This document shows positions 1-64,000 of a DNA stretch of 64,000 nt, piece after piece (positions within the stretch are counted from its first letter, which is position 1; the number at the start of each line of letters is the position of its first letter). The stretch lies in NCBI RefSeq assembly GCF_900100365.1, contig NZ_FNKU01000001.1, forward strand, positions 3,919,501-3,983,500, written 5' to 3'. The DNA comes from Pseudomonas cannabina (GTDB lineage: Bacteria; Pseudomonadota; Gammaproteobacteria; Pseudomonadales; Pseudomonadaceae). The position numbers and the translations under genes were made by a program. Below the pieces are notes generated by a model, which was given only the letters and a program-made list of their open reading frames with translations, ran no database searches and was not told the DNA's origin.

Positions 1-467
1 ACGATCTGGGTAAAGGGCTGACGCCCGAGTCCGAATGGCCCCGCCATATCGCCCATGAACACACTGGTTTGCGGCTGATCAAAGCCGTCAATGAGCGCTT
101 TCGTGTGCCAAGGGAATGTCAGGAACTGGCGTTGCTGGTCGGTCAATATCACACCCACGGGCACCGGGCGCTGGAACTGAAGCCTTCGACCCTGCTGGAG
201 CTGTTGCAAAGCTTCGACGTCTACCGCCGCCCGCAGCGATTCGAAGAGTTCATTGCCGCTTGCGAAATGGACGCCCGAGGCCGACATGGCTTCGAGCAGC
301 GTAATTATCCACAGGCCGAGTACCTGCGCGGCGCGACACAAGCGTCCCGAGCGGTGTCAGTGCAACCGCTGCTGGAGAAAGGCCTGAAAGGCAAGGAGCT
401 GGGCGATGCGCTGAAAGAAGAGCGGCTCAAGGCATTGAAAGTTTACAAGGCGGGGCATGCTGCCTGA
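1..467 (+). CDS. cca: CCA-adding tRNA nucleotidyltransferase, C-terminal part (5' end outside window)
   Basis: Adds or repairs the 3'-terminal CCA of tRNAs. Only the last ~155 codons are in the window; the reading frame is open from base 3 and ends at 467. The visible part runs from [15 protein letters not shown] through CRECQEL-like helices to the typical [17 protein letters not shown] tail, where the G-x-x-G-x-x-L pattern is characteristic of bacterial CCA enzymes. The catalytic head domain lies upstream of the window. The next gene (folK) is convergent, about 335 bp away, with a REP pair between. Identification rests on recognition of the C-terminal region and on the gene order beside folK/folB. 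Confidence 0.88.
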
Positions 468-558
468 TTTGCACACCCGCTATCGCTACCACGCTCATCC
501 TTAAACACAAGCCCTGGAACGCCTGGAATAGAGGGCTTACGGGCTTCTGCCCGAAGGG

Positions 559-682
559 CGTGGGAGCGACCGGGGTGGCGACCCGCATTGTTCGCGAAAG
601 GGCCGGAACATCCGCCGAAGATGTGGCGCCTGAAACACCGTCTTCGCGAACAATGCGGGTCGCCGCCCCGGTCGCTCCCACG
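559..682. repeat. REP-like inverted pair (BIME) between cca and folK
   Basis: Two ~40-bp arms, 559-598 and 643-682, are near-perfect reverse complements. Each has the form TGGGAGCGACCGGGG...GCATTGTTCGCGAA, with the arms pointing inward around a ~45-bp centre. GTGGGAGC...TTCGCGAA is a common Pseudomonas intergenic REP theme, and related single units lie at 43813-43866 and about 31045-31085. In RNA it would fold into a long hairpin between the convergent cca and folK genes and could act as a bidirectional transcript end. Confidence 0.8.
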
Positions 683-802
683 GCCTCCGGCCAGAATCAA
701 AAGCGGACTTGCGTATAACGGAGCAGGTTGCATGGCTGACTAGCATGCTCGCTCCCACAAGATTGGCACGAAACCGTCTGCACTGAAGCACCACGACCCA
801 CC

Positions 803-1327
803 TCACCGACCCAGCAAACCCTCAGGCGTCAACCCCACTCCCCGCCACTCGAATGCCACCGGCCAAAGCTGCTGGTCAATCTGCGCATCAGCCCACAATG
901 TGCTGAACGACACGCCTACCCCCGGATGCAGACGTTCGGGGGCGATCAGTGCCAATGGGCGCAATACGAAAGCATTTTTCAGAATTTCAGCGCGCGGTAA
1001 AATCAGTCCGTCAAAGTTGCCGACCTGCTCGCCATACAGCAGCACGTCGATGTCCAGCGGCAAACCGACCCGCTCCGGCGCATAGCGGCCATTGTCCGCC
1101 TCGATGAATTTCAGACGGCGATCCAGTTCTGCCAATGGTAAATCGGTCAGCGCCGACACCACCAGATTGAAAAATGGACCGCTTTTGATGCCCACCGCGT
1201 GGCTCTCGAAAACCGGCGAGCAGCTCATGTCGGTCAGAAAGCCATCCAGCGCGTCCAGCCCTGCATGCAGATGCCGTTCGCGTTCGATATTGCTCCCCAG
1301 ACCGAGGAAAATCCGCGTCAGCGACAT
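803..1327 (-). CDS. folK: 2-amino-4-hydroxy-6-hydroxymethyldihydropteridine pyrophosphokinase
   Basis: Transfers pyrophosphate from ATP to 6-hydroxymethyl-7,8-dihydropterin in folate synthesis. The 174-residue protein starts with the family motif FLGLGSNIERERHL and has the signature PLDIDVLLYG near residues 90-99 (the D-x-D Mg-binding aspartates), followed by LPRAEILKNAFVLRPLALIAP. Length matches HPPK. The start overlaps the end of folB by 10 bp (1318-1327), so the two folate genes form one minus-strand operon and are likely translationally coupled. Confidence 0.94.
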   Translation of the reverse strand: MSLTRIFLGLGSNIERERHLHAGLDALDGFLTDMSCSPVFESHAVGIKSGPFFNLVVSALTDLPLAELDRRLKFIEADNGRYAPERVGLPLDIDVLLYGEQVGNFDGLILPRAEILKNAFVLRPLALIAPERLHPGVGVSFSTLWADAQIDQQLWPVAFEWRGVGLTPEGLLGR

Positions 1328-1671
1328 CCGCGCTCGATCTCCACGCCTACACGGCTGGCGGCGGCCACGGCGCCCGGCTTGGTCAATTTCAGACGCAGCC
1401 AGGGGATATGGAATTCGCTCATCAAGACTTCAGCCAGACGCTCGGCAAACGTCTCGACCAGTTGAAACTGCGCCTGCTCGGCGAATGCCTGAATGCGCGC
1501 CGAAACACTGGCGTAGTCGAGCGCCTTGCTCAGGTCGTCGCCCGCTGCGGCAGGTCGGTTGTCCCAGGCAAAACTGAGGTCCAGACGCAGGCACTGGCGA
1601 ATGCCACGCTCCCAGTCATAAGCGCCGATGACCGTATCGACCTCCAGGCCCTCGATGAAAACTCTGTCCAA
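1318..1671 (-). CDS. folB: Dihydroneopterin aldolase
   Basis: Catalyses retro-aldol cleavage of dihydroneopterin, the step before FolK. The 117-residue protein beginning [20 protein letters not shown] is typical of FolB: E7-G-L and an xIGxYDWER block, then DYASVSARI and FAERLAEVL. The best start is a TTG at 1669-1671, because the first ATG upstream (1746) would add 25 residues with no family resemblance and overlap the divergent plsY. Operon partner folK follows with an overlap. The only doubt is the start codon. Confidence 0.9.
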
Positions 1672-1744
1672 GCCTACTCTCCACTGCACGACAAGGGCGC
1701 GATGCGCCGTTAGAATCAGGGCATCCTCGCCCGGAATGGTTAGC

Positions 1745-2314
1745 ATGTTTTGGTTACTGGCGACCTTCGCCTACCTGCTCGGCTCGCTGTCCTTCGCCAT
1801 CCTGCTCAGCCGCCTCAGCGGCAGCCCGGACCCGCGCGCCAGTGGTTCCGGCAATGCCGGCGCCACCAACATGTTGCGTCTGGCCGGGAAAAAGCTGGCC
1901 ATCCTGACCTTGCTCGGCGACCTCTGCAAAGGCCTGATTCCGGTAGTGCTCGCCGGCGCCTGGGGCCTCGACCCCTCACAGCAGGGCTGGATCGGCGTCT
2001 GCGCAGTGCTAGGCCATCTGTTTCCGCTGTACTTTCGCTTCCGGGGTGGCAAAGGTGTCGCGACCGCCGCCGGCGTACTACTGGGCCTTTACCCACCTGC
2101 AGCTGCCCTGGCGATAGCGGCCTGGCTGCTGACGCTCTACCTGACCCGCACCAGCTCGCTCGCCGCGCTGATCGCCACACCCCTGACCCTGCCCTTACTG
2201 GCCTGGCAAGAACCGCATGCCTTGTTGCCGATGAGCATGCTGACCCTGCTCATCGTCTGGCGCCATCGCGGCAATCTACGCGACCTGCTCGCCGGGCGCG
2301 AACGGCATTTCTGA
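1745..2314 (+). CDS. plsY: Glycerol-3-phosphate acyltransferase PlsY
   Basis: Inner-membrane enzyme that acylates glycerol-3-phosphate with acyl-phosphate, the first step of phospholipid synthesis. The 189-residue protein has about five membrane segments. It shows the cytoplasmic-loop motifs [12 protein letters not shown] (~residues 35-46) and [12 protein letters not shown] (~98-109), which bind substrate in this family. ATG at 1745 immediately precedes the first hydrophobic helix ([20 protein letters not shown]). It is divergent from folB with about 73 bp between starts, so their promoters share that interval. Confidence 0.94.
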
Positions 2315-2366
2315 CGATGCTCCCCGACACCCGCGCAACCGCCCCGCTGCCTTCACCGCCTGATAG

Positions 2367-3392
2367 CTAGAGCCCCGACAGCTGCTCCATCGGCCAGCGC
2401 GCCTGCACACTGATGCTCAAATCCTGCTTCTGCCCGGCCAGCAAACGCTGACAGCCAGCAAAGGCGATCATCGCGCCGTTGTCGGTACAGAACTCCGGAC
2501 GCGCGTAGTAAACGTGCCCGCGCAGGTCGCCCAGCATACTTTCCAGCGACACCCGCAGCGCCCTGTTGGCGCTGACACCGCCCGCGATGACCAGGCTGTT
2601 GAGCCCGGTCTGCTTGAGCGCGCGCTTGCACTTGATGGTCAAAGTCTCCACCACCGCCTGCTGGAAGGCCAGCGCGATGTCGCAGCGGGTTTGCTCACTG
2701 TCGTCTCCAGCACTCTGGCACTGCTGCCAAGTGTTGAGCGCCGAGGTTTTCAAGCCGCTGAAGCTGAATGTCAACCCGGGCCGATCAGTCATCGGCCGAG
2801 GAAAGACAAACCGCCCCGGCACACCCTGCAGGGCCGCCTTCGAGATTTCCGGACCGCCGGGATACTGCATGCCCATCATCTTCGCGGTCTTGTCGAAGGC
2901 CTCGCCCGCCGCATCATCCAGCGTCTCGCCCAGCAGTTCGTATTGACCGATACCGTCAACGCGCACCAGTTGCGTGTGGCCACCGGACACCAGCAAGGCG
3001 ACGAACGGAAACTGCGGCGGGTTTTCTTCCAGCATCGGGGCCAACAGATGGCCTTCCATGTGATGAACGCCCAGCGCCGGAATATCCCAGGCAAAGGCCA
3101 GCGCCTGAGCGCACGAAGCGCCGACCAGCAGCGCACCGACCAGACCTGGCCCGGCGGTGTAGGCAATGGCATCGATATCGGTCGCCACGCAGTCCGCTTC
3201 GGCCAGCGTCTGGCGGATCAGCGGCAGCATGCGCTTGACGTGATCGCGTGACGCCAGCTCCGGCACGACGCCGCCATAGGCGCGGTGCAGGTCGATCTGA
3301 CTGAATAATGCATCCGCCAGCAAACCGCGTTCGCTGTCGTATAACGCGACGCCGGTTTCGTCGCAGGAGGTTTCTAATCCCAGTACTAGCAT
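2367..3392 (-). CDS. tsaD: tRNA N6-adenosine threonylcarbamoyltransferase (Kae1/TsaD)
   Basis: Catalytic subunit that transfers the threonylcarbamoyl group to A37 of ANN-decoding tRNAs. The 341-residue protein starts [18 protein letters not shown], contains the iron-binding [10 protein letters not shown] motif near residue 110, the ATP-binding VSGGHTQLV segment and [14 protein letters not shown] near 270, all diagnostic of the ASKHA-fold TsaD family. It is full length. It is transcribed divergently from rpsU (198 bp between start codons), the usual arrangement in Pseudomonas. Confidence 0.96.
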
Positions 3393-3590
3393 GGGTTTGC
3401 GCCTTGTAGGGGGCAGATTTTAAGGCGCGCATAATAGTCGCCGCCCGAGGTGCCGACCAGCGGTTTTCGATCAGAGGCTTTGCATTCCTCTCAATGAGGG
3501 GTTAACATCCGCAACCCTTAAAAACCGACGTACTTTTGTGCAGTGTTTGCACGAAGCGTTGACCCCGGTAATGAATGAAGGTAGCTCTGG

Positions 3591-3806
3591 ATGCCAGCCG
3601 TCAAAGTTAAAGAGAACGAACCCTTCGACGTAGCTCTGCGTCGTTTCAAGCGCTCCTGCGAAAAAGCCGGTGTTCTGGCTGAAGTTCGTAGCCGCGAATT
3701 TTACGAGAAGCCGACTTCGGAGCGTAAGCGCAAGGCAGCAGCTGCTGTCAAACGCCACGCCAAGAAAGTCCAGCGCGAACAGCGCCGCGCCGTTCGTCTG
3801 TATTAA
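3591..3806 (+). CDS. rpsU: 30S ribosomal protein S21
   Basis: Small basic ribosomal protein needed for initiation. The 71-residue product begins [20 protein letters not shown] and ends in a very basic helix ([20 protein letters not shown]), as in all S21 proteins. A GGTAGCTCTGG stretch precedes ATG 3591. It is the first gene of the rpsU-dnaG-rpoD cluster that links translation, replication and transcription initiation. A 480-bp spacer then separates it from dnaG. Confidence 0.97.
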
Positions 3807-4288
3807 CTTACAGACCTTCGTCGCAAGTTTCTGCCTTGCCCAGCCAACCAGCTGGGCTGTCGGCAGTTGCAGCACTGTTAAAGCTGTATAGCAGCGAGAG
3901 CTTCGCGCTAGCTAAATTGACAGATTTCCAGACCGCACATGCGACCCGGATGTTTAGTCAAGCACGTCCGGCCTGCTTGCAGGCAACACTGGTCATGCCC
4001 ACCCGGGCAACAAGACGACCCGTGAACAAGACGAGTATGCCTTGATGACTTCGCAAGAAGCTCAGCCAAGGCAGCGTCTCGTTTGATATCAGATGAACAT
4101 CAAAGGCCACGGCCCGATGATCAACTCGACCATCACGCACTCACCCTCTCCTGATTTCAGCGCCGACCTGCGGATGCAAAGACGTGCCCGCGTATTGCTG
4201 TCGTCGCATAAAAGACGGCTGACAGGCTGACGGAAGACTCGTAGAGTCATCCGATATTTTTGTGACACGCTTGAATGACGAGAACGCC
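3807..4288 (+). other. rpsU-dnaG intergenic spacer with hairpin
   Basis: There is no convincing gene in these 482 bases. A 7-bp stem (GCCCAGC 3838-3844 / GCTGGGC 3851-3857, 6-nt loop) follows rpsU by about 30 bp. It lacks a strong T-run, so it may attenuate rather than stop transcription. In E. coli the same gap holds a partial terminator that makes rpsU expression exceed that of dnaG; a similar role here is an inference. No long ORF with good codon use or a ribosome-binding site is visible. Confidence 0.5.
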
Positions 4289-6244
4289 ATGGCCGGGCTG
4301 ATTCCCCAGAGCTTTATCGACGACCTTCTGAACCGCACCGACATTGTCGATGTTGTCAGCTCGCGCGTGCAGCTCAAGAAAGCCGGGAAGAACTACAGCG
4401 CGTGCTGTCCGTTCCACAAAGAGAAAACCCCCTCTTTCAGCGTCAGCCCGGACAAACAGTTCTATTACTGCTTTGGCTGCGGCGCAGGCGGTAACGCGCT
4501 TGGCTTCATCATGGACCACGACAACCTGGATTTCCCTCAGGCCGTCGAAGACCTGGCCAAAGCCGCCGGCATGGAAGTGCCCCGCGAACAGGGCGTGAAA
4601 GGCCAGAAGCCACGCCAGCCGACCGACTCCCCGCTCTATCCATTGCTGAACGCCGCCGACGAATTCTATCGTCAGGCCCTGAAAAGCCATCCGGCGCGCA
4701 AGGCGGCAGTGGATTACCTCAAAGGGCGCGGTTTGTCGGGCGAAATTGCCCGGGACTTTGGCCTCGGCTTCGCACCGCCGGGCTGGGACAACCTGTACAA
4801 GCACCTGAGCAGTGACGCCTTGCAGCAGAAAGTCATGATCGACGCCGGCTTGCTGATCGAAAACGCAGAAACCGGCAAACGCTATGATCGTTTTCGCGAC
4901 CGGGTGATGTTTCCGATCCGCGATTCACGCGGGCGCATCATCGCCTTTGGCGGTCGCGTGCTCGGCGACGACAAGCCCAAGTACCTGAACTCTCCGGAAA
5001 CCCCGGTGTTTCACAAGGGCCAGGAGCTGTACGGGCTTTTCGAGGCGCGCAAATTCAATCGCAACCTTGACGAGATCATCGTGGTTGAAGGCTACATGGA
5101 CGTCATCGCCCTCGCCCAGCAAGGCCTGCGCAACGCGGTGGCGACACTGGGCACGGCCACCAGTGAAGAACATTTGAAACGGCTGTTCCGGGTCGTGCCC
5201 AACGTGCTGTTCTGCTTCGACGGCGATCAGGCCGGACGCAACGCGGCCTGGCGGGCGCTCGAGGCCACGCTGTCCAACCTGCAGGACGGCCGGCGGGCTC
5301 GCTTTTTGTTCCTCCCGGAAGGCGAAGACCCGGACACGCTGGTGCGCTCCGAAGGCACTGACGCGTTCAAGGCGCGCATTAATCAGCACGCGCAGCCGCT
5401 CGCCGATTACTTCTTCGAGCAACTGACCAAAGAGTCTGACCCGCGCTCGCTGGAAGGCAAAGCGCACATGGCCACCCTCGCGGCTCCGCTGATCGATAAA
5501 GTCCCCGGCGCGAACCTGCGCACGCTGATGCGTCAGCGCCTGAGTGAAATCACCGGCCTTACCGGCGAGGCGGTCAGTCAACTGGTGCAGAGCGCCCCGG
5601 CGGAGGCACCGCCCAGCTACAACCCGTATGTCGATTACGACGCTGCGCCTGACTTCGCCGATTATCAGCCACAAGGCGGTTACGAAGCCCAGCAGGAATG
5701 GACACCGAAGAAAACCGGCGGTCCGAATCAAAAGAAATGGGACAACAAGTCCTGGGGCAAAAAAGGCAAGCGTCAGGACTTCGAACCCCGGACGCCGCGT
5801 GTACCGACCGCCGTCGAACCGCCGATGCAGGCCGCCCTGAGAACCTTGCTGCACCACCCGGAACTGGCCGAAAAGGTCGAAAATGCCAGCCACTTCGCCG
5901 CAGAAGACCAGTCAAACGCACAATTGCTGGTGGCGTTGATCGAAGCCAGGCAAAAGAATCCCAGCCTGCGGTCGTTACAGTTGATAGCACGTTGGCACGG
6001 GACGGAGCAGGGTCGCTTGCTGCGCGCCCTGGCCGAAAAGGAATGGCTGATTGAAGCCGACAACCTTGAACAACAGTTTTTCGACACTATAACTAGTCTA
6101 TCCGCTCGCCAACGCGAGCGCAGTCTGGAACATCTGATCAGCAAAGCTCGTCAAACCGAGCTGAGCCCAGAAGAGAAAATTCAGCTTCGGGAACTGCTAA
6201 ATCGCAATGTTCCCGTACAAACCCCGACCTCAACTGGCGCGTGA
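4289..6244 (+). CDS. dnaG: DNA primase
   Basis: Synthesises RNA primers for chromosome replication. The 651-residue protein has an N-terminal CHC2 zinc finger (C40, H43, C61, C64 in ACCPFHKEKTPSF and YYCFGCG). A TOPRIM core follows with VVEGYMDV (~residue 266) and the metal-binding FDGDQAGR (~310). The low-complexity charged linker (WTPKKTGGPNQKKWDNKSWGKK) leads to a C-terminal DnaB-helicase-binding domain. ATG 4289 was chosen because MAGLIPQSFIDDLL is the canonical primase start. It is followed after 67 bp by rpoD. Confidence 0.97.
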   Translation: MAGLIPQSFIDDLLNRTDIVDVVSSRVQLKKAGKNYSACCPFHKEKTPSFSVSPDKQFYYCFGCGAGGNALGFIMDHDNLDFPQAVEDLAKAAGMEVPREQGVKGQKPRQPTDSPLYPLLNAADEFYRQALKSHPARKAAVDYLKGRGLSGEIARDFGLGFAPPGWDNLYKHLSSDALQQKVMIDAGLLIENAETGKRYDRFRDRVMFPIRDSRGRIIAFGGRVLGDDKPKYLNSPETPVFHKGQELYGLFEARKFNRNLDEIIVVEGYMDVIALAQQGLRNAVATLGTATSEEHLKRLFRVVPNVLFCFDGDQAGRNAAWRALEATLSNLQDGRRARFLFLPEGEDPDTLVRSEGTDAFKARINQHAQPLADYFFEQLTKESDPRSLEGKAHMATLAAPLIDKVPGANLRTLMRQRLSEITGLTGEAVSQLVQSAPAEAPPSYNPYVDYDAAPDFADYQPQGGYEAQQEWTPKKTGGPNQKKWDNKSWGKKGKRQDFEPRTPRVPTAVEPPMQAALRTLLHHPELAEKVENASHFAAEDQSNAQLLVALIEARQKNPSLRSLQLIARWHGTEQGRLLRALAEKEWLIEADNLEQQFFDTITSLSARQRERSLEHLISKARQTELSPEEKIQLRELLNRNVPVQTPTSTGA

Positions 6245-6258
6245 GGTCATAGCTCGGG

Positions 6259-6264
6259 TATAAT
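6259..6264 (+). promoter_or_regulatory. Possible -10 element for an rpoD-proximal promoter
   Basis: A perfect TATAAT lies 15 bp after the dnaG stop and 48 bp before the rpoD start. The sequence 17-18 bp upstream (TGGCGC) is a poor -35 match, so this is only a candidate. An internal promoter that lets rpoD be expressed apart from rpsU-dnaG would be in keeping with other gamma-proteobacteria. Confidence 0.35.
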
Positions 6265-6311
6265 CCTCGGCTTGTTTTTTGCCCGCCAAGACCTTCAGTG
6301 GATAGGGTGTT

Positions 6312-8159
<1,848 letters not shown>

Positions 8160-8181
8160 TCGCATCTGCGAGTCAACAAAA

Positions 8182-8206
8182 CCCCCGGCATGCCGGGGGT
8201 TTTGCA
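8182..8206 (+). terminator. Rho-independent terminator after rpoD
   Basis: Perfect stem CCCCCGGCA/TGCCGGGGG (8182-8199) followed by TTTTGCATTTTT, 22 bp downstream of the rpoD stop codon. Confidence 0.9.
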
Positions 8207-8411
8207 TTTTTCGGTCCACAGTCATTACAAACCAGACGCAAATCTGATCGATTTCGGACTGCCAGACGTCGGTCGGATTGCAGGCCCGGAGTAATTGACC
8301 TACAACTATGTATCACAACAGACACGATACTTTAGGATTAACCCTTGGCCAGTGGCTTGCTGCCAAGGTCCTGTTACATCAGCGATGGTCAGACACGTAC
8401 CTGAGCCACCT

Positions 8412-10901
8412 ATGCGAGGAGTAACGATCAATATCAGTGACCGGGATGCACTGCGCCTGTCCGAAGGCAAGTTTGCCTCGGTTTTTGCTCAGTGCCCGGA
8501 CGCGATGATCATCGCCAGTCTTGTCGACGGGCATATCCTGAATGCCAACGAGGCATTCGTGGAGCAGACAGGTATCGCGGTGGATGAAGCCATCGGCAAA
8601 ACCCCCACTGAACTGGATCTCTGGGCAGTGCCCGGCATGGGGCCAAACATTCTGGTGCAACTGCAAAACGGTGATATCCATAATCTGGAAATACCTTTTC
8701 GACGCAAAAACGGTCAGACTTTTTCCGGCCTCATGTCCGCCCAGCCTTTCGACATGGGCGCAACGCCCGCACTACTGGTGATCGTTCGCGACATTACCCA
8801 GCTCAAACAAGCCCAGCAGCAATTGCAGCTCTCCGAAGAAAAGTTCGCCAACGCCTTCCATGCCACGCCTGACGGGCTGTCGATCACCCGCCAAAAAGAC
8901 GGAATGCTGCTGGAGGTCAATGAAGGGTTCTGTCGCATTACCGGCTACAGCGAGCAGCACTGCCTTGAGCACTCAACGTTCGACCTCGGCGTGTGGGCTG
9001 ACCTGAATGATCGCCACACAATGATTGAACGGCTTAAAAGCCACGGCCAGGTGCGGGATTTCAGAACCCGGCTTCGCGACGCCAGCGGTAATATCCGGAT
9101 ATGCGAAGTGTCATCGCAGCCGCTGGTGATCGCAGGTGAGGACTGCGTGCTGACAATCACGCGGGACATTACCCAGCACCAGCAAATGCAGGAAAAACTG
9201 CATCTGGCAGCAACCGTCTTCGAAAGCACCGCCGAAGGGGTGCTGATCACCGACACCGACCAGCGCATCACGGCGGTCAACCGCGCGTTCACTGAAATCA
9301 CCGGCTACGGCGAGAGCGACGCTATCGGCCTGACGCCTCGCCTGCTCGCCTCAGGTCAGCATGACAGCGCATTCTACGCGTCGATGTGGCACCAACTGAC
9401 CGCCGAAGGTCACTGGCAGGGCGAGATCAGTAACCGACGCAAGGATGGCGAGCTTTACCCGAGCTGGCTGACCATCAGCGCCGTGCGCAGCAAAGACGGC
9501 CTGCTGACGCATTTCGTTGCCGTATTCGCCGATATCTCCAGCCTTAAGCAAGCGCAGGCACGACTCGACTACCAGGCGCATCACGACCCACTCACCGGCC
9601 TGCCCAATCGAACCCTGTTCGAGAATCGCCTCCAGTCAGCGCTATTGCACTGCGAAGAGTCCGGCGGCCTTGGCGCAGTGCTGTTCCTTGATCTGGACCG
9701 CTTCAAGCACATCAATGACAGCCTCGGTCATCCGGTCGGCGATCTGCTGCTGAAAGGCATCGCTCATCGCCTCAAGGAGAGCCTGCGGGACATCGACACC
9801 GTCGCGCGGGTCGGCGGTGACGAGTTCATCGCTTTGCTGCCCGGCCTGCTGCAACCCAGCGACGCCCTGACCATCGCCAACAAACTGCTGGCCTGCTTCA
9901 ACGCTCCCTTCGAAGCCGGTGAGCACGAACTGTTCATCAGCCCGAGCATCGGCAGTTGCCTGTTCCCTGACGACGGCACCGACGTCGCGACGCTGGTCAA
10001 AAACGCCGACGCCGCCATGTATCGGTCCAAAGCCAAGGGCCGCAACCGGGTCGAAAGCTACACCCGCGACCTGACCGTCCAGGCCAGCGAACGCATTGCG
10101 CTGGAGCAGGAACTGAGGCGCGCACTGGACCGCAACCAGTTCAGCCTGGCCTATCAGCCCAAGATCTGCCTGTTGACCCAAGCGCTGGTCGGTGCCGAAG
10201 CACTGATTCGCTGGAGCCACCCGACCTTCGGCGACGTGCCCCCGGAAAACTTCATCCCGCTGGCCGAAGAGAACGGCATGATCCTGCAAATCGGCGACTG
10301 GGTGCTGGAGCAGGCTTGCCGGCAAATGGGCAAATGGCGCAAAACCCGTCAGCCCTTCGGCCCCCTGTCGGTCAACCTCGCAGGCGCCCAGCTGCGCCAG
10401 CCAAATCTGGTCGAACACATCGAAACACTGCTCGCCGACAACGGCCTGGTGCCCGGCTGCCTGCAACTGGAAATCACTGAAAACTTCATCATGAGCCAGA
10501 CGCAGGAAGCACTGGCCGTGCTGCACAAACTTAAGACCCTCGGCGTGCAACTGGCCATCGACGACTTCGGCACCGGCTACTCATCGCTGAGCTACCTCAA
10601 ACGCCTGCCACTGGACATTCTCAAGATCGACCAATCCTTTGTCCGGGGCCTGCCCGACGACACCCACGACGCCGCCATTGTCCGCGCCATCATCGCACTG
10701 GGCCGAAGCCTGCAACTGACCGTGATCGCTGAAGGCGTCGAAACCCGCGAGCAGCAACAATTCCTCGCCAGCGAAGGCTGCGAACAGATGCAAGGCTACC
10801 TCACCAGCCTCCCCCTCCCCGCCGAAGAATTCAGCGCGAGGTTTCTTCTTATGAATCTTTCGGACGTTTCGGATAGCACAGCCGTGAAACCACCGTTATA
10901 A
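8412..10901 (+). CDS. PAS-PAS-PAS-GGDEF-EAL cyclic-di-GMP signalling protein
   Basis: Cytoplasmic sensor that may make and/or degrade cyclic di-GMP. Three PAS-like sensor repeats (about residues 15-130, 135-255 and 260-375, each ending VIVRDIT/TITRDIT/AVFADIS) precede a GGDEF domain with an intact active site (RVGGDEFIALL, ~residue 470). An EAL domain follows with the EALIRW motif (~600), DDFGTGYSSL and the catalytic DQSFVRGL region. Both catalytic signatures are complete. No membrane segment is seen. The start is uncertain: ATG 8412 begins the first PAS block, and an ATG at 8385 is also possible; neither has a strong ribosome-binding site. Confidence 0.88.
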   Translation: MRGVTINISDRDALRLSEGKFASVFAQCPDAMIIASLVDGHILNANEAFVEQTGIAVDEAIGKTPTELDLWAVPGMGPNILVQLQNGDIHNLEIPFRRKNGQTFSGLMSAQPFDMGATPALLVIVRDITQLKQAQQQLQLSEEKFANAFHATPDGLSITRQKDGMLLEVNEGFCRITGYSEQHCLEHSTFDLGVWADLNDRHTMIERLKSHGQVRDFRTRLRDASGNIRICEVSSQPLVIAGEDCVLTITRDITQHQQMQEKLHLAATVFESTAEGVLITDTDQRITAVNRAFTEITGYGESDAIGLTPRLLASGQHDSAFYASMWHQLTAEGHWQGEISNRRKDGELYPSWLTISAVRSKDGLLTHFVAVFADISSLKQAQARLDYQAHHDPLTGLPNRTLFENRLQSALLHCEESGGLGAVLFLDLDRFKHINDSLGHPVGDLLLKGIAHRLKESLRDIDTVARVGGDEFIALLPGLLQPSDALTIANKLLACFNAPFEAGEHELFISPSIGSCLFPDDGTDVATLVKNADAAMYRSKAKGRNRVESYTRDLTVQASERIALEQELRRALDRNQFSLAYQPKICLLTQALVGAEALIRWSHPTFGDVPPENFIPLAEENGMILQIGDWVLEQACRQMGKWRKTRQPFGPLSVNLAGAQLRQPNLVEHIETLLADNGLVPGCLQLEITENFIMSQTQEALAVLHKLKTLGVQLAIDDFGTGYSSLSYLKRLPLDILKIDQSFVRGLPDDTHDAAIVRAIIALGRSLQLTVIAEGVETREQQQFLASEGCEQMQGYLTSLPLPAEEFSARFLLMNLSDVSDSTAVKPPL

Positions 10902-10916
10902 TCCGCGACCTACTGA

Positions 10917-10993
10917 GGGCCCATAGCTCAGTTGGTTAGAGCAGAGGACTCATAATCCTTTGGTCCACGGTTCGAGTCCGTGTGGGCCCACCA
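10917..10993 (+). tRNA. tRNA with CAU anticodon (Met, or Ile2 if lysidine-modified)
   Basis: A 77-nt cloverleaf with acceptor stem GGGCCCA / TGGGCCC and encoded ACCA end, D-loop AGCTCAGTTGGTTAGAGC, anticodon loop CTCATAA (CAT) and T-arm GGTTCGAGTCC. CAU tRNAs can be elongator Met or the TilS-modified isoleucine tRNA, and sequence inspection does not separate the two safely. This gene is the integration site of the downstream island. The tRNA itself remains complete because the island carries the same 3' half. Confidence 0.93.
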
Positions 10994-10994
10994 C
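10948..10994 (+). repeat. attL: 47-bp direct repeat, 3' half of tRNA
   Basis: Identical over 47 bp to 30865-30911. It begins in the anticodon loop (ACTCATAATCC) and runs one base past the encoded CCA. Anticodon-loop-to-3'-end duplication is the usual product of tyrosine-recombinase integration into a tRNA gene. Confidence 0.95.
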
Positions 10995-10998
10995 ATCC

Positions 10999-11024
10999 AA
11001 AGCCGCGCATTTCGCGGCTTTTTG
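10999..11024 (+). terminator. Terminator-like hairpin after the tRNA
   Basis: Stem AAAGCCGCG (10999-11007) / CGCGGCTTT (11013-11021) followed by TTG, five bases after the tRNA repeat. A related but imperfect hairpin (30917-30939) follows the attR copy, suggesting that one of the two was the original chromosomal tRNA terminator. Confidence 0.7.
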
Positions 11025-11121
11025 CAGTCTGCGAGAAAAACAGCTGGACCAGTCCTATGGTCCACAGGTACAAAATCAGTACAGTGCCAAGACAACGGTA
11101 CGTTTTTGGAGCAGAAATAAA

Positions 11122-12189
11122 ATGGCCACCATCGTCAAAACAGACGCTGGCACTTGGAAAGCCCTGGTGCGGAAAACCGGCTGGCCCGCCAACGCGAAGA
11201 CCTTTCGCACCAAGCGTGATGCCGAAGACTGGGCCCGTCGCACAGAAGATGAAATGGTCAGAGGCGTGTACATCCAGAGAAGTGGGTCCGAACGCATGAC
11301 TCTGGCCATGGCATTAAAACGCTACCTGGCAGAGATCAGCCCAACGAAGAAACCGACGACTCAGCGCGCGGAGGCAACCAAGGCCAAACAGCTGATCAGC
11401 CATTTGGGGAAGTACTCAATGGCAGCGCTTTCTGCAGAAATCATCGCCAATTACCGAGATTCGCGCCTAGCCTCGATCACGCATCGCGGCAAGCCAACAA
11501 GCAACAACACTGTGCGCTTGGAACTTGCCCTTCTGAGCCACCTGTACACCGTGGCAATCCAGGAGTGGGGTTTGGGGTTAAGTTTCAACCCAGTGCTGAA
11601 CATCCGCAAGCCAAGCCCCGGCCAAGGTAGAGATCGACGCCTTTCTGCCGAAGAGGAACGCCGGTTACTGGCCGCAGTGAATGCGCACAGCAATCCGATG
11701 CTTGGCTGGATTGTTCGAATCGCCTTGGAGACCGGCATGCGCTCGTCGGAGATAACATCGTTGCGCCGACATCAAGTCGATCTGAAAAAGCGCGTGGTGC
11801 GCCTCTCTGACACTAAGAACGATAGCGCCCGCACTGTGCCGCTGACCCGGCTAGCCACCGACACGTTCCAATTGGCGATGAGCAACCCTATTCGCCCAAT
11901 CGATTGCGATCTAGTGTTTTTTGGGGAGCCTGGCAAAGACGATAAGCGCAGCGCGTATGCCTTTACCAAGACATGGGGCAAGCTGAAGACCAAGCTAGGA
12001 ATGCCTGACCTACGCTTTCATGACCTTCGTCATGAAGCAGTCAGCCGGTTGGTAGAGGGTGGCCTTTCTGACCAGGAGGTTTCTGCCATCAGCGGGCATA
12101 AGTCGATGCAGATGCTCAAGCGCTACACGCATCTACGAGCAGAGGATCTGGTAGGCAAATTGGATAAGCTGGAGACAAGAAACTCCTAA
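11122..12189 (+). CDS. int: Tyrosine site-specific recombinase (island integrase)
   Basis: Phage-type integrase that presumably recombines attL and attR. The 355-residue protein (start ATG 11122, MATIVKTDAGTWKALV) has an N-terminal arm-type AP2-like segment, a SAM-like core-binding domain (~60-150), and a catalytic domain with the conserved R in ETGMRSSEI (~residue 215), HDLRHEA (H-x-x-R, ~300), the H of SGHKS (~323) and the tyrosine nucleophile in LKRYTHL (~332). It sits 128 bp from the tRNA 3' end and is transcribed away from it, as is typical of tRNA-integrated islands. A longer frame reaches into the tRNA, but those codons have no family resemblance. Confidence 0.93.
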   Translation: MATIVKTDAGTWKALVRKTGWPANAKTFRTKRDAEDWARRTEDEMVRGVYIQRSGSERMTLAMALKRYLAEISPTKKPTTQRAEATKAKQLISHLGKYSMAALSAEIIANYRDSRLASITHRGKPTSNNTVRLELALLSHLYTVAIQEWGLGLSFNPVLNIRKPSPGQGRDRRLSAEEERRLLAAVNAHSNPMLGWIVRIALETGMRSSEITSLRRHQVDLKKRVVRLSDTKNDSARTVPLTRLATDTFQLAMSNPIRPIDCDLVFFGEPGKDDKRSAYAFTKTWGKLKTKLGMPDLRFHDLRHEAVSRLVEGGLSDQEVSAISGHKSMQMLKRYTHLRAEDLVGKLDKLETRNS

Positions 12190-12422
12190 ATTGAGTAATT
12201 GCATCGGCTTGGCAACCCGTTCGCATTCGACGCGAGCAGTCATCTGTATTGCCATGACCGACAGAGAACGACCCAAAACCGCCTTCGGGGAGGGCAACTA
12301 ACGGTAAAAAGCAGATGGTAGAGATCCTCATGACTTCGTAATGTGCTCGCCATCCAAGTCGAATTGCCTATAATCTGCTTGGCGTTCTTGCACAAGCATT
12401 GAGTCCAGACAAGGAGTTGGGA
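12190..12422 (+). other. Gap between integrase and Shedu leader ORF
   Basis: No gene is visible in this gap. A TATAAT at 12369-12374 lies 49 bp before the leader-ORF start and is a plausible -10 box, although no good -35 is seen at the right spacing. An AAGGAG ribosome-binding site (12411-12416) closes the gap. Confidence 0.4.
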
Positions 12423-12518
12423 ATGGGCAGAATTTTATATAACATAAGTAGCGTTTATAATTTACCGCTTTATGGTCGTTATTTTGTGCTAGTCATAATT
12501 CAGGCTTTATACAAATGA
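12423..12518 (+). CDS. 31-residue leader ORF coupled to the Shedu gene
   Basis: A short ORF starts ATG 12423 six bases after a strong AAGGAG (12411-12416). It encodes a hydrophobic, tyrosine-rich peptide, MGRILYNISSVYNLPLYG followed by RYFVLVIIQALYK. Its TGA (12516-12518) overlaps the ATG of the next gene as ATGA. The downstream gene has no good ribosome-binding site of its own, so ribosomes most likely reach it by termination-reinitiation. The peptide could be a regulatory leader, a small membrane peptide or a non-functional coupler. No family is recognised. Confidence 0.55.
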   Translation: MGRILYNISSVYNLPLYGRYFVLVIIQALYK

Positions 12519-13753
12519 ACGAAGAAGAGAAAACAGCTTCTCCAGCGAAAAAAATAACAATGGCCTTTATGCAAGAGGTGATGAATAATTATCTGGGCCC
12601 GCTTTGGCAATACGTACAACAAAATCCGAATCTCATCAAAACAGCCCCTGGTTTCCTATTAAAACCTGAGGAAATTGTTGTATACATTGGCCAAACTCAC
12701 ATCGCTGTAGAGTACATAGGATCTGAGATTGCTGAGAAGCTGAATTCTGACGGGTTACTGAACCTGAGATATCATGATTACTCGGTGAAAAAGTGCAATC
12801 TTTTCGAAAAAATCATTGGTTTTGAATATGACTCGACCGCAAGTCGTGTATCTTCAATGCCCTTGCCACCATTCAGTGAGGACCTAGTCTTCCCGACAAA
12901 TAAAGGTTGGGAAAAACTCACAGAGTTGAAATGGAACTTTGCAGCTCAAAATAGCATTATGGGTTTTAACGTACCAAGCCCAGAACCTATGAAAGGGCAA
13001 TTTACCAGAATCGTAAACGGAATGTTTTTCGACGCTGACGACTCTGGATTGAGGACCAGACATATAAAGTGGCTAGATTTCTTCCCTATCCATTTTGATA
13101 GTAGCGATGAAAAATTTGATCGCATCGGCTTCAATCTAGAGGAAATTAGAAAACTTGTAGAGTATGATGCTCACTACTCTTACCCTATGCCGGATGACTA
13201 CAAATATATTCAGCTACCGAAAATAAATAGATTCATCGAAGTATGGGGGAGTTCCAAAAGCACGGAGCCTCATATAACTTCTCACTTATCTAAAGAAGAA
13301 AATAAATTTATACTAACAATGAAATTTGGAGCAAAGGATGTGTTTTCTGAATTGATTTGCGAATGGCAGAGCGAAAAAAGGAATGCTATAAGACCAGATT
13401 TTTTTGTTCTGCAGCCCAACGGTTACGCAGACATTGTCGAATTCAAACTTCCCGAAATTGACAAAGGCTTCATTGTCGGCGGTCAAAACAGAGAAACATT
13501 TTCTTCGTGGCTAAATTCATATATTTCTCAGACCAGGGTGTACGCTACCTACTTTGATGATCCGAACAATCGAAGATGGTTTGAAGAAAAGTATGGATTT
13601 AAAGTTCACAAGCCTCGCAGATGGCTCGTCGTAGGACGCAGAAGCGATTTTGAGTCTGATGTATGGCGGGAAATCATGTCAGATCATCAGGGCTTAGAGA
13701 TAATAACTTTTGACGATTTGATAGATGGAGTTGTAGTGCAGTTCTATAAATGA
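12515..13753 (+). CDS. sduA: Shedu-type anti-phage nuclease (DUF4263)
   Basis: The 412-residue protein has a C-terminal PD-(D/E)xK nuclease-like domain of the Shedu (DUF4263) family. It contains RPDFFVLQPNGYADIVEFKLP (~residues 292-312, active-site D and E-x-K), then SYISQTRVYATYF and PRRWLVVGRRSDFES, a pattern typical of SduA. The N-terminal ~240 residues are variable, as expected for the sensor or regulatory part. Shedu is a known single-gene phage-defence system that cleaves DNA; activity here is inferred. The gene is AT-rich relative to the chromosome and is translationally coupled to a 31-codon leader. It is followed by a gene split by a MITE. Confidence 0.82.
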   Translation: MNEEEKTASPAKKITMAFMQEVMNNYLGPLWQYVQQNPNLIKTAPGFLLKPEEIVVYIGQTHIAVEYIGSEIAEKLNSDGLLNLRYHDYSVKKCNLFEKIIGFEYDSTASRVSSMPLPPFSEDLVFPTNKGWEKLTELKWNFAAQNSIMGFNVPSPEPMKGQFTRIVNGMFFDADDSGLRTRHIKWLDFFPIHFDSSDEKFDRIGFNLEEIRKLVEYDAHYSYPMPDDYKYIQLPKINRFIEVWGSSKSTEPHITSHLSKEENKFILTMKFGAKDVFSELICEWQSEKRNAIRPDFFVLQPNGYADIVEFKLPEIDKGFIVGGQNRETFSSWLNSYISQTRVYATYFDDPNNRRWFEEKYGFKVHKPRRWLVVGRRSDFESDVWREIMSDHQGLEIITFDDLIDGVVVQFYK

Positions 13754-13865
13754 AAGGCATTGAGGAATCAAAAAATCGTACGCAGTGCTTTAGGTCGGAG
13801 TCGGCCGAAAGGATAGAATAAAGTGCGATGCTTGGGATGAGCTAATATTGAACGGGGAGCTGGTC

Positions 13866-15426
13866 ATGCTTGCAATGAAAATAAAGCTGACGCATTGGGT
13901 TTTGGTATTTTCTTCCAAGTTCCCTTGGCTTGTGCCGAGACTTTTGCGATTTCTCGGACAGAATTATGGCAAGCAAGATAGCGAGGTGATGCGTGAGATT
14001 TATAACGAAGAGAATCGGATTAAAACTGCCAGCATTTTTGAAGGCCGTGTTTCTTGGAAAGGTATAAGCTTTGTTGCGGAAATTGGAAGCGAGGATTTAG
14101 GGAGGCGCTGATTTATTCGATTTTTCGTCCCTGCAACGCTCTGGAGGCCTTGATTTATCTGGGGGCAACAGCTGGGTTTTAGAATAAATCAGCGTCTCCT
14201 TAGGAAAAGTCCACAAGTGGATGAGTGGCCAACCACGCGCAGGAGGAAATTACAGTTCGACACACGAAGAGGGTATAAAGAGCAAGAATTTGATTGGTGC
14301 CAGTTACAACAACTTAGGCTTCGTGTCTTTCGATCGCCCAACGATATTCTCAGTGGGGAGCATAAGTATTGCACCTCAACTTCCTAAAAGCTGCTACATA
14401 AGTCTTCTGAGGTTGAAAAACGGGGCTTGCTATATCTCTCTTTATGTGAAGCTTGATGACTCTGTCAAGTCGCTAGTTTCTGACGTCGACGTTCGCCACA
14501 TTAGTCGATACAAAGTATTTCAATCGTTCAACCCGTTCTCCCCAAGATTTGCAATAACTGAACATCACGACAGAAGGTCTGTAATTGAAAAATTCTTATA
14601 CAGAAAGGCAAATGAAGTAGTAGGTGAGGCTAAGCAAGCGGTCGAAGCGATGCTAGAAGCTTGGGGTGTAAAAAGGAAAGTTGATGAGTTTTCGTTGGTT
14701 GCCGATTTTTTCAGAGAGGGTACAGGCTCTTATTTTGATGAGCTTTCACTATCGGAAAGCGACGAGGCCAGCACTTCTATTGTAGTAATTGAACGTCACA
14801 GAGGCCGTTTTTTAATCAGCCCATTGAGCGAAGACACATCAGAGGAGTACATAGAAAACTACATTCCAAGCCAATTTGGAGTAGATGCATTTTTTTTGAA
14901 GAGCCAAGTGAGCTTAGATACTGAAAGCTATCGCCGCTATGATTTTAAGTCAATTGGGATTACTGATAATTACACCTATACAGCAATCCTGGCGGAAATA
15001 TACTCACGCTTCCAGCGATGCACGAGCAAAGTAAGCCCTGTCTTTTTAAGCCACAATAAAAAAGAAGAGCGCGATCTAAAAAAATTGCTTGATGCAGGAG
15101 TTGAACTGAACGTAATTGAGGAAAGATTGACTGCTGTTGAAGAGGGGTTGCACTGGTGTGAAGAAAGATATCGCAAGTTTAATCGCGATAGAATACGTGC
15201 AATTCGGTCCCACGTGTCTTCTTTTCGGAAGGATGTAGAAAGGCGTCGGGACTTGAATAATGGGAAGCTGCAAGTAAAAAACTTAATTTGGATGCGGCGC
15301 TACTCGATAATGGTGTTTCTATTTGTGCTGGTTCAGATTACCTTATCCCTGCTCAATGTTGATTGGACGGATGCTGGCAGAAGTAAAAATCCGATTTATA
15401 TCAATCTTTTCCATAATACTAAATGA
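13866..15426 (+). pseudogene. Unknown membrane-anchored protein gene, split by a MITE
   Basis: Two fragments, 13866-14100 and 14204-15426, lie in different frames on either side of MITE copy 1. Deleting the 99-bp MITE plus one copy of the TTAG duplication (103 bp) joins them in one open frame (...GSEDLG-KVHKWMSG...) of about 485 residues. The predicted intact protein has an N-terminal hydrophobic patch (WVLVFSSKFPWLVPRLL), a central unrecognised region, a charged coiled-coil-like stretch (about 375-440) and a C-terminal membrane helix (YSIMVFLFVLVQITLSLL). Neighbouring Shedu suggests a defence or accessory role, but no family was recognised. The downstream part could be translated from ATG 14221. 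Confidence 0.8.
14101..14199 (+). mobile_element. MITE copy 1 (inside an unknown gene)
   Basis: A 99-bp element with ends GGAGGCGCTGATTTATTC and GAATAAATCAGCGTCTCC (18-bp terminal inverted repeats, one mismatch), flanked by a TTAG duplication (14097-14100 and 14200-14203). It has no coding capacity. It interrupts the gene spanning 13866-15426. Confidence 0.93.
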
Positions 15427-15520
15427 ATTTAATTCAGAGTGCCGATAAGACAGTAACACATAAAAATCTCTGTAAGTACTGGGACACGATGGCCCCAGCA
15501 ACCGCGATTTTAGCTACTAG

Positions 15521-15619
15521 GGAGGCGCTGATTTATTCGATTTTTCGTCCCTGCAACGCTCTGGAGGCCTTGATTTATCTGGGGGCAACAGCTGGGTTTT
15601 AGAATAAATCAGCGTCTCC
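15521..15619 (+). mobile_element. MITE copy 2
   Basis: Same 99-bp element as at 14101, same orientation, flanked by CTAG on both sides (15517-15520 and 15620-15623). It lies in the non-coding interval between the split gene and the convergent 480-codon regulator. No reading frame is restored by its removal. The rest of 15427-15803 has no recognisable gene. Confidence 0.92.
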
Positions 15620-15803
15620 CTAGCTACTGGTGAGACGCTGTTTTTGGTCGATCTTCGCCAGTCGTCAATACGCTGTGCGTTGATCAGATCGGATGCAAAT
15701 TTTCGCTCAACACGAATGCAATTTACTGGTCGGTGGCCGTGCAAATGAGTGGTCAATGCAATTACGCACGTGGCCCGACACCATCGTCACTAAGCAAAGC
15801 ATC

Positions 15804-15848
15804 AGCCGCTTTTGCCCCGGCTGAAAATCCGCCGGGACAAAAGCGGCT
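15804..15848 (-). terminator. Long hairpin at the 3' end of the zinc/HTH protein gene
   Basis: 18-bp arms 15804-15821 and 15831-15848 (AGCCGCTTTTG...GGC with one mismatch) enclose a 9-nt loop. The right arm overlaps the stop codon of the minus-strand gene. On that strand the stem ends in CAAAAGCGGCT without a long T-run, so transcription termination or mRNA stabilisation are both possible. Confidence 0.55.
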
Positions 15849-17289
15849 AGCACTTTGATTTCGCATGCTCAGAGATCCCCATCAGACGTACCAGTCCGTC
15901 AACTGTACCTTTGCTAAGACCCACTTCCTTAGCGATTACCGTGATCGATAGCCCTTTCATGGCGGCATCCCTTATCGCCTTTCTAATTGGTTCTGGAACC
16001 TGCGCCTCGCCGGTTAGCGGGTTGATGTAGCTGCCTGCATGGTGTGTATTCATCAATAACTCTAGGCTTTTCTTGGCTTTTGATATCGCCTGACGCGATA
16101 TTCCCAATCGCCTCGCCATCTCTGATTGGCTGATGCCCTCTTCGTGCATGAGCCAAACTTTTTCGCGTAGCCCAAGTGATGAGGGCTTACCTGTCGTCAC
16201 AACGTGCAAGCCTGAGTGCACCTGGTCATAGGCGAGCTTTCTTATTTCCTGGATATCAGGGGAGCTGGGAGGCAGAAAATTGAACGCAAACTCAGATCTT
16301 CCCGACCTGCCGAGTGCAGATAGATGATTATGAAACGCAACCTTGTAGCGTAAGTCGGCATGGTATTTAGCCGATCCGGGCTTGTGTACGGCGCAGTACC
16401 GGTAGCTTAGGTTCCCCGCCACGATTTTCTCGATACGAAACCGCTCGAATACGACGCGTAGCTTTGCAGCCTCTGCTTTCGATATCAAAGTACTGGATGG
16501 AGAAAGCTTGAGGCTGCTTTCCAGCATCCAAGCGTCTGCTAGTCTGGCGTCCTGTTCTTCAGCAGAGAGCTGACACTGACCTGAACGGACAATTTCGCCC
16601 ACCTCGTAACGCTGCTGAGCTACAAGCTCCTGCAGTCTGTTGGACCGAATGCTTACACGCCAACAAAGCTCACAGTAACCGCCATCCTGTGGACGGGTCC
16701 GGTCATCTATAGCGGCATCAAAGTCTCTCAATGCCTTTGTACGCAGGGGTCTGAAGTGGCGCATCAATCGAAACAAGTCACGTATAGATTCCAAAGCCCC
16801 GCAAAGCGATTCCGCACCCTCGAACGGCGCCCCGTTCGGGCTAAGCAAACTACGAATGGCGAACTCAATATTTGAGTCCCAGCGATCCAAGTTCTGGAGC
16901 TGCCAGTCGATCTCCGGCATATTTTTTGGTCTATCGGATATAACATCGCGAGCCAGAATATCAGCCATCTGAGCGCCTCCACCTGCCTCAGCGCTCGCAA
17001 CGTAAGGAGCTGCATAAAATGGAGGTGAGGTATGGGCCATTTCCGACAGCCGAGCACCAGTCAGCAAACTCTTGGCCCACTCGCCCTCGTAGCCAGCTAG
17101 GCATTGATCAAACGGCGCATCCAAATTCGCCCTCACCAAAGGCCAGATGGGATAGCGCCTGGAGGTTAGGCTTGAGGATGCGTTAAGCCGGCCTAACACC
17201 GCTCTGTAGCCAGCAGCAAACTGGACTGAACAACGAGGATCGTGATCGTAGATGTTGAGCAAATTCGTCAGATAACCAAGGCGCGCCAT
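15847..17289 (-). CDS. Unrecognised DNA-binding protein with Cys/His zinc-like motif and two helix-turn-helix units
   Basis: The 480-residue protein has no membrane segment. Residues C206-x2-C209 (GGYCELCWR) and C299-x2-H302 (YRYCAVHKPG) look like the four ligands of a split zinc knuckle, followed by YHADLRYK. The C-terminal third has a resolvase-like helix-turn-helix at ~385-408 (SQSEMARRLGISRQAISKAK) and a second at ~450-472 (TVIAKEVGLSKGTVDGLV). It is divergent from the replication-module genes across a 90-bp gap that contains a small palindrome, so it may be the island's own regulator. The precise function is unknown. Confidence 0.65.
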   Translation of the reverse strand: MARLGYLTNLLNIYDHDPRCSVQFAAGYRAVLGRLNASSSLTSRRYPIWPLVRANLDAPFDQCLAGYEGEWAKSLLTGARLSEMAHTSPPFYAAPYVASAEAGGGAQMADILARDVISDRPKNMPEIDWQLQNLDRWDSNIEFAIRSLLSPNGAPFEGAESLCGALESIRDLFRLMRHFRPLRTKALRDFDAAIDDRTRPQDGGYCELCWRVSIRSNRLQELVAQQRYEVGEIVRSGQCQLSAEEQDARLADAWMLESSLKLSPSSTLISKAEAAKLRVVFERFRIEKIVAGNLSYRYCAVHKPGSAKYHADLRYKVAFHNHLSALGRSGRSEFAFNFLPPSSPDIQEIRKLAYDQVHSGLHVVTTGKPSSLGLREKVWLMHEEGISQSEMARRLGISRQAISKAKKSLELLMNTHHAGSYINPLTGEAQVPEPIRKAIRDAAMKGLSITVIAKEVGLSKGTVDGLVRLMGISEHAKSKC

Positions 17290-17331
17290 GTCAACCTAGA
17301 AGTTAAAAACATTCGCCTCATTCTAGACGTA

Positions 17332-17343
17332 ATTACTCGTAAT
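17332..17343. promoter_or_regulatory. Palindrome between divergent island genes
   Basis: ATTAC-TC-GTAAT lies 42 bp upstream of the minus-strand regulator start and 35 bp upstream of the plus-strand gene. Its position in a divergent 90-bp control region makes it a candidate operator; no protein can be assigned. Confidence 0.35.
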
Positions 17344-17378
17344 GTTCTACCTACGTTACTCACTGTAGGCAAAGAAAC

Positions 17379-17597
17379 ATGACAACCGAAGAGCTAATTC
17401 TGACCAGCAACGGGGGCTCTCCCCTACTCTCACTATCGCAAGTCGCAGAGATCCTTCATCGCAGCCCTGAGGGTTTGCGCATCACATTATCGGGGGACAA
17501 CGAAATCGCCCGAAACTTGAAACCCTGCAGGATCAAAATTGGTCGGCGCGTCTATTTCCGCGTAGCTGGCATAGCTCGCTTTATCGACGAAGCGTAA
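17379..17597 (+). CDS. Small excisionase-like / MerR-type DNA-binding protein
   Basis: A 72-residue protein with the pattern LLSLSQVAEILHRSPEGLR...IKIGRRVYFRVAGIARFID. This is the winged helix-turn-helix layout found in excisionases, AlpA-like proteins and small plasmid regulators: a helix-turn-helix, then a basic wing G-R-R-V-Y-F and a final helix. It lies 9 bp before the initiator gene and probably shares its transcript. It could be the recombination directionality factor of the island or a repressor of the replication gene; sequence alone does not decide. Confidence 0.6.
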   Translation: MTTEELILTSNGGSPLLSLSQVAEILHRSPEGLRITLSGDNEIARNLKPCRIKIGRRVYFRVAGIARFIDEA

Positions 17598-17606
17598 GAC
17601 TAGCCT

Positions 17607-18497
17607 GTGTCCGCAGTGACCAAACTATCGCGACTAGTGGAACGGGCTTCCAGGCTCCCACCTACTCCGACGGTGGTATCACTAGAACCGGTCCGGTCTG
17701 AAAAGGTGCTGACAAGCTGGCCAGACGAAGTGAGAGGCGTACCCAATGTCACTCTCCGGTCTGCGCTTTTCGGGTCCAGTCGCTCCGCTAGCAACGCCTT
17801 CCTACAGCGCGCTGAAATTTACACTCAGAGGCCTACGCAAATGAGATATTCGGGACCACGGTTGGACCAGGGCGATTTAGATGTCTGGATCACGTTGTTG
17901 CATATCGCTCGCCAAAAGCAGATGGGGACATCGTTTAAAACCAGCGCATACGAGCTTCTGAAACTACAAGGGAAGACGGATGCCGGGAGTAATAGGAAAA
18001 CTCTCTACAAGCGTTTGTTCCGGCTGGCAGCAGGCACGCTCGAGATAAGTGCAAAGTGTCATTCCTATACGGGAGGTCTGATTGACTCGATCCATAGAAA
18101 CGATCAGGAGCAGAAGCTGGTTATCACGCTGAACCTTGAGCTCTCTAACCTATTCGGGCCAAATGACTTCACCCACATCGATTGGTCCGTCCGCAGGACT
18201 TTGAACTCTAAACCGCTAGCACAGTGGCTACATGGGTATTTCTCCACCCATGCTGAGCCCTACCCTGTATCAATTGGCACACTGATGATGATGGCAAGCA
18301 GCATCAATAGCTCTGCGTCCAGCCGTGAACAGAATCTTCGAAGAGCATTGGACGCGCTTAAGGACGCGAGCAATCTGCATGGACAGACGTTTAGCTACGA
18401 AATCAGCAGTGGCAACGTGTATGTCACAAAAACCCCAACCAGTAGCCAAGCCAGGCATATTGCGAGGAAAGCCAGCGGCTATGAGAGCAAACAATAG
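17607..18497 (+). CDS. trfA: TrfA-family plasmid replication initiator
   Basis: A 296-residue protein (GTG start 17607). After a ~75-residue variable N-terminus comes MRYSGPRLDQGDLDVWITLLHIARQ, then LLKLQGKTDAGSNRKTLYKRLFRL and SKPLAQWLHGYFSTHAEPYP, the winged-helix pattern of TrfA/RepA initiators of IncP-type plasmids. Such proteins bind iterons and recruit host DnaA and helicase. Four iterons follow directly after its stop codon, which supports the assignment strongly. An ATG at 17840 could give a shorter form, as TrfA genes often do. Its presence suggests that the excised island can replicate. Confidence 0.8.
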   Translation: MSAVTKLSRLVERASRLPPTPTVVSLEPVRSEKVLTSWPDEVRGVPNVTLRSALFGSSRSASNAFLQRAEIYTQRPTQMRYSGPRLDQGDLDVWITLLHIARQKQMGTSFKTSAYELLKLQGKTDAGSNRKTLYKRLFRLAAGTLEISAKCHSYTGGLIDSIHRNDQEQKLVITLNLELSNLFGPNDFTHIDWSVRRTLNSKPLAQWLHGYFSTHAEPYPVSIGTLMMMASSINSSASSREQNLRRALDALKDASNLHGQTFSYEISSGNVYVTKTPTSSQARHIARKASGYESKQ

Positions 18498-18688
18498 TAC
18501 CGTAGCGTTGGATAGATGTACCGTAGCATTGGCTAGAAAATACCGTAGCGCCGGCTAGCAAATACCGTAGCACTGGATAAGTTACCCACAGGCCTAACTG
18601 GCTACAAGCCGTGTCCCTTGAGGGCTGCGCAGATAATGCACGCCCCCTTAATCCTTTTTAATCATCCTAATACAGCTTGGAGGCCACA
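18498..18688 (+). other. Putative replication origin: four iterons, DnaA-like box, AT-rich stretch
   Basis: Four copies of TACCGTAGCRYYGGMTA start at 18498, 18519, 18541 and 18563, a spacing of 21, 22 and 22 bp. This is two helical turns, so all copies face the same side of the DNA. TTACCCACA at 18582-18590 differs from the DnaA consensus TTATCCACA at one base. An AT-richer run (about 18648-18672) follows. Position directly after the TrfA-like gene is standard for iteron plasmids. Confidence 0.82.
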
Positions 18689-18952
18689 ATGATTGAGGTC
18701 GAAGCAGGTCGCGGCTACGTATACACTGATCTTAGCGACCCAGAAGCGGAGGAAATGCTGGTCAAAGCACAAACGGTCTCCTCAATAATCCGACTCATCG
18801 AGGAAAAAGGGCTGTCACTTGGTGACGCTGCACGACTGGCGTGCGTTCCACAGGTGCAGTTAAGCAAGCTTCTGATCGGTCGCTTTCAAACTAACGCCCT
18901 GAGCGATTTGGAAGAGATGCGCAAAAAAATCCGGGATGGCAAAAACACATGA
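18689..18952 (+). CDS. XRE-type helix-turn-helix protein, antitoxin-like
   Basis: An 87-residue protein from ATG 18689 with a GGAGG ribosome-binding site at 18679-18683. It contains an XRE-like domain, EKGLSLGDAARLACVPQVQLSKLLIGRFQTNALSDLEEM, of the kind found in HigA-like antitoxins and small plasmid regulators. The following gene starts inside its stop codon (ATGA), so the two form a coupled pair. Whether the pair is a toxin-antitoxin module or copy-control genes cannot be decided from sequence. Confidence 0.6.
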   Translation: MIEVEAGRGYVYTDLSDPEAEEMLVKAQTVSSIIRLIEEKGLSLGDAARLACVPQVQLSKLLIGRFQTNALSDLEEMRKKIRDGKNT

Positions 18953-19215
18953 CGAACGTATCTATCGAGCAGTCCAGCTACTGGCGCGACTATTTCATAA
19001 CCCTGGACAAAACCCCGCTCAGCCTTGCCATTTGGCGAGGAATTTTCGATGATTCAGAGCTTTGTGAATTTAGCACGCTACCAAAAGAATCCCTCGAAGA
19101 TGCACTCCAGAGGCATCGGCGCAAGTTGGAAGCCATGCTGCAGGCCCTCGAGGAAATCAATCTTCCTGAATTGGAGTGGCTACCGCCCAAGGTGCGGCAA
19201 CAGCTAGAGATGTGA
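18949..19215 (+). CDS. Unrecognised 88-residue protein coupled to the XRE-type gene
   Basis: A small acidic, helix-rich protein (SYWRDYFITLDKTPLSLAIW ... LEAMLQALEEINLPELEWLP) with no family I recognise. It overlaps the preceding helix-turn-helix gene by ATGA and is convergent with the relaxase gene (14 bp apart). Translational coupling to an antitoxin-like gene makes a toxin or partner role possible, but no catalytic motif of a known toxin family is visible. Confidence 0.5.
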   Translation: MTNVSIEQSSYWRDYFITLDKTPLSLAIWRGIFDDSELCEFSTLPKESLEDALQRHRRKLEAMLQALEEINLPELEWLPPKVRQQLEM

Positions 19216-19228
19216 TAGCCAAATCCCG

Positions 19229-20704
19229 TCAGCGTTCGATGTCCGCCTCATTGGAATTCTGCTCTTTCGCAAGACGACGTGTCTCGGCGTCGGACCTAAT
19301 CTGGTCAAGCGTTTTAGACACACTGGGACGGTCGTGTTCGGGCTTTAGCGCCTGATCCTTGAAGTGACCTCGCTCCATTGCCCTGGCTCGCATTTGCTCA
19401 ATGCTGGAAACGTTATGACCATGTACATTGCCGCGATCTAGTGCCTTTCCACTGCGCGCCGACTGGGCGTTCATCTGCTCCATCGCGCTAGGTACGCAGG
19501 CACTTCCCTCCTCCCTCTCCCGCTTCAGTTGGTTAATCAAGCGATCTCCTTCATCGCTTCGCGCTTGCTCCATCCTACGGACCTGATCGCGGATGTTCTT
19601 CTCTTGGTCTGATCGTTCTTTTTGAGCTCGCAACTCTTGAGCTGACTTTTCCGACTGCGGGATTTTGTCGATCTGTCGCATGGTTTCAAGATTCTCGCGG
19701 CGCTCATTTTTTTGGGAGAGCCCGGTAGCGATTCGTCCAGCCTCTTCTCTACTCATTCGCTCAGCTCTTTTTTTATCAGTAGAAGTACGATTGGAAGTAT
19801 TTGACATGTCGCTTTGCCTCTCGACCGGACCGGCCGCAATGATGGTCTGTTGCGGGCTACCGCCCGAGTTTTTTTGCACGTGGGTTCGTCGCTCACGCTC
19901 TTTCTCAAGGCTAATAATCTCAGCCCCAACGCTCGGAACTTCGCGCCGTAAATCATCACGAGATCGGGAAAGCGCTGCTCGGGCCTGTCGGAAGTCGATC
20001 ACCTTTGCGCGTAGCAATGGATCTCTCCACTCGCTCGGCAAATATTTCCGTTCTGGGGTTAACCCAGTATTTCTTTCGGCATGGCTGCGCATATCGATCC
20101 TCTTTGCAGACCCCGCTCGTTGCAGATGCGTATTGCAGCTTGTCTCCCAGCGATAGCGCAACTGACGTAACTCCGTCTTGCGTTCCGTCGCACTCAGTGT
20201 GAGTCCAGCACTTGGGCCATAGCCTTTACGAGCGCCACCATTAGCTGGATTTTTGGAGTTGTAACGTTTGAAGTACTGCTCAGGATCACGTGTATAGCCA
20301 TCACACTGCCTCTCACTGAACATCAAATGCAGATGAGGCTGCTCGTTGCCGTCGGCTGCTTTCGGCGAGTGAATTGCCCACTGATACGCGTGGCGCGTTC
20401 CTATTTCCTGGCGTACAAAGTCATGTACTAGGTCAATGCGCTGCTGTGGTGAAAGCTCACGAGGCAACGCTATTTCCATCTCGCGATAAGTAGTGCCATT
20501 TTTTCGCTCATTCGCGTCGGCGGCATTCCAAAACTCTTGGGGACAATGCTGAGCCCAAGCCGGCATGTTCCCGGACTCGGTCGCCTCCAGTTTTTCGTTT
20601 CGATCTAGCCGCGCGGCGTACTTACCTTCACGGGCGATATAGGCCGCATGTGGCCCAGCCTTCCCGACCTTTCCCACCTTCATGCTTAAACGGCCAATAG
20701 CCAT
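19229..20704 (-). CDS. mobA: MobA/MobL-family relaxase (MOBQ type)
   Basis: A 491-residue nickase that would cut oriT and pilot the DNA strand. The N-terminal ~200 residues carry the catalytic tyrosine region AAYIAREGKYAARLD and the metal-binding histidine motif EQPHLHLMFSER (~residue 140), then YFKRYNSKNPANGGARKG. All of these are close to RSF1010 MobA as I recall it. The C-terminal half is a highly charged, coiled-coil-like tail with no primase domain. It is transcribed divergently from the small TraD-like gene, with the oriT between, which is the standard MOBQ layout. Confidence 0.9.
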   Translation of the reverse strand: MAIGRLSMKVGKVGKAGPHAAYIAREGKYAARLDRNEKLEATESGNMPAWAQHCPQEFWNAADANERKNGTTYREMEIALPRELSPQQRIDLVHDFVRQEIGTRHAYQWAIHSPKAADGNEQPHLHLMFSERQCDGYTRDPEQYFKRYNSKNPANGGARKGYGPSAGLTLSATERKTELRQLRYRWETSCNTHLQRAGSAKRIDMRSHAERNTGLTPERKYLPSEWRDPLLRAKVIDFRQARAALSRSRDDLRREVPSVGAEIISLEKERERRTHVQKNSGGSPQQTIIAAGPVERQSDMSNTSNRTSTDKKRAERMSREEAGRIATGLSQKNERRENLETMRQIDKIPQSEKSAQELRAQKERSDQEKNIRDQVRRMEQARSDEGDRLINQLKREREEGSACVPSAMEQMNAQSARSGKALDRGNVHGHNVSSIEQMRARAMERGHFKDQALKPEHDRPSVSKTLDQIRSDAETRRLAKEQNSNEADIER

Positions 20705-20728
20705 CTGCGGATTACCTCATGCGTCTAA

Positions 20729-20748
20729 ATTTTCGCGCCCGCGAAAAT
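20729..20748. repeat. Island palindrome, copy 1
   Basis: ATTTTCGCG-CC-CGCGAAAAT, a 20-bp dyad symmetry 25 bp upstream of the relaxase start. Copies 2-4 are at 20770, 26528 and 28983. It is probably a protein-binding operator; see findings. Confidence 0.8.
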
Positions 20749-20769
20749 ATGCCTTGGCACTACGCTTTT

Positions 20770-20789
20770 TTTTTCGCGCCCGCGAAAAT
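20770..20789. repeat. Island palindrome, copy 2
   Basis: TTTTCGCG-CC-CGCGAAAA with one base altered at the outer edge, 41 bp from copy 1. A half-site GATTTTCGC follows at 20799. The two sites sit in the relaxase promoter region between mobA and oriT. Confidence 0.8.
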
Positions 20790-20829
20790 TCTGCTTTTGA
20801 TTTTCGCTTCTGCCCCCGGCAGGGCGCGC

Positions 20830-20880
20830 TGTTTCTGAGGAACGAAGAAACAACTAAGCGCGCCTTCCAATACTGGAAGG
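20830..20880 (+). other. oriT: Putative origin of transfer (oriT), RSF1010-like
   Basis: Inverted repeat TGTTTCT (20830-20836) / AGAAACA (20846-20852), followed by ACTAAGCGCGCCTTCC (20853-20868). RSF1010/R1162 oriT, from memory, has the same order: a GTTTCT..AGAAAC hairpin then TAAGTGCGCCCTCC, with the nick in this last segment. A second hairpin, CCTTCCA-ATAC-TGGAAGG (20863-20880), overlaps the end. The location between divergent mobA and traD genes supports the call. Confidence 0.75.
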
Positions 20881-20960
20881 ATAAAGCAGTTCGCGCGCAC
20901 ATCAAACATATAATAGTTATAATTAGAACCCTAAAAGCAAACTTAGCGTAATTAAGCGAA

Positions 20961-21401
20961 ATGAAAGATAAATGGCTTAGCGATAGGATTCTTCACATAA
21001 AAAATCTGAAATCACCAAGTGATCAACAGCGATTACTCCTGATGCTTTTAGAAAAAACCTCTCGAACAAATGACGAGGAGCGAAAACTCAGTTTTCTCAT
21101 CAAGGCCGAGTGGGCAGAAGCCAAGGCACAGAAGGCCAGAAGCGATGTAGCTCGTATTGTTAATGCAGAAAAAGAATCTGCACGTAAAGCCAGGGACCGC
21201 GAGCTTTATCAAGCAGCCGGACTGCTCATACTGGCAGGCTTGGTTGATACAAAGACAGGAAGTCCTCTTTTGGATCGTGGTGAGCTCTTGGGCGCCCTTG
21301 TGGCAATTGAAGAAACGGCCGTAACCGATGCAGTGCGAGTCGACTGGAAAAGAACAGGAGATGCACTTATGGCAAGTCGGGAACGACCCAGAAAAAGCTG
21401 A
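20961..21401 (+). CDS. traD: TraD-like conjugal accessory protein
   Basis: A 146-residue soluble protein. The C-terminal part ARDRELYQAAGLLILAGLVDTKTGSPLLDRGELLGALVAI matches the small TraD/MobC-type accessory proteins of MOBQ plasmids, which have R-x-x-x-x-L-x-L-x-G-L-x-x-K ... D-R-x-x-L-L-G-A-L. The N-terminus is a charged helix. Such proteins assist relaxase binding at oriT. It starts about 80 bp from oriT and once led directly into the coupling-protein gene; a MITE and an IS now separate the two. Confidence 0.75.
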   Translation: MKDKWLSDRILHIKNLKSPSDQQRLLLMLLEKTSRTNDEERKLSFLIKAEWAEAKAQKARSDVARIVNAEKESARKARDRELYQAAGLLILAGLVDTKTGSPLLDRGELLGALVAIEETAVTDAVRVDWKRTGDALMASRERPRKS

Positions 21402-21433
21402 GTAGCGCCCCGTCCACACGTCAATAAACCTAG

Positions 21434-21532
21434 GGAGGCGCTGATTTATTCGATTTTTCGTCCCTGCAACGCTCTGGAGGCCTTGATTTATCTGGGGGCA
21501 ACAGCTGGGTTTTAGAATAAATCAGCGTCTCC
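21434..21532 (+). mobile_element. MITE copy 3, abutting the IS5-family element
   Basis: Same 99-bp element and orientation as copies 1 and 2. The left flank is CTAG (21430-21433) but the right flank is TTAG (21533-21536), which is also the left duplication of the adjoining IS. The mismatch suggests later recombination or insertion at this spot. Confidence 0.92.
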
Positions 21533-21536
21533 TTAG

Positions 21537-22745
21537 GGAGGCGCTGCAAAAATAGCCAACTGTCCCCACCCTTGGCACACTAAGTTCCTTCAACAGCCTC
21601 CCTCTCCGTGAGCGTTACGCGCGTGCAGAAGACCTTCTCCGAACTCGAATATACCGGCAAGAAAAAGCAGACTCGCCGAGATCGCTTCCTGGCTGACCTT
21701 GAACAGTTGGTGCCCTGGGCCCTGCTGGAGGCGCAAGTGGCGCCGTTTTATAGCAACACCGCAGGCAAGCGCGGACGCCCTGCGATAGGGGTGTCGCGCA
21801 TGTTGCGCATGTACGTCGTGCAGCAGTGTTTCGGTTTCTCCGATGAAGGTTGCGAAGATGCCGTCTACGACAGCCAGGCCATCCGCGGTTTTATGGGTAT
21901 CGACCTGGGTCGCGAGTCTGCACCGGATGCCACCACCTTGCTGCGTTTTCGCCGCTTGCTGGAAGTCCATCAGCTAACCCGGCTGCTGTTTGAAACGATT
22001 AACCAGCATCTGGCCAGCCGGGGGCTGCTGCTCAAGGAAGGCACTATCGTCGACGCTACTCTGATCGCCGCGCCGCCCTCGGTCAAGAACCGAGAAGGCA
22101 AGCGTGATCCTGAGATGCATCAGGCCAGGAAAGGCAATCAATGGCACTTTGGGATGAAGGCCCACATTGGTGTAGACGCCACGTCGGGGCTGGTGCACAG
22201 CGTAGTAGGGACGGCCGCTAACGTGGCGGATGTCACCCAGGTTGGCCAGTTGCTTCACGGTGACGAAACCTATGTTTCGGGTGACGCTGGATACACCGGT
22301 GCGGCCAAGCGACCGGAGCATGCTGAACGGGACGTTATCTGGTCGATTGCAGAACGGCCAAGCAGTTACAAGCAGCACGGCGAAGGCAGCGTGCTGTATC
22401 GGGTCAAGCGCAAAATTGAATATGCCAAGGCGCAACTGCGTGCCAAGGTCGAGCACCCCTTCCAGGTAATCAAGGTGCGCTTCAATCATCGCAAGGTTCG
22501 CTACCGTGGGCTGGAAAAGAATACAGCGCAGTTGTTCAGTTTGTTTGGGTTGGCCAATCTGATGCTGGCCAAGCGGTATTTACAACAGACGGCAGGATAA
22601 ATCCGTCTGAAAGGCGGGACTGGCCCGCCTTTCAGCAAAATGAGGGCAGAAATCTGCTCGAGAAACGTAAAATAAGGCCGGCAGGTTGAAAAAAACCGGC
22701 TTGGAAATGGGGACGGTGCGAACGGGTTAATTGTTCAGCGTCTCC
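21537..22745 (+). mobile_element. IS5-family insertion sequence, complete
   Basis: A 1209-bp element flanked by TTAG (21533-21536 and 22746-22749). Its ends begin GGAGGCGCTG on the left and GGAGACGCTG (reverse complement) on the right, the same ten bases as the MITE ends. It contains one transposase gene. The YTAG target and TIR sequence make it the likely source of transposase for the four MITE copies. Confidence 0.9.
21608..22600 (+). CDS. IS5-family transposase
   Basis: A 330-residue DDE transposase. The N-terminal domain has the family pattern AGKRGRPAIGVSRMLRMYVVQQCFGFSDEGCEDAVYDS. Catalytic D is in GTIVDATLI, the second D in VSGDAGYTG, and the E in AKVEHPFQVIK, with the Y-x2-R-x3-E-like end KVRYRGLEKN. 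It is full length with no frameshift, so it is probably active. Start GTG 21608 gives the best N-terminus. Confidence 0.93.
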   Translation: MSVTRVQKTFSELEYTGKKKQTRRDRFLADLEQLVPWALLEAQVAPFYSNTAGKRGRPAIGVSRMLRMYVVQQCFGFSDEGCEDAVYDSQAIRGFMGIDLGRESAPDATTLLRFRRLLEVHQLTRLLFETINQHLASRGLLLKEGTIVDATLIAAPPSVKNREGKRDPEMHQARKGNQWHFGMKAHIGVDATSGLVHSVVGTAANVADVTQVGQLLHGDETYVSGDAGYTGAAKRPEHAERDVIWSIAERPSSYKQHGEGSVLYRVKRKIEYAKAQLRAKVEHPFQVIKVRFNHRKVRYRGLEKNTAQLFSLFGLANLMLAKRYLQQTAG

Positions 22746-22817
22746 TTAGCGAAAAGTAAATTTTTTGATGATCCTGTATCGAAGGTAAGGCACTGGCTTT
22801 TACATCGAGAGCAAAAA

Positions 22818-25388
22818 ATGATGCGAGCAGTCATTGGTCGAAAATATGAGGATGTCCTAGACCCGCAAGTATATTGGATTGCAGGTACTGATAATGAGCA
22901 TGACGGCTTATCAGATGACCAAATCGAAAGAATGGCCCAGCGGCTCTCGCTGTCACAAATAGGTGTGTTTCTCGCTCAACGTATCTGGGCAAAGCGAACC
23001 TGGCTAGTCGTCCCAATGCTGATGATGGCTGGGCTGCTAATTACTTACATGCTGGTGAATGCAGCTGGCACTACAACAAGCGACAAGCTTATTCCCTTGG
23101 TGCTGACAGGCACCGTCTGGCTCAGCTTTTTTCTGTGTTGTTCCGCAACAATATTCGGTCCACTGATTGCCCAGTTATTCCTGCCAAAAATGCCAGTGCG
23201 TCAGGATGAAATCGACTCAGTGAAAAGCGTAATCAGTCGCTGCGTCATTCGTGATTTAGAGCCAGAAACTCCGCTCGATCTGAAAGACCGTGCCCGACTA
23301 TTGGTAACTGATTCCGACGGCCAATCTGTAGCGGGGCAAGTACTAGCTACTGACCTCGAGTTTTCAGCCGTTCGCGCAGAGTGGATGATCACTAAGGCTG
23401 TGCTCGTGCTGATGGGCTTAGTCATGCTATCTCCAGTCCTCGCGACCTCATCGCCCATGCTTGCGGTCTTGGATTATTTCTCCCTTTTGGTCTGGCAAAA
23501 AATGGCGTTCTGGATTCCTCGCGATCACGAGCAATCCAGATCTGGGCAGCAGGAAAAAGATTCGTCCGTACTCTTCTTCGCACTGAAGGTCGTGATCATC
23601 CCACTGCTAATAATTTTTGGGCTCTCAGCGTCCTATCGAGAGCACCTGGATGCTTTTGTTCGGCTGGACGCACAAGTGATTAACTGGGTCTACGTTATCG
23701 GGATGTGGGCTTTCGCGATCTATCTCACCTTCACGGCCAAATCTCCACTTAAGGTTCGCGCAATGCTGCTCGATCAAGCAGTGCGTGAAAGTGGTACGGA
23801 GCTATTAGTCGACAAGGTCGGACGGGCGTACTTCCAGCATCTTGAGGAGGCACGTACTGAGCAGATCCGAAACGCCAAAAAGGATGGCTCTCCGTTTATC
23901 CACCTTGGAACCAGTACTGGTCTCCTAGCGCAACGACGTGACCCACTATCGCCTACTGAGGCCGGCATCCCGTTCGGCCTGTCAGTAACGGACTTGGCTA
24001 CCCACGTCGGCGTATTAGGAGCTAGCGGCACAGGTAAAACCTCCGGCGTCATTCGCCCCCTTACCAAACAATGGATTGATGGCGATCTAGGGGGGCTTCT
24101 AGTACTCGATGGCAAAGGAGCACTGCCCCTCGAATTTGACGGAACAGAAGGATACACACTCATCAGCCCGGATCACGGCCCGTTCAATCCAATTTCTGGT
24201 ATGACGCCAGATGCATTGGCTGATGTGCTCCCCGACGTATGCGACGACGGAAAAGGGGATACATTCTGGCGTGACTCTGCACGCCTCATGCTGCGCATGG
24301 CGGCGATCTTGGTAGAAGCCCATCACAACCTGCCATACACGCTGACGCAGATCCAACAGTTCTGCTTAGCCAGCCACCAAGAGCGCGCGGACTGGCTCGA
24401 TCCTATTTCTAACGAAATTGACGGTAATGGCCGCCTGCTTGCCGCAGCTCATTACTGGCTGCTGGAGTACCCCGATTTTCCGGAGAAGACTGCCGGCTGT
24501 ATCAGCAACATGCTTCGAACCTGGCTGGGCAACATCCTGCTTCAAGAGAAGCTTGGTCCGTGGGTCAACACAACTGACACTGAGTTCAGAGTTGAAAATG
24601 TGATGACCGGTCAGAAAATTGGGCTTCTGCTACCAGAATCGGAATATGGCATTGGCGGGGTGGCCATCTCAGCTATATGCATGCGCAGAGTCTACGATGC
24701 GGTGAAAAAACGCGGCGACACCTGGCAGGGCTTGGAAGGCCATAGGCCTGTTCTGCTCGCCGCTGACGAGGTTCAGAACCTGTTGACCAAAGCGGATCTG
24801 GAAACTGTTCCGGTCGCACGCAGCCTAGGGCTGTATCTGATGTTTGCGACACAAAACGTCGACGGTTTGTATAAGCGCTTGGAGCGCGACGGCGCGGTAC
24901 AGATGCTCGGCAACCTTGCCAGCATCATAGCCTTAGCCCCCCGTACAGATGACTCAAACAGCTACGTTTCCAAGCGGGTCGGTAATGTATGGAAGGCTTC
25001 GACACAGAGCTTTCAGGGGCTACCTGACGCCGCCAGCGATTTTGGTCTGTACGCTAACTCTGGTACTGGTCAAGCAATGCAGTCGACCACGCTGCATCGC
25101 CAGAATCGCTTCGGCGCGCCACGGCTATCTTATGCGATAGGACTCTGGCATCGTCAGTGGACTCCCAAAGCTATGAACTGGCTGGATGGAATGGTGGTGC
25201 CTGATGATCCAAATCAGGCACCACCGCGACCAGCACTCCAGCTAGAGCTATCCCCACTCATCTCGCCCGATGAGATCGACACCCTCTTGGCCATACCAGG
25301 TACCGCTATCGCAGTCATCAACCGCGGACGAATCCAACGCCGTGATGTGATCCGCCTGTATCCGAAACAAACGGGGGATGCAGCATGA
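22818..25388 (+). CDS. TraG/VirD4-type coupling protein, possibly 5'-truncated
   Basis: An ATPase that would dock the relaxosome to a secretion channel. It has five predicted membrane segments in the first ~340 residues. An ATPase core follows with Walker A GASGTGKTSG (~residue 401) and Walker B GGLLVLDGKGA (~427), then AADEVQNLL and a glutamine-rich FATQNVDGL segment. The frame is open back into the IS end (TTG 22731), and residues before ATG 22818 (FFDDPVSKVRHWLLHREQK) look coding. The native start therefore seems to have been lost or moved by the MITE/IS event. It overlaps the next gene by ATGA. Confidence 0.8.
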   Translation: MMRAVIGRKYEDVLDPQVYWIAGTDNEHDGLSDDQIERMAQRLSLSQIGVFLAQRIWAKRTWLVVPMLMMAGLLITYMLVNAAGTTTSDKLIPLVLTGTVWLSFFLCCSATIFGPLIAQLFLPKMPVRQDEIDSVKSVISRCVIRDLEPETPLDLKDRARLLVTDSDGQSVAGQVLATDLEFSAVRAEWMITKAVLVLMGLVMLSPVLATSSPMLAVLDYFSLLVWQKMAFWIPRDHEQSRSGQQEKDSSVLFFALKVVIIPLLIIFGLSASYREHLDAFVRLDAQVINWVYVIGMWAFAIYLTFTAKSPLKVRAMLLDQAVRESGTELLVDKVGRAYFQHLEEARTEQIRNAKKDGSPFIHLGTSTGLLAQRRDPLSPTEAGIPFGLSVTDLATHVGVLGASGTGKTSGVIRPLTKQWIDGDLGGLLVLDGKGALPLEFDGTEGYTLISPDHGPFNPISGMTPDALADVLPDVCDDGKGDTFWRDSARLMLRMAAILVEAHHNLPYTLTQIQQFCLASHQERADWLDPISNEIDGNGRLLAAAHYWLLEYPDFPEKTAGCISNMLRTWLGNILLQEKLGPWVNTTDTEFRVENVMTGQKIGLLLPESEYGIGGVAISAICMRRVYDAVKKRGDTWQGLEGHRPVLLAADEVQNLLTKADLETVPVARSLGLYLMFATQNVDGLYKRLERDGAVQMLGNLASIIALAPRTDDSNSYVSKRVGNVWKASTQSFQGLPDAASDFGLYANSGTGQAMQSTTLHRQNRFGAPRLSYAIGLWHRQWTPKAMNWLDGMVVPDDPNQAPPRPALQLELSPLISPDEIDTLLAIPGTAIAVINRGRIQRRDVIRLYPKQTGDAA

Positions 25389-26479
25389 AAACTACCGAAA
25401 TCTATATGCCGTTGATGCGTGAAGCGGAGGGCCATTGGTATTGGCCAGGGTCAACTTCCCCGGCGACCTTGCTAGCCTTGGCTCTGCTATTGGCCGCATT
25501 CGTTTATGGTTACCGGTACCCTGCGATGAAAGCGGACGAAGCGATTCAACGCATTGAAGCCGTGAACCAGTTGATCGACCAATCGGCGCAACACACACAG
25601 GCAGCACTCTCACGCCTCCAGGGCTTGATGGCAGACCAACCTGAATGGCTGCGACAAGTGGCGACCGCACAAACGACTGAACTTCAAGCCCAGCTGTCCT
25701 TGGTCAAGCCCTTGAGTAAGGAGCAGATACTTCAGAAAGCGGTAGTGCAGCAAGAACAATACGATCAGGCTCAACAAGTGATCGCAGCTTCGCCATTTAA
25801 AGGGTTAACGAAACTGCAGATACCGCTGAGCGCTGAAGGGAAAAGATATCTCGATGCTCTTGAGGTTAAACGCCCCTCACGATTTGAGTACCAAAGGCTT
25901 TCAGACGGATTGCTTGATGCGCTGCCTGTACTGCAGGAAGGATTCCAGCTCCAGGCCCAGACAGAGAGCATGGTTCATCGCCTGGATGTGCAACTGAACG
26001 GCGACAAGGCAGGCGTGCCCGGGCCAGCAGCAGAGCAAGCTTCCGATTATGACGGTGGAGAACAGCTGTACGAGCGGCAGCAGCCCAAGCCTAAAGCTCC
26101 CATTGACGAGCTCAGCAGCGCAATCCGTAAAGCAGAGCGAAACGCAGAAAAGCAGAAACAACAGGCAAAGTTGGAAGCTCAGAATCAGGCACGTCAGGCA
26201 GAGAGAGACGCCCGACAAGCAGAGCTGCAGGCGGAACGTGAGCAACAGAAAGTACAGCGTCTATCTATCCAACGCCAACGGGACACTGATCGCCAAGCCA
26301 GCGTAGCTGCCGAGGCTACACGCCGAGCAGAGCAAGATTCAGAGCGCCGACTAGCTGCGGCAAAACGCCAATCGGAAGCTGCAGCCGAGGCGAAACAAAG
26401 AGAATGTACGGCCAGCATCATGACAAGAGCCAGATGTGCGGCCCAAGGTTACAACCCGCTAACGGGGGCTAGAAATTGA
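25385..26479 (+). CDS. Unknown membrane-anchored coiled-coil protein of the mobilization module
   Basis: A 364-residue protein with one N-terminal membrane helix (LLALALLLAAFVYGYRY, residues ~28-44), a helical periplasmic or cytoplasmic middle region, and a long Q/E/R/A-rich coiled coil at ~250-340. The C-terminal end CTASIMTRARCAAQGYNPL has paired cysteines. Its start overlaps the coupling-protein stop (ATGA), so it is probably a transfer accessory factor. No known family was recognised. Confidence 0.6.
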   Translation: MKTTEIYMPLMREAEGHWYWPGSTSPATLLALALLLAAFVYGYRYPAMKADEAIQRIEAVNQLIDQSAQHTQAALSRLQGLMADQPEWLRQVATAQTTELQAQLSLVKPLSKEQILQKAVVQQEQYDQAQQVIAASPFKGLTKLQIPLSAEGKRYLDALEVKRPSRFEYQRLSDGLLDALPVLQEGFQLQAQTESMVHRLDVQLNGDKAGVPGPAAEQASDYDGGEQLYERQQPKPKAPIDELSSAIRKAERNAEKQKQQAKLEAQNQARQAERDARQAELQAEREQQKVQRLSIQRQRDTDRQASVAAEATRRAEQDSERRLAAAKRQSEAAAEAKQRECTASIMTRARCAAQGYNPLTGARN

Positions 26480-26527
26480 TAGCCGTCACAGAGCGATTTG
26501 CTGTATCTACTTTCGAAAGATCTCCTC

Positions 26528-26547
26528 ATTTTCGCGCGCGCGAAAAT
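26528..26547. repeat. Island palindrome, copy 3
   Basis: ATTTTCGCG-CG-CGCGAAAAT, a perfect 20-bp dyad 49 bp after the end of the coiled-coil gene, at the boundary between the transfer module and the SIR2 cargo. Confidence 0.8.
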
Positions 26548-26596
26548 CACAGAGGATTCAAAACCTAATCTTCGCGATGTAAGCGAACGGCAAACA

Positions 26597-26798
26597 CGCA
26601 TACCGGCACAGGTCATCGACAAAGACATCCCGACTGCCGGGCTGATGGCCCAGGTGATGATCGCGAAATACGCCGATCATTTACCGCTGTACCGCCAGGA
26701 GCAAATCTTCGGTCGGGCCGGTCTTGCGATACCTCGCTCAACGCTCGCCAGTTGGGTCGGCGTTTGCGGTGTGCAATTGCAGCCGCTGGTCGACGCAG
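26597..26798 (+). pseudogene. IS66-family transposase fragment
   Basis: The encoded stretch TRIPAQVIDKDIPTAGLMAQ...KYADHLPLYRQEQIFGRAG...RSTLASWVGV is the recognisable middle part of IS66-type TnpC. Both the N-terminus and the catalytic DDE part are missing. It happens to be in frame with the downstream SIR2 gene without stops, giving a spurious 757-codon fusion. Remnants like this mark earlier cargo exchange. Confidence 0.85.
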
Positions 26799-26998
26799 CG
26801 GGCAAATGGAATCGGGGAGTTGTTGCCGCATCGGTGGCAACCCGCTTAGTTGCGCAAGAAGGGATGCCCGGAAGCTTATTCGAATTCGATAGGTACGATC
26901 ACTACACAAGTGATGGCCTTTGGCTAGAATGCCCCCACCCAGAACAGGGCTGGCAACTTCGTGACATACGTTGCTACCCCGATTACAAGGAAGACTCT

Positions 26999-28771
26999 AT
27001 GCCCATGATCGCCAATGACCCCACTACCCAGCTTGCATTCTCTGTATATGAGAACAAGGGAGTGTACGCGTTACTCCTAGGCTCAGGAGTATCCCGCGCC
27101 GCCGGTATTCCAACCGGCTGGGAGATCACCATGGAGCTAGTCAAACGTGCCGGTATTGCCTCAGGTGTCGGCGAGCAAGAGGATTGGTATGCTTGGTATC
27201 TAGGTCAGACAGGAGAGCAGCCTAACTATTCCACTCTGCTGGAGACCTTAGCGGGCACGCAGAGCGAACGCAGAGCCATTGTGCAGAGCTTCCTTGAGCC
27301 TACAGCCCAAGAGCTGGAGGACGGTTTAAAAGTACCCACCAGGGCTCATCGAGCTATCGCAGAAATGGTGCGTGCTGGACACGTGCGGGTCATTGTGACC
27401 ACCAACTTCGACAGGCTGATGGAAAACGCACTGCGTGATGCCGGCATCGAGCCCACTATCGTGAGTTCGGTCGACACCCTGGCAGGAGCAGAACCGCTCG
27501 CCCATTCCCAGTGCTTCATCCTCAAAATCCATGGCGATTACAAGGACGCCCGGATTCTAAATACGGATGTTGAACTGGGCGACTACCCCACTGAATTCAA
27601 CACTCTGCTCGACCGCATAATCGATGAGTTCGGGTTGATCGTCGCCGGCTGGTCAGGAGAATGGGATCACGCCTTGAGGGCCGCGTTTCTACGCGCCCCT
27701 TCCCGACGCTACCCAACCTACTGGCTCGCCCGAGGAGGTGTGTCTGAGCGCGGCCAAGAGTTGGTCGCACGACGCCGCGCTTCGGTGGTTAGTGGGACTG
27801 ATGCGGATACGTTCTTCGATGCCCTTAACCTGAAGCTTGAGACCATTCAAAAATCCCGCCAGCCCAATCCGGCGAGCGTCGAGCTGATGATCGCCATGGC
27901 AAAACGCTTCATGGACCGGCCTGAACACAGAATCCAGCTCGACGACCTAGTCACGGCTCAAACTCGACAGAGTATTGCTGATTTTGTACCTCTATTTGCA
28001 GGACAGGGTGATGTGAGAACCCAGGCGTTCAGTGATTGGGTTCCAGAGTACGAGGCTATTGCAGAACCAATCGCACGCCTTGCTTCAGTGCTAGGTCGAT
28101 GGGGCACAGGTGATGAGCTGAGTCTCGTACTGGATGCCGTTAAAGGACTATATGCAGAAGCTCATAGGGAGCAGGCTGGCTATACCCATTGGCTCGCCCT
28201 GAAGAACTACCCAGCTGCGTTGGTCGTTCTTGGCTATTCACTGGGCCTGACCCGTGCAAATCGCCTTGACGTTCTATATACCCTGCTCAATTCAACCGTC
28301 ATTAACCGCCGTGAGCAACCAGGATTGATTGGTTATGAGTTGTCACCGTTCTATTTAGAGGCCGGCAACGGGCTGCTGGCGCACTGGAAAACCTTAGAGG
28401 ATCAGAGCAACGCCCGTACACCGCTATCCAATCGCCTGGCCAGCCTCATTACCTGCAAATGGGCACCCTCGTTCGCCGGAGTGCAGGATCCCGAGCTGCT
28501 GTACGAGCGTTTCGAGTTTCTGAACCTGCTGTTCTTCGCTCAAACGAACGGCGTCAATGAAGAAGAGCTCAATAATCGAATCCAGCAGAGTCAATTTCGA
28601 AACATCGCGATGGGTCGTCTGTCGTGGCACTCGGAGACAATCTCGCGCTTTGCTCAGGAATACTCTACGCCGGAGTTCAACGCGCCCTTGCTTGCTGCCG
28701 GCTTTGCCTATGGCAGTGAGAGCTACCTCCAGCGTTTCTTAGAAGGATTAGGCCGAATGAGCAGGTGGTAA
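26999..28771 (+). CDS. SIR2-domain protein, probable phage-defence NADase
   Basis: A 590-residue protein (ATG 26999 preceded by AAGGAAG). The N-terminal SIR2-like domain has the nucleotide-binding LLLGSGVSRAAGIPTGWEI (~residue 24), the conserved VTTNFDRLM (~134, N and D) and the catalytic histidine in ILKIHGDY (~176), then IVAGWSGEWD. The remaining ~330 residues are helical and unrecognised, and probably form the sensor part. Related SIR2 proteins deplete NAD+ during phage infection; that function here is an inference. An upstream in-frame IS66 remnant means longer start choices are artefacts. Confidence 0.78.
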   Translation: MPMIANDPTTQLAFSVYENKGVYALLLGSGVSRAAGIPTGWEITMELVKRAGIASGVGEQEDWYAWYLGQTGEQPNYSTLLETLAGTQSERRAIVQSFLEPTAQELEDGLKVPTRAHRAIAEMVRAGHVRVIVTTNFDRLMENALRDAGIEPTIVSSVDTLAGAEPLAHSQCFILKIHGDYKDARILNTDVELGDYPTEFNTLLDRIIDEFGLIVAGWSGEWDHALRAAFLRAPSRRYPTYWLARGGVSERGQELVARRRASVVSGTDADTFFDALNLKLETIQKSRQPNPASVELMIAMAKRFMDRPEHRIQLDDLVTAQTRQSIADFVPLFAGQGDVRTQAFSDWVPEYEAIAEPIARLASVLGRWGTGDELSLVLDAVKGLYAEAHREQAGYTHWLALKNYPAALVVLGYSLGLTRANRLDVLYTLLNSTVINRREQPGLIGYELSPFYLEAGNGLLAHWKTLEDQSNARTPLSNRLASLITCKWAPSFAGVQDPELLYERFEFLNLLFFAQTNGVNEEELNNRIQQSQFRNIAMGRLSWHSETISRFAQEYSTPEFNAPLLAAGFAYGSESYLQRFLEGLGRMSRW

Positions 28772-28898
28772 AGGCGCTCCAAGGCTTCCCTAAAATCAGA
28801 TCATGGATCACTGCTCATAGCGACCCGCAACCGTTAGGGTAAGCGTCAGCCGAGCGTGGACACCGTTCGTTTACTTCGCGGTGAACAAATAGTGCACA

Positions 28899-29012
28899 CA
28901 GCTCGTTTGGAAGCCCAACAAGATGCTTCCAAATGAGCTGGTGAGATCCAGGGTGACTTGTCGCGCTGGATATCACCAGCAGCCAAGTATTTTCGCGCGC
29001 GAAAATACTTGG
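28899..29012 (+). other. Three consecutive stem-loops in a non-coding stretch
   Basis: Stem 1: 28899-28914 / 28925-28940, 16 bp with one G-T pair, 10-nt loop. Stem 2: 28938-28951 / 28966-28979, 14 bp with one mismatch, 14-nt loop. Stem 3: a perfect 30-bp palindrome at 28983-29012 whose core is island palindrome copy 4 (ATTTTCGCG/CGCGAAAAT). No convincing ORF covers them. The gap 28772-29192 has nothing else recognisable. Confidence 0.7.
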
Positions 29013-29192
29013 GGTTGGGAGTTCTTCATCACGGCGAGATCTCGATTCATCTAAACGACTCCATAGATCAGAGCAGCTCAACGCTAGCCGTTTCTGATAG
29101 CCCGATCTCGCTGGTTCTGGTTGAACGCTGATCTGAGAAAGACTACGAAGCGTGCTGCGAGCCTTATCTAGCTTGGAGAGCAGATAACTTAG

Positions 29193-29291
29193 GGAGACGC
29201 TGATTTATTCTAAAACCCAGCTGTTGCCCCCAGATAAATCAAGGCCTCCAGAGCGTTGCAGGGACGAAAAATCGAATAAATCAGCGCCTCC
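29193..29291 (-). mobile_element. MITE copy 4 (inverted)
   Basis: Same 99-bp element as copies 1-3 but in opposite orientation, flanked by TTAG on both sides (29189-29192 and 29292-29295). It lies just downstream of the 231-codon gene. Confidence 0.93.
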
Positions 29292-29311
29292 TTAGGATCG
29301 CGGGTCTCCAC

Positions 29312-30007
29312 TCAGTTTCTCACAAACGCATACTGATACTCGTTCAGCTCATTAGAATTACGAGCGATTAATTTCAACTCAGAGCAGCTACCAATTGCCT
29401 CTGCGAAACTAGACCCAACGGCCATAGGCAGGTAAAAATAGTCACCATACATCTGCGGAGGAATACCCCATATCATCCCTCCAAGGTACTTCCCATACTC
29501 CTTGTCGGGAAAAATCCTAGCCAGTGAGCTAGGTAAACTGACATCAATTATTTGACCGCTTTCAACTGTCAGCCAAACGTGCAAATTAATCCCCTGCCTG
29601 CCTTGAGAAGAAATATCTGCAAGTGAAATTCCTCTCTTACACCAACGTTTCAAATCTTCCCAAGATGGATTGAATGCAACCGTGTCTCCTCTCCAAAGCT
29701 GTCCGATGGTGACGTAGACTTTTCTACCGAGAGAGGCCTCAATGTGGGGTGCGAGAAAATGGCTCCATTTAAGGCACTGAAAAGCTGATTTTGAGGCGTC
29801 GCTAACACCTGCGGTCAGTAAAGCCCGATCCAGAAAGTCATCGCTTTCGCTAATTGGGGAAGAGAGCCAATTTGGCTTTGCGACCTTAAAGCCCTGGGCA
29901 TTTGTGAATTTTACCGCGTGTAAAAACCACGCTCTGTAGTCTGAAAAATCCTCTGAGCGAGTGGGAAGAGGCGGCGGCGTATAAAACAAGCGTTCAAACA
30001 ACCACAT
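29312..30007 (-). CDS. Unrecognised protein with transglutaminase-like triad
   Basis: A 231-residue soluble protein. C78 starts a helix (FQCLKWSHFLAPHI), followed by the strand RKVYVTIGQLW, then H143 in NLHVWLTV and D155 in QIIDVSLP. The order C-helix-strand-H-strand-D and the H-x-W-x-x-x pattern resemble transglutaminase-like cysteine enzymes. This is a weak fold-level inference, not a family hit. A second recognisable block is KYLGGMIWGIPPQMYGDYFYLP. It lies next to the right att site and upstream of MITE copy 4. Confidence 0.55.
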   Translation of the reverse strand: MWLFERLFYTPPPLPTRSEDFSDYRAWFLHAVKFTNAQGFKVAKPNWLSSPISESDDFLDRALLTAGVSDASKSAFQCLKWSHFLAPHIEASLGRKVYVTIGQLWRGDTVAFNPSWEDLKRWCKRGISLADISSQGRQGINLHVWLTVESGQIIDVSLPSSLARIFPDKEYGKYLGGMIWGIPPQMYGDYFYLPMAVGSSFAEAIGSCSELKLIARNSNELNEYQYAFVRN

Positions 30008-30106
30008 TTCAACTCCGAATCAAATCTATAAGTCACAGCATAGACATAGCTTTATTCTCAGCCTGTAGCTCCAAGCTGTCGACGGCAGTGTGTTTTCTGA
30101 TATGAA

Positions 30107-30526
30107 TTAATACCTTCTCCAGGTCCAGTAGGCGATCCCGTACCCCCCCAAAAGCAGCACTGCGGAACCTCCCCATTGCATGTATGTGCTAGCCCACCAC
30201 TCCACGTCTAGACGCTCGATGGACAACCCGGGGAAGTACAAGCCTTTGACGCCCCAGTACTGCATGGCAGGCCAGAATCCGCTCCACAAGGTCGATAGCG
30301 CTAGAGGCAAAAGCGCCCTGCACCCTAAGAAACCGTCCGTGAGCTCATTCCATATCGCGTAACCTACCAAACTGAGACACAGGAGGATGCTGAACAGCAG
30401 TCTGCCTCCAGCGGAAATATCTACGCCTATCTGATCTGAAAATCCTTTAGCTATGGCATATCCGAGCAGCGCGATCCCGGCGGCAAATGCAATTCTCTCA
30501 GCGACACGACTTTGGTCAGACCTCAT
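30107..30526 (-). CDS. Unrecognised four-helix membrane protein
   Basis: A 139-residue protein (ATG 30526, GGAG seven bases upstream) with about four hydrophobic helices: IAFAAGIALLGYAIA, LLFSILLCLSLVGYAIW, LLPLALSTLWSGFWPAM and GGSAVLLLGGYGIAYW. No family is recognised. It is the last gene of the island before the right att repeat, 99 bp upstream of the transglutaminase-like gene and on the same strand, so the two may be co-expressed. Confidence 0.6.
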   Translation of the reverse strand: MRSDQSRVAERIAFAAGIALLGYAIAKGFSDQIGVDISAGGRLLFSILLCLSLVGYAIWNELTDGFLGCRALLPLALSTLWSGFWPAMQYWGVKGLYFPGLSIERLDVEWWASTYMQWGGSAVLLLGGYGIAYWTWRRY

Positions 30527-30864
30527 TGAACATCTCCGTTTCGTAAAATTGCTCACGTCATGTTAGCCAGTGGACACGCCCAGGACCAGCCAAAACACAC
30601 ATTCAAAATCATAGGCAATTTTGCGCAGGATGGGATTGAAAGAGGTTTGGAGGACATATGGCAGAATTGAAGTGACTGAATACATGTGAATGGAAACCTT
30701 ACGAGCGTGATTCTGGTTCAATATTTCGGTACACACCCGGTACAGTCATAAGCTCTCACTACTTTCTCAAAACTACGTCAAACCCGCTGTTTATAATGCT
30801 TTCAGCTTTGTGAGCCTACGTTAACCTATGAACAGTTTTGTAAGGCCCACAGCGTTTCTAGGCA

Positions 30865-30911
30865 ACTCATAATCCTTTGGTCCACGGTTCGAGTCCGTGT
30901 GGGCCCACCAC
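30865..30911 (+). repeat. attR: 47-bp direct repeat of the tRNA 3' half
   Basis: Exact copy of 10948-10994. Upstream bases differ from the tRNA, so this is only the duplicated 3' half, not a second gene. It marks the island's right end. Confidence 0.95.
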
Positions 30912-31352
30912 CTTTGAAAGCCGAGCATTGCGCGGCTTTCGCGTTTCTGGGTGGTTTGGCTCGCAGTTGCCGGTTTTGGTCTTGGCTTTGGCTGCATAAG
31001 CTTCGATTCCCTGCTTCCATATGAACATTAGCACCTCGCCATTTTGGGAGTGGCCGGGGCGGCGATTCGCATTGCTCGCGAGGCAGGCACAAACGCCAGG
31101 AATTTATGCGTCTACTAATCAGCCTTCGCGATCACGGCGGATCACCGCTACGGCCGCTCTCAGAATAGTTATCCCAGTTTGCTGCGCGACAGCGCGGTAT
31201 CGTAGAAGCCAACCACCCAATGCGGCGAGACTCCGAAGGCGAGGAATCTCATTGAGCATCTGGGCAAATATTCACTGGTTGCCATACCTACTAAATCTTC
31301 GCCGCTCTCGCGTTAACGAGTCATTCGTGCAAACAAGTTCCATCCTGAATAG
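30912..31352. other. Non-coding chromosomal interval after the island
   Basis: No supported gene. It holds a hairpin right after attR (AAAGCCG...CGGCTTT, 30917-30939) and a decayed REP-like unit at about 31045-31085 (GGGAGTGGCCGGGGCGGCGA...). The longest ORF (115 codons from 31021) starts inside that REP unit and has no protein-like character. Confidence 0.45.
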
Positions 31353-31594
31353 TCACTTGGCCCGGTAAATCCGTCGAAACCAGGTCTTGCCCGTGTAAAG
31401 ACGCTTACAGATCTTTATGGACAGAGCACCTATCAGTGCGAAAACGAGCCCGAATACAGCCCACAGCACAGCTGAATGGGTCGAAACGTGATCGTGACAG
31501 AGCTTCGCCGCATACCAGCCTGCTGCAACTGAGAGGCCCCCCATGGGACGTTGTTCATGCAATGTGGGCAACTGACGGTTTGGTTGTTTTGCAC
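31353..31594 (-). pseudogene. Small zinc-ribbon/membrane protein gene, frameshifted
   Basis: From a GTG at 31594 (AAGGAG seven bases upstream) the frame reads MQNNQTVSCPHCMNNVPWG, then is lost at a run of six C (31537-31542). The adjacent frame continues LSVAAGWYAAKLCHDH...VFGLVFALIGALSIKICKRLY to a stop at 31353. Joined, they make a protein of about 80 residues with a CPHC motif and one membrane helix. The homopolymer suggests a slip, either genuine or a base-calling error. The following 31595-31965 has no supported gene, only a SHOCT-like coding scrap (LESRHQLREQGLPYAEYQ) on the plus strand near 31787-31870. Confidence 0.6.
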
Positions 31595-31965
31595 CGATTC
31601 ACTCCTTGAAAAGTGTCCTTGAAGAATCGCCATTCTAACCGAGACGTTTCTGGGTGGAAAACCAAGGTGACGTTGATCACGGAGCGATGGGATGCTTAAG
31701 CATCTTTCACGAAACTCTGCGCACTGCTTGAGCGCCCCCTTTAACTGCATCCGTGCCTGAGCTTGCCGGACCCGCGCTTTCACTACACTTGAATCGCGAC
31801 ACCAGCTCCGGGAACAGGGACTTCCCTACGCCGAATATCAGCAGCGCTGCAAGCAGATCATGACTGAATAGCTCGCTGCTGAAACCTGCCAAACCGGCGT
31901 CGCTTCCATGAAAATCACCGCCATCTCAATACCTTCCGGCGGCAGCTATGCCAACCTGAATTCAC

Positions 31966-32562
31966 CTACACCCACACACTCAACCAGGCCGACACCAACA
32001 GCAAAAGAGCCAGCACATGGTTCATCCGTTTAAACCCCCGCTGCGTACCAAAAATGCGTGCACTGCCCACGCCGAGCAGCGCCCAGAGGGTCATGCACGG
32101 GAGGGAGACCAGCAGAAACGCCAGCGACAACACCAGCAGCCGCTGGGTCTTGTCGCTGCCGTCGGCAAATACGCTCACCACTGCCACGGCCATCATCCAG
32201 ACCTTGGGGTTGACCAGTTGCAGAGTAGCCGCGCCGAACACGCTAAGCCCCTCTTCGCGCGGAGCGGCAAAGTCGAGGGACGGCGGCGCGCTTTGAGAAA
32301 TCTGCCACGCCAGCCAGCTCAACCAGAGCACCCCGACCCAGGTCATCGTGTGTTGCACAAGCGGAAAGCGCAGCAGCGTTTCGCCCACGCCGAGCCCGAC
32401 TGCAAGCACTATCAGCGCCGCTGCCCCGCATGCGCCAAAAATGATGGGCAAGGTTGCGCTTAGCCCTCGCCGCGAACTGTGGCTCAACACCAGAATATTG
32501 GTCGGCCCCGGGGTAATCGAGGCCACGAACGAAAACAGCAAGAAAGGCAGCAAAGACTCCAT
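31966..32562 (-). CDS. LysE/RhtB-family amino-acid exporter
   Basis: A 198-residue inner-membrane protein with six predicted helices. It shows the LysE-family signature SITPGPTNILVLSHSSRRG near residue 16 and LQLVNPKVWMMAVAV near 115. Members export amino acids or related metabolites; the substrate is not predictable. It lies 50 bp from the AraC-family regulator on the same strand, a common regulator-exporter pairing. Confidence 0.9.
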   Translation of the reverse strand: MESLLPFLLFSFVASITPGPTNILVLSHSSRRGLSATLPIIFGACGAAALIVLAVGLGVGETLLRFPLVQHTMTWVGVLWLSWLAWQISQSAPPSLDFAAPREEGLSVFGAATLQLVNPKVWMMAVAVVSVFADGSDKTQRLLVLSLAFLLVSLPCMTLWALLGVGSARIFGTQRGFKRMNHVLALLLLVSAWLSVWV

Positions 32563-32612
32563 GACTTAAACTCCTGATCAGACAGGAAACCATGGTCGCG
32601 AGTCAGCAGGGT

Positions 32613-33449
32613 TCAGTCTGGAAGGTTTGAGCAGCGCTTGCGGTAATCCGCAGGTGTGAGCTGGTAGGCACGACGGAACCAGCGGCCCATGTGGCTTTGA
32701 TCAGCGAACCCGAGCGCGCTGGCCACCTGCGCCGGCGAGTCGCCCCGCGCCAGCAGTTGCCGCGCCTTGGCCAAGCGCAGCTGGATCAAATACGCATGCG
32801 GAGCCAGCCCGAAGGCAGCTTTGAAGGCCCGCGTCAGGCGAAAGCGATCGACCCCGCAGGCGTGGGCCAGATCCTCCAGTCCGATGTCTTCGTAGACATG
32901 GGCATGCAGGTAATCACGCGCGACCTGGGCCACTAATGGCAGGCGCGGATCAAAGGCGTGCCGCTTGCGCCAATCGAGGTGGCCAGTGAGCGCACCCAGC
33001 AAAGTGTCGATGGCGCTCTGACGAACGATGCGCAAGTCACCCTCATGGAGTACGCGGAACGCGCGATAGATGGCCGTCGCCAGTCGCGGATCCTGGCTCA
33101 GGGTGTCGGCAAACCCCGGCTGACTGTTGGCTGGCGCATGCTCGAACAACGCGTGCAGCTCCCGTTCCAGCCAGTGCGGATCGAGGTAGAGCATGGAATA
33201 GGTAAACCCTTCCTCGGTCGGCGCATGCCCATCGTGAATCTCCCCCGGCTCCAGCATGAACACCTTGCCCGGCGTACTCAGGTGACGAACGCGCCGACAA
33301 TTGAACTGCTGCACGCCCTGCTCGGTGACCCCCACCAGAAAACTGTCATGCCAGTGCGGATCGTAGGCATGCCCCTGAAAATGGGCACGAATCGACTCAA
33401 TCCCGGTATCTGCGTCCTGGGACAGCTCAATCCAGTTGCGTTTATCCAA
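32613..33449 (-). CDS. AraC-family transcriptional regulator
   Basis: A 278-residue protein with an N-terminal cupin-like sensor domain (HWHDSFLVGVTEQGVQQF; EPGEIHDGHAP) and a C-terminal AraC DNA-binding domain of two helix-turn-helix units (LEDLAHACGVDRFRLTRAFKAAFG and PAQVASALGFADQSHMGRWFRRAYQLTPADYRK). It is upstream of the LysE exporter in the same direction and probably controls it. Confidence 0.92.
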   Translation of the reverse strand: MDKRNWIELSQDADTGIESIRAHFQGHAYDPHWHDSFLVGVTEQGVQQFNCRRVRHLSTPGKVFMLEPGEIHDGHAPTEEGFTYSMLYLDPHWLERELHALFEHAPANSQPGFADTLSQDPRLATAIYRAFRVLHEGDLRIVRQSAIDTLLGALTGHLDWRKRHAFDPRLPLVAQVARDYLHAHVYEDIGLEDLAHACGVDRFRLTRAFKAAFGLAPHAYLIQLRLAKARQLLARGDSPAQVASALGFADQSHMGRWFRRAYQLTPADYRKRCSNLPD

Positions 33450-33851
33450 GGAACGCTCCAGAGGTCGTGATTCAGCTTTGAACTGTGCGGACAGCTAAAT
33501 TACCGTGCTTTGGAAGAGGACGTTTAGAAGATTTGTGCGGGGTGATGAGGGGTTGTGGCTGCGGTCCGGCTAACCGCTCGATCAAAGCACACGCCACAAC
33601 GTCTTACGTGTCGCCGGACTGAACGTCAGCGATTGGCAATCCATGACAGCCCTTCACCAATGTCAGCGTACGGCATTTGGCCAAAGCCATGCTTTCGCTC
33701 AAACGCCACAGAGACTCTCTTTGATCGCTCTGCCGGTAACAACTCCCGGCAGAAGGCCTGAAATCCTTACCCGACAAAGAGCGGCACAAACGAGCACCGC
33801 TCCCGCTTAGCTCATAAAACAATCCACAATCGCGGTCGATCAAGCCAACCG
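33450..33851. other. Non-coding gap between AraC regulator and M20 peptidase
   Basis: About 400 bp with no supported gene. Short ORFs present on both strands have no ribosome-binding site or recognisable product. It presumably holds the promoter for the AraC gene. Confidence 0.4.
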
Positions 33852-35147
33852 TCAATTGCCATAACGGCTCAGGAAAATAGCCGCCCGCTTGGTTACAACA
33901 GGCAGGGAGCTCAAATCGATGGTTTCATTTTCACTGTGCGCCCCTTCACCCCAGGCGCCTAATCCGTCCAGGCTTGCGGTTACATATTTGTTCACATAGG
34001 AGATGTCAGCTCCGCCTCTTTCCGCTGACGGGGCCGATTCCAGAACAGGCCCGTCGAGATCCTGGCTGACCTTGCTGTAGGCTTCCAGCAGTTTGCGATT
34101 GCTTTCGCGATCCGCCATGACCGGCATGATGGCTTTGACTTTCAGATCGCTGTTGGTATGTGGCAGCGGGTGACTGGCTATTTCTTTCAGCTGGCTTTCT
34201 GCAGCAACTCTCTGGTCCTCACTGCTGAACCGCAAATCGCCATGCACAGAAGAGATTCGGGCGACTGTCGTCTTTCTTCCTGAGGCAGTGCCTTGTCCGC
34301 TGGCGACATCTTCAACCGCAGTGGAGCCGCCGAGGATGAGTCCCGGATTGATGGTCAGGCCTGGCTCGTTCGAAAGCTTCACGCGAATCTCATCAAGCAC
34401 TCGCGCCGACTCATATACCGCTCCAAAACCGGTTTCAGGCTGGAAGATTGTCGCTGAGTGTTTGTCGATGCCGGTGCTGGTCAGGAACCATTCGCTCAGC
34501 CCTCTCCGCTCGGTGATCAACTGATTAGGCGACAAGGCGAATTCGAAACCCAGCGCAATGTCGCTTCTTTTGGCTTCTGCGATCAGTTGTTCTCTGGATA
34601 TTTCCGTCGGTTTGGCTGCCAGCTCTTCATCACCAATCAAGACCACCGATATATTCATGTTTTCCAGCGCGCCGGCGTGTTTCAGCGCCTGCAAGGCGTA
34701 AAGCATCGTGACCATGCCGCCCTTGTCATCAATGACACCGGGGCCTTTGGCTTTCTTGCCGTCTTCAAGGTAGGTGAATGTCTGAAAACTGCTGGTTTCA
34801 GGAAAAACCGTGTCCAGATGGCCGATCAGGAGAATGCGTTTCGCAGACTTATTGCCATCGTGGATCGCAACGAGGCTACCGGCATGGTTCATGCCCGCAG
34901 GCAGGTCGTGCCAAGTGGTCTCGAAGCCAAGCGCCTCCAGCTCCGGCTTCATCAAATTACCCACTTTGACAACACCTTCAACGTTATCTGTACCGCTGTT
35001 GATGTTGACGAGCTTCTCAAGCAGCGCAATCTGCTCAGTGACGTGGCTGTCGACATAGGACGCCATGCTTTGCTCATCACGTGCCGTTCCTGCCGATACA
35101 CCGTTGCAGAAAAACAGAATCAGGAGCGAGGGGAGAAGACTTTTCAT
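33852..35147 (-). CDS. Exported M20-family metallopeptidase (glutamate carboxypeptidase type)
   Basis: A 431-residue protein with a Sec signal peptide (MKSLLPSLLILFFCNGVSAG). The dinuclear-zinc M20 motifs are visible: LLIGHLDTVFPE (~107), KGPGVIDDKGGMVTML (~135), IGDEELAA (~172) and a C-terminal GAWGEGAHSENETIDLSSL (histidine ligand). The closest resemblance is to secreted carboxypeptidase G2-like enzymes that remove C-terminal glutamate. Substrate and physiological role are inferred only. Confidence 0.88.
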   Translation of the reverse strand: MKSLLPSLLILFFCNGVSAGTARDEQSMASYVDSHVTEQIALLEKLVNINSGTDNVEGVVKVGNLMKPELEALGFETTWHDLPAGMNHAGSLVAIHDGNKSAKRILLIGHLDTVFPETSSFQTFTYLEDGKKAKGPGVIDDKGGMVTMLYALQALKHAGALENMNISVVLIGDEELAAKPTEISREQLIAEAKRSDIALGFEFALSPNQLITERRGLSEWFLTSTGIDKHSATIFQPETGFGAVYESARVLDEIRVKLSNEPGLTINPGLILGGSTAVEDVASGQGTASGRKTTVARISSVHGDLRFSSEDQRVAAESQLKEIASHPLPHTNSDLKVKAIMPVMADRESNRKLLEAYSKVSQDLDGPVLESAPSAERGGADISYVNKYVTASLDGLGAWGEGAHSENETIDLSSLPVVTKRAAIFLSRYGN

Positions 35148-35503
35148 GCTGGATAGCGTCCGCTTTTGTGGTGTCGAGCCATTGTGCCCAAGAACCCGTC
35201 AGATTATCCATGACGGGCATTATTGCGGCGTCCTGAGTGGCAGGAAGCCGGGCAAGGTTCCTTGAGCGACGGCGAAAAAGGGATATCAGGACCTGAGATT
35301 TTCCTGTCTCTGAAAGCAAGTCTGGAAGATGAGCCGAATGGCACGCACAATCGGCTCACCCTATGAGCCGATTAATGCCTGACGCGCCTTCCGGGCGGCG
35401 GGCGCAGTACGCGTTATCAGATCAATAGCACTGCACTTTAAAGAATTGCGCTTCGGCTCCGAAACCTGTCAGACCTACGTGAACGCCATGGAAAGGACTC
35501 CCC
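35148..35503. other. Non-coding gap with a 10-bp hairpin
   Basis: No gene is supported. A perfect stem AATCGGCTCA/TGAGCCGATT (35349-35358 / 35364-35373) without a T-run lies near the middle. The gap separates the divergent M20 peptidase and NERD genes and so should contain both promoters. Confidence 0.4.
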
Positions 35504-36139
35504 GTGAATTACAGCGCTATCTTCGCCCCCGTCATCAATATTCTCATCTGGCTAGTTCCTACTTTGCTAGTGCTGACGCTGCTCAAATCATCATGGGCCA
35601 AAGGTCATCTCGGTGAGTTGTGGGTGCGCCTGCTTGCTCACTGGAAACTGGACAAGACAGTCTATCGCCGCCTGCACAACGTCACCCTGGACACAGCAGA
35701 CGGCACAACCCAGATCGATCATGTATTTATATCGCCCTACGGCATCTTTGTACTGGAAACCAAGAACATGCGTGGCTGGATTTTTGGTAGCGAAAAGCAG
35801 CCGCAATGGACGCAGAAAATCTACCGACAGACCTTCAGGTTTCAGAACCCGTTACGGCAAAACTACAAACACCTCAAGGCGCTGGAGGCGACTCTCGGCG
35901 TAAACATGGCATGCCTGCACTCGGTCATCAGTTTTATGGGCGAAAGCACGTTCAAGACACCAATGCCGATAAACGTGACGCATGGCGCGGGCTTCATTCG
36001 CTACATCCGCTCATTCCAGCAGCCGGTGTTCAGTGAAGCGCAGGTAGATGCACTAGTGAACGCACTGCAAGCTGGTCGACGCGTACCCAACCGCGCCACT
36101 CATCGTGAACACGTGCGAAATCTCAAGCGTCGAGGATGA
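35504..36139 (+). CDS. NERD-domain protein
   Basis: A 211-residue protein with an N-terminal membrane helix (INILIWLVPTLLVLTLL) and a nuclease-related NERD domain: TTQIDHVFISPYGIFVLETKNMRGWIFG (D and E-x-K-like residues), then FQNPLRQNYKHLKALE. NERD resembles the PD-(D/E)xK fold, but biochemical activity is often unknown. It ends 3 bp from the convergent hipA fragment. Confidence 0.85.
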   Translation: MNYSAIFAPVINILIWLVPTLLVLTLLKSSWAKGHLGELWVRLLAHWKLDKTVYRRLHNVTLDTADGTTQIDHVFISPYGIFVLETKNMRGWIFGSEKQPQWTQKIYRQTFRFQNPLRQNYKHLKALEATLGVNMACLHSVISFMGESTFKTPMPINVTHGAGFIRYIRSFQQPVFSEAQVDALVNALQAGRRVPNRATHREHVRNLKRRG

Positions 36140-36142
36140 GTG

Positions 36143-37103
36143 CTAACGCTTCAGACGTACCCCACTGGTCGCAGTGACCGCAGCATCCAGTTCCGCTCCA
36201 GCAAGGAACTGGCTGTAGTAGTCGTGCAGTTCAGCCTCCCAGCTTGCGACTTCATCCAGCACGGCTTCGGCTTGCGATTTGTTCAGCGCAAAGTGGCTGT
36301 GCTGGCTCAGCAGGTTGCCTCGATTGAGACGCGGCCCTTCGATACCCACCGACATGGCAAGTGCCTGAGCAGGCCCTTCATCCAGAATCGGTAGCACGTC
36401 GTACATGGGCGACAGCCGCCAGGTACCGTCTTTCCAGATAACCGCGTGATTGCGGGGGTGGTCATCGCCATTGCCGACCAGCACGTTATAAGCCATGCGC
36501 TGATACAGCTCTCGCCGGTCCTGATCCGGAGCACCCCGACGATAAAGCTCGTCAGCGAGTGCCGCATATTGCCAGTCCGGATGGCTACGCGCTTTCCACT
36601 CGGCATCCAGCAAGGTCAGCCCACTGAGCATTGGTAGTCGCCGGAAACGGCCGGTCTGCTCGTCAAACATCCGATCAAAGCGCTCGACCAGAAGCGTATT
36701 GATTTTTTCGCCACGGTAGAGAGAGGTATTGGCCGCTTGGAGGCCTTTAAGCCCTGCGAATGTCATGCAGGCGTGTTCCACAGAGGGCAGATCATAATGA
36801 TCAAACGCGTCCCGGGGCTTGGCCAGAATCAGTTTTCTATCCCCCAGATAGGTGCGCTTTGGACGAGCACCACCCGCCGAGGATCGCTGATCCCTGACCC
36901 TCAAGGCTTCCAGCTGATCGGCACCCAGCTGGCTGTCATAGATTGCTTCGCAAGCCTCGATGAACTGATCAAGACCTTTGGCTTGCAGAGCTTTCGGCGG
37001 CGTCAGGCCTAGACCGGGCTGCGGCTCGCGAGCCACGCCGGCCATAATATTGCCCGCTCTGTCGCCGTTCGGGGATTTGAGCAGCAGTTGAATAGCATCC
37101 AGA
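36143..37103 (-). pseudogene. hipA: hipA, C-terminal fragment (interrupted by an IS)
   Basis: Encodes most of a HipA-type serine/threonine kinase toxin from LDAIQLLLKSPNGDRAGNIMAG onward. The kinase features are present: glycine-rich RSSAGGARPK, lysine-containing KLILAKP, catalytic NGDDHPRNHAV (D and N) and metal-binding LSPMYDVLP. The N-terminal ~90 residues are at 38707-38979, separated by an IS1182-family element. Alone it lacks the start and the N-terminal subdomain, so the toxin should be inactive. Confidence 0.88.
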
Positions 37104-38706
37104 CAGACTGTGTGAAAACACACTGATGAAGGCCCAAGCAAACGCCCCGACTTGTTCGGGGCGTTTTTTTTGTATTGGCAGCAGACGAAAAAAATGTCCG
37201 CTCAGCCCATCAAAGCCATCAGATGGCGCACACCGAGCACTTTAATCGCTCGTTTCAGGTTATAGGCATTCACCGCCAAGGCCATTTCAGCTTTTGTACC
37301 CTCCAGTTGTCGCAGCAAGAAACGGCCATTACCAAATAGCCATTGCTTGAGGTTGCCGAAGGGGTGCTCAACGATGGATCTTCGGTTGGCCATCATCTCA
37401 GGATGCGCCTGCATTCTTTGCTCCATCCGCTCGAAAGCCTCTTCATGGGCATGTCGTGAGACATAACGGCGCCGGGCTCGAGTGCATTGCGTTTTCAGCG
37501 CGCAGTTGGCGCAGTCATCGACCTCAGCCTGATAGATCCGATCACCTTTGTTGTGCTGTTTTAGCGTTAACCATTTGCCTGCCGGACACTGGAAACGATC
37601 GTGTCCGGTCTCATAGATAAAGTCTTTTCGCTCAAAGAGCTGCTCTTCCTGACTGCCAGGGTTTTTCGAACGATTGGGCGGTACATAGGCCGTAATCGAA
37701 GCATCCTCGCAGGCCTGAAACTGCTTGCCATTGGAGTAGCCGGCATCGGCAGTGACCGTCAGATCATCTTGCTGTAACTCTGCTTTGGCGGCCTTGGCCA
37801 TCGGCTCCAGTTGCTTTCGGTCATCGCCATCTTGGGTGACCTCATGATGCAAAATCAGGCAATGCTCGGCGTCCACGACGGTTTGCACGTTGTAGGCCAC
37901 ACGTGGCCCTTTGGCCGTGCGCATCATTCGGGCATCGCTTTCATGGGTGTTGAACTGCTCGATGCCCATCGAACGCATCAGTGCCTGGCAACTCTGATTA
38001 TCCTGTTGTCGAGCCTCAAGCTGTGCCAGGGCTACCTTGATTGCGCTGCGATCAATTGAATCTGTGGTTTCAGCCTTGTCGGCCTCATCCAGCTCGGCCA
38101 GATACTGAGCGATGCGCTTATCCAGTTTTTCTTCCTGGCGCTTGAGCTGCTTCAAATTCACATGACGCCGTGAGGATGCGACCGCCTGAAACTTGCTGCC
38201 GTCGATGGCCACCAACTCACCGGCGATCAAGCCTGCCGTGCGACAAAACCGAACGAAAGCACGGCAGGTCGCGATGAAGGCGGGTTTATTGTTCTTGCGA
38301 AAATCGGCGATGGTCTTGAAGTCGGGCTTGAGCCGGTTGATCAGCCACATCACTTCGATGTTGCGCTGACACTCGGCTTCAAGACGTCGCGATGAGCGAA
38401 TCCGCTGAAAATAGCCGTAGAGGTAGAGTTTTAGCTGATCGGCGGGATCATAAGCAGGGCGCCCCGTGCTTTTTGGAATCGCTTTATCGAAGCCCAGTTG
38501 CACCAGATCGAGCCTGGCAACGTACAGGTCAATGACACGAACGAGGTGATCCTCGGGGATCAACTCTTCCAGCGAGACCGGGAATAGGCTGGTCTGGCTG
38601 CGGGACTCACCTTGGATGTAGGCCATAACGAAAAATGCTCTGTATCTTTCGATACGGAGCATTTTCTTTGAGCGCTGCGCAGATTGCTAGGTTTTCACAC
38701 AGTCTG
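37104..38706 (-). mobile_element. IS1182-family insertion sequence disrupting hipA
   Basis: About 1.6 kb with matching ends: CAGACTGTGTGAAAAC (37104-37119) and its reverse complement (38691-38706). One transposase gene is inside. Near the left end is a strong hairpin followed by T8 (AACGCCCCGA...TTCGGGGCGTT, 37141-37168), which would stop read-through into or out of the element. Exact outer ends and target duplication could not be fixed to the base. Confidence 0.85.
37202..38626 (-). CDS. IS1182-family transposase
   Basis: A 474-residue DDE transposase (start MAYIQGESRSQ at 38626). N-terminal DUF772-type region RPAYDPADQLKLYLYGYFQRIRSSRRLEAEC, catalytic D in VAIDGSKFQAVAS, second D in TVTADAGYSNGKQF, and the Cys-rich DDCANCALKTQCTRARRR segment, then RRSIVEHPFGNLKQW with the E. 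It is intact and probably active. A start 12 codons upstream (38662) is possible. Confidence 0.92.
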   Translation of the reverse strand: MAYIQGESRSQTSLFPVSLEELIPEDHLVRVIDLYVARLDLVQLGFDKAIPKSTGRPAYDPADQLKLYLYGYFQRIRSSRRLEAECQRNIEVMWLINRLKPDFKTIADFRKNNKPAFIATCRAFVRFCRTAGLIAGELVAIDGSKFQAVASSRRHVNLKQLKRQEEKLDKRIAQYLAELDEADKAETTDSIDRSAIKVALAQLEARQQDNQSCQALMRSMGIEQFNTHESDARMMRTAKGPRVAYNVQTVVDAEHCLILHHEVTQDGDDRKQLEPMAKAAKAELQQDDLTVTADAGYSNGKQFQACEDASITAYVPPNRSKNPGSQEEQLFERKDFIYETGHDRFQCPAGKWLTLKQHNKGDRIYQAEVDDCANCALKTQCTRARRRYVSRHAHEEAFERMEQRMQAHPEMMANRRSIVEHPFGNLKQWLFGNGRFLLRQLEGTKAEMALAVNAYNLKRAIKVLGVRHLMALMG

Positions 38707-38979
38707 CAGAGGGCCCTTTTCGACTCGATGCAAGAGCCGCTCTCCCCAGCCATCAGGCATGGCGTCGTCGATAAAGCCGGGCACGCCAGAATTTTTCGTT
38801 ATAGAATAAGAACGCGCGGACAATGGATACCTGAATGGATCAGGTACCCAGATATTCGCCTGTACCGCGTCAGGTGAATACTGAAACGTTCCGACACCGG
38901 CCTGAATCGTCAGCTTGCCCAGCGTGAGAGTCTGCCCTCTGACAGGGCATTCCATGTAGATATAAGCCTGAGCCATCAA
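38707..38979 (-). pseudogene. hipA: hipA, N-terminal fragment
   Basis: Encodes the first ~91 residues of HipA (QTLTLGKLTI...GTFQYSPDAV...SGVPGFIDDAMPDGWGERLLHR), the HipA-N domain. The start ATG overlaps the hipB stop codon (ATGA). The frame runs into the IS1182 element and stops there. Confidence 0.88.
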
Positions 38980-39299
38980 AAATCCTCCGGCTTGTTTCCA
39001 GGCAAACGCACCCGCCTGCGTTCAGCGGCCTCCAACTGCTCGACACTGAACGAGGTATCTTCCCTCAGCCCTTGGAATAGGCGTTCCGACACGCCCAGGC
39101 CCCAGACCACCAGCATGAAGTCGCGCAGTGATACGCCCTCCGCACTGCCGGCTTCGATGCGACGAAATGTGCGCAGCGAAATCCCCAGCCGCTCGGCGAG
39201 GTCGATCTGACGGACGCCTTGTTGCAGACGGGCCTGCTTCACCAGCAGCGCTATCCGCAACAGCGTGTCGGTGCATTGAACGGGGAAAAAAGCTTTCAT
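38976..39299 (-). CDS. hipB: HipB-like XRE antitoxin
   Basis: A 107-residue protein with a helix-turn-helix (ARLQQGVRQIDLAERLGISLRTFRRIEAG, ~residues 22-52). Its overlap with hipA and its length fit the antitoxin/repressor of a HipBA module. It remains intact although its toxin is split. The 306 bp between it and the FUSC gene hold no other gene. Confidence 0.85.
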   Translation of the reverse strand: MKAFFPVQCTDTLLRIALLVKQARLQQGVRQIDLAERLGISLRTFRRIEAGSAEGVSLRDFMLVVWGLGVSERLFQGLREDTSFSVEQLEAAERRRVRLPGNKPEDF

Positions 39300-39605
39300 C
39301 AGCAGTTACCGGCCAGAACACGCGGGACGAAGATTCACAACGTAGCACGACTGCATTCAAAAACGTGAAGATAATGGATCATGAAATAACACATTAACGA
39401 CCATAAAGTTACATATCAAGGCACTTTAACGGATCTCAAAATTGCTCCCTGCTATGTTTGGCACGTTATTCCTACGGTGTTATCTGACGATTCCACTGGC
39501 GCTGATTGCCAACAATCCCCACCCAACTCCCGGCAAATGTGGCTTACTGAGCAATACCACCATCCAATCAGGGATTTCTTCCCCACCCTCGCGGTCTCTT
39601 TACGC

Positions 39606-40682
39606 ATGACGAATTCGCGCTCTGCTTTCATACCCTCCTGGCTTCGCCCTGTTCTGCGTCCTTTGCTGGACCCGTACCGCCGTTACCGGCATGCGCGGCT
39701 GATCCATGCGGCGCGGATTGCGGTGGGGATGCTGGTGACCATCCTCCTGACCACGGGCCTCAACCTGCCGCATGGCGAGTGGGCGTCGGTGACCATGTTG
39801 ATCGTGATCGGTGGTTTGCAGCACCACGGCAATATCGGCAAGAAATCGGTCGAGCGGGCCTACGGAACACTGATCGGTGCCGGGCTCGGGCTGATTGTGG
39901 TGGTGCAGCAGGGTTATCTGGAAATGCCGCTGCTGACCTACGCGATGATGTCGGTCATGTGCGGTTTCTTTGCTTATCACGCCATCGGCAAGGGCGGGTA
40001 CACCGCGTTACTGTCGGCGATCACGCTGTTCATCGTGGCCGGCCACGGTTACAACCGGATCAGCGACGGGTTGTGGCGCACCGTCGATATCCTGATCGGT
40101 ATCGCGTTGGCGCTGGCGTTCTCGTTCGCGCTGCCGTTGTACGCGGTGTTTTCCTGGCGCTACAACCTTGCCAGCGGCCTGCGTGATTGTGCCAAAGTTT
40201 ATGGGCCCATCGTGCAGGGCCAGCCGGTCACCGCCGACGAGCACTTGAAACTGACCGCCAGGCTCAACGCCACCATGTTGCAATTGCGCTCGTTGCTGCC
40301 GTCGGTGTCCAAGGAAGTGAAGATGTCCATGGTCGAGCTGGACGCCATTCAGGGCCATTTCCGCATGTGCCTGAGCACGCTGGAAATCCTCGCCAATATT
40401 CGACCTGCGAACCTGAATCAGATCGCTGACGAGTCGCTGAAAGCATCGCTGGACGCTGATTACCGGCAGATCCGCCGCCAGTTGATAGGCATGGCCCGCG
40501 CCCTGCAAACCGGCGCGACCGAGCGTCTGGCGCGCACGACTGAAACTGCGGAAGCGCCAGCGCTGCAGCCACTCATTCCTGCCGAGCTGATGGGTTACCA
40601 CTTGATGACCCAGCAACTGGCGCACAATCTGGACGGTTTGCAGGCGCGTCTCGCCAAGACCGCCAAGCGCTGGAAGTTTTAA
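39606..40682 (+). CDS. FUSC-family membrane protein
   Basis: A 358-residue protein from ATG 39606 (MTNSRSAFIPSWLRPVLRPLL). Six hydrophobic helices occupy ~residues 35-190 (RIAVGMLVTILLTTGLNL; WASVTMLIVIGGL with GGLQHHGNIGKKSVERAYGTLIG), followed by a soluble helical C-terminus. FUSC proteins include aromatic-acid exporters of the AaeB/YccS type. The adjacent Lrp-type gene 3 bp downstream suggests that export of an amino acid or aromatic is locally regulated. Confidence 0.82.
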   Translation: MTNSRSAFIPSWLRPVLRPLLDPYRRYRHARLIHAARIAVGMLVTILLTTGLNLPHGEWASVTMLIVIGGLQHHGNIGKKSVERAYGTLIGAGLGLIVVVQQGYLEMPLLTYAMMSVMCGFFAYHAIGKGGYTALLSAITLFIVAGHGYNRISDGLWRTVDILIGIALALAFSFALPLYAVFSWRYNLASGLRDCAKVYGPIVQGQPVTADEHLKLTARLNATMLQLRSLLPSVSKEVKMSMVELDAIQGHFRMCLSTLEILANIRPANLNQIADESLKASLDADYRQIRRQLIGMARALQTGATERLARTTETAEAPALQPLIPAELMGYHLMTQQLAHNLDGLQARLAKTAKRWKF

Positions 40683-40685
40683 GGA

Positions 40686-41153
40686 ATGCTCGTGCCTGAC
40701 ACCCGCCCGCCTGCGCTGGATGAAATTGATCGCAAATTGATCGCCGCCTTGCAGATCAACGCGCGCGAAAGCTTGGCCATGCTGGCTCGCCAACTGGGCA
40801 TCGCCCGCACCACCGTCACCTCTCGGCTGGCGCGACTGGAAAGCAGTAAAGTCATCACCGGTTACGGCGTGCGTCTGGGTCAGCGCGTGGTCGATGGCGG
40901 GTTGCAAGCGTATGTCGGCATTACCGTGCAACCGAGGTCAGGCAAGGAAGTGCTGCGGCGCTTGAGTGCGATGGCCCAGGTTCAGCAGTTGTGCGCGGTC
41001 AGTGGCGAGTTCGATTACGTGGCCTGGCTGCGTACTGATTCCCCGGAACAACTGGATGAGCTGCTCGACCTGATTGGCAGCGTGGATGGCGTCGAAAAAA
41101 CCACTACATCGATCATCCTCAGCAGCAAGATTGATCGCGGGCAGCCAGTCTGA
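40686..41153 (+). CDS. Lrp/AsnC-family regulator
   Basis: A 155-residue protein with an N-terminal helix-turn-helix (NARESLAMLARQLGIARTTVTSRLARLESSKVI) and a C-terminal RAM ligand-binding domain (AYVGITVQP ... VQQLCAVSGEFDYVAWLRTD). It is 3 bp after the FUSC gene, so the two are co-transcribed. It may sense an amino acid handled by the neighbouring oxidase. Confidence 0.92.
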   Translation: MLVPDTRPPALDEIDRKLIAALQINARESLAMLARQLGIARTTVTSRLARLESSKVITGYGVRLGQRVVDGGLQAYVGITVQPRSGKEVLRRLSAMAQVQQLCAVSGEFDYVAWLRTDSPEQLDELLDLIGSVDGVEKTTTSIILSSKIDRGQPV

Positions 41154-41305
41154 ATGCATAAACAATGCTGCTGAAACGTACAGTTCGTAATAAAACTTCG
41201 TCACTTAGCCTAAATAAACATCATATTGACGACACTTTGCGTCTTATTAACGTGCGCCCCCTTCTCTAGACTGTCGTTTTTCGCCGTTGCCCACCAAGGT
41301 CAGTC

Positions 41306-42985
41306 ATGAAAAACAATCGTCACCCCGCCAATGGCAAAAAACCGATCACGATGTTCGGCCCGGATTTCCCCTTCGCTTTCGATGACTGGATCGAGCACCC
41401 GAAAGGCCTGGGCAGCATTCCGGCGGAACATCATGGCGCGGAAGTGGCGATTGTCGGTGCCGGTATCGCCGGGCTGGTGGCGGCTTATGAATTGATGAAG
41501 ATGGGCCTTAAGCCGGTCGTCTACGAGGCCTCGAAAATGGGCGGTCGTCTGCGCTCGCAGGAGTTCGAAGGCGCCAAGGGCATCGTGGCCGAGCTGGGCG
41601 GCATGCGCTTTCCGGTGTCCTCGACCGCGTTCTTTCATTACGTCGACAAGCTGGGCCTGGAATCCAGGCCGTTTCCCAACCCGTTGACGGCGGCGTCCGG
41701 CAGTACCGTCATCGATCTGGAAGGCACCACGTATTACGCGCAAATGCTCTCGGACCTGCCCGCGCTGTTTCAGGAAGTCGCTGACGCTTGGGCCGATGCC
41801 CTGGAAAGCGGCTCGCAATTCGCCGATATCCAGCAAGCCATCCGCGACCGCGACGTGCCACGTCTCAAATCACTATGGAACACGCTGGTGCCGCTGTGGG
41901 ACGACCGCACGTTCTATGACTTTGTCGCAACCTCCGAAGCCTTCGCCAAACTGTCGTTTTACCATCGCGAAGTGTTCGGCCAGGTCGGTTTCGGCACTGG
42001 CGGCTGGGATTCGGATTTCCCCAATTCGATGCTGGAGATCTTCCGCGTCGTCATGACCAACTGCGACGAGCACCAGCATCTGATCGTCGGCGGCGTGCAG
42101 CAAGTGCCGGTCGGGTTGTGGAACCACGTGCCGGAACGCTGCGCGCACTGGCCCAAAGGAACCAGCCTGTCGTCGCTGCACCGTGGCGCACCGCGTACCG
42201 GCGTCAAGCGTATTGCGCGGGCCGAGAATGGCAACTTCAGCGTGACCGATAACTGGGGCGACACCCGGCAATACGCGGCGGTGCTGACCACCTGCCAGAG
42301 CTGGCTGCTGACCACTCAGATCGAGTGCGAGGAATCGCTGTTTTCGCAGAAGATGTGGATGGCGCTGGACCGCACGCGCTACATGCAGTCATCGAAGACC
42401 TTCGTCATGGTCGACCGTCCGTTCTGGAAGGACAAAGACCCGGAAACCGGTCGCGACGTGATGAGCATGACACTCACCGACCGCCTGACCCGCGGCACCT
42501 ATCTGTTCGATAACGGCGACGACAAGCCGGGGGTGATTTGTCTGTCTTACTCGTGGATGAGCGATGCGCTGAAAATGCTCCCGCAGCCTATCGACAAGCG
42601 CGTGAAGCTGGCGCTCGATGCGCTGAAGAAGATCTACCCGAAAGTCGACATTGCCGCGCGCATCATCGGCGATCCGATCACGGTGTCGTGGGAAGCCGAC
42701 CCGCACTTCCTCGGCGCATTCAAAGGTGCGCTGCCGGGGCATTACCGTTATAACCAGCGCATGTACGCGCACTTCATGCAGCAGGACATGCCCAGCGAAC
42801 AGCGCGGCCTGTTCATCGCCGGTGACGATGTGTCGTGGACGCCCGCCTAGGTCGAAGGTGCGGTGCAGACGTCGCTGAATGCCGTATGGGGCATCATGAA
42901 TCACTTTGGCGGCAAGACCCACGCCAGCAACCCCGGCCCTGGCGACGTGTTCCACGAAATCGGCCCGATCGCACTGGCTGACTGA
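41306..42985 (+). pseudogene. FAD-dependent amine oxidase (tryptophan-monooxygenase type) with a late nonsense codon
   Basis: The full frame encodes about 559 residues. The N-terminal FAD-binding motif AIVGAGIAGLVAAYELM (~50) and GGRLRSQEF are intact. A TAG at 42848-42850 interrupts SWTPA-stop-VEGAVQTSLNAVW, where family members have W-V-E-G-A; one base change (TGG to TAG) explains it. The lost 45 residues include the C-terminal FAD contact, so the 514-residue product is probably inactive. Family members oxidise Trp, Phe or Lys to the amide. The nitrilase-family amidase gene follows directly, matching an oxidase-amidase pathway. Confidence 0.85.
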
Positions 42986-43002
42986 CAACCAAGGAAAACG
43001 TC

Positions 43003-43809
43003 ATGCGAATTGCGCTGTATCAATGCCCGCCATTGCCGCTGGACGTGAGCGGCAATCTGGCCCGGCTGGAACAACAAGCCGTTAGCGCCGCCGCACAAGG
43101 CGCGCAGGTGCTGATCTGTCCGGAAATGTTTCTGACCGGCTATAACATCGGCGCACAGGCGGTCAGTGAACGGGCACAGGCACAAGACGGACCGGCAGCG
43201 GCTCACATCGCCGCCCTTGCCCAGGCCAACGGTATCGCCATCCTGTATGGCTATCCGGAGCGCGGCGCTGATCAACAGATCTACAACGCCGTGCAGTTGA
43301 TCGACAGCCAAGGCACCCGCCTGTGCAATTACCGCAAGACGCATCAGTTTGCTGACCTGGACAAGTCGATGTTCACGGCAGGCGATGATCACTTCCCGGT
43401 GGTCGAGCTGAACGGCTGGCGCCTCGGCCTGCTGATCTGCTACGACGTGGAATTCCCCGAAAACACCCGCCGCCTGGCCCTGGCAGGTGCCGAACTGATT
43501 CTGGTGCCGACGGCGAACATGCTGCCTTACGACTTCGTCTGTGACGTAACCGTGCGGGCGCGGGCGTTCGAGAATCATTGCTACCTGGTGTACGCCAACT
43601 ACTGCGGCAGCGAGGGCGAGATTCGTTATTGCGGGCTCAGCAGCGTCTGCGCACCCGACGGCAGCCGCCCGCTGCTGGCGGGTCAGGATGAAACACTGAT
43701 GATCTGCACACTGGACAAGGCACTGTTGGCACAGGCCAGGATCGCGAATGACTACTTTGTTGATCGTCGGCCGGGGCTTTATGCGTCACTGACCCGAGCA
43801 CGACACTGA
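43003..43809 (+). CDS. Nitrilase-superfamily amidase
   Basis: A 268-residue protein with the E-K-C triad of carbon-nitrogen hydrolases: E in LICPEMFLTGYN (~42), K in NYRKTHQF (~111) and C in LLICYDVEFPEN (~146). It resembles the stereoselective amidases of Pseudomonas. It starts 17 bp after the amine-oxidase frame, and likely hydrolyses the amide that a monooxygenase would make. Since the oxidase gene has a nonsense codon, its supply of substrate may be lost. Confidence 0.88.
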   Translation: MRIALYQCPPLPLDVSGNLARLEQQAVSAAAQGAQVLICPEMFLTGYNIGAQAVSERAQAQDGPAAAHIAALAQANGIAILYGYPERGADQQIYNAVQLIDSQGTRLCNYRKTHQFADLDKSMFTAGDDHFPVVELNGWRLGLLICYDVEFPENTRRLALAGAELILVPTANMLPYDFVCDVTVRARAFENHCYLVYANYCGSEGEIRYCGLSSVCAPDGSRPLLAGQDETLMICTLDKALLAQARIANDYFVDRRPGLYASLTRARH

Positions 43810-43812
43810 CCC

Positions 43813-43866
43813 CTGTGGGAGCGGACCGGGCGACGCTTCGCTTGTTCGCGAAGACGGTGTTTCAGG
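43813..43866. repeat. Single REP-like unit
   Basis: CTGTGGGAGCGGACCGGGCGACGCTTCGCTTGTTCGCGAAGACGG-type sequence, related to the pair at 559-682, in the gap between the amidase and pqqF genes. Confidence 0.6.
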
Positions 43867-43929
43867 TGAATGTATCGGCCATCTCAACTAACGTGCCAGG
43901 CTCGCGAACCTCGCCGGTTATCCGCTAGC

Positions 43930-46287
43930 ATGACGTCTCGCACTCCCTGCCCCCGTGGACACTTCATGCCTGCCCCGCTACCCAACGACACCCGACGCAT
44001 CACGCTGGCCAACGGCTTGAGTGTGGTGCTGTGTCACGATTCGCGGTTCAAGCGTAGTGCGGCTTCGTTGCGGGTCACCGCGGGCAGTCATGATGTGCCG
44101 CAGGCGTGGCCGGGGCTGGCGCATTTTCTGGAGCACCTGTTCTTCCTCGGCACTGAGCGCTTCCCCGCCGGGGAAAACCTGATGACCTTCGTGCAGCGTC
44201 ATGGTGGACAGGTGAATGCCAGCACCCGCGAGCGCACCACCGATTTTTTCTTCGAGCTGCCACAAGCTGCCTTCGCGCAAGGCCTGGAGCGCCTGTGCGA
44301 CATGCTCGCCAACCCGCGCATGGCCATTGCCGATCAACGGCGCGAACGCGAAGTGCTGCACGCCGAGTTCATTGCCTGGCTGGGCGACGTCGAAGCGCAA
44401 AAGCAGATACGCCTGCTTGCGCCGATCAATCCACAGCATCCGCTGCGCGGTTTCCATGCCGGCAACCGTTACAGCCTGTCCGTGCCCAATCCGGCGTTCC
44501 AGCAAGCACTGAACGATTTTTACACCCGTTTCTATCAAGCCGGGCAAATGACCTTATGCCTGACCGGGCCGCAATCGTTGAACGAACTGGAAGCGCTGGC
44601 CGAAAACCATGGCGTGCTGTTTGCCAGCGGAAAAAAGCTCAGACAGCGCCCGCCGCCGCCACTGGTGACTCACTCACCCGGTCATCAACAAAAAAGTGCT
44701 CAGCACACGTTGTTGTTTGCCTGCGAAGATTTGCCAGCGCAGGCAGGCGAGGCAGTAGCGTTTCTCTGCCACTGGATGAACAACACGCAGCCGGGCGGTC
44801 TGGTGGCCGGGCTGGCCGACAGAGGCCTGGCTGAATCGCTGAACGCCACGCCGTTGTATCAGTTCGAGGGCCAGTTACTGCTGGTTGTCGAGTTCAAAGG
44901 GGCCTTGGCAAACACAGCCCGTGTCAGCAGTGTGCTTTGCAACTGGCTTGAGTTCTTCAAGACCCATTGGCCTGCGCTGGTCGACGAATATCAGCGCCTG
45001 CAACAGCGTCGTCTGTGCAGGTACGAGCCTCTGGCGCTGGCGCATCACCATTGCCACGAGCTGCCAGCGCAACTGAGCGCACACGGCGCAACGGCACTGA
45101 GCATTTTGCTTGAACAGCTCATGTCAGATGCCTTGATCGATCCGCCGACTGTGGATAACTCAGACAACGATCACATTGACTGGCGTTTACCGTCGCCCAA
45201 TCCATTTCTGAATTCGACGCTGAACGACAGCGCTGAAGCCGTGCTTTATCTGCGCTGGGCGCTGCCATCCCCGCAACCTGCACTGTGGGAAAGGCTCAAT
45301 GCCAATCTCAAAGACCTGATCGAAAACGCCCGACAAGCCGGCGTGACCGTCACGTTCTGCGCTTATGGCGCGTTCTGGCAATTGCAACTCAACGGTCTGC
45401 GGGCGCCAATGGCCGACATCCTTGCGCACGGCCTGCATCGTCTGCACCTGCTTCAACCGGAAACGCTGAGACCCGAAACGCAGCCCGCGCTGATTCCGAT
45501 TCGTCAGTTGCTCAAACGCCTGGCTGATCACTATTTGAGCAGCGTGCCAGAGCAACCGGTCGGTGATCTGCAAGCCGTCTGGGCAGATTCACGCTGGATC
45601 AGTTTCACCAGAGGCTGGTGCCCTGCCAGCCAACTGCGGATCAACGCGGCACTGGACGCCACGCCCGGAACCCCGCACACCACCCCATCGACACTGCCAG
45701 CCCTACAGCCCGGCAAACGCTGGGCGTCTGAAGCGTCGTCCTCTTCAGAAGACGCCGTGCTGGTGTTTTGTCCTGCACCGAGCGAGTCAGCCGAAAACAA
45801 GGCCGCGTGGCGTCTGCTTGGGCACTTGTTGCAGGCACCGTTCTATCAAAAACTGCGGGTCGAATTGCAGCTGGGTTACGCGGTGTTCAGCGGCATCAGG
45901 CAAATCGCCGGGCGCAACGGGTTGCTGTTCGGCGTTCAAGCACCTACCTGCAACGCCGAACAACTGTTTCAGCACATCGAGGCCTTCATCGGCGCACTGC
46001 CGGATATCGTCCGGAGCGCAGACCTGCCCGAGCAAATCTGTGCCCTGTCAGCCCAATTCGACCCTATAAACCTGCCCGAACAGCAGCACGCCGAGCTGCA
46101 GTGGCAGGCGCACCTTGCCGGGCATCAAGACGATCCGGCGCAAGCGTTGCGAGAAGCTCTGTCAAATCTGGATACACACTCGTTGCTGGCCGCCGCTGAT
46201 CGATTGATCGACGCCACGAGCGGCTGGCTGATTGTGGCCAACCGCCCGGCTCCTGTGCCCAACGCCCGATCCTTACCTGAACGGTAA
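43930..46287 (+). CDS. pqqF: PQQ biosynthesis peptidase PqqF
   Basis: M16-family zinc peptidase (785 residues) thought to cut the PqqA precursor. It has the inverted zinc motif HFLEHLFFLG (H-x-x-E-H) and the distal glutamate region REREVLHAEFIAW. The four-domain M16 layout fits its length. The start is uncertain (43930 or 43966); the conserved part begins at PLPNDTRRITLANGLSVVL. It is 134 bp upstream of pqqA, as is usual in Pseudomonas. Confidence 0.9.
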   Translation: MTSRTPCPRGHFMPAPLPNDTRRITLANGLSVVLCHDSRFKRSAASLRVTAGSHDVPQAWPGLAHFLEHLFFLGTERFPAGENLMTFVQRHGGQVNASTRERTTDFFFELPQAAFAQGLERLCDMLANPRMAIADQRREREVLHAEFIAWLGDVEAQKQIRLLAPINPQHPLRGFHAGNRYSLSVPNPAFQQALNDFYTRFYQAGQMTLCLTGPQSLNELEALAENHGVLFASGKKLRQRPPPPLVTHSPGHQQKSAQHTLLFACEDLPAQAGEAVAFLCHWMNNTQPGGLVAGLADRGLAESLNATPLYQFEGQLLLVVEFKGALANTARVSSVLCNWLEFFKTHWPALVDEYQRLQQRRLCRYEPLALAHHHCHELPAQLSAHGATALSILLEQLMSDALIDPPTVDNSDNDHIDWRLPSPNPFLNSTLNDSAEAVLYLRWALPSPQPALWERLNANLKDLIENARQAGVTVTFCAYGAFWQLQLNGLRAPMADILAHGLHRLHLLQPETLRPETQPALIPIRQLLKRLADHYLSSVPEQPVGDLQAVWADSRWISFTRGWCPASQLRINAALDATPGTPHTTPSTLPALQPGKRWASEASSSSEDAVLVFCPAPSESAENKAAWRLLGHLLQAPFYQKLRVELQLGYAVFSGIRQIAGRNGLLFGVQAPTCNAEQLFQHIEAFIGALPDIVRSADLPEQICALSAQFDPINLPEQQHAELQWQAHLAGHQDDPAQALREALSNLDTHSLLAAADRLIDATSGWLIVANRPAPVPNARSLPER

Positions 46288-46421
46288 CGGTCTTTCGTGC
46301 AGATTCTGGCCCTGCTTAATTGTTAAAATGAGTAACATAGCTCCCTAAGCATCTGAACGTATGCCTCCAGCGATGCACTAAGATGTAGTCACCCACCGCT
46401 GCACTTATCCGAGGAGATTTT

Positions 46422-46496
46422 ATGTCGTGGACTAAACCTGCTTACACTGATCTGCGTATCGGTTTTGAAGTCACCATGTACTTCGCAAGCCGTTGA
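46422..46496 (+). CDS. pqqA: PQQ precursor peptide PqqA
   Basis: A 24-residue peptide [18 protein letters not shown] followed by MYFASR, with the conserved Glu16 and Tyr20 that are cross-linked to form pyrroloquinoline quinone. A GAGGAG ribosome-binding site is 8 bp upstream. It is first in the pqqABCDE-pqqH cluster. Confidence 0.97.
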
Positions 46497-46511
46497 TTTC
46501 AGTGCGTTGTG

Positions 46512-46538
46512 AAGCCTCGGTTCGCCGGGGCTTTTTTT
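46512..46538 (+). terminator. Attenuating terminator between pqqA and pqqB
   Basis: Stem AAGCCTCGG/CCGGGGCTT with a TTCG tetraloop (46512-46533) followed by T6. It lies 15 bp after pqqA and before pqqB, so most transcripts would end after pqqA. This fits the need for far more precursor peptide than enzymes. Confidence 0.88.
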
Positions 46539-46593
46539 ATGGTTGTGGCGGTTGTTTATTTTTGTGTTCCAGATTGTGTGCCAGGGAGCTGAC

Positions 46594-47505
46594 ATGTACA
46601 TCCAGATTCTAGGTTCCGCTGCGGGCGGTGGATTCCCCCAATGGAACTGCAACTGCGTCAATTGCGCAGGTTTTCGCGATAGCAGCCTGCGGGCCCAGGC
46701 GCGTACCCAGTCGTCCATTGCGCTGTCCGATGATGGCGTGAACTGGGTGCTGTGCAACGCGTCGCCGGATATTCGCGCGCAATTGCAGAGCTTCGCGCCC
46801 ATGCAGCCAGGCCGGGCGCTTCGTGACACCGGCATCAGCGCCATCGTGCTGATGGACAGCCAGATCGACCACACCACCGGCCTGCTCAGCCTGCGCGAAG
46901 GGTGCCCGCACCAGGTTTGGTGTACCGACATGGTTCACGAAGATCTGAGCACCGGCTTCCCGCTGTTCGAAATGCTCAAGCACTGGAACGGTGGCCTGAA
47001 CTGGAACCGTATCGAGCTGCAAGGCAGTTTCGTGATCCCGGCCTGCCCGAACCTGCGCTTCACGCCCTTCCCGTTGCGCAGCGCCGCACCGCCCTACTCG
47101 CCGCACCGCTTCGACCCGCATCCAGGCGACAACATTGGCCTGCTGGTCGAGGATACGCGCACCGGCGGCAAGCTGTTCTATGCGCCGGGGCTGGGCAAGG
47201 TCGTTGAAGCGCTCGCCGAGAAAATGCGCGCTGCCGATTGCCTGCTGGTCGACGGCACGATGTGGAACGACGACGAAATGCAGCGCCGTGGCGTGGGCAC
47301 CCGTACCGGCCGGGAAATGGGTCATTTGGCACAGAACGGCCCCGGCGGCATGCTCGAGGTGCTGGAAGGTTTCCCGGATCAGCGCAAGGTGCTGATCCAC
47401 ATCAACAACACCAACCCGATTCTCGACGAAGACTCGCCGGAGCGCGCCGAGCTGGTGCGGCGTAACGTCGAAGTTGCCTATGACGGCATGAGCATCGAGC
47501 TTTAG
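46594..47505 (+). CDS. pqqB: PQQ biosynthesis protein PqqB
   Basis: A 303-residue metallo-beta-lactamase-fold protein (start ATG 46594, [21 protein letters not shown]). It has [16 protein letters not shown] (metal-binding) and [15 protein letters not shown]. It acts in late PQQ maturation as an oxidoreductase-type enzyme. pqqC follows after 8 bp. Confidence 0.96.
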
Positions 47506-47513
47506 GAACTGAC

Positions 47514-48269
47514 ATGAGCGAAGCGACTGCGTTGTCCCCCGCTGAATTTGAGCAGGCCCTGCGTGCCAAGGGCGCGTACTACCACATCTATCACCCGTTT
47601 CACGTGGCGATGTACGAAGGCCGCGCGACCCGCGAGCAGATTCAGGGCTGGGTCGCCAACCGTTTCTACTATCAGGTGAACATTCCGCTCAAGGACGCAG
47701 CGATTCTGGCCAATTGCCCGGATCGCGAGATTCGTCGCGAATGGATTCAGCGCCTGCTCGATCACGATGGCGCGCCCGGTGAAGACGGCGGCATCGAAGC
47801 CTGGCTACGCCTCGGTGAGGCGGTCGGGCTGGACCCGGATCAACTGCGCTCTCAGGAACTGGTGCTGCCGGGCGTGCGCTTTGCGGTCGACGCTTACGTG
47901 AACTTCGCCCGTCGCGCCAATTGGCAGGAAGCGGCCAGCAGCTCGCTGACCGAACTGTTCGCGCCGCAGATCCATCAGTCGCGGCTGGACAGCTGGCCGC
48001 AGCATTACCCGTGGATCGACCCGGCCGGTTACGCGTATTTCCGCACTCGCCTGGGCCAGGCCCGGCGCGATGTAGAACATGGCCTCGCGATCACGCTACA
48101 GCACTACACTACGTATGAAGGCCAGCAGCGTATGCTGGAAATCCTGCAGTTCAAACTCGACATTCTGTGGAGCATGCTCGATGCGATGTCCATGGCCTAC
48201 GAGCTGAATCGCCCGCCGTATCACAGTGTTACAAACCAGAAGGTCTGGCATAAGGGGATTACGCTATGA
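47514..48269 (+). CDS. pqqC: PQQ synthase PqqC
   Basis: A 251-residue cofactor-less oxidase that performs the final eight-electron oxidation and ring closure. Motifs [35 protein letters not shown] and [17 protein letters not shown] match PqqC. The end overlaps pqqD by ATGA. Confidence 0.97.
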
Positions 48270-48550
48270 AGCACGATCCGACGTTCCGCGCGTTGACACC
48301 CACGTGGCACCAAGGCTATCGCTTTCAGTACGAGCCGGCGCAAAAAGCCCACGTGGTGCTTTACCCTGAAGGCATGATCAAACTCAATGACAGCGCGGCC
48401 ATGATTGGCGGGCTGATCGATGGGCAGCGTACGATCGCTGCCATCATCCATGAGCTTCATCAGCAGTTCCCGAATGTCCCCGAACTGGGCATGGACGTCG
48501 ACGAGTTCATGGAAGGCGCCAAAAAGAAAAACTGGATCGATCTTGTCTGA
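48266..48550 (+). CDS. pqqD: PQQ peptide chaperone PqqD
   Basis: A 94-residue winged-helix (RRE-type) protein that presents PqqA to Pqq[23 protein letters not shown] ... [16 protein letters not shown]. It overlaps pqqC and pqqE at both ends, consistent with tight translational coupling. Confidence 0.95.
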
Positions 48551-49712
48551 CATCACGCCCGCTACCAACAGTCCCTACATTCCGCCCACGCCCGAGGTCG
48601 GCCTTCCGCTGTGGCTGCTCGCCGAGCTGACCTATCGCTGCCCGCTGCAATGCCCTTACTGCTCCAACCCGCTGGATTTCGCCAAACAGGGCCAGGAGCT
48701 GACCACCGAGCAGTGGTTCAAGGTCATGCAGGAAGCGCGGGAAATGGGGGCGGCGCAGATCGGTTTTTCCGGCGGCGAGCCGCTGGTGCGTCAGGACCTC
48801 GCCGAGCTGGTCGCCGAAGCGCGCCGGCTGGGCTTTTATACCAACCTCATCACCTCGGGCATCGGTCTGACCGAAGAAAAGATCATCGCCTTCAAACAAG
48901 CGGGGCTGGACCATATCCAGATCAGCTTTCAGGCCAGCGACGAGCAAGTGAACAACATGCTCGCCGGCTCGAAGAAAGCCTTCGCGCAAAAGCTGGAAAT
49001 GGCCAAAGCGGTTAAAAAGCATGGCTACCCGATGGTGCTGAATTTTGTCACCCATCGGCACAACATCGACCGGATCGACAAGATCATCGAGCTGTGTCTA
49101 GCGCTGGAGGCGGACTTCGTCGAACTGGCGACCTGTCAGTTTTACGGCTGGGCGCATTTGAACCGTATTGGCCTGCTGCCGACCAAGGATCAACTGGTGC
49201 GTGCCGAAGCCGTCACCAATCAATACCGGGCGCGGCTAGAGGCGGAAAATCACCCGTGCAAACTGATCTTCGTCACCCCCGATTACTATGAAGAGCGCCC
49301 CAAGGCCTGCATGAATGGCTGGGGCAATATCTTCCTGACCGTGACCCCGGACGGCACTGCCCTGCCCTGTCACGGCGCGCGGCAGATGCCGATCCAGTTC
49401 CCCAACGTGCGTGACCACAGCATGCAGCACATCTGGTACGACTCGTTCGGCTTCAACCGTTTTCGCGGTTACGACTGGATGCCCGAGCCGTGCCGTTCGT
49501 GCGACGAGAAAGAAAAGGACTTCGGCGGCTGCCGCTGCCAGGCGTTCATGCTGACCGGTGATGCGGCCAACGCCGATCCGGTGTGCAGCAAATCCTATCA
49601 CCACGGGATCATCACTCAGGCTCGCGACGAGTCCGAAACCGCTACTCAAACCATTGAAGAGCTGGCCTTTCGCAATGACCGAAACTCACGACTCATCGCA
49701 AAATCTTCCTGA
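48543..49712 (+). CDS. pqqE: Radical SAM enzyme PqqE
   Basis: Forms the Glu-Tyr carbon-carbon cross-link in PqqA. The 389-residue protein has the radical SAM cluster [14 protein letters not shown] (C-x3-C-x2-C) and the C-terminal auxiliary-cluster SPASM cysteines ([19 protein letters not shown]). TTG 48543 is the best start ([20 protein letters not shown]); it overlaps the pqqD stop. The longer frame from 48420 reads pqqD in another phase. Confidence 0.94.
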
Positions 49713-51507
49713 ACCCCTGACTGCCGCTCAGGCGGTTGCAGCGGGCGTCGACTTCGCCGAGCTGGACGTCAACTCCGCAGGCCTGTTCTGGAATGAATAT
49801 CGGTCCGAAGACGGGGCCAGTCGCCTCTGGCACTGGTACGCGAACAGCAAGCGCTGCCTGACGCCGCAGGGCTACAGCGTGCGCAGCCGGGTGTATGAAT
49901 ACGGCGGCGGGTCGTTCTGCCTGGCCGACGACGGTGTGGTGTTCGTCAATGAACGCGATCAGCAGCTTTATCGACAGGCGCTGGACGCCAGTGAACCGCT
50001 GGCCCTGACTCATGGCGACAAACGTTACGGCGGCCTGTTTTTCAGCAACGACCAGGTTCTCGCCGTCGAAGAAGACCACGACACCCACCGGCTGGTCGCC
50101 ATCGCCTTGGTGGATGGTCAGCGCACGCTGCTGGCCGAAGGCGCCGACTTCTACGCGTCACCCGTTATCAGCGCCGACGGCAAACGCCTCGCCTGGATCG
50201 AATGGCAGCGCCCCCATCAACCGTGGACCCGCACCCGCCTGATGTGCGCAACCCGGCAGGACGATGGCCACTGGGGTGCTGCGTTGTGTGTTGCAGGTGA
50301 TGACACCGAAGAATCCTTGCAACAACCGCGCTTCGACGCGCAGGGCCGGCTGTTCTGCCTGACTGATCGCGGCGGCTTCTGGCAGCCATGGGGCGAGTCG
50401 CCTTCCGGGTTTGCACCGCTTGCGGCCGCGCCCGCTGATCATGCGTCCGCGCCGTGGCAACTGGGCAGTTGCACCTGGCTGCCGATCAACGAGGGTTATC
50501 TGGCCAGTTGGGCGCAGGACGGCTCGTGGGTACTGGGCCTTAAAAACGCAGACGGCTCGGCGCAGGATTTCAGCGCCGGATACAACCGGTTCCGCAGCCT
50601 GGCAGTCGACGAAGACTTTATCTACTGCATCGCAGCCTCGGCGGTCAGCACCTCTGCCGTGCTGGCCATCTCCCGAGCCGATCAACGCGTGCAGGTGTTG
50701 GCCGGTGGCGGCTCTCCGTTGCCGGTCGAGCAGATCAGCCTTCCGCAGGCGTTGCGCTATCCCAGCGGCGGCGCCGAGGCTTACGGTTATTTCTACCCAG
50801 CCATGACCGGAGTGCAAACGCCGCCGCTGGTGGTCTTCATTCACGGCGGCCCGACGTCGGCCTGCTACCCGGTGCTGGACCCGCGTATTCAATACTGGAC
50901 ACATCGCGGGTTTGCCGTGGCGGACCTGAACTATCGTGGCAGCAGCGGCTACGGCCGCGAGTATCGACAAAGCCTGCATCTGACCTGGGGCGTGGCGGAT
51001 GTCGAGGATGCCTGTGCGGTGGTCAGCCATCTGGCCGAACGTGGTCTGATCGATGAGCAGCAGGCGTTCATACGCGGCGGCAGCGCAGGCGGTTATACCA
51101 CCTTGTGCGCACTCGCCTTTCAAGACGTGTTTCGCGCCGGGGCCAGCCTGTACGGGGTCAGCGATCCGGTAGCGCTGGCGAAGGCCACGCATAAGTTCGA
51201 GGGTGATTATCTGGACTGGCTGATCGGTGACCCGCTCAAGGACATCGAGCGCTATGAGGCCCGCACGCCTTTATTACATGCAGAACGCATCAGCGTGCCG
51301 GTGATTTTCTTTCAGGGCGAACTGGATGCCGTGGTGGTGCCGGAGCAGACGCGTTCCATGCTCAAGGCCTTGCAGGACAGGGGCATCAAGACCGAAGCGC
51401 ATTTTTATCCGGACGAGCATCATGGGTTCCGCAAGGCAAACAACCTGGCAGATGCGCTGGAAAAGGAATGGAAGTTTTACCGGGATGTGCTTGATGCGGC
51501 CGATTGA
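49675..51507 (+). CDS. pqqH: S9-family peptidase at the end of the pqq cluster
   Basis: A 610-residue prolyl-oligopeptidase-type protein. The N-terminal beta-propeller precedes an alpha/beta-hydrolase with [14 protein letters not shown], the nucleophile serine in [11 protein letters not shown] (~residue 466), D in [12 protein letters not shown] and H in DEHHGFRK. It overlaps pqqE by 38 bp. It may help degrade the PqqA leader; the name pqqH follows the position in Pseudomonas and is less certain than the enzyme family. Confidence 0.85.
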
Positions 51508-51548
51508 TCGTTCCTGCTGAAGGAACGATCAACCAAAGCGCCAGGGCG

Positions 51549-51710
51549 TTACTTACGCGAAACGATGATGTAGATCGCGTGGATGATGCCCGGAATGTAA
51601 CCCAACAGGGTCAGCAGGATATTCAGCCAGAAAGCGCCAGCAAAGCCGACTTGCATGAACACGCCCACGGGCGGCAGCAGAATGGCGAAGATGATACGAA
51701 TGATGTCCAT
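51549..51710 (-). CDS. YqaE/Pmp3-family small membrane protein
   Basis: A 53-residue peptide MDIIRIIFAILLPPVGVFMQ followed by a GFAGAFWLNILLTLLGYIPG segment ending in VSRK. Two membrane helices with the Pmp3 pattern LLPPVGVF and LNILLTLLGYIPGIIHA identify the family. An AGGAG ribosome-binding site precedes ATG 51710. It is convergent with pqqH. Family members are often stress-induced membrane-potential modulators. Confidence 0.9.
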   Translation of the reverse strand: MDIIRIIFAILLPPVGVFMQVGFAGAFWLNILLTLLGYIPGIIHAIYIIVSRK

Positions 51711-51884
51711 GGGATGCTCCTGAGTGATTGGCTCTAAATGGCCATACAGCTAATCGACCTTGGGCATCGATGAGGGTTCAACAGCTGTGGCAAGGTGCCA
51801 GTCTTTTCCTCGAAAAATCACGCCGGATATTCGCTCCGCACAGTATTTCGTGCTCCGCGAAGTCTGAATGCCTGAAACGCAGAC

Positions 51885-51910
51885 AAAGAAAACCCCGCCG
51901 AAGCGGGGCT
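51885..51910 (-). terminator. Minus-strand terminator downstream of an acyl-CoA dehydrogenase gene
   Basis: Read on the minus strand, CCCCGC-TTCG-GCGGGG then TTTTCTTT. It lies about 190 bp after the stop of the gene at 52098-53876. The remaining 51911-52097 holds nothing recognisable. Confidence 0.7.
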
Positions 51911-52097
51911 TTCCAGACTGTTTCCCTGATTTCTCTTTCACCCCGCCATCCTGGCAGGCTTCCCTACGTGTCCTTGTTATGTCTGATTGCGCTTCCTGCG
52001 CTACGTCCATGAACAAAGATTAACTTTGGATCCTTTTTTTGGGAAGAGGCCAAATGGCACCACGACGTGTAAGTAAATGCTTACAGACTTTTCCCGA

Positions 52098-53876
52098 TCA
52101 GAATTGTGACGCTTCCAGCAGGAACAGCGACTCGCTGCCCGCGCGCACAGATGCATCCAGCGAGTGGATACGCGGCAGCAAACGGGCGAAGTAGAAGCGC
52201 GCCGTGCCCATTTTGCTGGCGTAAAATTCTTCCTGCTGCTCCTTGCCGACGGCAGCCTTGGCCATCATTGCCCACATGTAGGCGTAGGCGGTGTAACCGA
52301 ACAGGTGCAGATACTCCACCGACGCCGCGCCGATTTCGTTGGGGTTGTTACGCGAGCGGTCCAGCACCCACGCGGTCAACTCATCCAGCATGTTCAGCGC
52401 CGAGGTCAACGGCCGGGTGAATTCGCTCAGCGCACTGTCGGACGCACTGATGAACTGACGCACTTCATCCGAGAACAACTGATAGAAGGCGCCGTTAGAG
52501 CCGACGATCTTGCGGCCGACCAGATCCAGCGCCTGAATGCCGTTGGTGCCTTCGTATATCTGTGTGATACGCACGTCACGCACCAGTTGCTCCTGGCCCC
52601 ATTCGCGAATGTAGCCATGGCCGCCAAACACCTGCTGGCCATGTACCGTGGTTTCCAGGCCGATATCACTGAGAAACGCTTTGGCCACCGGCGTCAACAG
52701 CGCGACCAGGTCATCGGCACGTTTGCGCGCCGTGTCATCGTCGCTGAACTTGGCAATATCCAGTTGCAGCGCGACGTAGCTGGAGAACGCCCGACCGCCT
52801 TCGTTGAAGGCCTTCATGGTCAGCAGCATGCGCCGCACATCGGGGTGGACGATGATCGGGTCAGCGGCCTTGTCTGTGTTTTGTGCACCAGTCGGGGCAC
52901 GGCTTTGTATGCGATCGAGGGCATATTCGATAGCGTTCTGATAAGACTGCACGCCCGACGCCAGGCCTTGAATGCCGACGCCCAGGCGCTCGTAATTCAT
53001 CATCGTGAACATTGCCGCCAGGCCCTTATTCGGCTCGCCGATCAGGTAGCCGACCGCGTCGTCGAAGTTCATGACACAGGTCGCGGAGGCCTGAATACCC
53101 ATCTTGTGCTCGATGGAGCCACAGCTGACGGTATTGCGCTCGCCAACGCTGCCGTCGTCACCGACCATGAACTTGGGCACCAGAAACAGCGAGATACCTT
53201 TCGGCCCGGGCGGCGCGTCAGGCAGCTTGGCAAGCACCAGGTGAATGATGTTTTCCGTCAGATCGTGCTCGCCGCCGGTGATGAAAATCTTGCTGCCGGT
53301 GATCCTGTAAGTCTCGTCAGGCTGAGGCTCGGCTCGGGTGCGAATCATGCCGAGGTCAGTACCGGCGTGCGCCTCGGTCAGGCACATCGACCCGGCCCAG
53401 GCGCCCGAATACATATTGGGCAGGAATTTGGCCTTGAGCGCTTCACTGGCGTGGGTGTTAATGGACACGCAGGCACCGGAGGTCAGCATCGCGTACAGAC
53501 CAAAGGCCAGGCTGGCGGAGTTGATCATCTCTTCGACCTGCGCCGAGACCACCTTGGGCATGCCCATGCCGCCGAACTCGGGATTACCGCCTACGCCCAC
53601 CCAGCCACCTTCGGCGTAAGTCCGATAAGCTTCAGGGAAGCCCGCCGGGGTAGTCACGACGGTGTCTTTCCAGTGACAGCCTTCTTCATCACCGTTACGG
53701 CTCAGCGGGGCGATGGTCTTGCTGGTGACTTTGCCGGCTTCTTCGAGAATGGCGTCGACCGTTTCAGCATCGACTGTTTCGGCCAGCTCAGGCAGTTGCG
53801 CCCAGAGTCTGGAAACCTCGAACACTTCATTGAGGACGAAGCGCATATCGCGCAGCGGCGCTTTGTAGTCAGCCAT
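52098..53876 (-). CDS. Acyl-CoA dehydrogenase (FadE-like, long form)
   Basis: A 592-residue flavoprotein that would introduce the alpha-beta double bond in fatty acyl-CoA. Start ATG 53876 (MADYKAPLRDMRFVLNEVFE). Family blocks: MCLTEAHAGTDLGMIRTRA, ITGSKIFITGGEHD, FGGHGYIREWGQEQLVRDVRI and QIYEGTNGIQALDLVGRK. Its C-terminal extension marks the ~600-residue FadE subfamily. It is a paralogue of the gene at 55693-57498. Confidence 0.92.
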   Translation of the reverse strand: MADYKAPLRDMRFVLNEVFEVSRLWAQLPELAETVDAETVDAILEEAGKVTSKTIAPLSRNGDEEGCHWKDTVVTTPAGFPEAYRTYAEGGWVGVGGNPEFGGMGMPKVVSAQVEEMINSASLAFGLYAMLTSGACVSINTHASEALKAKFLPNMYSGAWAGSMCLTEAHAGTDLGMIRTRAEPQPDETYRITGSKIFITGGEHDLTENIIHLVLAKLPDAPPGPKGISLFLVPKFMVGDDGSVGERNTVSCGSIEHKMGIQASATCVMNFDDAVGYLIGEPNKGLAAMFTMMNYERLGVGIQGLASGVQSYQNAIEYALDRIQSRAPTGAQNTDKAADPIIVHPDVRRMLLTMKAFNEGGRAFSSYVALQLDIAKFSDDDTARKRADDLVALLTPVAKAFLSDIGLETTVHGQQVFGGHGYIREWGQEQLVRDVRITQIYEGTNGIQALDLVGRKIVGSNGAFYQLFSDEVRQFISASDSALSEFTRPLTSALNMLDELTAWVLDRSRNNPNEIGAASVEYLHLFGYTAYAYMWAMMAKAAVGKEQQEEFYASKMGTARFYFARLLPRIHSLDASVRAGSESLFLLEASQF

Positions 53877-54043
53877 GGCAAACCTCGTGAACACGTAGCG
53901 AGAAACTTGGGAGGCCGATCGATGCGTGCAGCGAGGCAGATCAGCCGTCGGTTTTCACGAGTCTACCCGAACAACATTTCAGACACATAGGGTCGTGTCA
54001 TGACTGATTAGTCACAACAGGTCACGTGAGTAGAATGATTTGA

Positions 54044-55342
54044 TCAGGCCGATGTTTCGGTTGTGCGCACGGCACCGCGCCGGTTCAACTGGTCGAAAGC
54101 GACGACGCAGTTACGGCCTGCGCCCTTGGCGGCATATAACGCCTGATCGGCGCATTTGAGCACTTCTTCCGCGCCGCGATGTTCCGGCTGACGCTCGGCA
54201 ACACCGATACTGATTGTCACCGACAAGCTGCCTGTATGCGCCCCGCCACGCCGCTGCCGGCCTTGCTGATCGTCCTGAGGACGATTGTCTTTATTGCGCA
54301 GCTGGATTTCGTACTGGGCGATGGTTTCACGAATCGCTTCCAGATGCGGCATGCATTCATCGAGCGTCCTGGCAGCAAAGACGATGGCAAATTCCTCGCC
54401 CCCATAGCGATAAGCCTTGCCGCCGCCGCTGGTGATTTTTGACAGTTTGCTGGCAACCAGACGCAACACTTGATCGCCAACATCGTGGCCGTAGGTGTCG
54501 TTGAATTTCTTGAAGTGATCGACGTCGCTCATCGCCAGCACATAGTTGCGGCCCAGGCGCTGCATCCTTTCATTGAGCGCACGACGGCCGGGAAGCCCGG
54601 TGAGTTCATCGCGAAAGGCCATCTGATACGCCTCGTGGGCGACGGCCGCCGCAATCATCAACATCACCTGACTGCACAGAATATTCAGCGTGAATGGCAG
54701 GATGAACGTCTTCGGCAGTGCCCAGAACAACCCCAGCAGACCGACGATTTGCGCGGCATGCAGCGGTCGCGGCTTTTCCAGGTACTGCCAGACCAGCACC
54801 CCGAACGACACCAGAAACATCAGATAGGACAACTGGATCAGGCTCATCCAGTCGCCATGCAAGGCAGGCCAGCGAATGTCCGCGAGCCAGGCTTGCAGTT
54901 CGACCGGATAACTTTGCTCGAGTCCCAGCGCCACGCTGCTCAGCGCCACCAGCACCGCGAGCCTGGCGACCATGTCCTGGAACAGGTGAGTGCGCTCTTC
55001 CCAGGCTGCGTACAGGCCGAACAACACCGGTAGCAACAGACAGACCAGATGGAAAATCACCGCCGCGTCATCACGAACCTTGCCATTGTCGCGGTAATAG
55101 TCCGTCTGGGTATCCAGCAGGTAATAGGCGATGTAGACGGTGAGCATCAGAAACAGCTCACGTTGTCGTCGGTAAACACAACAATAAGCGCCGCCCAACA
55201 GCAGGACCAGCGTGGGCAGCACATTGAACAGCGAGGTGAAGAAGACGTTCAGGTCCTTGACGTACGCAGCCGCAAGCCCTGCCACCAGCAGCATCAGCGA
55301 GGGCAAAAAATGACTCAGGCGTGCAGCGGATGGACGCAACAA
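54044..55342 (-). CDS. Membrane-anchored diguanylate cyclase (GGDEF)
   Basis: A 432-residue protein. The first ~240 residues form six or more membrane helices (FLPSLMLLVAGLAAAYV; LVLLLGGAYCCVY; VTYIAYYLL-like). A GGDEF domain follows, with the active-site signature YRYGGEEFAIVF and FNDTYGHDVGDQVLR. It should make cyclic di-GMP. No EAL domain is present. A small dyad (TGACTGATTAGTCA, 54001-54014) lies just downstream of the stop. Confidence 0.9.
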   Translation of the reverse strand: MLRPSAARLSHFLPSLMLLVAGLAAAYVKDLNVFFTSLFNVLPTLVLLLGGAYCCVYRRQRELFLMLTVYIAYYLLDTQTDYYRDNGKVRDDAAVIFHLVCLLLPVLFGLYAAWEERTHLFQDMVARLAVLVALSSVALGLEQSYPVELQAWLADIRWPALHGDWMSLIQLSYLMFLVSFGVLVWQYLEKPRPLHAAQIVGLLGLFWALPKTFILPFTLNILCSQVMLMIAAAVAHEAYQMAFRDELTGLPGRRALNERMQRLGRNYVLAMSDVDHFKKFNDTYGHDVGDQVLRLVASKLSKITSGGGKAYRYGGEEFAIVFAARTLDECMPHLEAIRETIAQYEIQLRNKDNRPQDDQQGRQRRGGAHTGSLSVTISIGVAERQPEHRGAEEVLKCADQALYAAKGAGRNCVVAFDQLNRRGAVRTTETSA

Positions 55343-55496
55343 AAGGGGTTATCTCCTGCCCTGGAACGAACCGATATCATTGTGCCTTCATCCGGCGAAC
55401 AATGCATTCAGCAGGATCGATAACGGGCTACTTTCTGTAACGGCAGCCGATGGGAAATGTTTATTGCATGGAGCGTGCGGAACGATAATCTCAACT

Positions 55497-55625
55497 ATCG
55501 TGCGACGCTCCGCGTCGCATGCGTTTCTGGACGCTCCGCGTCCGATCTTGAATATGCAGCGCGACGCAGATCTATGACACGGAGCGTCACCCAAGGCATT
55601 CCCACGCTGTAAAGCGTGTGAAACG
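55497..55625. repeat. Dispersed repeat with GCTCCGCGT units
   Basis: Repeated short dyads (GCGACGCTCCGCGTCGC and GGACGCTCCGCGTCC) followed by GACACGGAGCGTCA. The same theme occurs at 63715-63900. It occupies the gap 55343-55640, which holds no gene. Confidence 0.7.
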
Positions 55626-55644
55626 AAAGGTGTCCAGACATAAA

Positions 55645-55671
55645 AAAACCGCCTGATCAATGATCAGGCGG
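55645..55671 (-). terminator. Terminator after acyl-CoA dehydrogenase gene
   Basis: Stem CCGCCTGATCA/TGATCAGGCGG (55649-55671) ending in T7 on the minus strand, 22 bp after the stop codon at 55693. Confidence 0.9.
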
Positions 55672-55692
55672 TTTTCGTGACTAACGCAGGGC

Positions 55693-57498
55693 TTAGTAAG
55701 CCAGGCCGAAGTCTTCTTCTTTCATGTCCATCAGGTTGGCAGCGCCTGACAGGATAGCTGCAGCATGCGTGCGGGTGCGCGGCAGGATGCGCTGGAAGTA
55801 GAAACGTGCAGTCTGGATCTTGGCGCGGTAGAACGCTTCGTCCGAGGTACCGGCTGCCAGCTTCTCGGCGGACAGGCGGGCCATGTCGGCCCAGAAGTAG
55901 GCCAGGCAGGCATAACCGGAATACATGATGTAATCCACCGACGCTGCGCCCACTTCTTCACGGTCCTTCATGGCCGCCATGCCCACTTTCATGGTCAGTT
56001 CGCCCCATTCCTTGTTCAGCGCAGCCAATGGCGTCACGAACTCCTGAACGGCCTCGTTGCCTTCATTGCCCTGGCAGAACTTGTGGACGATCTTGGTGAA
56101 GCCCTTGAGCGCCTCGCCTTGGGTCATCAACACCTTGCGGCCCAGCAGGTCGAGTGCCTGAATGCCGGTGGTGCCTTCGTACAGCATCGAAATACGGCTG
56201 TCGCGAACATTCTGCTCCATGCCCCACTCGGCAATGAAACCATGACCGCCGTAAACCTGCACACCGTGGTTCGCGGCTTCGAAACCGACTTCGGTCATGA
56301 ATGCCTTGGCAATCGGCGTCATGAACGCCAGCAGTGCGTCGGCGGCTTTCTTCTGCTCTGCATCGTCGCTGTATTTGACGATATCGACCTGCTTGGCCGT
56401 GAAGTACACCATGGCACGCGTGCCCTCGGCGAAAGCCTTCATGGTCAGCAGCATGCGACGCACGTCCGGGTGAACGATGATCGGGTCAGCGGCCTTGTCC
56501 GGCGCTTTCGGCCCGGTCAGCGAGCGCATCTGCAGACGGTCACGAGCGTATTTCAAGCCACCCTGGAACGCGATCTCGGCATGCGCCAGACCTTGCAGTG
56601 CCGTGCCCAGACGCGCGGTGTTCATGAACGTGAACATGCAGTTCAGGCCCTTGTTCGGCGGACCGATCAGGTAGCCGGTGGCGCCGTCGAAGTTCATCAC
56701 GCAGGTCGCGTTGCCGTGAATACCCATCTTGTGCTCGATGGAGCCACAGTTCACCGCGTTGCGCTCACCGATGCCGCCATCGGCAGCCGAGAGGAACTTG
56801 GGCACGATGAACAGCGAAATGCCTTTGGTGCCTGCCGGTGCATCCGGCAGGCGCGCCAGCACGATGTGGACGATGTTATCGGCCATGTCGTGTTCGCCAG
56901 CAGAAATGAAGATCTTGGTGCCGGTGACCTTGTAAGTGCCATCAGCCTGAGGCTCGGCTCTGGTGCGTAACATGCCCAGGTCAGTGCCGCAGTGCGACTC
57001 GGTCAGGCACATGGTGCCGGTCCATTCACCGGACACCAGTTTGGTCAGGTACGCGTCCTGCTGCTCGGGCGTGCCGTGCTCGGAGATCGTGTTCATCGCA
57101 CCATGCGACAGGCCCGGGTACATGCCCCACGACCAGTTGGCTGAACCGACCATCTCGCTGACCGCCAGGCCCAGCGATTCAGGCAGGCCCTGACCACCGT
57201 GCGCGAGGTCATGCGCCAGGCTTGGCCAGCCGCCTTCGACAAACTGTTTGTATGCCTGTTTGAAACCGGTCGGCGTCTTCACGCCCGACTCACTCCAGGT
57301 GCAGCCCTCGGTATCGCCCACCCGGTTCAGCGGCGCAAGCACCTGCTCGCAGAACTTGGCGCCCTCTTCGAGAATGGCATCGACCATGTCCGGCGTGGCA
57401 TCGTGGCAAGCGGGCAGACTTTGATAATGCGCTTCATAGCCGAGCAGTTCATCACGAACGAAACGAATATCACGCAAGGGGGCCTTGTAGTCAGGCAT
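55693..57498 (-). CDS. Acyl-CoA dehydrogenase (FadE-like, long form)
   Basis: A 601-residue paralogue of the protein encoded at 52098-53876, with the same start pattern (MPDYKAPLRDIRFVRDELLG, ATG 57498) and blocks MCLTESHCGTDLGMLRTRA, VTGTKIFISAGEHD, YGGHGFIAEWGMEQNVRD and MLYEGTTGIQALDLLGRK. It is probably involved in fatty-acid beta-oxidation. A 43-codon upstream extension of the frame has no family character. Confidence 0.93.
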   Translation of the reverse strand: MPDYKAPLRDIRFVRDELLGYEAHYQSLPACHDATPDMVDAILEEGAKFCEQVLAPLNRVGDTEGCTWSESGVKTPTGFKQAYKQFVEGGWPSLAHDLAHGGQGLPESLGLAVSEMVGSANWSWGMYPGLSHGAMNTISEHGTPEQQDAYLTKLVSGEWTGTMCLTESHCGTDLGMLRTRAEPQADGTYKVTGTKIFISAGEHDMADNIVHIVLARLPDAPAGTKGISLFIVPKFLSAADGGIGERNAVNCGSIEHKMGIHGNATCVMNFDGATGYLIGPPNKGLNCMFTFMNTARLGTALQGLAHAEIAFQGGLKYARDRLQMRSLTGPKAPDKAADPIIVHPDVRRMLLTMKAFAEGTRAMVYFTAKQVDIVKYSDDAEQKKAADALLAFMTPIAKAFMTEVGFEAANHGVQVYGGHGFIAEWGMEQNVRDSRISMLYEGTTGIQALDLLGRKVLMTQGEALKGFTKIVHKFCQGNEGNEAVQEFVTPLAALNKEWGELTMKVGMAAMKDREEVGAASVDYIMYSGYACLAYFWADMARLSAEKLAAGTSDEAFYRAKIQTARFYFQRILPRTRTHAAAILSGAANLMDMKEEDFGLAY

Positions 57499-57842
57499 AG
57501 CGATAACCTCTGCTGATGAATCCTGGAACGAATGACCGGGCGGTCGCTGGGGACATACCCTCAAGCACCAGACAATCTCGTATGCCTTGCGGTCAAACAG
57601 GTGTTTGAAACATACGTTTACGCCCAAACCTTGTCAATAGCGAACCGTGCACCATTCGTCCACGGCCTTGCCACAGGCGCCGTAACAGCCGGGCACAGGC
57701 ACATGCGCACCGTTCGGGGAAAACGTTAGCGGAAGTCTAGTGAAGGGAACAGGAAGAAACAGAAGTGATAGAGGACAATGATGCGGAGTAATTCATAGAT
57801 CGACGCCGTGCGCGAAGGGCACGGCGCAAGGTGGTGCGAACA

Positions 57843-58139
57843 TCAGGCGTAGGTGTCGATCAGCGTGCCCAGCATCTCGTTACTGGCCCTCTGTGCAGCA
57901 AGCCCGGCTTCAAACTGGTCCTTGCCGGCTGCGAGCTCGACAATATTGGCTGGCAGCTCGGAACGCTGACTGCGGTCGACCGAGCGCAGGTTTTCGAGCT
58001 GAAAGTCCGAAGACTGGCTTCTGCCGGAGACTTCGACATTGGAGCTGGCGATCTGGGTGGCAGCCTGGTCCACACGGCTCTGCCCGACCTGCATGGCGCT
58101 CAGACCCGGGTACAGGGTGTTGTTCATGGTGATTTGCAT
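57843..58139 (-). CDS. Unrecognised 98-residue protein with flagellar-rod-like N-terminus
   Basis: The N-terminus MNNTLYPGLSAMQVGQSRVDQAATQIA resembles the helical start of flagellar rod and hook proteins, which is only a weak likeness. The C-terminus is helical and ends LGTLIDTYA. Start may be 58139 or 58127. It stands alone between the acyl-CoA dehydrogenase gene and bioD. Confidence 0.55.
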   Translation of the reverse strand: MQITMNNTLYPGLSAMQVGQSRVDQAATQIASSNVEVSGRSQSSDFQLENLRSVDRSQRSELPANIVELAAGKDQFEAGLAAQRASNEMLGTLIDTYA

Positions 58140-58292
58140 ACGCCGATCCTCAGTTCAAAAAACGAACACATGCCATTGAAGCAGCTATTGCACAGAAATA
58201 CTCGACAACCAGACCAATGGCACTAGGCCGCACCGTCGCCAGAATCGTGAAAACCCGAAACCCCTTTGAGGGTCAGTCACATAGCGTTGCTG

Positions 58293-58973
58293 TTAGCACA
58301 GCTTGCCGATATCCAGATACCGCGCCACATTTTCGGCGCTGGCGCTGCTCAGTCGAGGCACGCGTCCGAGACACGGTGCAGGCAGACGCTCGATCAAAGT
58401 GGCAAGGTTTTCGTCGAGCCGCGACGTTTCACCGTCGATGACATTCGCCACCCAGCCCGCCAGATGCAAACCGTCCCGAGCGATAGCTTCGGCGGTCAGC
58501 ACTGCATGATTGATACAGCCCAGCCGCACGCCCACCACCAGAATCACCGGCAATTTCAGGCCGATGGCCAGATCGGACAGATAGCTCTGCCCGGCCAACG
58601 GCACACGCCAGCCACCGGCGCCTTCGATCAGGGTGAAATTTGCCTGTTTGGCCAGTATGTGGCGCATTGGTTGCAGCAACGAATCGACTGTCAGCATGAC
58701 CCCGGCCTCACGCGCCGCCAGATGCGGAGCAATCGCAGGTTCCAGCGCCAACGGGTTGACCTCGTCGTACGCCAGTTCGAAGGAGCACTCGGCCCGCAAC
58801 GCCAACGCGTCAGAATTGCGCAAGCCCTCTGACGTCATGACGCAACCGGACGCGACGGGTTTGCCGGCCGCAGTACTCAGGCCGGCCAGCCGGGCGGCAT
58901 GCAGCAGCCCGGCCGCCACCGTGGTTTTGCCAGCGTCGGTATCGGTTCCGGTAATGAAGTAGGCAACGCTCAT
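58293..58973 (-). CDS. bioD: Dethiobiotin synthetase
   Basis: A 226-residue ATP-dependent ring-closing enzyme (start MSVAYFITGTDTDAGKTTVAAG). P-loop GTDTDAGKTT at residues ~9-18, substrate loop GKPVASGC and EGAGGWRVPL. It is the last gene of the bioB-F-H-C-D operon; a 31-bp gap separates it from bioC. Confidence 0.95.
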   Translation of the reverse strand: MSVAYFITGTDTDAGKTTVAAGLLHAARLAGLSTAAGKPVASGCVMTSEGLRNSDALALRAECSFELAYDEVNPLALEPAIAPHLAAREAGVMLTVDSLLQPMRHILAKQANFTLIEGAGGWRVPLAGQSYLSDLAIGLKLPVILVVGVRLGCINHAVLTAEAIARDGLHLAGWVANVIDGETSRLDENLATLIERLPAPCLGRVPRLSSASAENVARYLDIGKLC

Positions 58974-59004
58974 TTCGGTCATCTTTCCTTACAACATAAT
59001 GCCA

Positions 59005-59814
59005 TCAGGCTTTTTCAAGAACCGCGTACAGCACTTGGTACGTGGCGGGCAGCCCGGCCTCCTGACGGAAGCGCTCGTAGGCCTGAACCATGCCCAGAAT
59101 CCGCGCCCGCCCGGTCAGGCCGTTCGGGCGTCCCGGATTGAGATTGTGTGCGCCGAGTGCCTTCAGCTCATGGGTCAGGCTGCGCACGTCCGGGTACTGC
59201 AGCACCTGTGGGCGAACCTCGAGACTGCGCACCCGCAGGCCGCTGGCGGCACACAGCTGGCGGTAGTCATCTTCATGACGAAAACGGTTTACGTGCACCC
59301 GGCCGTCAACGGCCTGCCAACTGTCGCGCAACTCGTACAACGTTCCCACGCACAGGCTGGCGAAGGCAAACACACCACCCGGCTGCAATACGCGATGGGC
59401 TTCATTCAGCACTGCTGCAAAATCGGCGCACCATTGCACGGCAAGGCTGGAGAAAATCAACGCGCAGCTCTGGTCACGCAGCGGCAGATGTTCGGCATCC
59501 CCGGCAATGAAGTGCTGCGCCCCGCCGAGTGGCTGCGCGTGGCGCAACATGCCTTCGGCGATATCCAGCGCAATGCCTTCGCTGTGATCGAACGCCTGCG
59601 CGAGCGCCCGGCTGAAATAACCGGTGCCGCAGCCCAGGTCCAGCCAGCGCGAAGGCGTGAATCCCGCAGGCAGGCGCGCCAGCAACTGATTGCCAACGCT
59701 GCGCTGCAAGTCAGCGACGCTGTCGTAGCTGCCTGCCGCTCGGGAAAACGACGCCGCGACCTGACGCTTGTCGGGCAGCATGGACGGCGGTTTAGGGTTG
59801 GAAAGATCAGTCAT
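59005..59814 (-). CDS. bioC: Malonyl-ACP O-methyltransferase
   Basis: A 269-residue SAM methyltransferase that starts pimeloyl synthesis. SAM motif [17 protein letters not shown] (~residue 55) and [12 protein letters not shown], typical of BioC. Start ATG 59814 overlaps the bioH stop region by 8 bp. Confidence 0.94.
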
Positions 59815-60538
59815 CGCCTGACTCGTGCAGAAAAGCATGGATGGCAGCCGCCACGCCGTGGGGGTTTTCCACAACAAACGCGTGGCTAGCCTGTTCGATC
59901 AGGCCCACTTCGACATCCGGCAACAAGGCCAGCAGATCACCCGCTGCCTCGGCCGGCACGAAGGCATCCAGCCCGGCGAACAGGTGCAGCTGCGGGCCGC
60001 GATAGGTTTGCAGCGCGCTGCGGGTGTCCAGTTGTTTGAGCACTTTCAGCCCGTCGACCAGCGTGGTGGACGAGGTATGCGGCGCACCGGCCTTGAGCAA
60101 CCGTGCCAGGCCGCGCGGGTCTTCTGCGCCATTGGTGCATAACAGACTGAAACGCTTGAGCGTCGCGCTCGGATCGACAGAACAGCCCGCCAGAAACGCA
60201 TCGAAATCCACAGCGGGCATTGCATGCGGCCAAGCGCCATGAGTGACGAAACAGGCGTTGCTGGCCAGGGTCAGCAATCCGCAGCAGCCTTCACCGCGTC
60301 GCGCGGTCAGTTCGGCCGCGAGCATGCCACCGAGCGACCAGCCGCCCAGCCAGGCGTCGTCAGGCAGGTTGGCGTCCAGTTCGTCGAGCCAGTCTGGCAG
60401 GTCGCAGCTGTCGATTTCCGGCAACGGCTCGATCTCGACGCGCAAATGTTCGTCCAGGCCGCGCAACGCATCCGCAAGCGGTTGCAGCGGTGAGATACCC
60501 AAGCCCCAGCCCGGCAGCAAAATCAGTCGATCACGCAT
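59807..60538 (-). CDS. bioH: Pimeloyl-ACP methyl ester esterase
   Basis: A 243-residue alpha/beta-hydrolase that removes the methyl group after elongation. Nucleophile in [13 protein letters not shown] (S~78), aspartate in [11 protein letters not shown] and histidine in [13 protein letters not shown]. Start ATG 60538 overlaps bioF by 8 bp, so translation is coupled. Confidence 0.93.
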
Positions 60539-61721
60539 GAACGGACTCCGTGGATTCACTTGCATCCAGCAGCGGATAGCACTGCTCCAGCGCATTCAAT
60601 AATAGCTGCACGTGAGCCTCGCTGTGGGCTGCCGACAACGTCACGCGCAACCGAGCGCTGCCCGCAGGCACGGTGGGCGGGCGGATAGCAGTGACCAGCA
60701 AGCCACGTTCGCGCAACAACTGAGACAGACGCACTGCTCGCCCCGCGTCGCCGATCATGATCGGCTGGATCGGCGTGAAGCTGTCCATCAATTGCAGACC
60801 GAGCTGCTCGGCACCGCGACGAAACTGCTGGATTAAATTTGCCAGATGCTCACGACGCCAATGCTCGCTGCGCAACAACTGCAGGCTTTTCAATGTGGCG
60901 CAGGCCAGCGCAGGTGGCTGGCTGGTGGTGTAGATGTACGGGCGAGCAAACTGGATCAGGGTTTCAATCAGCTCTTCACTGCCCGCCACAAATGCCCCGG
61001 AGGTGCCGAACGATTTGCCCAGCGTACCGACCAGCACCGGCACATCCTCCAGGCTCAAGCCGAAATGCTCGACGATCCCCCCACCGTTTGCTCCCAGCGG
61101 CCCGAAGCCGTGCGCATCGTCGACCATCAGCCAGGCGCCTTTGGCCTTGGCAGCCTGCGCCAGCGCAGGCAAGTCAGCGATATCACCGTCCATGCTGAAC
61201 ACGCCGTCGGTCACTACCAGCGTATCGCCGACAGACTTCTCCAGACGCGTGCCCAGGCTGTCGACGTCGTTGTGCAGATAGCGCGAGAACCGCGCGCCGC
61301 TGAGCAGACCGGCGTCCAGCAGCGACGCATGATTGAGACGATCTTCCAGCACCGTATCGCCCTGCCCGACCAGCGCCGTCACCGCGCCGAGGTTGGCCAT
61401 GTAGCCGTTGGAGAACAACAGCGCACGTGGGCGTCCGGTCAGCTCGGCCAGCGCTTCTTCCAGTTCGTGATGAGGCGCGCTATGACCGATCACCAGATGC
61501 GACGCTCCGCCGCCCACCCCCCAACGCTCGGCACCCGCTTGCCAGGCAGCGATCACTTCGGGGTGATTGGCCAGGCCCAGGTAATCGTTATTGCAGAACG
61601 CCAGCAACGGCTGACCATCGACCACGACCTGCGGGCCTTGCGGGCTTTGCAGCAGCGGGCGTTGGCGATAAAGGTGTGCGGCGCGACGGGCATCGAGGCG
61701 CGTGCGGAGATCGAAAGACAT
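60531..61721 (-). CDS. bioF: 8-amino-7-oxononanoate synthase
   Basis: A 396-residue PLP enzyme that condenses pimeloyl-ACP with alanine. [10 protein letters not shown] and the PLP-lysine region [15 protein letters not shown] (K~237) are diagnostic. It is full length and lies 65 bp downstream of bioB. Confidence 0.96.
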
Positions 61722-61786
61722 GCGGGCCCCGGTGCGGGAGATGGCGATTCAAAGCGGGCCGATGGCAACCGGCCCGCTCAAGGGGG

Positions 61787-62845
61787 TCAGGCAGAAGCGG
61801 CGCCGTAGAACATCGCGCTGCTTTGCTGCTCGACCAGCGCCTGCTCGATGGCAGCCTGATGCACTTCGTCGGCATGGCCTTCGCCCGCTTCAGGTTTGAT
61901 GCCCAGACGCGAGAACAGCAGCATGTCCTTGTCGGCCTGCGGGTTGGCGGTGGTCAGCAACTTGTCGCCGTAGAAAATCGAATTGGCCCCGGCAAAGAAC
62001 GCCAGCGCCTGCATTTGCTCGTTCATGGCTTCACGCCCGGCGGACAGACGCACATGGGACTTGGGCATCAAGATCCGCGCCACGGCCAGCATGCGGATGA
62101 AGTCGAACGGATCGACGTCCTCGGCGTTTTCCAGCGGCGTGCCGGCAACCTTGACCAGCATGTTGATCGGCACCGACTCCGGGTGCTCCGGCAGGTTGGC
62201 CAACTGAATCAACAGCCCGGCGCGGTCGTCGAGCGACTCGCCCATGCCGAGAATACCGCCCGAGCAGATCTTCATCCCGGCATCACGCACGTAAGCGAGG
62301 GTTTGCAAACGCTCGCTGTAGGTGCGGGTGGTGATGATGCTGCCGTAGAACTCCGGCGAGGTGTCGAGGTTGTGGTTGTAGTAATCCAGCCCGGCGGTGG
62401 CCAGCGCCTCGGTCTGTTCCTGATCGAGACGACCCAGGGTCATGCAGGTTTCCAGGCCCATGGCTTTCACGCCTTTGACCATCTCCAGCACATAAGGCAT
62501 GTCTTTGGCAGACGGATGCTTCCAGGCCGCGCCCATACAGAAACGGGTCGAACCGATGGCCTTGGCACGCGCCGCTTCTTCGAGAACCTTCTGCACTTCA
62601 AGCAGCTTTTCTTTCTCAAGCCCGGTGTTGTAGTGGCCGGACTGCGGACAGTACTTGCAGTCTTCCGGGCAGGCACCGGTCTTGATCGACAGCAGCGTGG
62701 AGACCTGAACGCGGTTGGCGTCGAAGTGAGCGCGGTGCACCGTTTGCGCCTGAAACAGCAGGTCATTGAATGGCTGTACGAACAGCGCCCTGACCTCGGC
62801 TAAAGTCCAGTCGTGACGCAAAGTGGCGGTGGTGCTGGCGCTCAT
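61787..62845 (-). CDS. bioB: Biotin synthase
   Basis: A 352-residue radical SAM enzyme that inserts sulphur into dethiobiotin. [16 protein letters not shown] carries the C-x3-C-x2-C cluster ligands, and the sacrificial [2Fe-2S] region ([10 protein letters not shown] ... [13 protein letters not shown]) is present. Start ATG 62845 ([22 protein letters not shown]). It is first in the bio operon, preceded by a likely BirA operator. Confidence 0.97.
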
Positions 62846-62935
62846 CGGGCGGCTCCTTGGTGTTTCTGGGCAATGCGCGAGGGCGGGAAAGACCACAGGC
62901 GCTACACGGATGTCGGGCATATTTAAGGAAGAGCC

Positions 62936-63670
62936 ATGCGCTGTCAACCCAGCTACAAGCACGAGGTTTACATCTGGTTAAAAAACAAACAGGCCTGTTT
63001 GTTGTGCGACGAACGCAGTGAGGTGCCAGCGCCTGTCTGTGTGCCGTGCGAAGCCGAGTTGCCGTGGCTTGGCGACCAGTGCGAACGCTGCGCACTGCCG
63101 ATGCTTATTTCCGGCCTTGAGTGCGTGCAATGCAGCAAATGGTCACCCGCTTTCGCTCAGGTGATCGCGCCATGGCTGTATGACTTTCCGGTCGACAGCC
63201 TGATTACCCGCTTCAAACACAACGGCAAATGGCCAATGGGCCGACTGCTGGCCGAGCTGTGCGGGCACTTCATCCAGCACCGTTTCGATGAAGGCCAGCC
63301 GCGCCCGGACTGTCTTTTGCCTGTGCCGCTGGCTACCAAACGCCTGCGCCAGCGCGGTTACAACCAGGCCGCGATGCTCGCCGGGTGGCTGGGCCAGCAA
63401 CTGCAATTGCCTGTCGATGAACAGCACGTGCTGCGCAGCCGCGAGACCACCGCGCAACAGGGTCTCGACGCCAAAGCGCGCAAACGCAACTTGCGCGGCG
63501 CATTCACGTTGCGCGACCCCGACTGGGTGCACGGCAAACACCTGGCGCTGGTCGACGACGTACTGACCACCGGCTCGACGGCAGAGGTTATTGCTCGATT
63601 ATTGAACAGCGCAGGTGCGCGACGGGTGGATGTGTATTGCCTGGCGCGGACGCCCAAGCCGGGGGATTGA
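62936..63670 (+). CDS. comF: ComF-family phosphoribosyltransferase-like protein
   Basis: A 244-residue protein with an N-terminal double zinc-ribbon ([32 protein letters not shown]) and a phosphoribosyltransferase-type C-terminus with [18 protein letters not shown] (PRPP-loop). Members are linked to DNA uptake (ComF/GntX), but the exact reaction is unclear. It is divergent from bioB. The first codons overlap the predicted BirA site. Confidence 0.92.
62941..62973. promoter_or_regulatory. Putative BirA operator for the bio operon
   Basis: CTGTCAACC-N15-GGTTTACAT matches the TTGTAAACC-N14/15-GGTTTACAA consensus of BirA sites at 15 of 18 half-site positions. It lies about 96 bp upstream of bioB. 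Position and spacing fit a biotin-repressed operator. That it overlaps the annotated start of comF is unusual. Confidence 0.6.
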
Positions 63671-63714
63671 ATGGGCGAGGTGCTCATCTCTATACACAAG
63701 CCCGCTTTTAATAT

Positions 63715-63900
63715 CGCTCCCACGCTCCGCGTGGTAGCGCAGCTGTGGACGCTCCGCGTCCGGTCTTAAGCCAGCAGCTCGGCGCAGAATTGTGACGCAG
63801 AGCGTCACGAAAAGCATGCCAACGCGGAGCATTGGCACGATAGTCATCCCCAGACGTTCATAGCTCCCACGCTCCGCATCCGCTTTTCGACGCCACGCAC
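63715..63900. repeat. Dispersed repeat with GCTCCGCGT units, second copy
   Basis: TCCCACGCTCCGCGTGG, GGACGCTCCGCGTCC, GACGCAGAGCGTCA and CCCACGCTCCGC occur in this gene-free stretch after comF, the same theme as 55497-55625. No gene is supported in 63671-63945. Confidence 0.7.
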
Positions 63901-63945
63901 CAGAGCGATCATACTGCCCGCTCATCCCAGCCATCGCGGATCGCC

Positions 63946-64000
63946 ATGTCCCTGCCTCCCTTACTCACGCAACACATGGTCCGTCGCCCGCAACGTATTG
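63946..64000 (+). CDS. Start of a probable ModE-like molybdate regulator (truncated by window end)
   Basis: From ATG 63946 the frame reads MSLPPLLTQHMVRRPQRI and runs off the window. This start resembles Pseudomonas ModE/TOBE-domain regulators, which begin with L-x-x-R-R-P-x-R-I-A-L-L, and such a gene is often found beside comF. Only 18 codons are visible, so the call rests on the opening motif and gene order. Confidence 0.5.
   Translation, partial: MSLPPLLTQHMVRRPQRI

Follow-up and report, generated by a model that had tools for sequence, protein, structure and literature searches.

A 19.9-kb island seated in a tRNA-Met gene of Pseudomonas cannabina carries anti-phage genes together with a transfer origin and a conserved replication origin of plasmid type, and it is probably a replicative integrative and mobilizable element (IME). 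This combination suggests that the island probably excises, replicates as a circle and moves via helper machinery, and would alternate between chromosome and circle. Replicative IMEs, including those with TrfA, and integrating mobilizable plasmids have already been published, and the island is a variation on this known kind.

Boundaries and target site

The window (the whole stretch of 64,000 nucleotides analysed) contained two 47-bp repeats that were 100% identical and lay 19,917 bp apart, start to start (Table 1). The left repeat formed the 3' part of the tRNA-Met gene, and the repeat occurred at two places only in the host's own genome (search at E <= 0.001). With the adjoining integrase, these repeats confirmed the island as delimited in the original prediction. 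The first ~54 codons of the integrase ORF, from 10960 on, held a stop or lay in another frame in a number of relatives. Besides its integrase and the att repeats that mark a defined target, the island carried its own relaxase and oriT without a complete mating-pair apparatus: a Pfam scan of 19 island ORFs recognised no mating-pore family, and no complete T4SS, as expected of a self-transmissible ICE, was found among the scanned ORFs. The "transmissible" defence vehicle proposed originally would fit a mobilizable element better than a self-transmissible one.

Table 1. Features of the island and its target site
Feature	Position	Strand	Evidence
tRNA-Met (CAT), integration target	10917..10993	+	ARAGORN
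attL, 47-bp repeat	10948..10994	+	repeat comparison
Tyrosine integrase (int)	11122..12189	+	PF00589 E 1.6e-29; ORF open from 10960, first ATG 11122
SduA (Shedu) defence protein, cargo	12515..13753	+	SduA_C E 5.7e-8; PADLOC PDLC00383 E 1.9e-221
MITE-like repeat copy 1 (107 nt)	14098..14204	.	
401-aa cargo protein, no family match	14221..15426	+	Pfam, NCBIfam, PADLOC-type profile scans
MITE-like repeat copy 2	15518..15624	.	
480-aa helix-turn-helix core protein (HTH480), divergent from xis-trfA	15847..17289	-	HTH families; adjoins xis-trfA in relatives
72-aa HTH_17-like protein, putative excisionase (xis)	17379..17597	+	PF12728 E 5.6e-5
TrfA-family replication initiator	17607..18497	+	PF07042 E 6e-14, 52 bits vs cut-off 22
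Four 21-22-bp iterons	18498..18584	+	repeat searches
DnaA-box-like TTACCCACA	18582..18590	+	relatives compared; TTATCCACA in several relatives
Conserved AT-rich block, putative DNA unwinding element	18648..18671	+	alignment of relatives
91-aa HTH_37 protein, antitoxin- or regulator-like	18677..18952	+	PF13744 E 7e-11
88-aa partner protein, no Pfam family	18949..19215	+	conserved in relatives
MOBQ-type relaxase (MobA/MobL)	19229..20704	-	PF03389 (MobA_MobL) E 4e-31; PDB 2ns6 "Mobilization protein A" E 3e-30
Palindromic TTTTCGCGCCCGCGAAAAT, two copies, upstream of relaxase	20730..20789	.	repeat search
Predicted oriT core: inverted repeat + nic-like TAAGCGCGCCTT (20855-20866)	20831..20868	+	comparison with relatives and MOBQ plasmids
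TraD-family mobilization protein	20961..21401	+	PF06412 E 2.8e-10
MITE-like repeat copy 3	21431..21537	.	
IS5-family insertion (transposase 21608-22600; ends approximate)	21534..22749	+	
T4CP-like coupling protein, 885-aa ORF	22731..25388	+	TraG-D_C (PF12696) E 7e-11, above cut-off
364-aa partner of coupling protein, no assigned family	25385..26479	+	recurs in relatives
IS66 transposase remnant, in frame with SIR2 gene	26627..26800	+	PF03050 on residues 44-101 of ORF
SIR2-domain defence candidate (PDC-S65)	26999..28771	+	PADLOC E 4.4e-213; start inferred
MITE-like repeat copy 4 (inverted)	29186..29297	.	
231-aa cargo protein, no assigned family	29312..30007	-	94% in P. congelans
149-aa cargo protein, no assigned family	30107..30556	-	94% in P. 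congelans
attR, 47-bp repeat	30865..30911	+	repeat comparison

Excisionase-like gene and replication origin

Gene trfA begins 9 bp past the end of xis and runs in the same direction, and the signal for excision would thus probably also produce the initiator. The xis protein is a putative excisionase on the strength of a sub-threshold HTH_17 match (23.8 bits, cut-off 27) and synteny, since 28 of 30 additional integrase loci and all seven TrfA loci at tRNA-Met had a homologue. The divergent HTH480 protein, with 95 homologues scored at E <= 0.001, is a candidate regulator; a promoter scan of the HTH480-xis region revealed no sigma-70-like site. The excisionase-like gene, the DnaA-like box, the AT-rich block and the island's own coupling protein had been overlooked in the first reading.

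The TrfA-like initiator and its iterons held up as predicted. Homologues of this TrfA were present in 36 of 398 genus genomes, its own included, and its relatives below 60% identity were annotated as initiators of small plasmids, e.g. of 10.4 and 6.5 kb; NCBIfam assigned it to no family, and the TrfA profile matched no PDB sequence. Like TrfA of RK2/RP4, it is a PF07042 initiator with adjoining iterons, but the two are distant, the island protein matching the family only at E 6e-14. The iterons of RK2 are 17 bp long and of a different sequence. Tandem Repeats Finder picked up the island's array without a prior pattern (18498-18579), and a pattern built post hoc from these iterons had four matches in the window and matched none of 100 shuffles. 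A period-22 array was present at 7/7 TrfA loci at tRNA-Met. The DnaA-like box, which we take to be one change away from the DnaA-box consensus, was located ahead of the iterons in genome G317, and none was evident in G299; the order of iterons, DnaA-like box and AT-rich block was kept in the seven sequences aligned. With these three elements beside its initiator gene, the island has the anatomy of a TrfA iteron replicon, which would drive autonomous replication. The replicon had been called complete-looking; the Pfam scan of the island ORFs recognised no gene for partition.

TrfA and the iterons might instead act mainly against other replicons, interfering with helper plasmids rather than maintaining the island. 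Other TrfA-family genes lie on contig C7 of the host and VirB4 genes on three of its contigs, and SGI1, once excised, is reported to make its helper plasmid unstable, according to the account in PMC8409611. The conservation of the whole origin layout, beyond what titration needs, makes interference a rather improbable main role.

Mobilization genes and transfer origin

The relaxase and oriT of the original prediction were both recovered. The relaxase domain resembles that of RSF1010/R1162-type and other MOBQ plasmids (2ns6 is presumably the R1162 protein), which differ from the island in being free plasmids; the NCBIfam MobQ model scored 92 bits, under its cut-off of 200. The oriT core was located by comparing relatives and MOBQ plasmids, and it is the predicted transfer origin of a MOBQ system. 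Its 17-mer was identical in 6/6 relaxase-bearing elements (the window and five relatives) and in two MOBQ-typed plasmids chosen from 121 records matched by the oriT stretch. In these two, pJARB-RN-0061 and a Paracoccus plasmid, the core also had the inverted repeat, with traD on the other side (short stretches compared). The exact form of AAGTGCGCCCT, which we take to be the RSF1010-type nic core, was absent from the window, and an 89-aa ORF (20682-20951) overlapping oriT was judged spurious.

The coupling protein contained a Walker A motif (GASGTGKT) and matched no PDB sequence. CloDF13 is likewise non-conjugative with a coupling protein of its own. Elsewhere in the host genome, contigs of 33-48 kb carried three VirB4-family genes.

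Cargo and insertions

The Shedu and SIR2 cargo was verified by profile matches, and the Shedu protein had no PDB sequence match. The 757-aa ORF initially taken for the SIR2 protein proved to open with an IS66 remnant, and the likely gene start is at about 26999. The IS5-family insertion was ~97-99.9% like copies on P. syringae-group plasmids and was missing in P. congelans; its end replaced the native, P. congelans-type start of the coupling gene, and a TTG inside this end keeps the frame open. MITE-like copy 4 was an insertion with a TTAG duplication relative to P. congelans. Of seven relatives sampled, six had defence-like genes in their variable regions, in a set of hand-picked proteins with no background control.

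These insertions might indicate a decaying remnant, namely a member of a replicative IME family that has lost excision or transfer in this copy and kept only its defence cargo. The replaced start of the coupling gene, the four MITE-like copies and the IS66 remnant ahead of SIR2 are in line with such a loss. However, the att repeats are perfect, the int, xis, trfA, relaxase and traD frames are open with low dN/dS, the IS and MITE insertions lie outside these five genes, and a helper could provide the coupling protein. Decay of this copy is an unlikely reading, though not a remote one.

Conservation and spread in Pseudomonas

The pairing of integrase and TrfA, sought in other strains, was present there with the origin conserved and with an oriT wherever a relaxase was found. 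Of the genus genomes searched, seven, counting the one with the window, had the core of int, HTH480, xis, trfA and iterons at tRNA-Met. P. congelans, P. cedrina and P. mangrovi had it as well, which makes nine Pseudomonas genomes besides this one; P. tremae is genome G056, already among those searched. Two att copies flanked the element in seven genomes, with sizes of 14.1-28.8 kb, and trfA changed frame in P. cedrina. The relaxase-oriT-traD-coupling block was present in five of the nine relatives with the core, and no homologues of relaxase, traD or T4CP were found in the core-bearing G046, G014, G317 and G299, so mobilization is not universal.

The core and transfer genes were under purifying selection, with dN/dS of 0.03-0.04 for int, 0.12-0.26 for trfA, 0.08-0.30 for relaxase and 0.05-0.09 for T4CP. 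P. congelans carried a sibling element at the same site, and the dS between the two was 0.023 for trfA, 0.045 for T4CP and 0.041 for SIR2 versus 0.88 for a left-flank gene, which shows that parts of the element spread recently between species. The values for int (0.56) and xis (0.23) were far above that of trfA, so the element is a mosaic, not one block. Against G313, trfA (0.53) and T4CP (1.42) were not below the flanks (0.49, 0.15).

TrfA adjoined the integrase at tRNA-Met in 7 of 45 genomes with the integrase family; elsewhere, this integrase/xis family had other replication genes after xis, e.g. phage O-like or DnaD-like ones. In G255, the neighbour of xis had no plasmid match and five weak phage matches, one annotated as replication protein O. 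Other integrases, at tRNA-Thr and tRNA-Arg, also adjoined TrfA; those at tRNA-Thr looked P4-like by eye. The lack of the pairing in most integrase-bearing genomes would fit a plasmid integrated by chance beside an unrelated tRNA-Met integrase with no functional link, but the recurrence of the gene order in nine other genomes under purifying selection and the TrfA genes beside other integrases make this highly improbable. Likewise, the phage-like replication genes of the sister elements and the P4-like integrases could recall a phage satellite or prophage remnant. A phage origin is very doubtful, however, given that the island ORFs scanned with Pfam matched no family for capsids, terminases or packaging and that relaxase, oriT and coupling protein indicate conjugation; the PHROGs search covered xis and trfA only.

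The replicative IME may belong to a wider Pseudomonas family, and we propose tentatively, at somewhat less than even confidence, that one integrase-excisionase pair at tRNA-Met precedes a replication cassette that lies in line with xis and can be exchanged, with excision and replication coupled as a single switch and with exchangeable transfer and defence cassettes. The cassette variants would be TrfA with iterons, a RepA-like helicase and a second gene with iterons, and phage O-like or DnaD-like initiators.

Free copies and empty sites

No free copy was found among plasmids, where megablast with the island matched 73 records with a best coverage of 8%, and among the 30 matches listed the matches were at IS5/MITE parts. 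Viral contigs yielded no free copy, no HTH480 match and no match to the att-plus-left-end pattern; the TrfA query matched two of them at 40-42% identity, and contig L179 had no terminal repeat. No clean empty site was found in relatives, in which the left flank was present and the right flank was not syntenic. The 40 bases after attR outscored those after attL against the post-tRNA-Met bases in 6/7 relatives' loci (nine tried, two without match), of which at least two (G003, G006) bear insertion traces, and similar terminators follow many att copies, so that this score difference carries little weight.

Proposed cycle and known relatives

We propose that the integrase, assisted by xis, recombines attL and attR, which would release a circle of ~19.9 kb and restore tRNA-Met, and that the trigger for excision probably also yields the TrfA initiator. 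TrfA would bind the iterons and open the AT-rich block beside the DnaA box, so that the circle is copied and not lost. After nicking of oriT by the MOBQ relaxase, a coupling protein, either the island's own or a helper's, would deliver the strand to a T4SS encoded by a conjugative plasmid resident in the cell. Once in the recipient, the circle may replicate, integrate at tRNA-Met, or both. Cargo, often of defence type, would be exchanged in two regions, one lying between int and the HTH gene and the other downstream of the transfer genes.

As described in PMC8409611 and PMC9035990, SGI1-related and yicC-specific TrfA elements resemble the island in being integrated and in having an int, an RDF, functions for mobilization and a replicon of iteron or TrfA type, but they target trmE, dusA or yicC where the island uses tRNA-Met, have the MpsA relaxase, and are controlled through AcaCD by IncC plasmids; neither a MOBQ oriT nor an own coupling protein figures in the descriptions drawn on. 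Plasmid pPDL2 of Sphingobium fuliginis, by its description in PMC3516476, is likewise mobilizable, with an integrase, an attP matching a tRNA 3' end, an iteron oriV with DnaA box, an oriT and an addiction module, counted here as a likeness; its integration and the replication of a mini-replicon were proven by experiment. It differs in being found as a plasmid, in its RepA with RPA/Rep_3 domains, in its tRNA-Ser target and in its catabolic cargo. Actinobacterial AICEs such as pSAM2, as presented in PMC3218068, have a similar att-tra-rep-xis-int layout and diverse initiators in one kind of element, but transfer double-stranded DNA by FtsK-type Tra, replicate by RepSA (rolling-circle), RepAM or Prim-Pol and inhabit Actinomycetales. 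IMEs and plasmids that are non-conjugative and provide their own coupling protein are known too; in the account of PMC5704250, canonical VirD4 is paired with MobC relaxases, and many streptococcal IMEs combine an RCR-type relaxase with a coupling protein, whereas the island's coupling protein is paired with a MOBQ relaxase.

If the reading as a family with exchangeable replication cassettes is true, initiator swapping would let elements coexist with different helper plasmids. The family lends itself to clean tests in laboratory Pseudomonas, since it has a conserved iteron origin placed in line with an excisionase-like gene, brings its own coupling protein to its MOBQ oriT, and carries defence genes. 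Why integrated elements keep a replicon becomes testable by the removal of a single gene, and the family would reveal one route by which defence genes move between species.

Borders and gene order of the island

The original prediction of a tRNA-integrated island was borne out in position, the tRNA gene being tRNA-Met and two identical 47-bp repeats (attL and attR) bounding the element; a search of the host's own genome found the repeat at these two places only. The left flank had a GC content of 0.595, against 0.43-0.57 across the segments of the island. The integrase (int) ORF reads open into the tRNA gene, and since the ~54 codons upstream of its earliest ATG contained a stop or another frame in a number of relatives, translation very likely starts at this ATG. 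The bases after attR were somewhat closer than those after attL to the bases following tRNA-Met in relatives at six of seven loci, some of which were themselves interrupted, and no empty site sharing the right flank was found in the relatives searched. The match of P. congelans and G313 (G numbers, genus genomes searched; L numbers, fetched loci) to the region right of attR was mainly with the far end, which makes a wider hotspot at tRNA-Met possible.

Features of the island and related loci, in gene order with the repeats and outside loci last (window positions unless a locus is named)
Feature	Position	Strand	Remark
tRNA-Met	10917-10993
attL	10948-10994		47-bp repeat
int	11122-12189	+	tyrosine integrase; start very likely at earliest ATG
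SduA (Shedu), 401-aa gene			latter of unknown kind; MITE-like copies flanking
HTH480	15847-17289	-	480-aa HTH protein
HTH480-xis gap	17290-17378
xis	17379-17597	+	72-aa HTH_17-like protein, putative excisionase
trfA	17607-18497	+	TrfA-family initiator, PF07042
Iterons			four, 22 bp
DnaA-like box
AT-rich block
91-aa/88-aa gene pair
Relaxase			MOBQ
oriT
TraD
IS5-family element	21534-22749		at traD-coupling gene junction
T4CP-like protein			coupling protein
364-aa gene			T4CP partner
IS66 remnant
SIR2 protein
Two unknown genes
attR	30865-30911		47-bp repeat
MITE-like repeats 1-4	14098-14204, 15518-15624, 21431-21537, 29186-29297		about 107 nt
Region right of attR	31966-37141		by eye, LysE, AraC, M20 peptidase, NERD and HipA-like genes
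P. cedrina trfA	L125:10001-10887
TrfA-family matches, host contig C7	G000:C7:7272-7934 and 32485-33023

Distribution in the genus

TrfA homologues were found in 36 of 398 genomes, own included (E <= 1e-5), and of the other 35, the flanks were examined for 22 that were largely those with the best scores, with 13 weaker ones left out. With the window counted, an integrase-type ORF separated trfA from a neighbouring tRNA gene in 15 of 23: seven at tRNA-Met with the window-type integrase, seven at tRNA-Thr with a different integrase, P4-like by eye (trfA interrupted in G354), and one at tRNA-Arg (integrase identity 38%). The pairing was not seen in the remaining eight (G075, G224, G229, G266, G302, G012, G106, G332), of which some lie on short contigs; a weak or partial integrase match stood farther away in G229, G302 and G012. 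The tRNA-Thr element type (G066, G358, G244, G340, G096, G354, G082) carried a gene of ~250 aa ahead of trfA. The window-type integrase itself was found in 45 of 398 genomes (E <= 1e-60). Among the contigs listed with HTH480 homologues were some of roughly 19-27 kb.

Four loci came from a scan of named genomes, those of P. congelans DSM 14939, P. cedrina subsp. fulgida, P. tremae (genome G056) and P. mangrovi, and each showed the order int-HTH480-xis-trfA-91/88-relaxase-traD-T4CP-364. The P. cedrina trfA shifts frame near residue 231, close to the gene end, which reflects a broken gene or an assembly error. Besides the window, nine genomes had the core (int-HTH480-xis-trfA-iterons): these four and G313, G046, G014, G299 and G317, with HTH480 of G299 seen as two partial matches. 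The transfer block (relaxase, oriT, traD, T4CP) was present in five of the nine, and homologues of relaxase, traD and T4CP were not found in the G046, G014, G317 and G299 loci. An element between two att copies was found in seven genomes, window included. In G313 (L055, L118), a third att copy and integrase fragments were the remains of a second, partial element that sits in tandem with the first at this tRNA gene.

Elements between two att copies, with by-eye cargo ORFs of relatives matching PADLOC families
Element	Size (kb)	Cargo match
Window	19.9
P. congelans	24.8	PD-Lambda-2
G313	18.6	type II methyltransferase
G014	21.9	type IIG; LmuA
G299	14.1	type II methyltransferase
G046	28.8	type I methyltransferase; HEC-06
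G317	23.1	type IIG

Replication origin and the slot after xis

The iterons were reported by Tandem Repeats Finder without a prior pattern, and a pattern built from the iterons themselves gave four matches in 64 kb and none in any of 100 shuffles. In all seven TrfA loci at tRNA-Met (window, G313, G046, P. tremae, G014, G299, G317), a period-22 array (3.7-4.8 copies) lay 3' of trfA. The order of iterons, DnaA-like box and AT-rich block was kept in an alignment of seven sequences (window, P. congelans, P. cedrina, P. tremae, P. mangrovi, G046, G014), in which the P. cedrina box was poor. In G317, TTATCCACA precedes the iterons, and no clear DnaA-like box was evident in G299 by inspection.

The xis gene, whose Pfam match to HTH_17 was sub-threshold, ends 9 bp before the trfA start. 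The HTH480-xis gap was conserved across five aligned elements, and it may hold an operator. Among 30 further integrase genomes surveyed (eight more lay outside the survey), 28 carried a homologue of xis on the stretch, usually no more than a few kb from int; none was found on the G018 and G194 stretches. The gene adjoining xis on the same strand varied between loci. All eight non-TrfA slot genes tested singly matched PHROGs families of replication initiation, DnaD-like loader or primase/helicase, and in a joint scan of 26 slot genes (30 non-TrfA genes minus G302, G012 and two of G008), among the 25 of 49 families listed, 13 genes matched the replication family phrog_270 and 16 the unlabelled phrog_22134. 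Two AAA_25 examples gave a strong Pfam match, and period-22 repeats also lay 3' of the slot in G067, G279 and G054. The comparison supports an exchangeable replication cassette, which may be family-wide and coupled to xis.

The slot gene of four loci, from G008, G364, G037 and G119 (one apiece), looks DotA-like; the one such gene tested had no Pfam match. The same integrase family also stands ahead of possible larger ICEs with a DotA-like gene, at tRNA-Met or tRNA-Phe (L110, L114, L115, L107-L109).

Transfer block, insertions and candidate helpers

The relaxase matched PDB 2ns6. The relaxase-traD stretch contained GTTTCT...AGAAAC followed by AACTAAGCGCGCCTTCC, a layout similar to that of the RSF1010 oriT. 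The 17-mer oriT core was present in each of the five relatives with a relaxase (G313, P. congelans, P. cedrina, P. tremae, P. mangrovi), and also on two MOBQ-typed plasmids, pJARB-RN-0061 and a 4.2-kb Paracoccus plasmid, which were picked through similarity to the oriT stretch (121 records) and are not an independent draw. It matched nine of 178 loci, namely these seven sources, with P. congelans and P. tremae each present twice. The excerpts of PMC6856555 give no nic sequence.

The IS5-family element supplants the native start of the coupling gene, and a TTG in the IS end keeps the frame open. IS5 and MITE copies 3 and 4 were absent from P. congelans, copy 4 having inserted precisely, with duplication of TTAG, and copies 1 and 2 sit in cargo that P. 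congelans is without. The MITE-like ends resemble IS5 element ends, and two copies flank the 401-aa gene; near-identical copies of the window's IS5 were seen on P. syringae-group plasmids.

A helper's coupling protein might stand in for that of the island. Three contigs of the host, C4 (46 kb), C5 (48 kb) and C8 (33 kb), carry VirB4-family genes, and C7 has other TrfA-family matches; these contigs are helper candidates. The score of the first C7 match nearly equals that of a match in P. tremae (G056:C237).

Cargo, spread and selection

Variable DNA sits in two places, the int-HTH480 interval and downstream of the 364-aa gene. The SIR2 protein matched PADLOC PDC-S65. Of 70 ORFs (>=150 aa) in eight relatives, ten from seven relatives were chosen by eye; eight matched PADLOC families (E <= 1e-15), and one P. 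congelans and one P. cedrina ORF had no match. By these hand-picked ORFs, defence cargo is thus common in the family. All 70 ORFs jointly matched 218 PADLOC models, of which the methyltransferase models were many and redundant.

Identity to P. congelans was 83% in the left flank (4.1 kb) and 78-81% in the right flank, both chromosomal, 92-97% in island blocks and 89% in the int block. The dS values rose from trfA (0.023) through traD (0.039), SIR2 (0.041), T4CP (0.045), the 364-aa gene (0.084), the relaxase (0.16), 91-aa gene (0.19), xis (0.23), HTH480 (0.27) and 88-aa gene (0.29) to int (0.56) and a left-flank gene (0.88). The element is thus a mosaic, much of it recently spread or recombined and int older, with no single clean transfer. 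Against G313, this sign of recent spread was absent (trfA 0.53, T4CP 1.42; flank genes 0.49 and 0.15). The dN/dS ratio was below 0.45 in every comparison where it was defined; four P. mangrovi values were undefined owing to saturated dS.

Relation to known elements

According to excerpts of the respective papers, yicC-specific and related integrative and mobilizable elements (IMEs) carry TrfA (PMC8409611, PMC9035990), pPDL2 combines integration, iteron replication and mobilization, all by experiment (PMC3516476), and AICEs have an att-tra-rep-xis-int layout with diverse initiators (PMC3218068). Section 3.3 and excerpts of an IME review (PMC5704250) contain no MOBQ relaxase with its own coupling protein, and such elements go unmentioned in excerpts of a 2025 review (PMC12388829) on plant-pathogenic gammaproteobacteria and their islands. 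TrfA-bearing and replicating IMEs have already been published; for the Pseudomonas tRNA-Met TrfA family, no earlier description was found in the literature searched, which left subscription papers and preprints mostly outside. Judged from its sequence, the island is a real element of the replicative IME type, belonging to a widespread Pseudomonas family and largely intact, with the start of its coupling gene altered.
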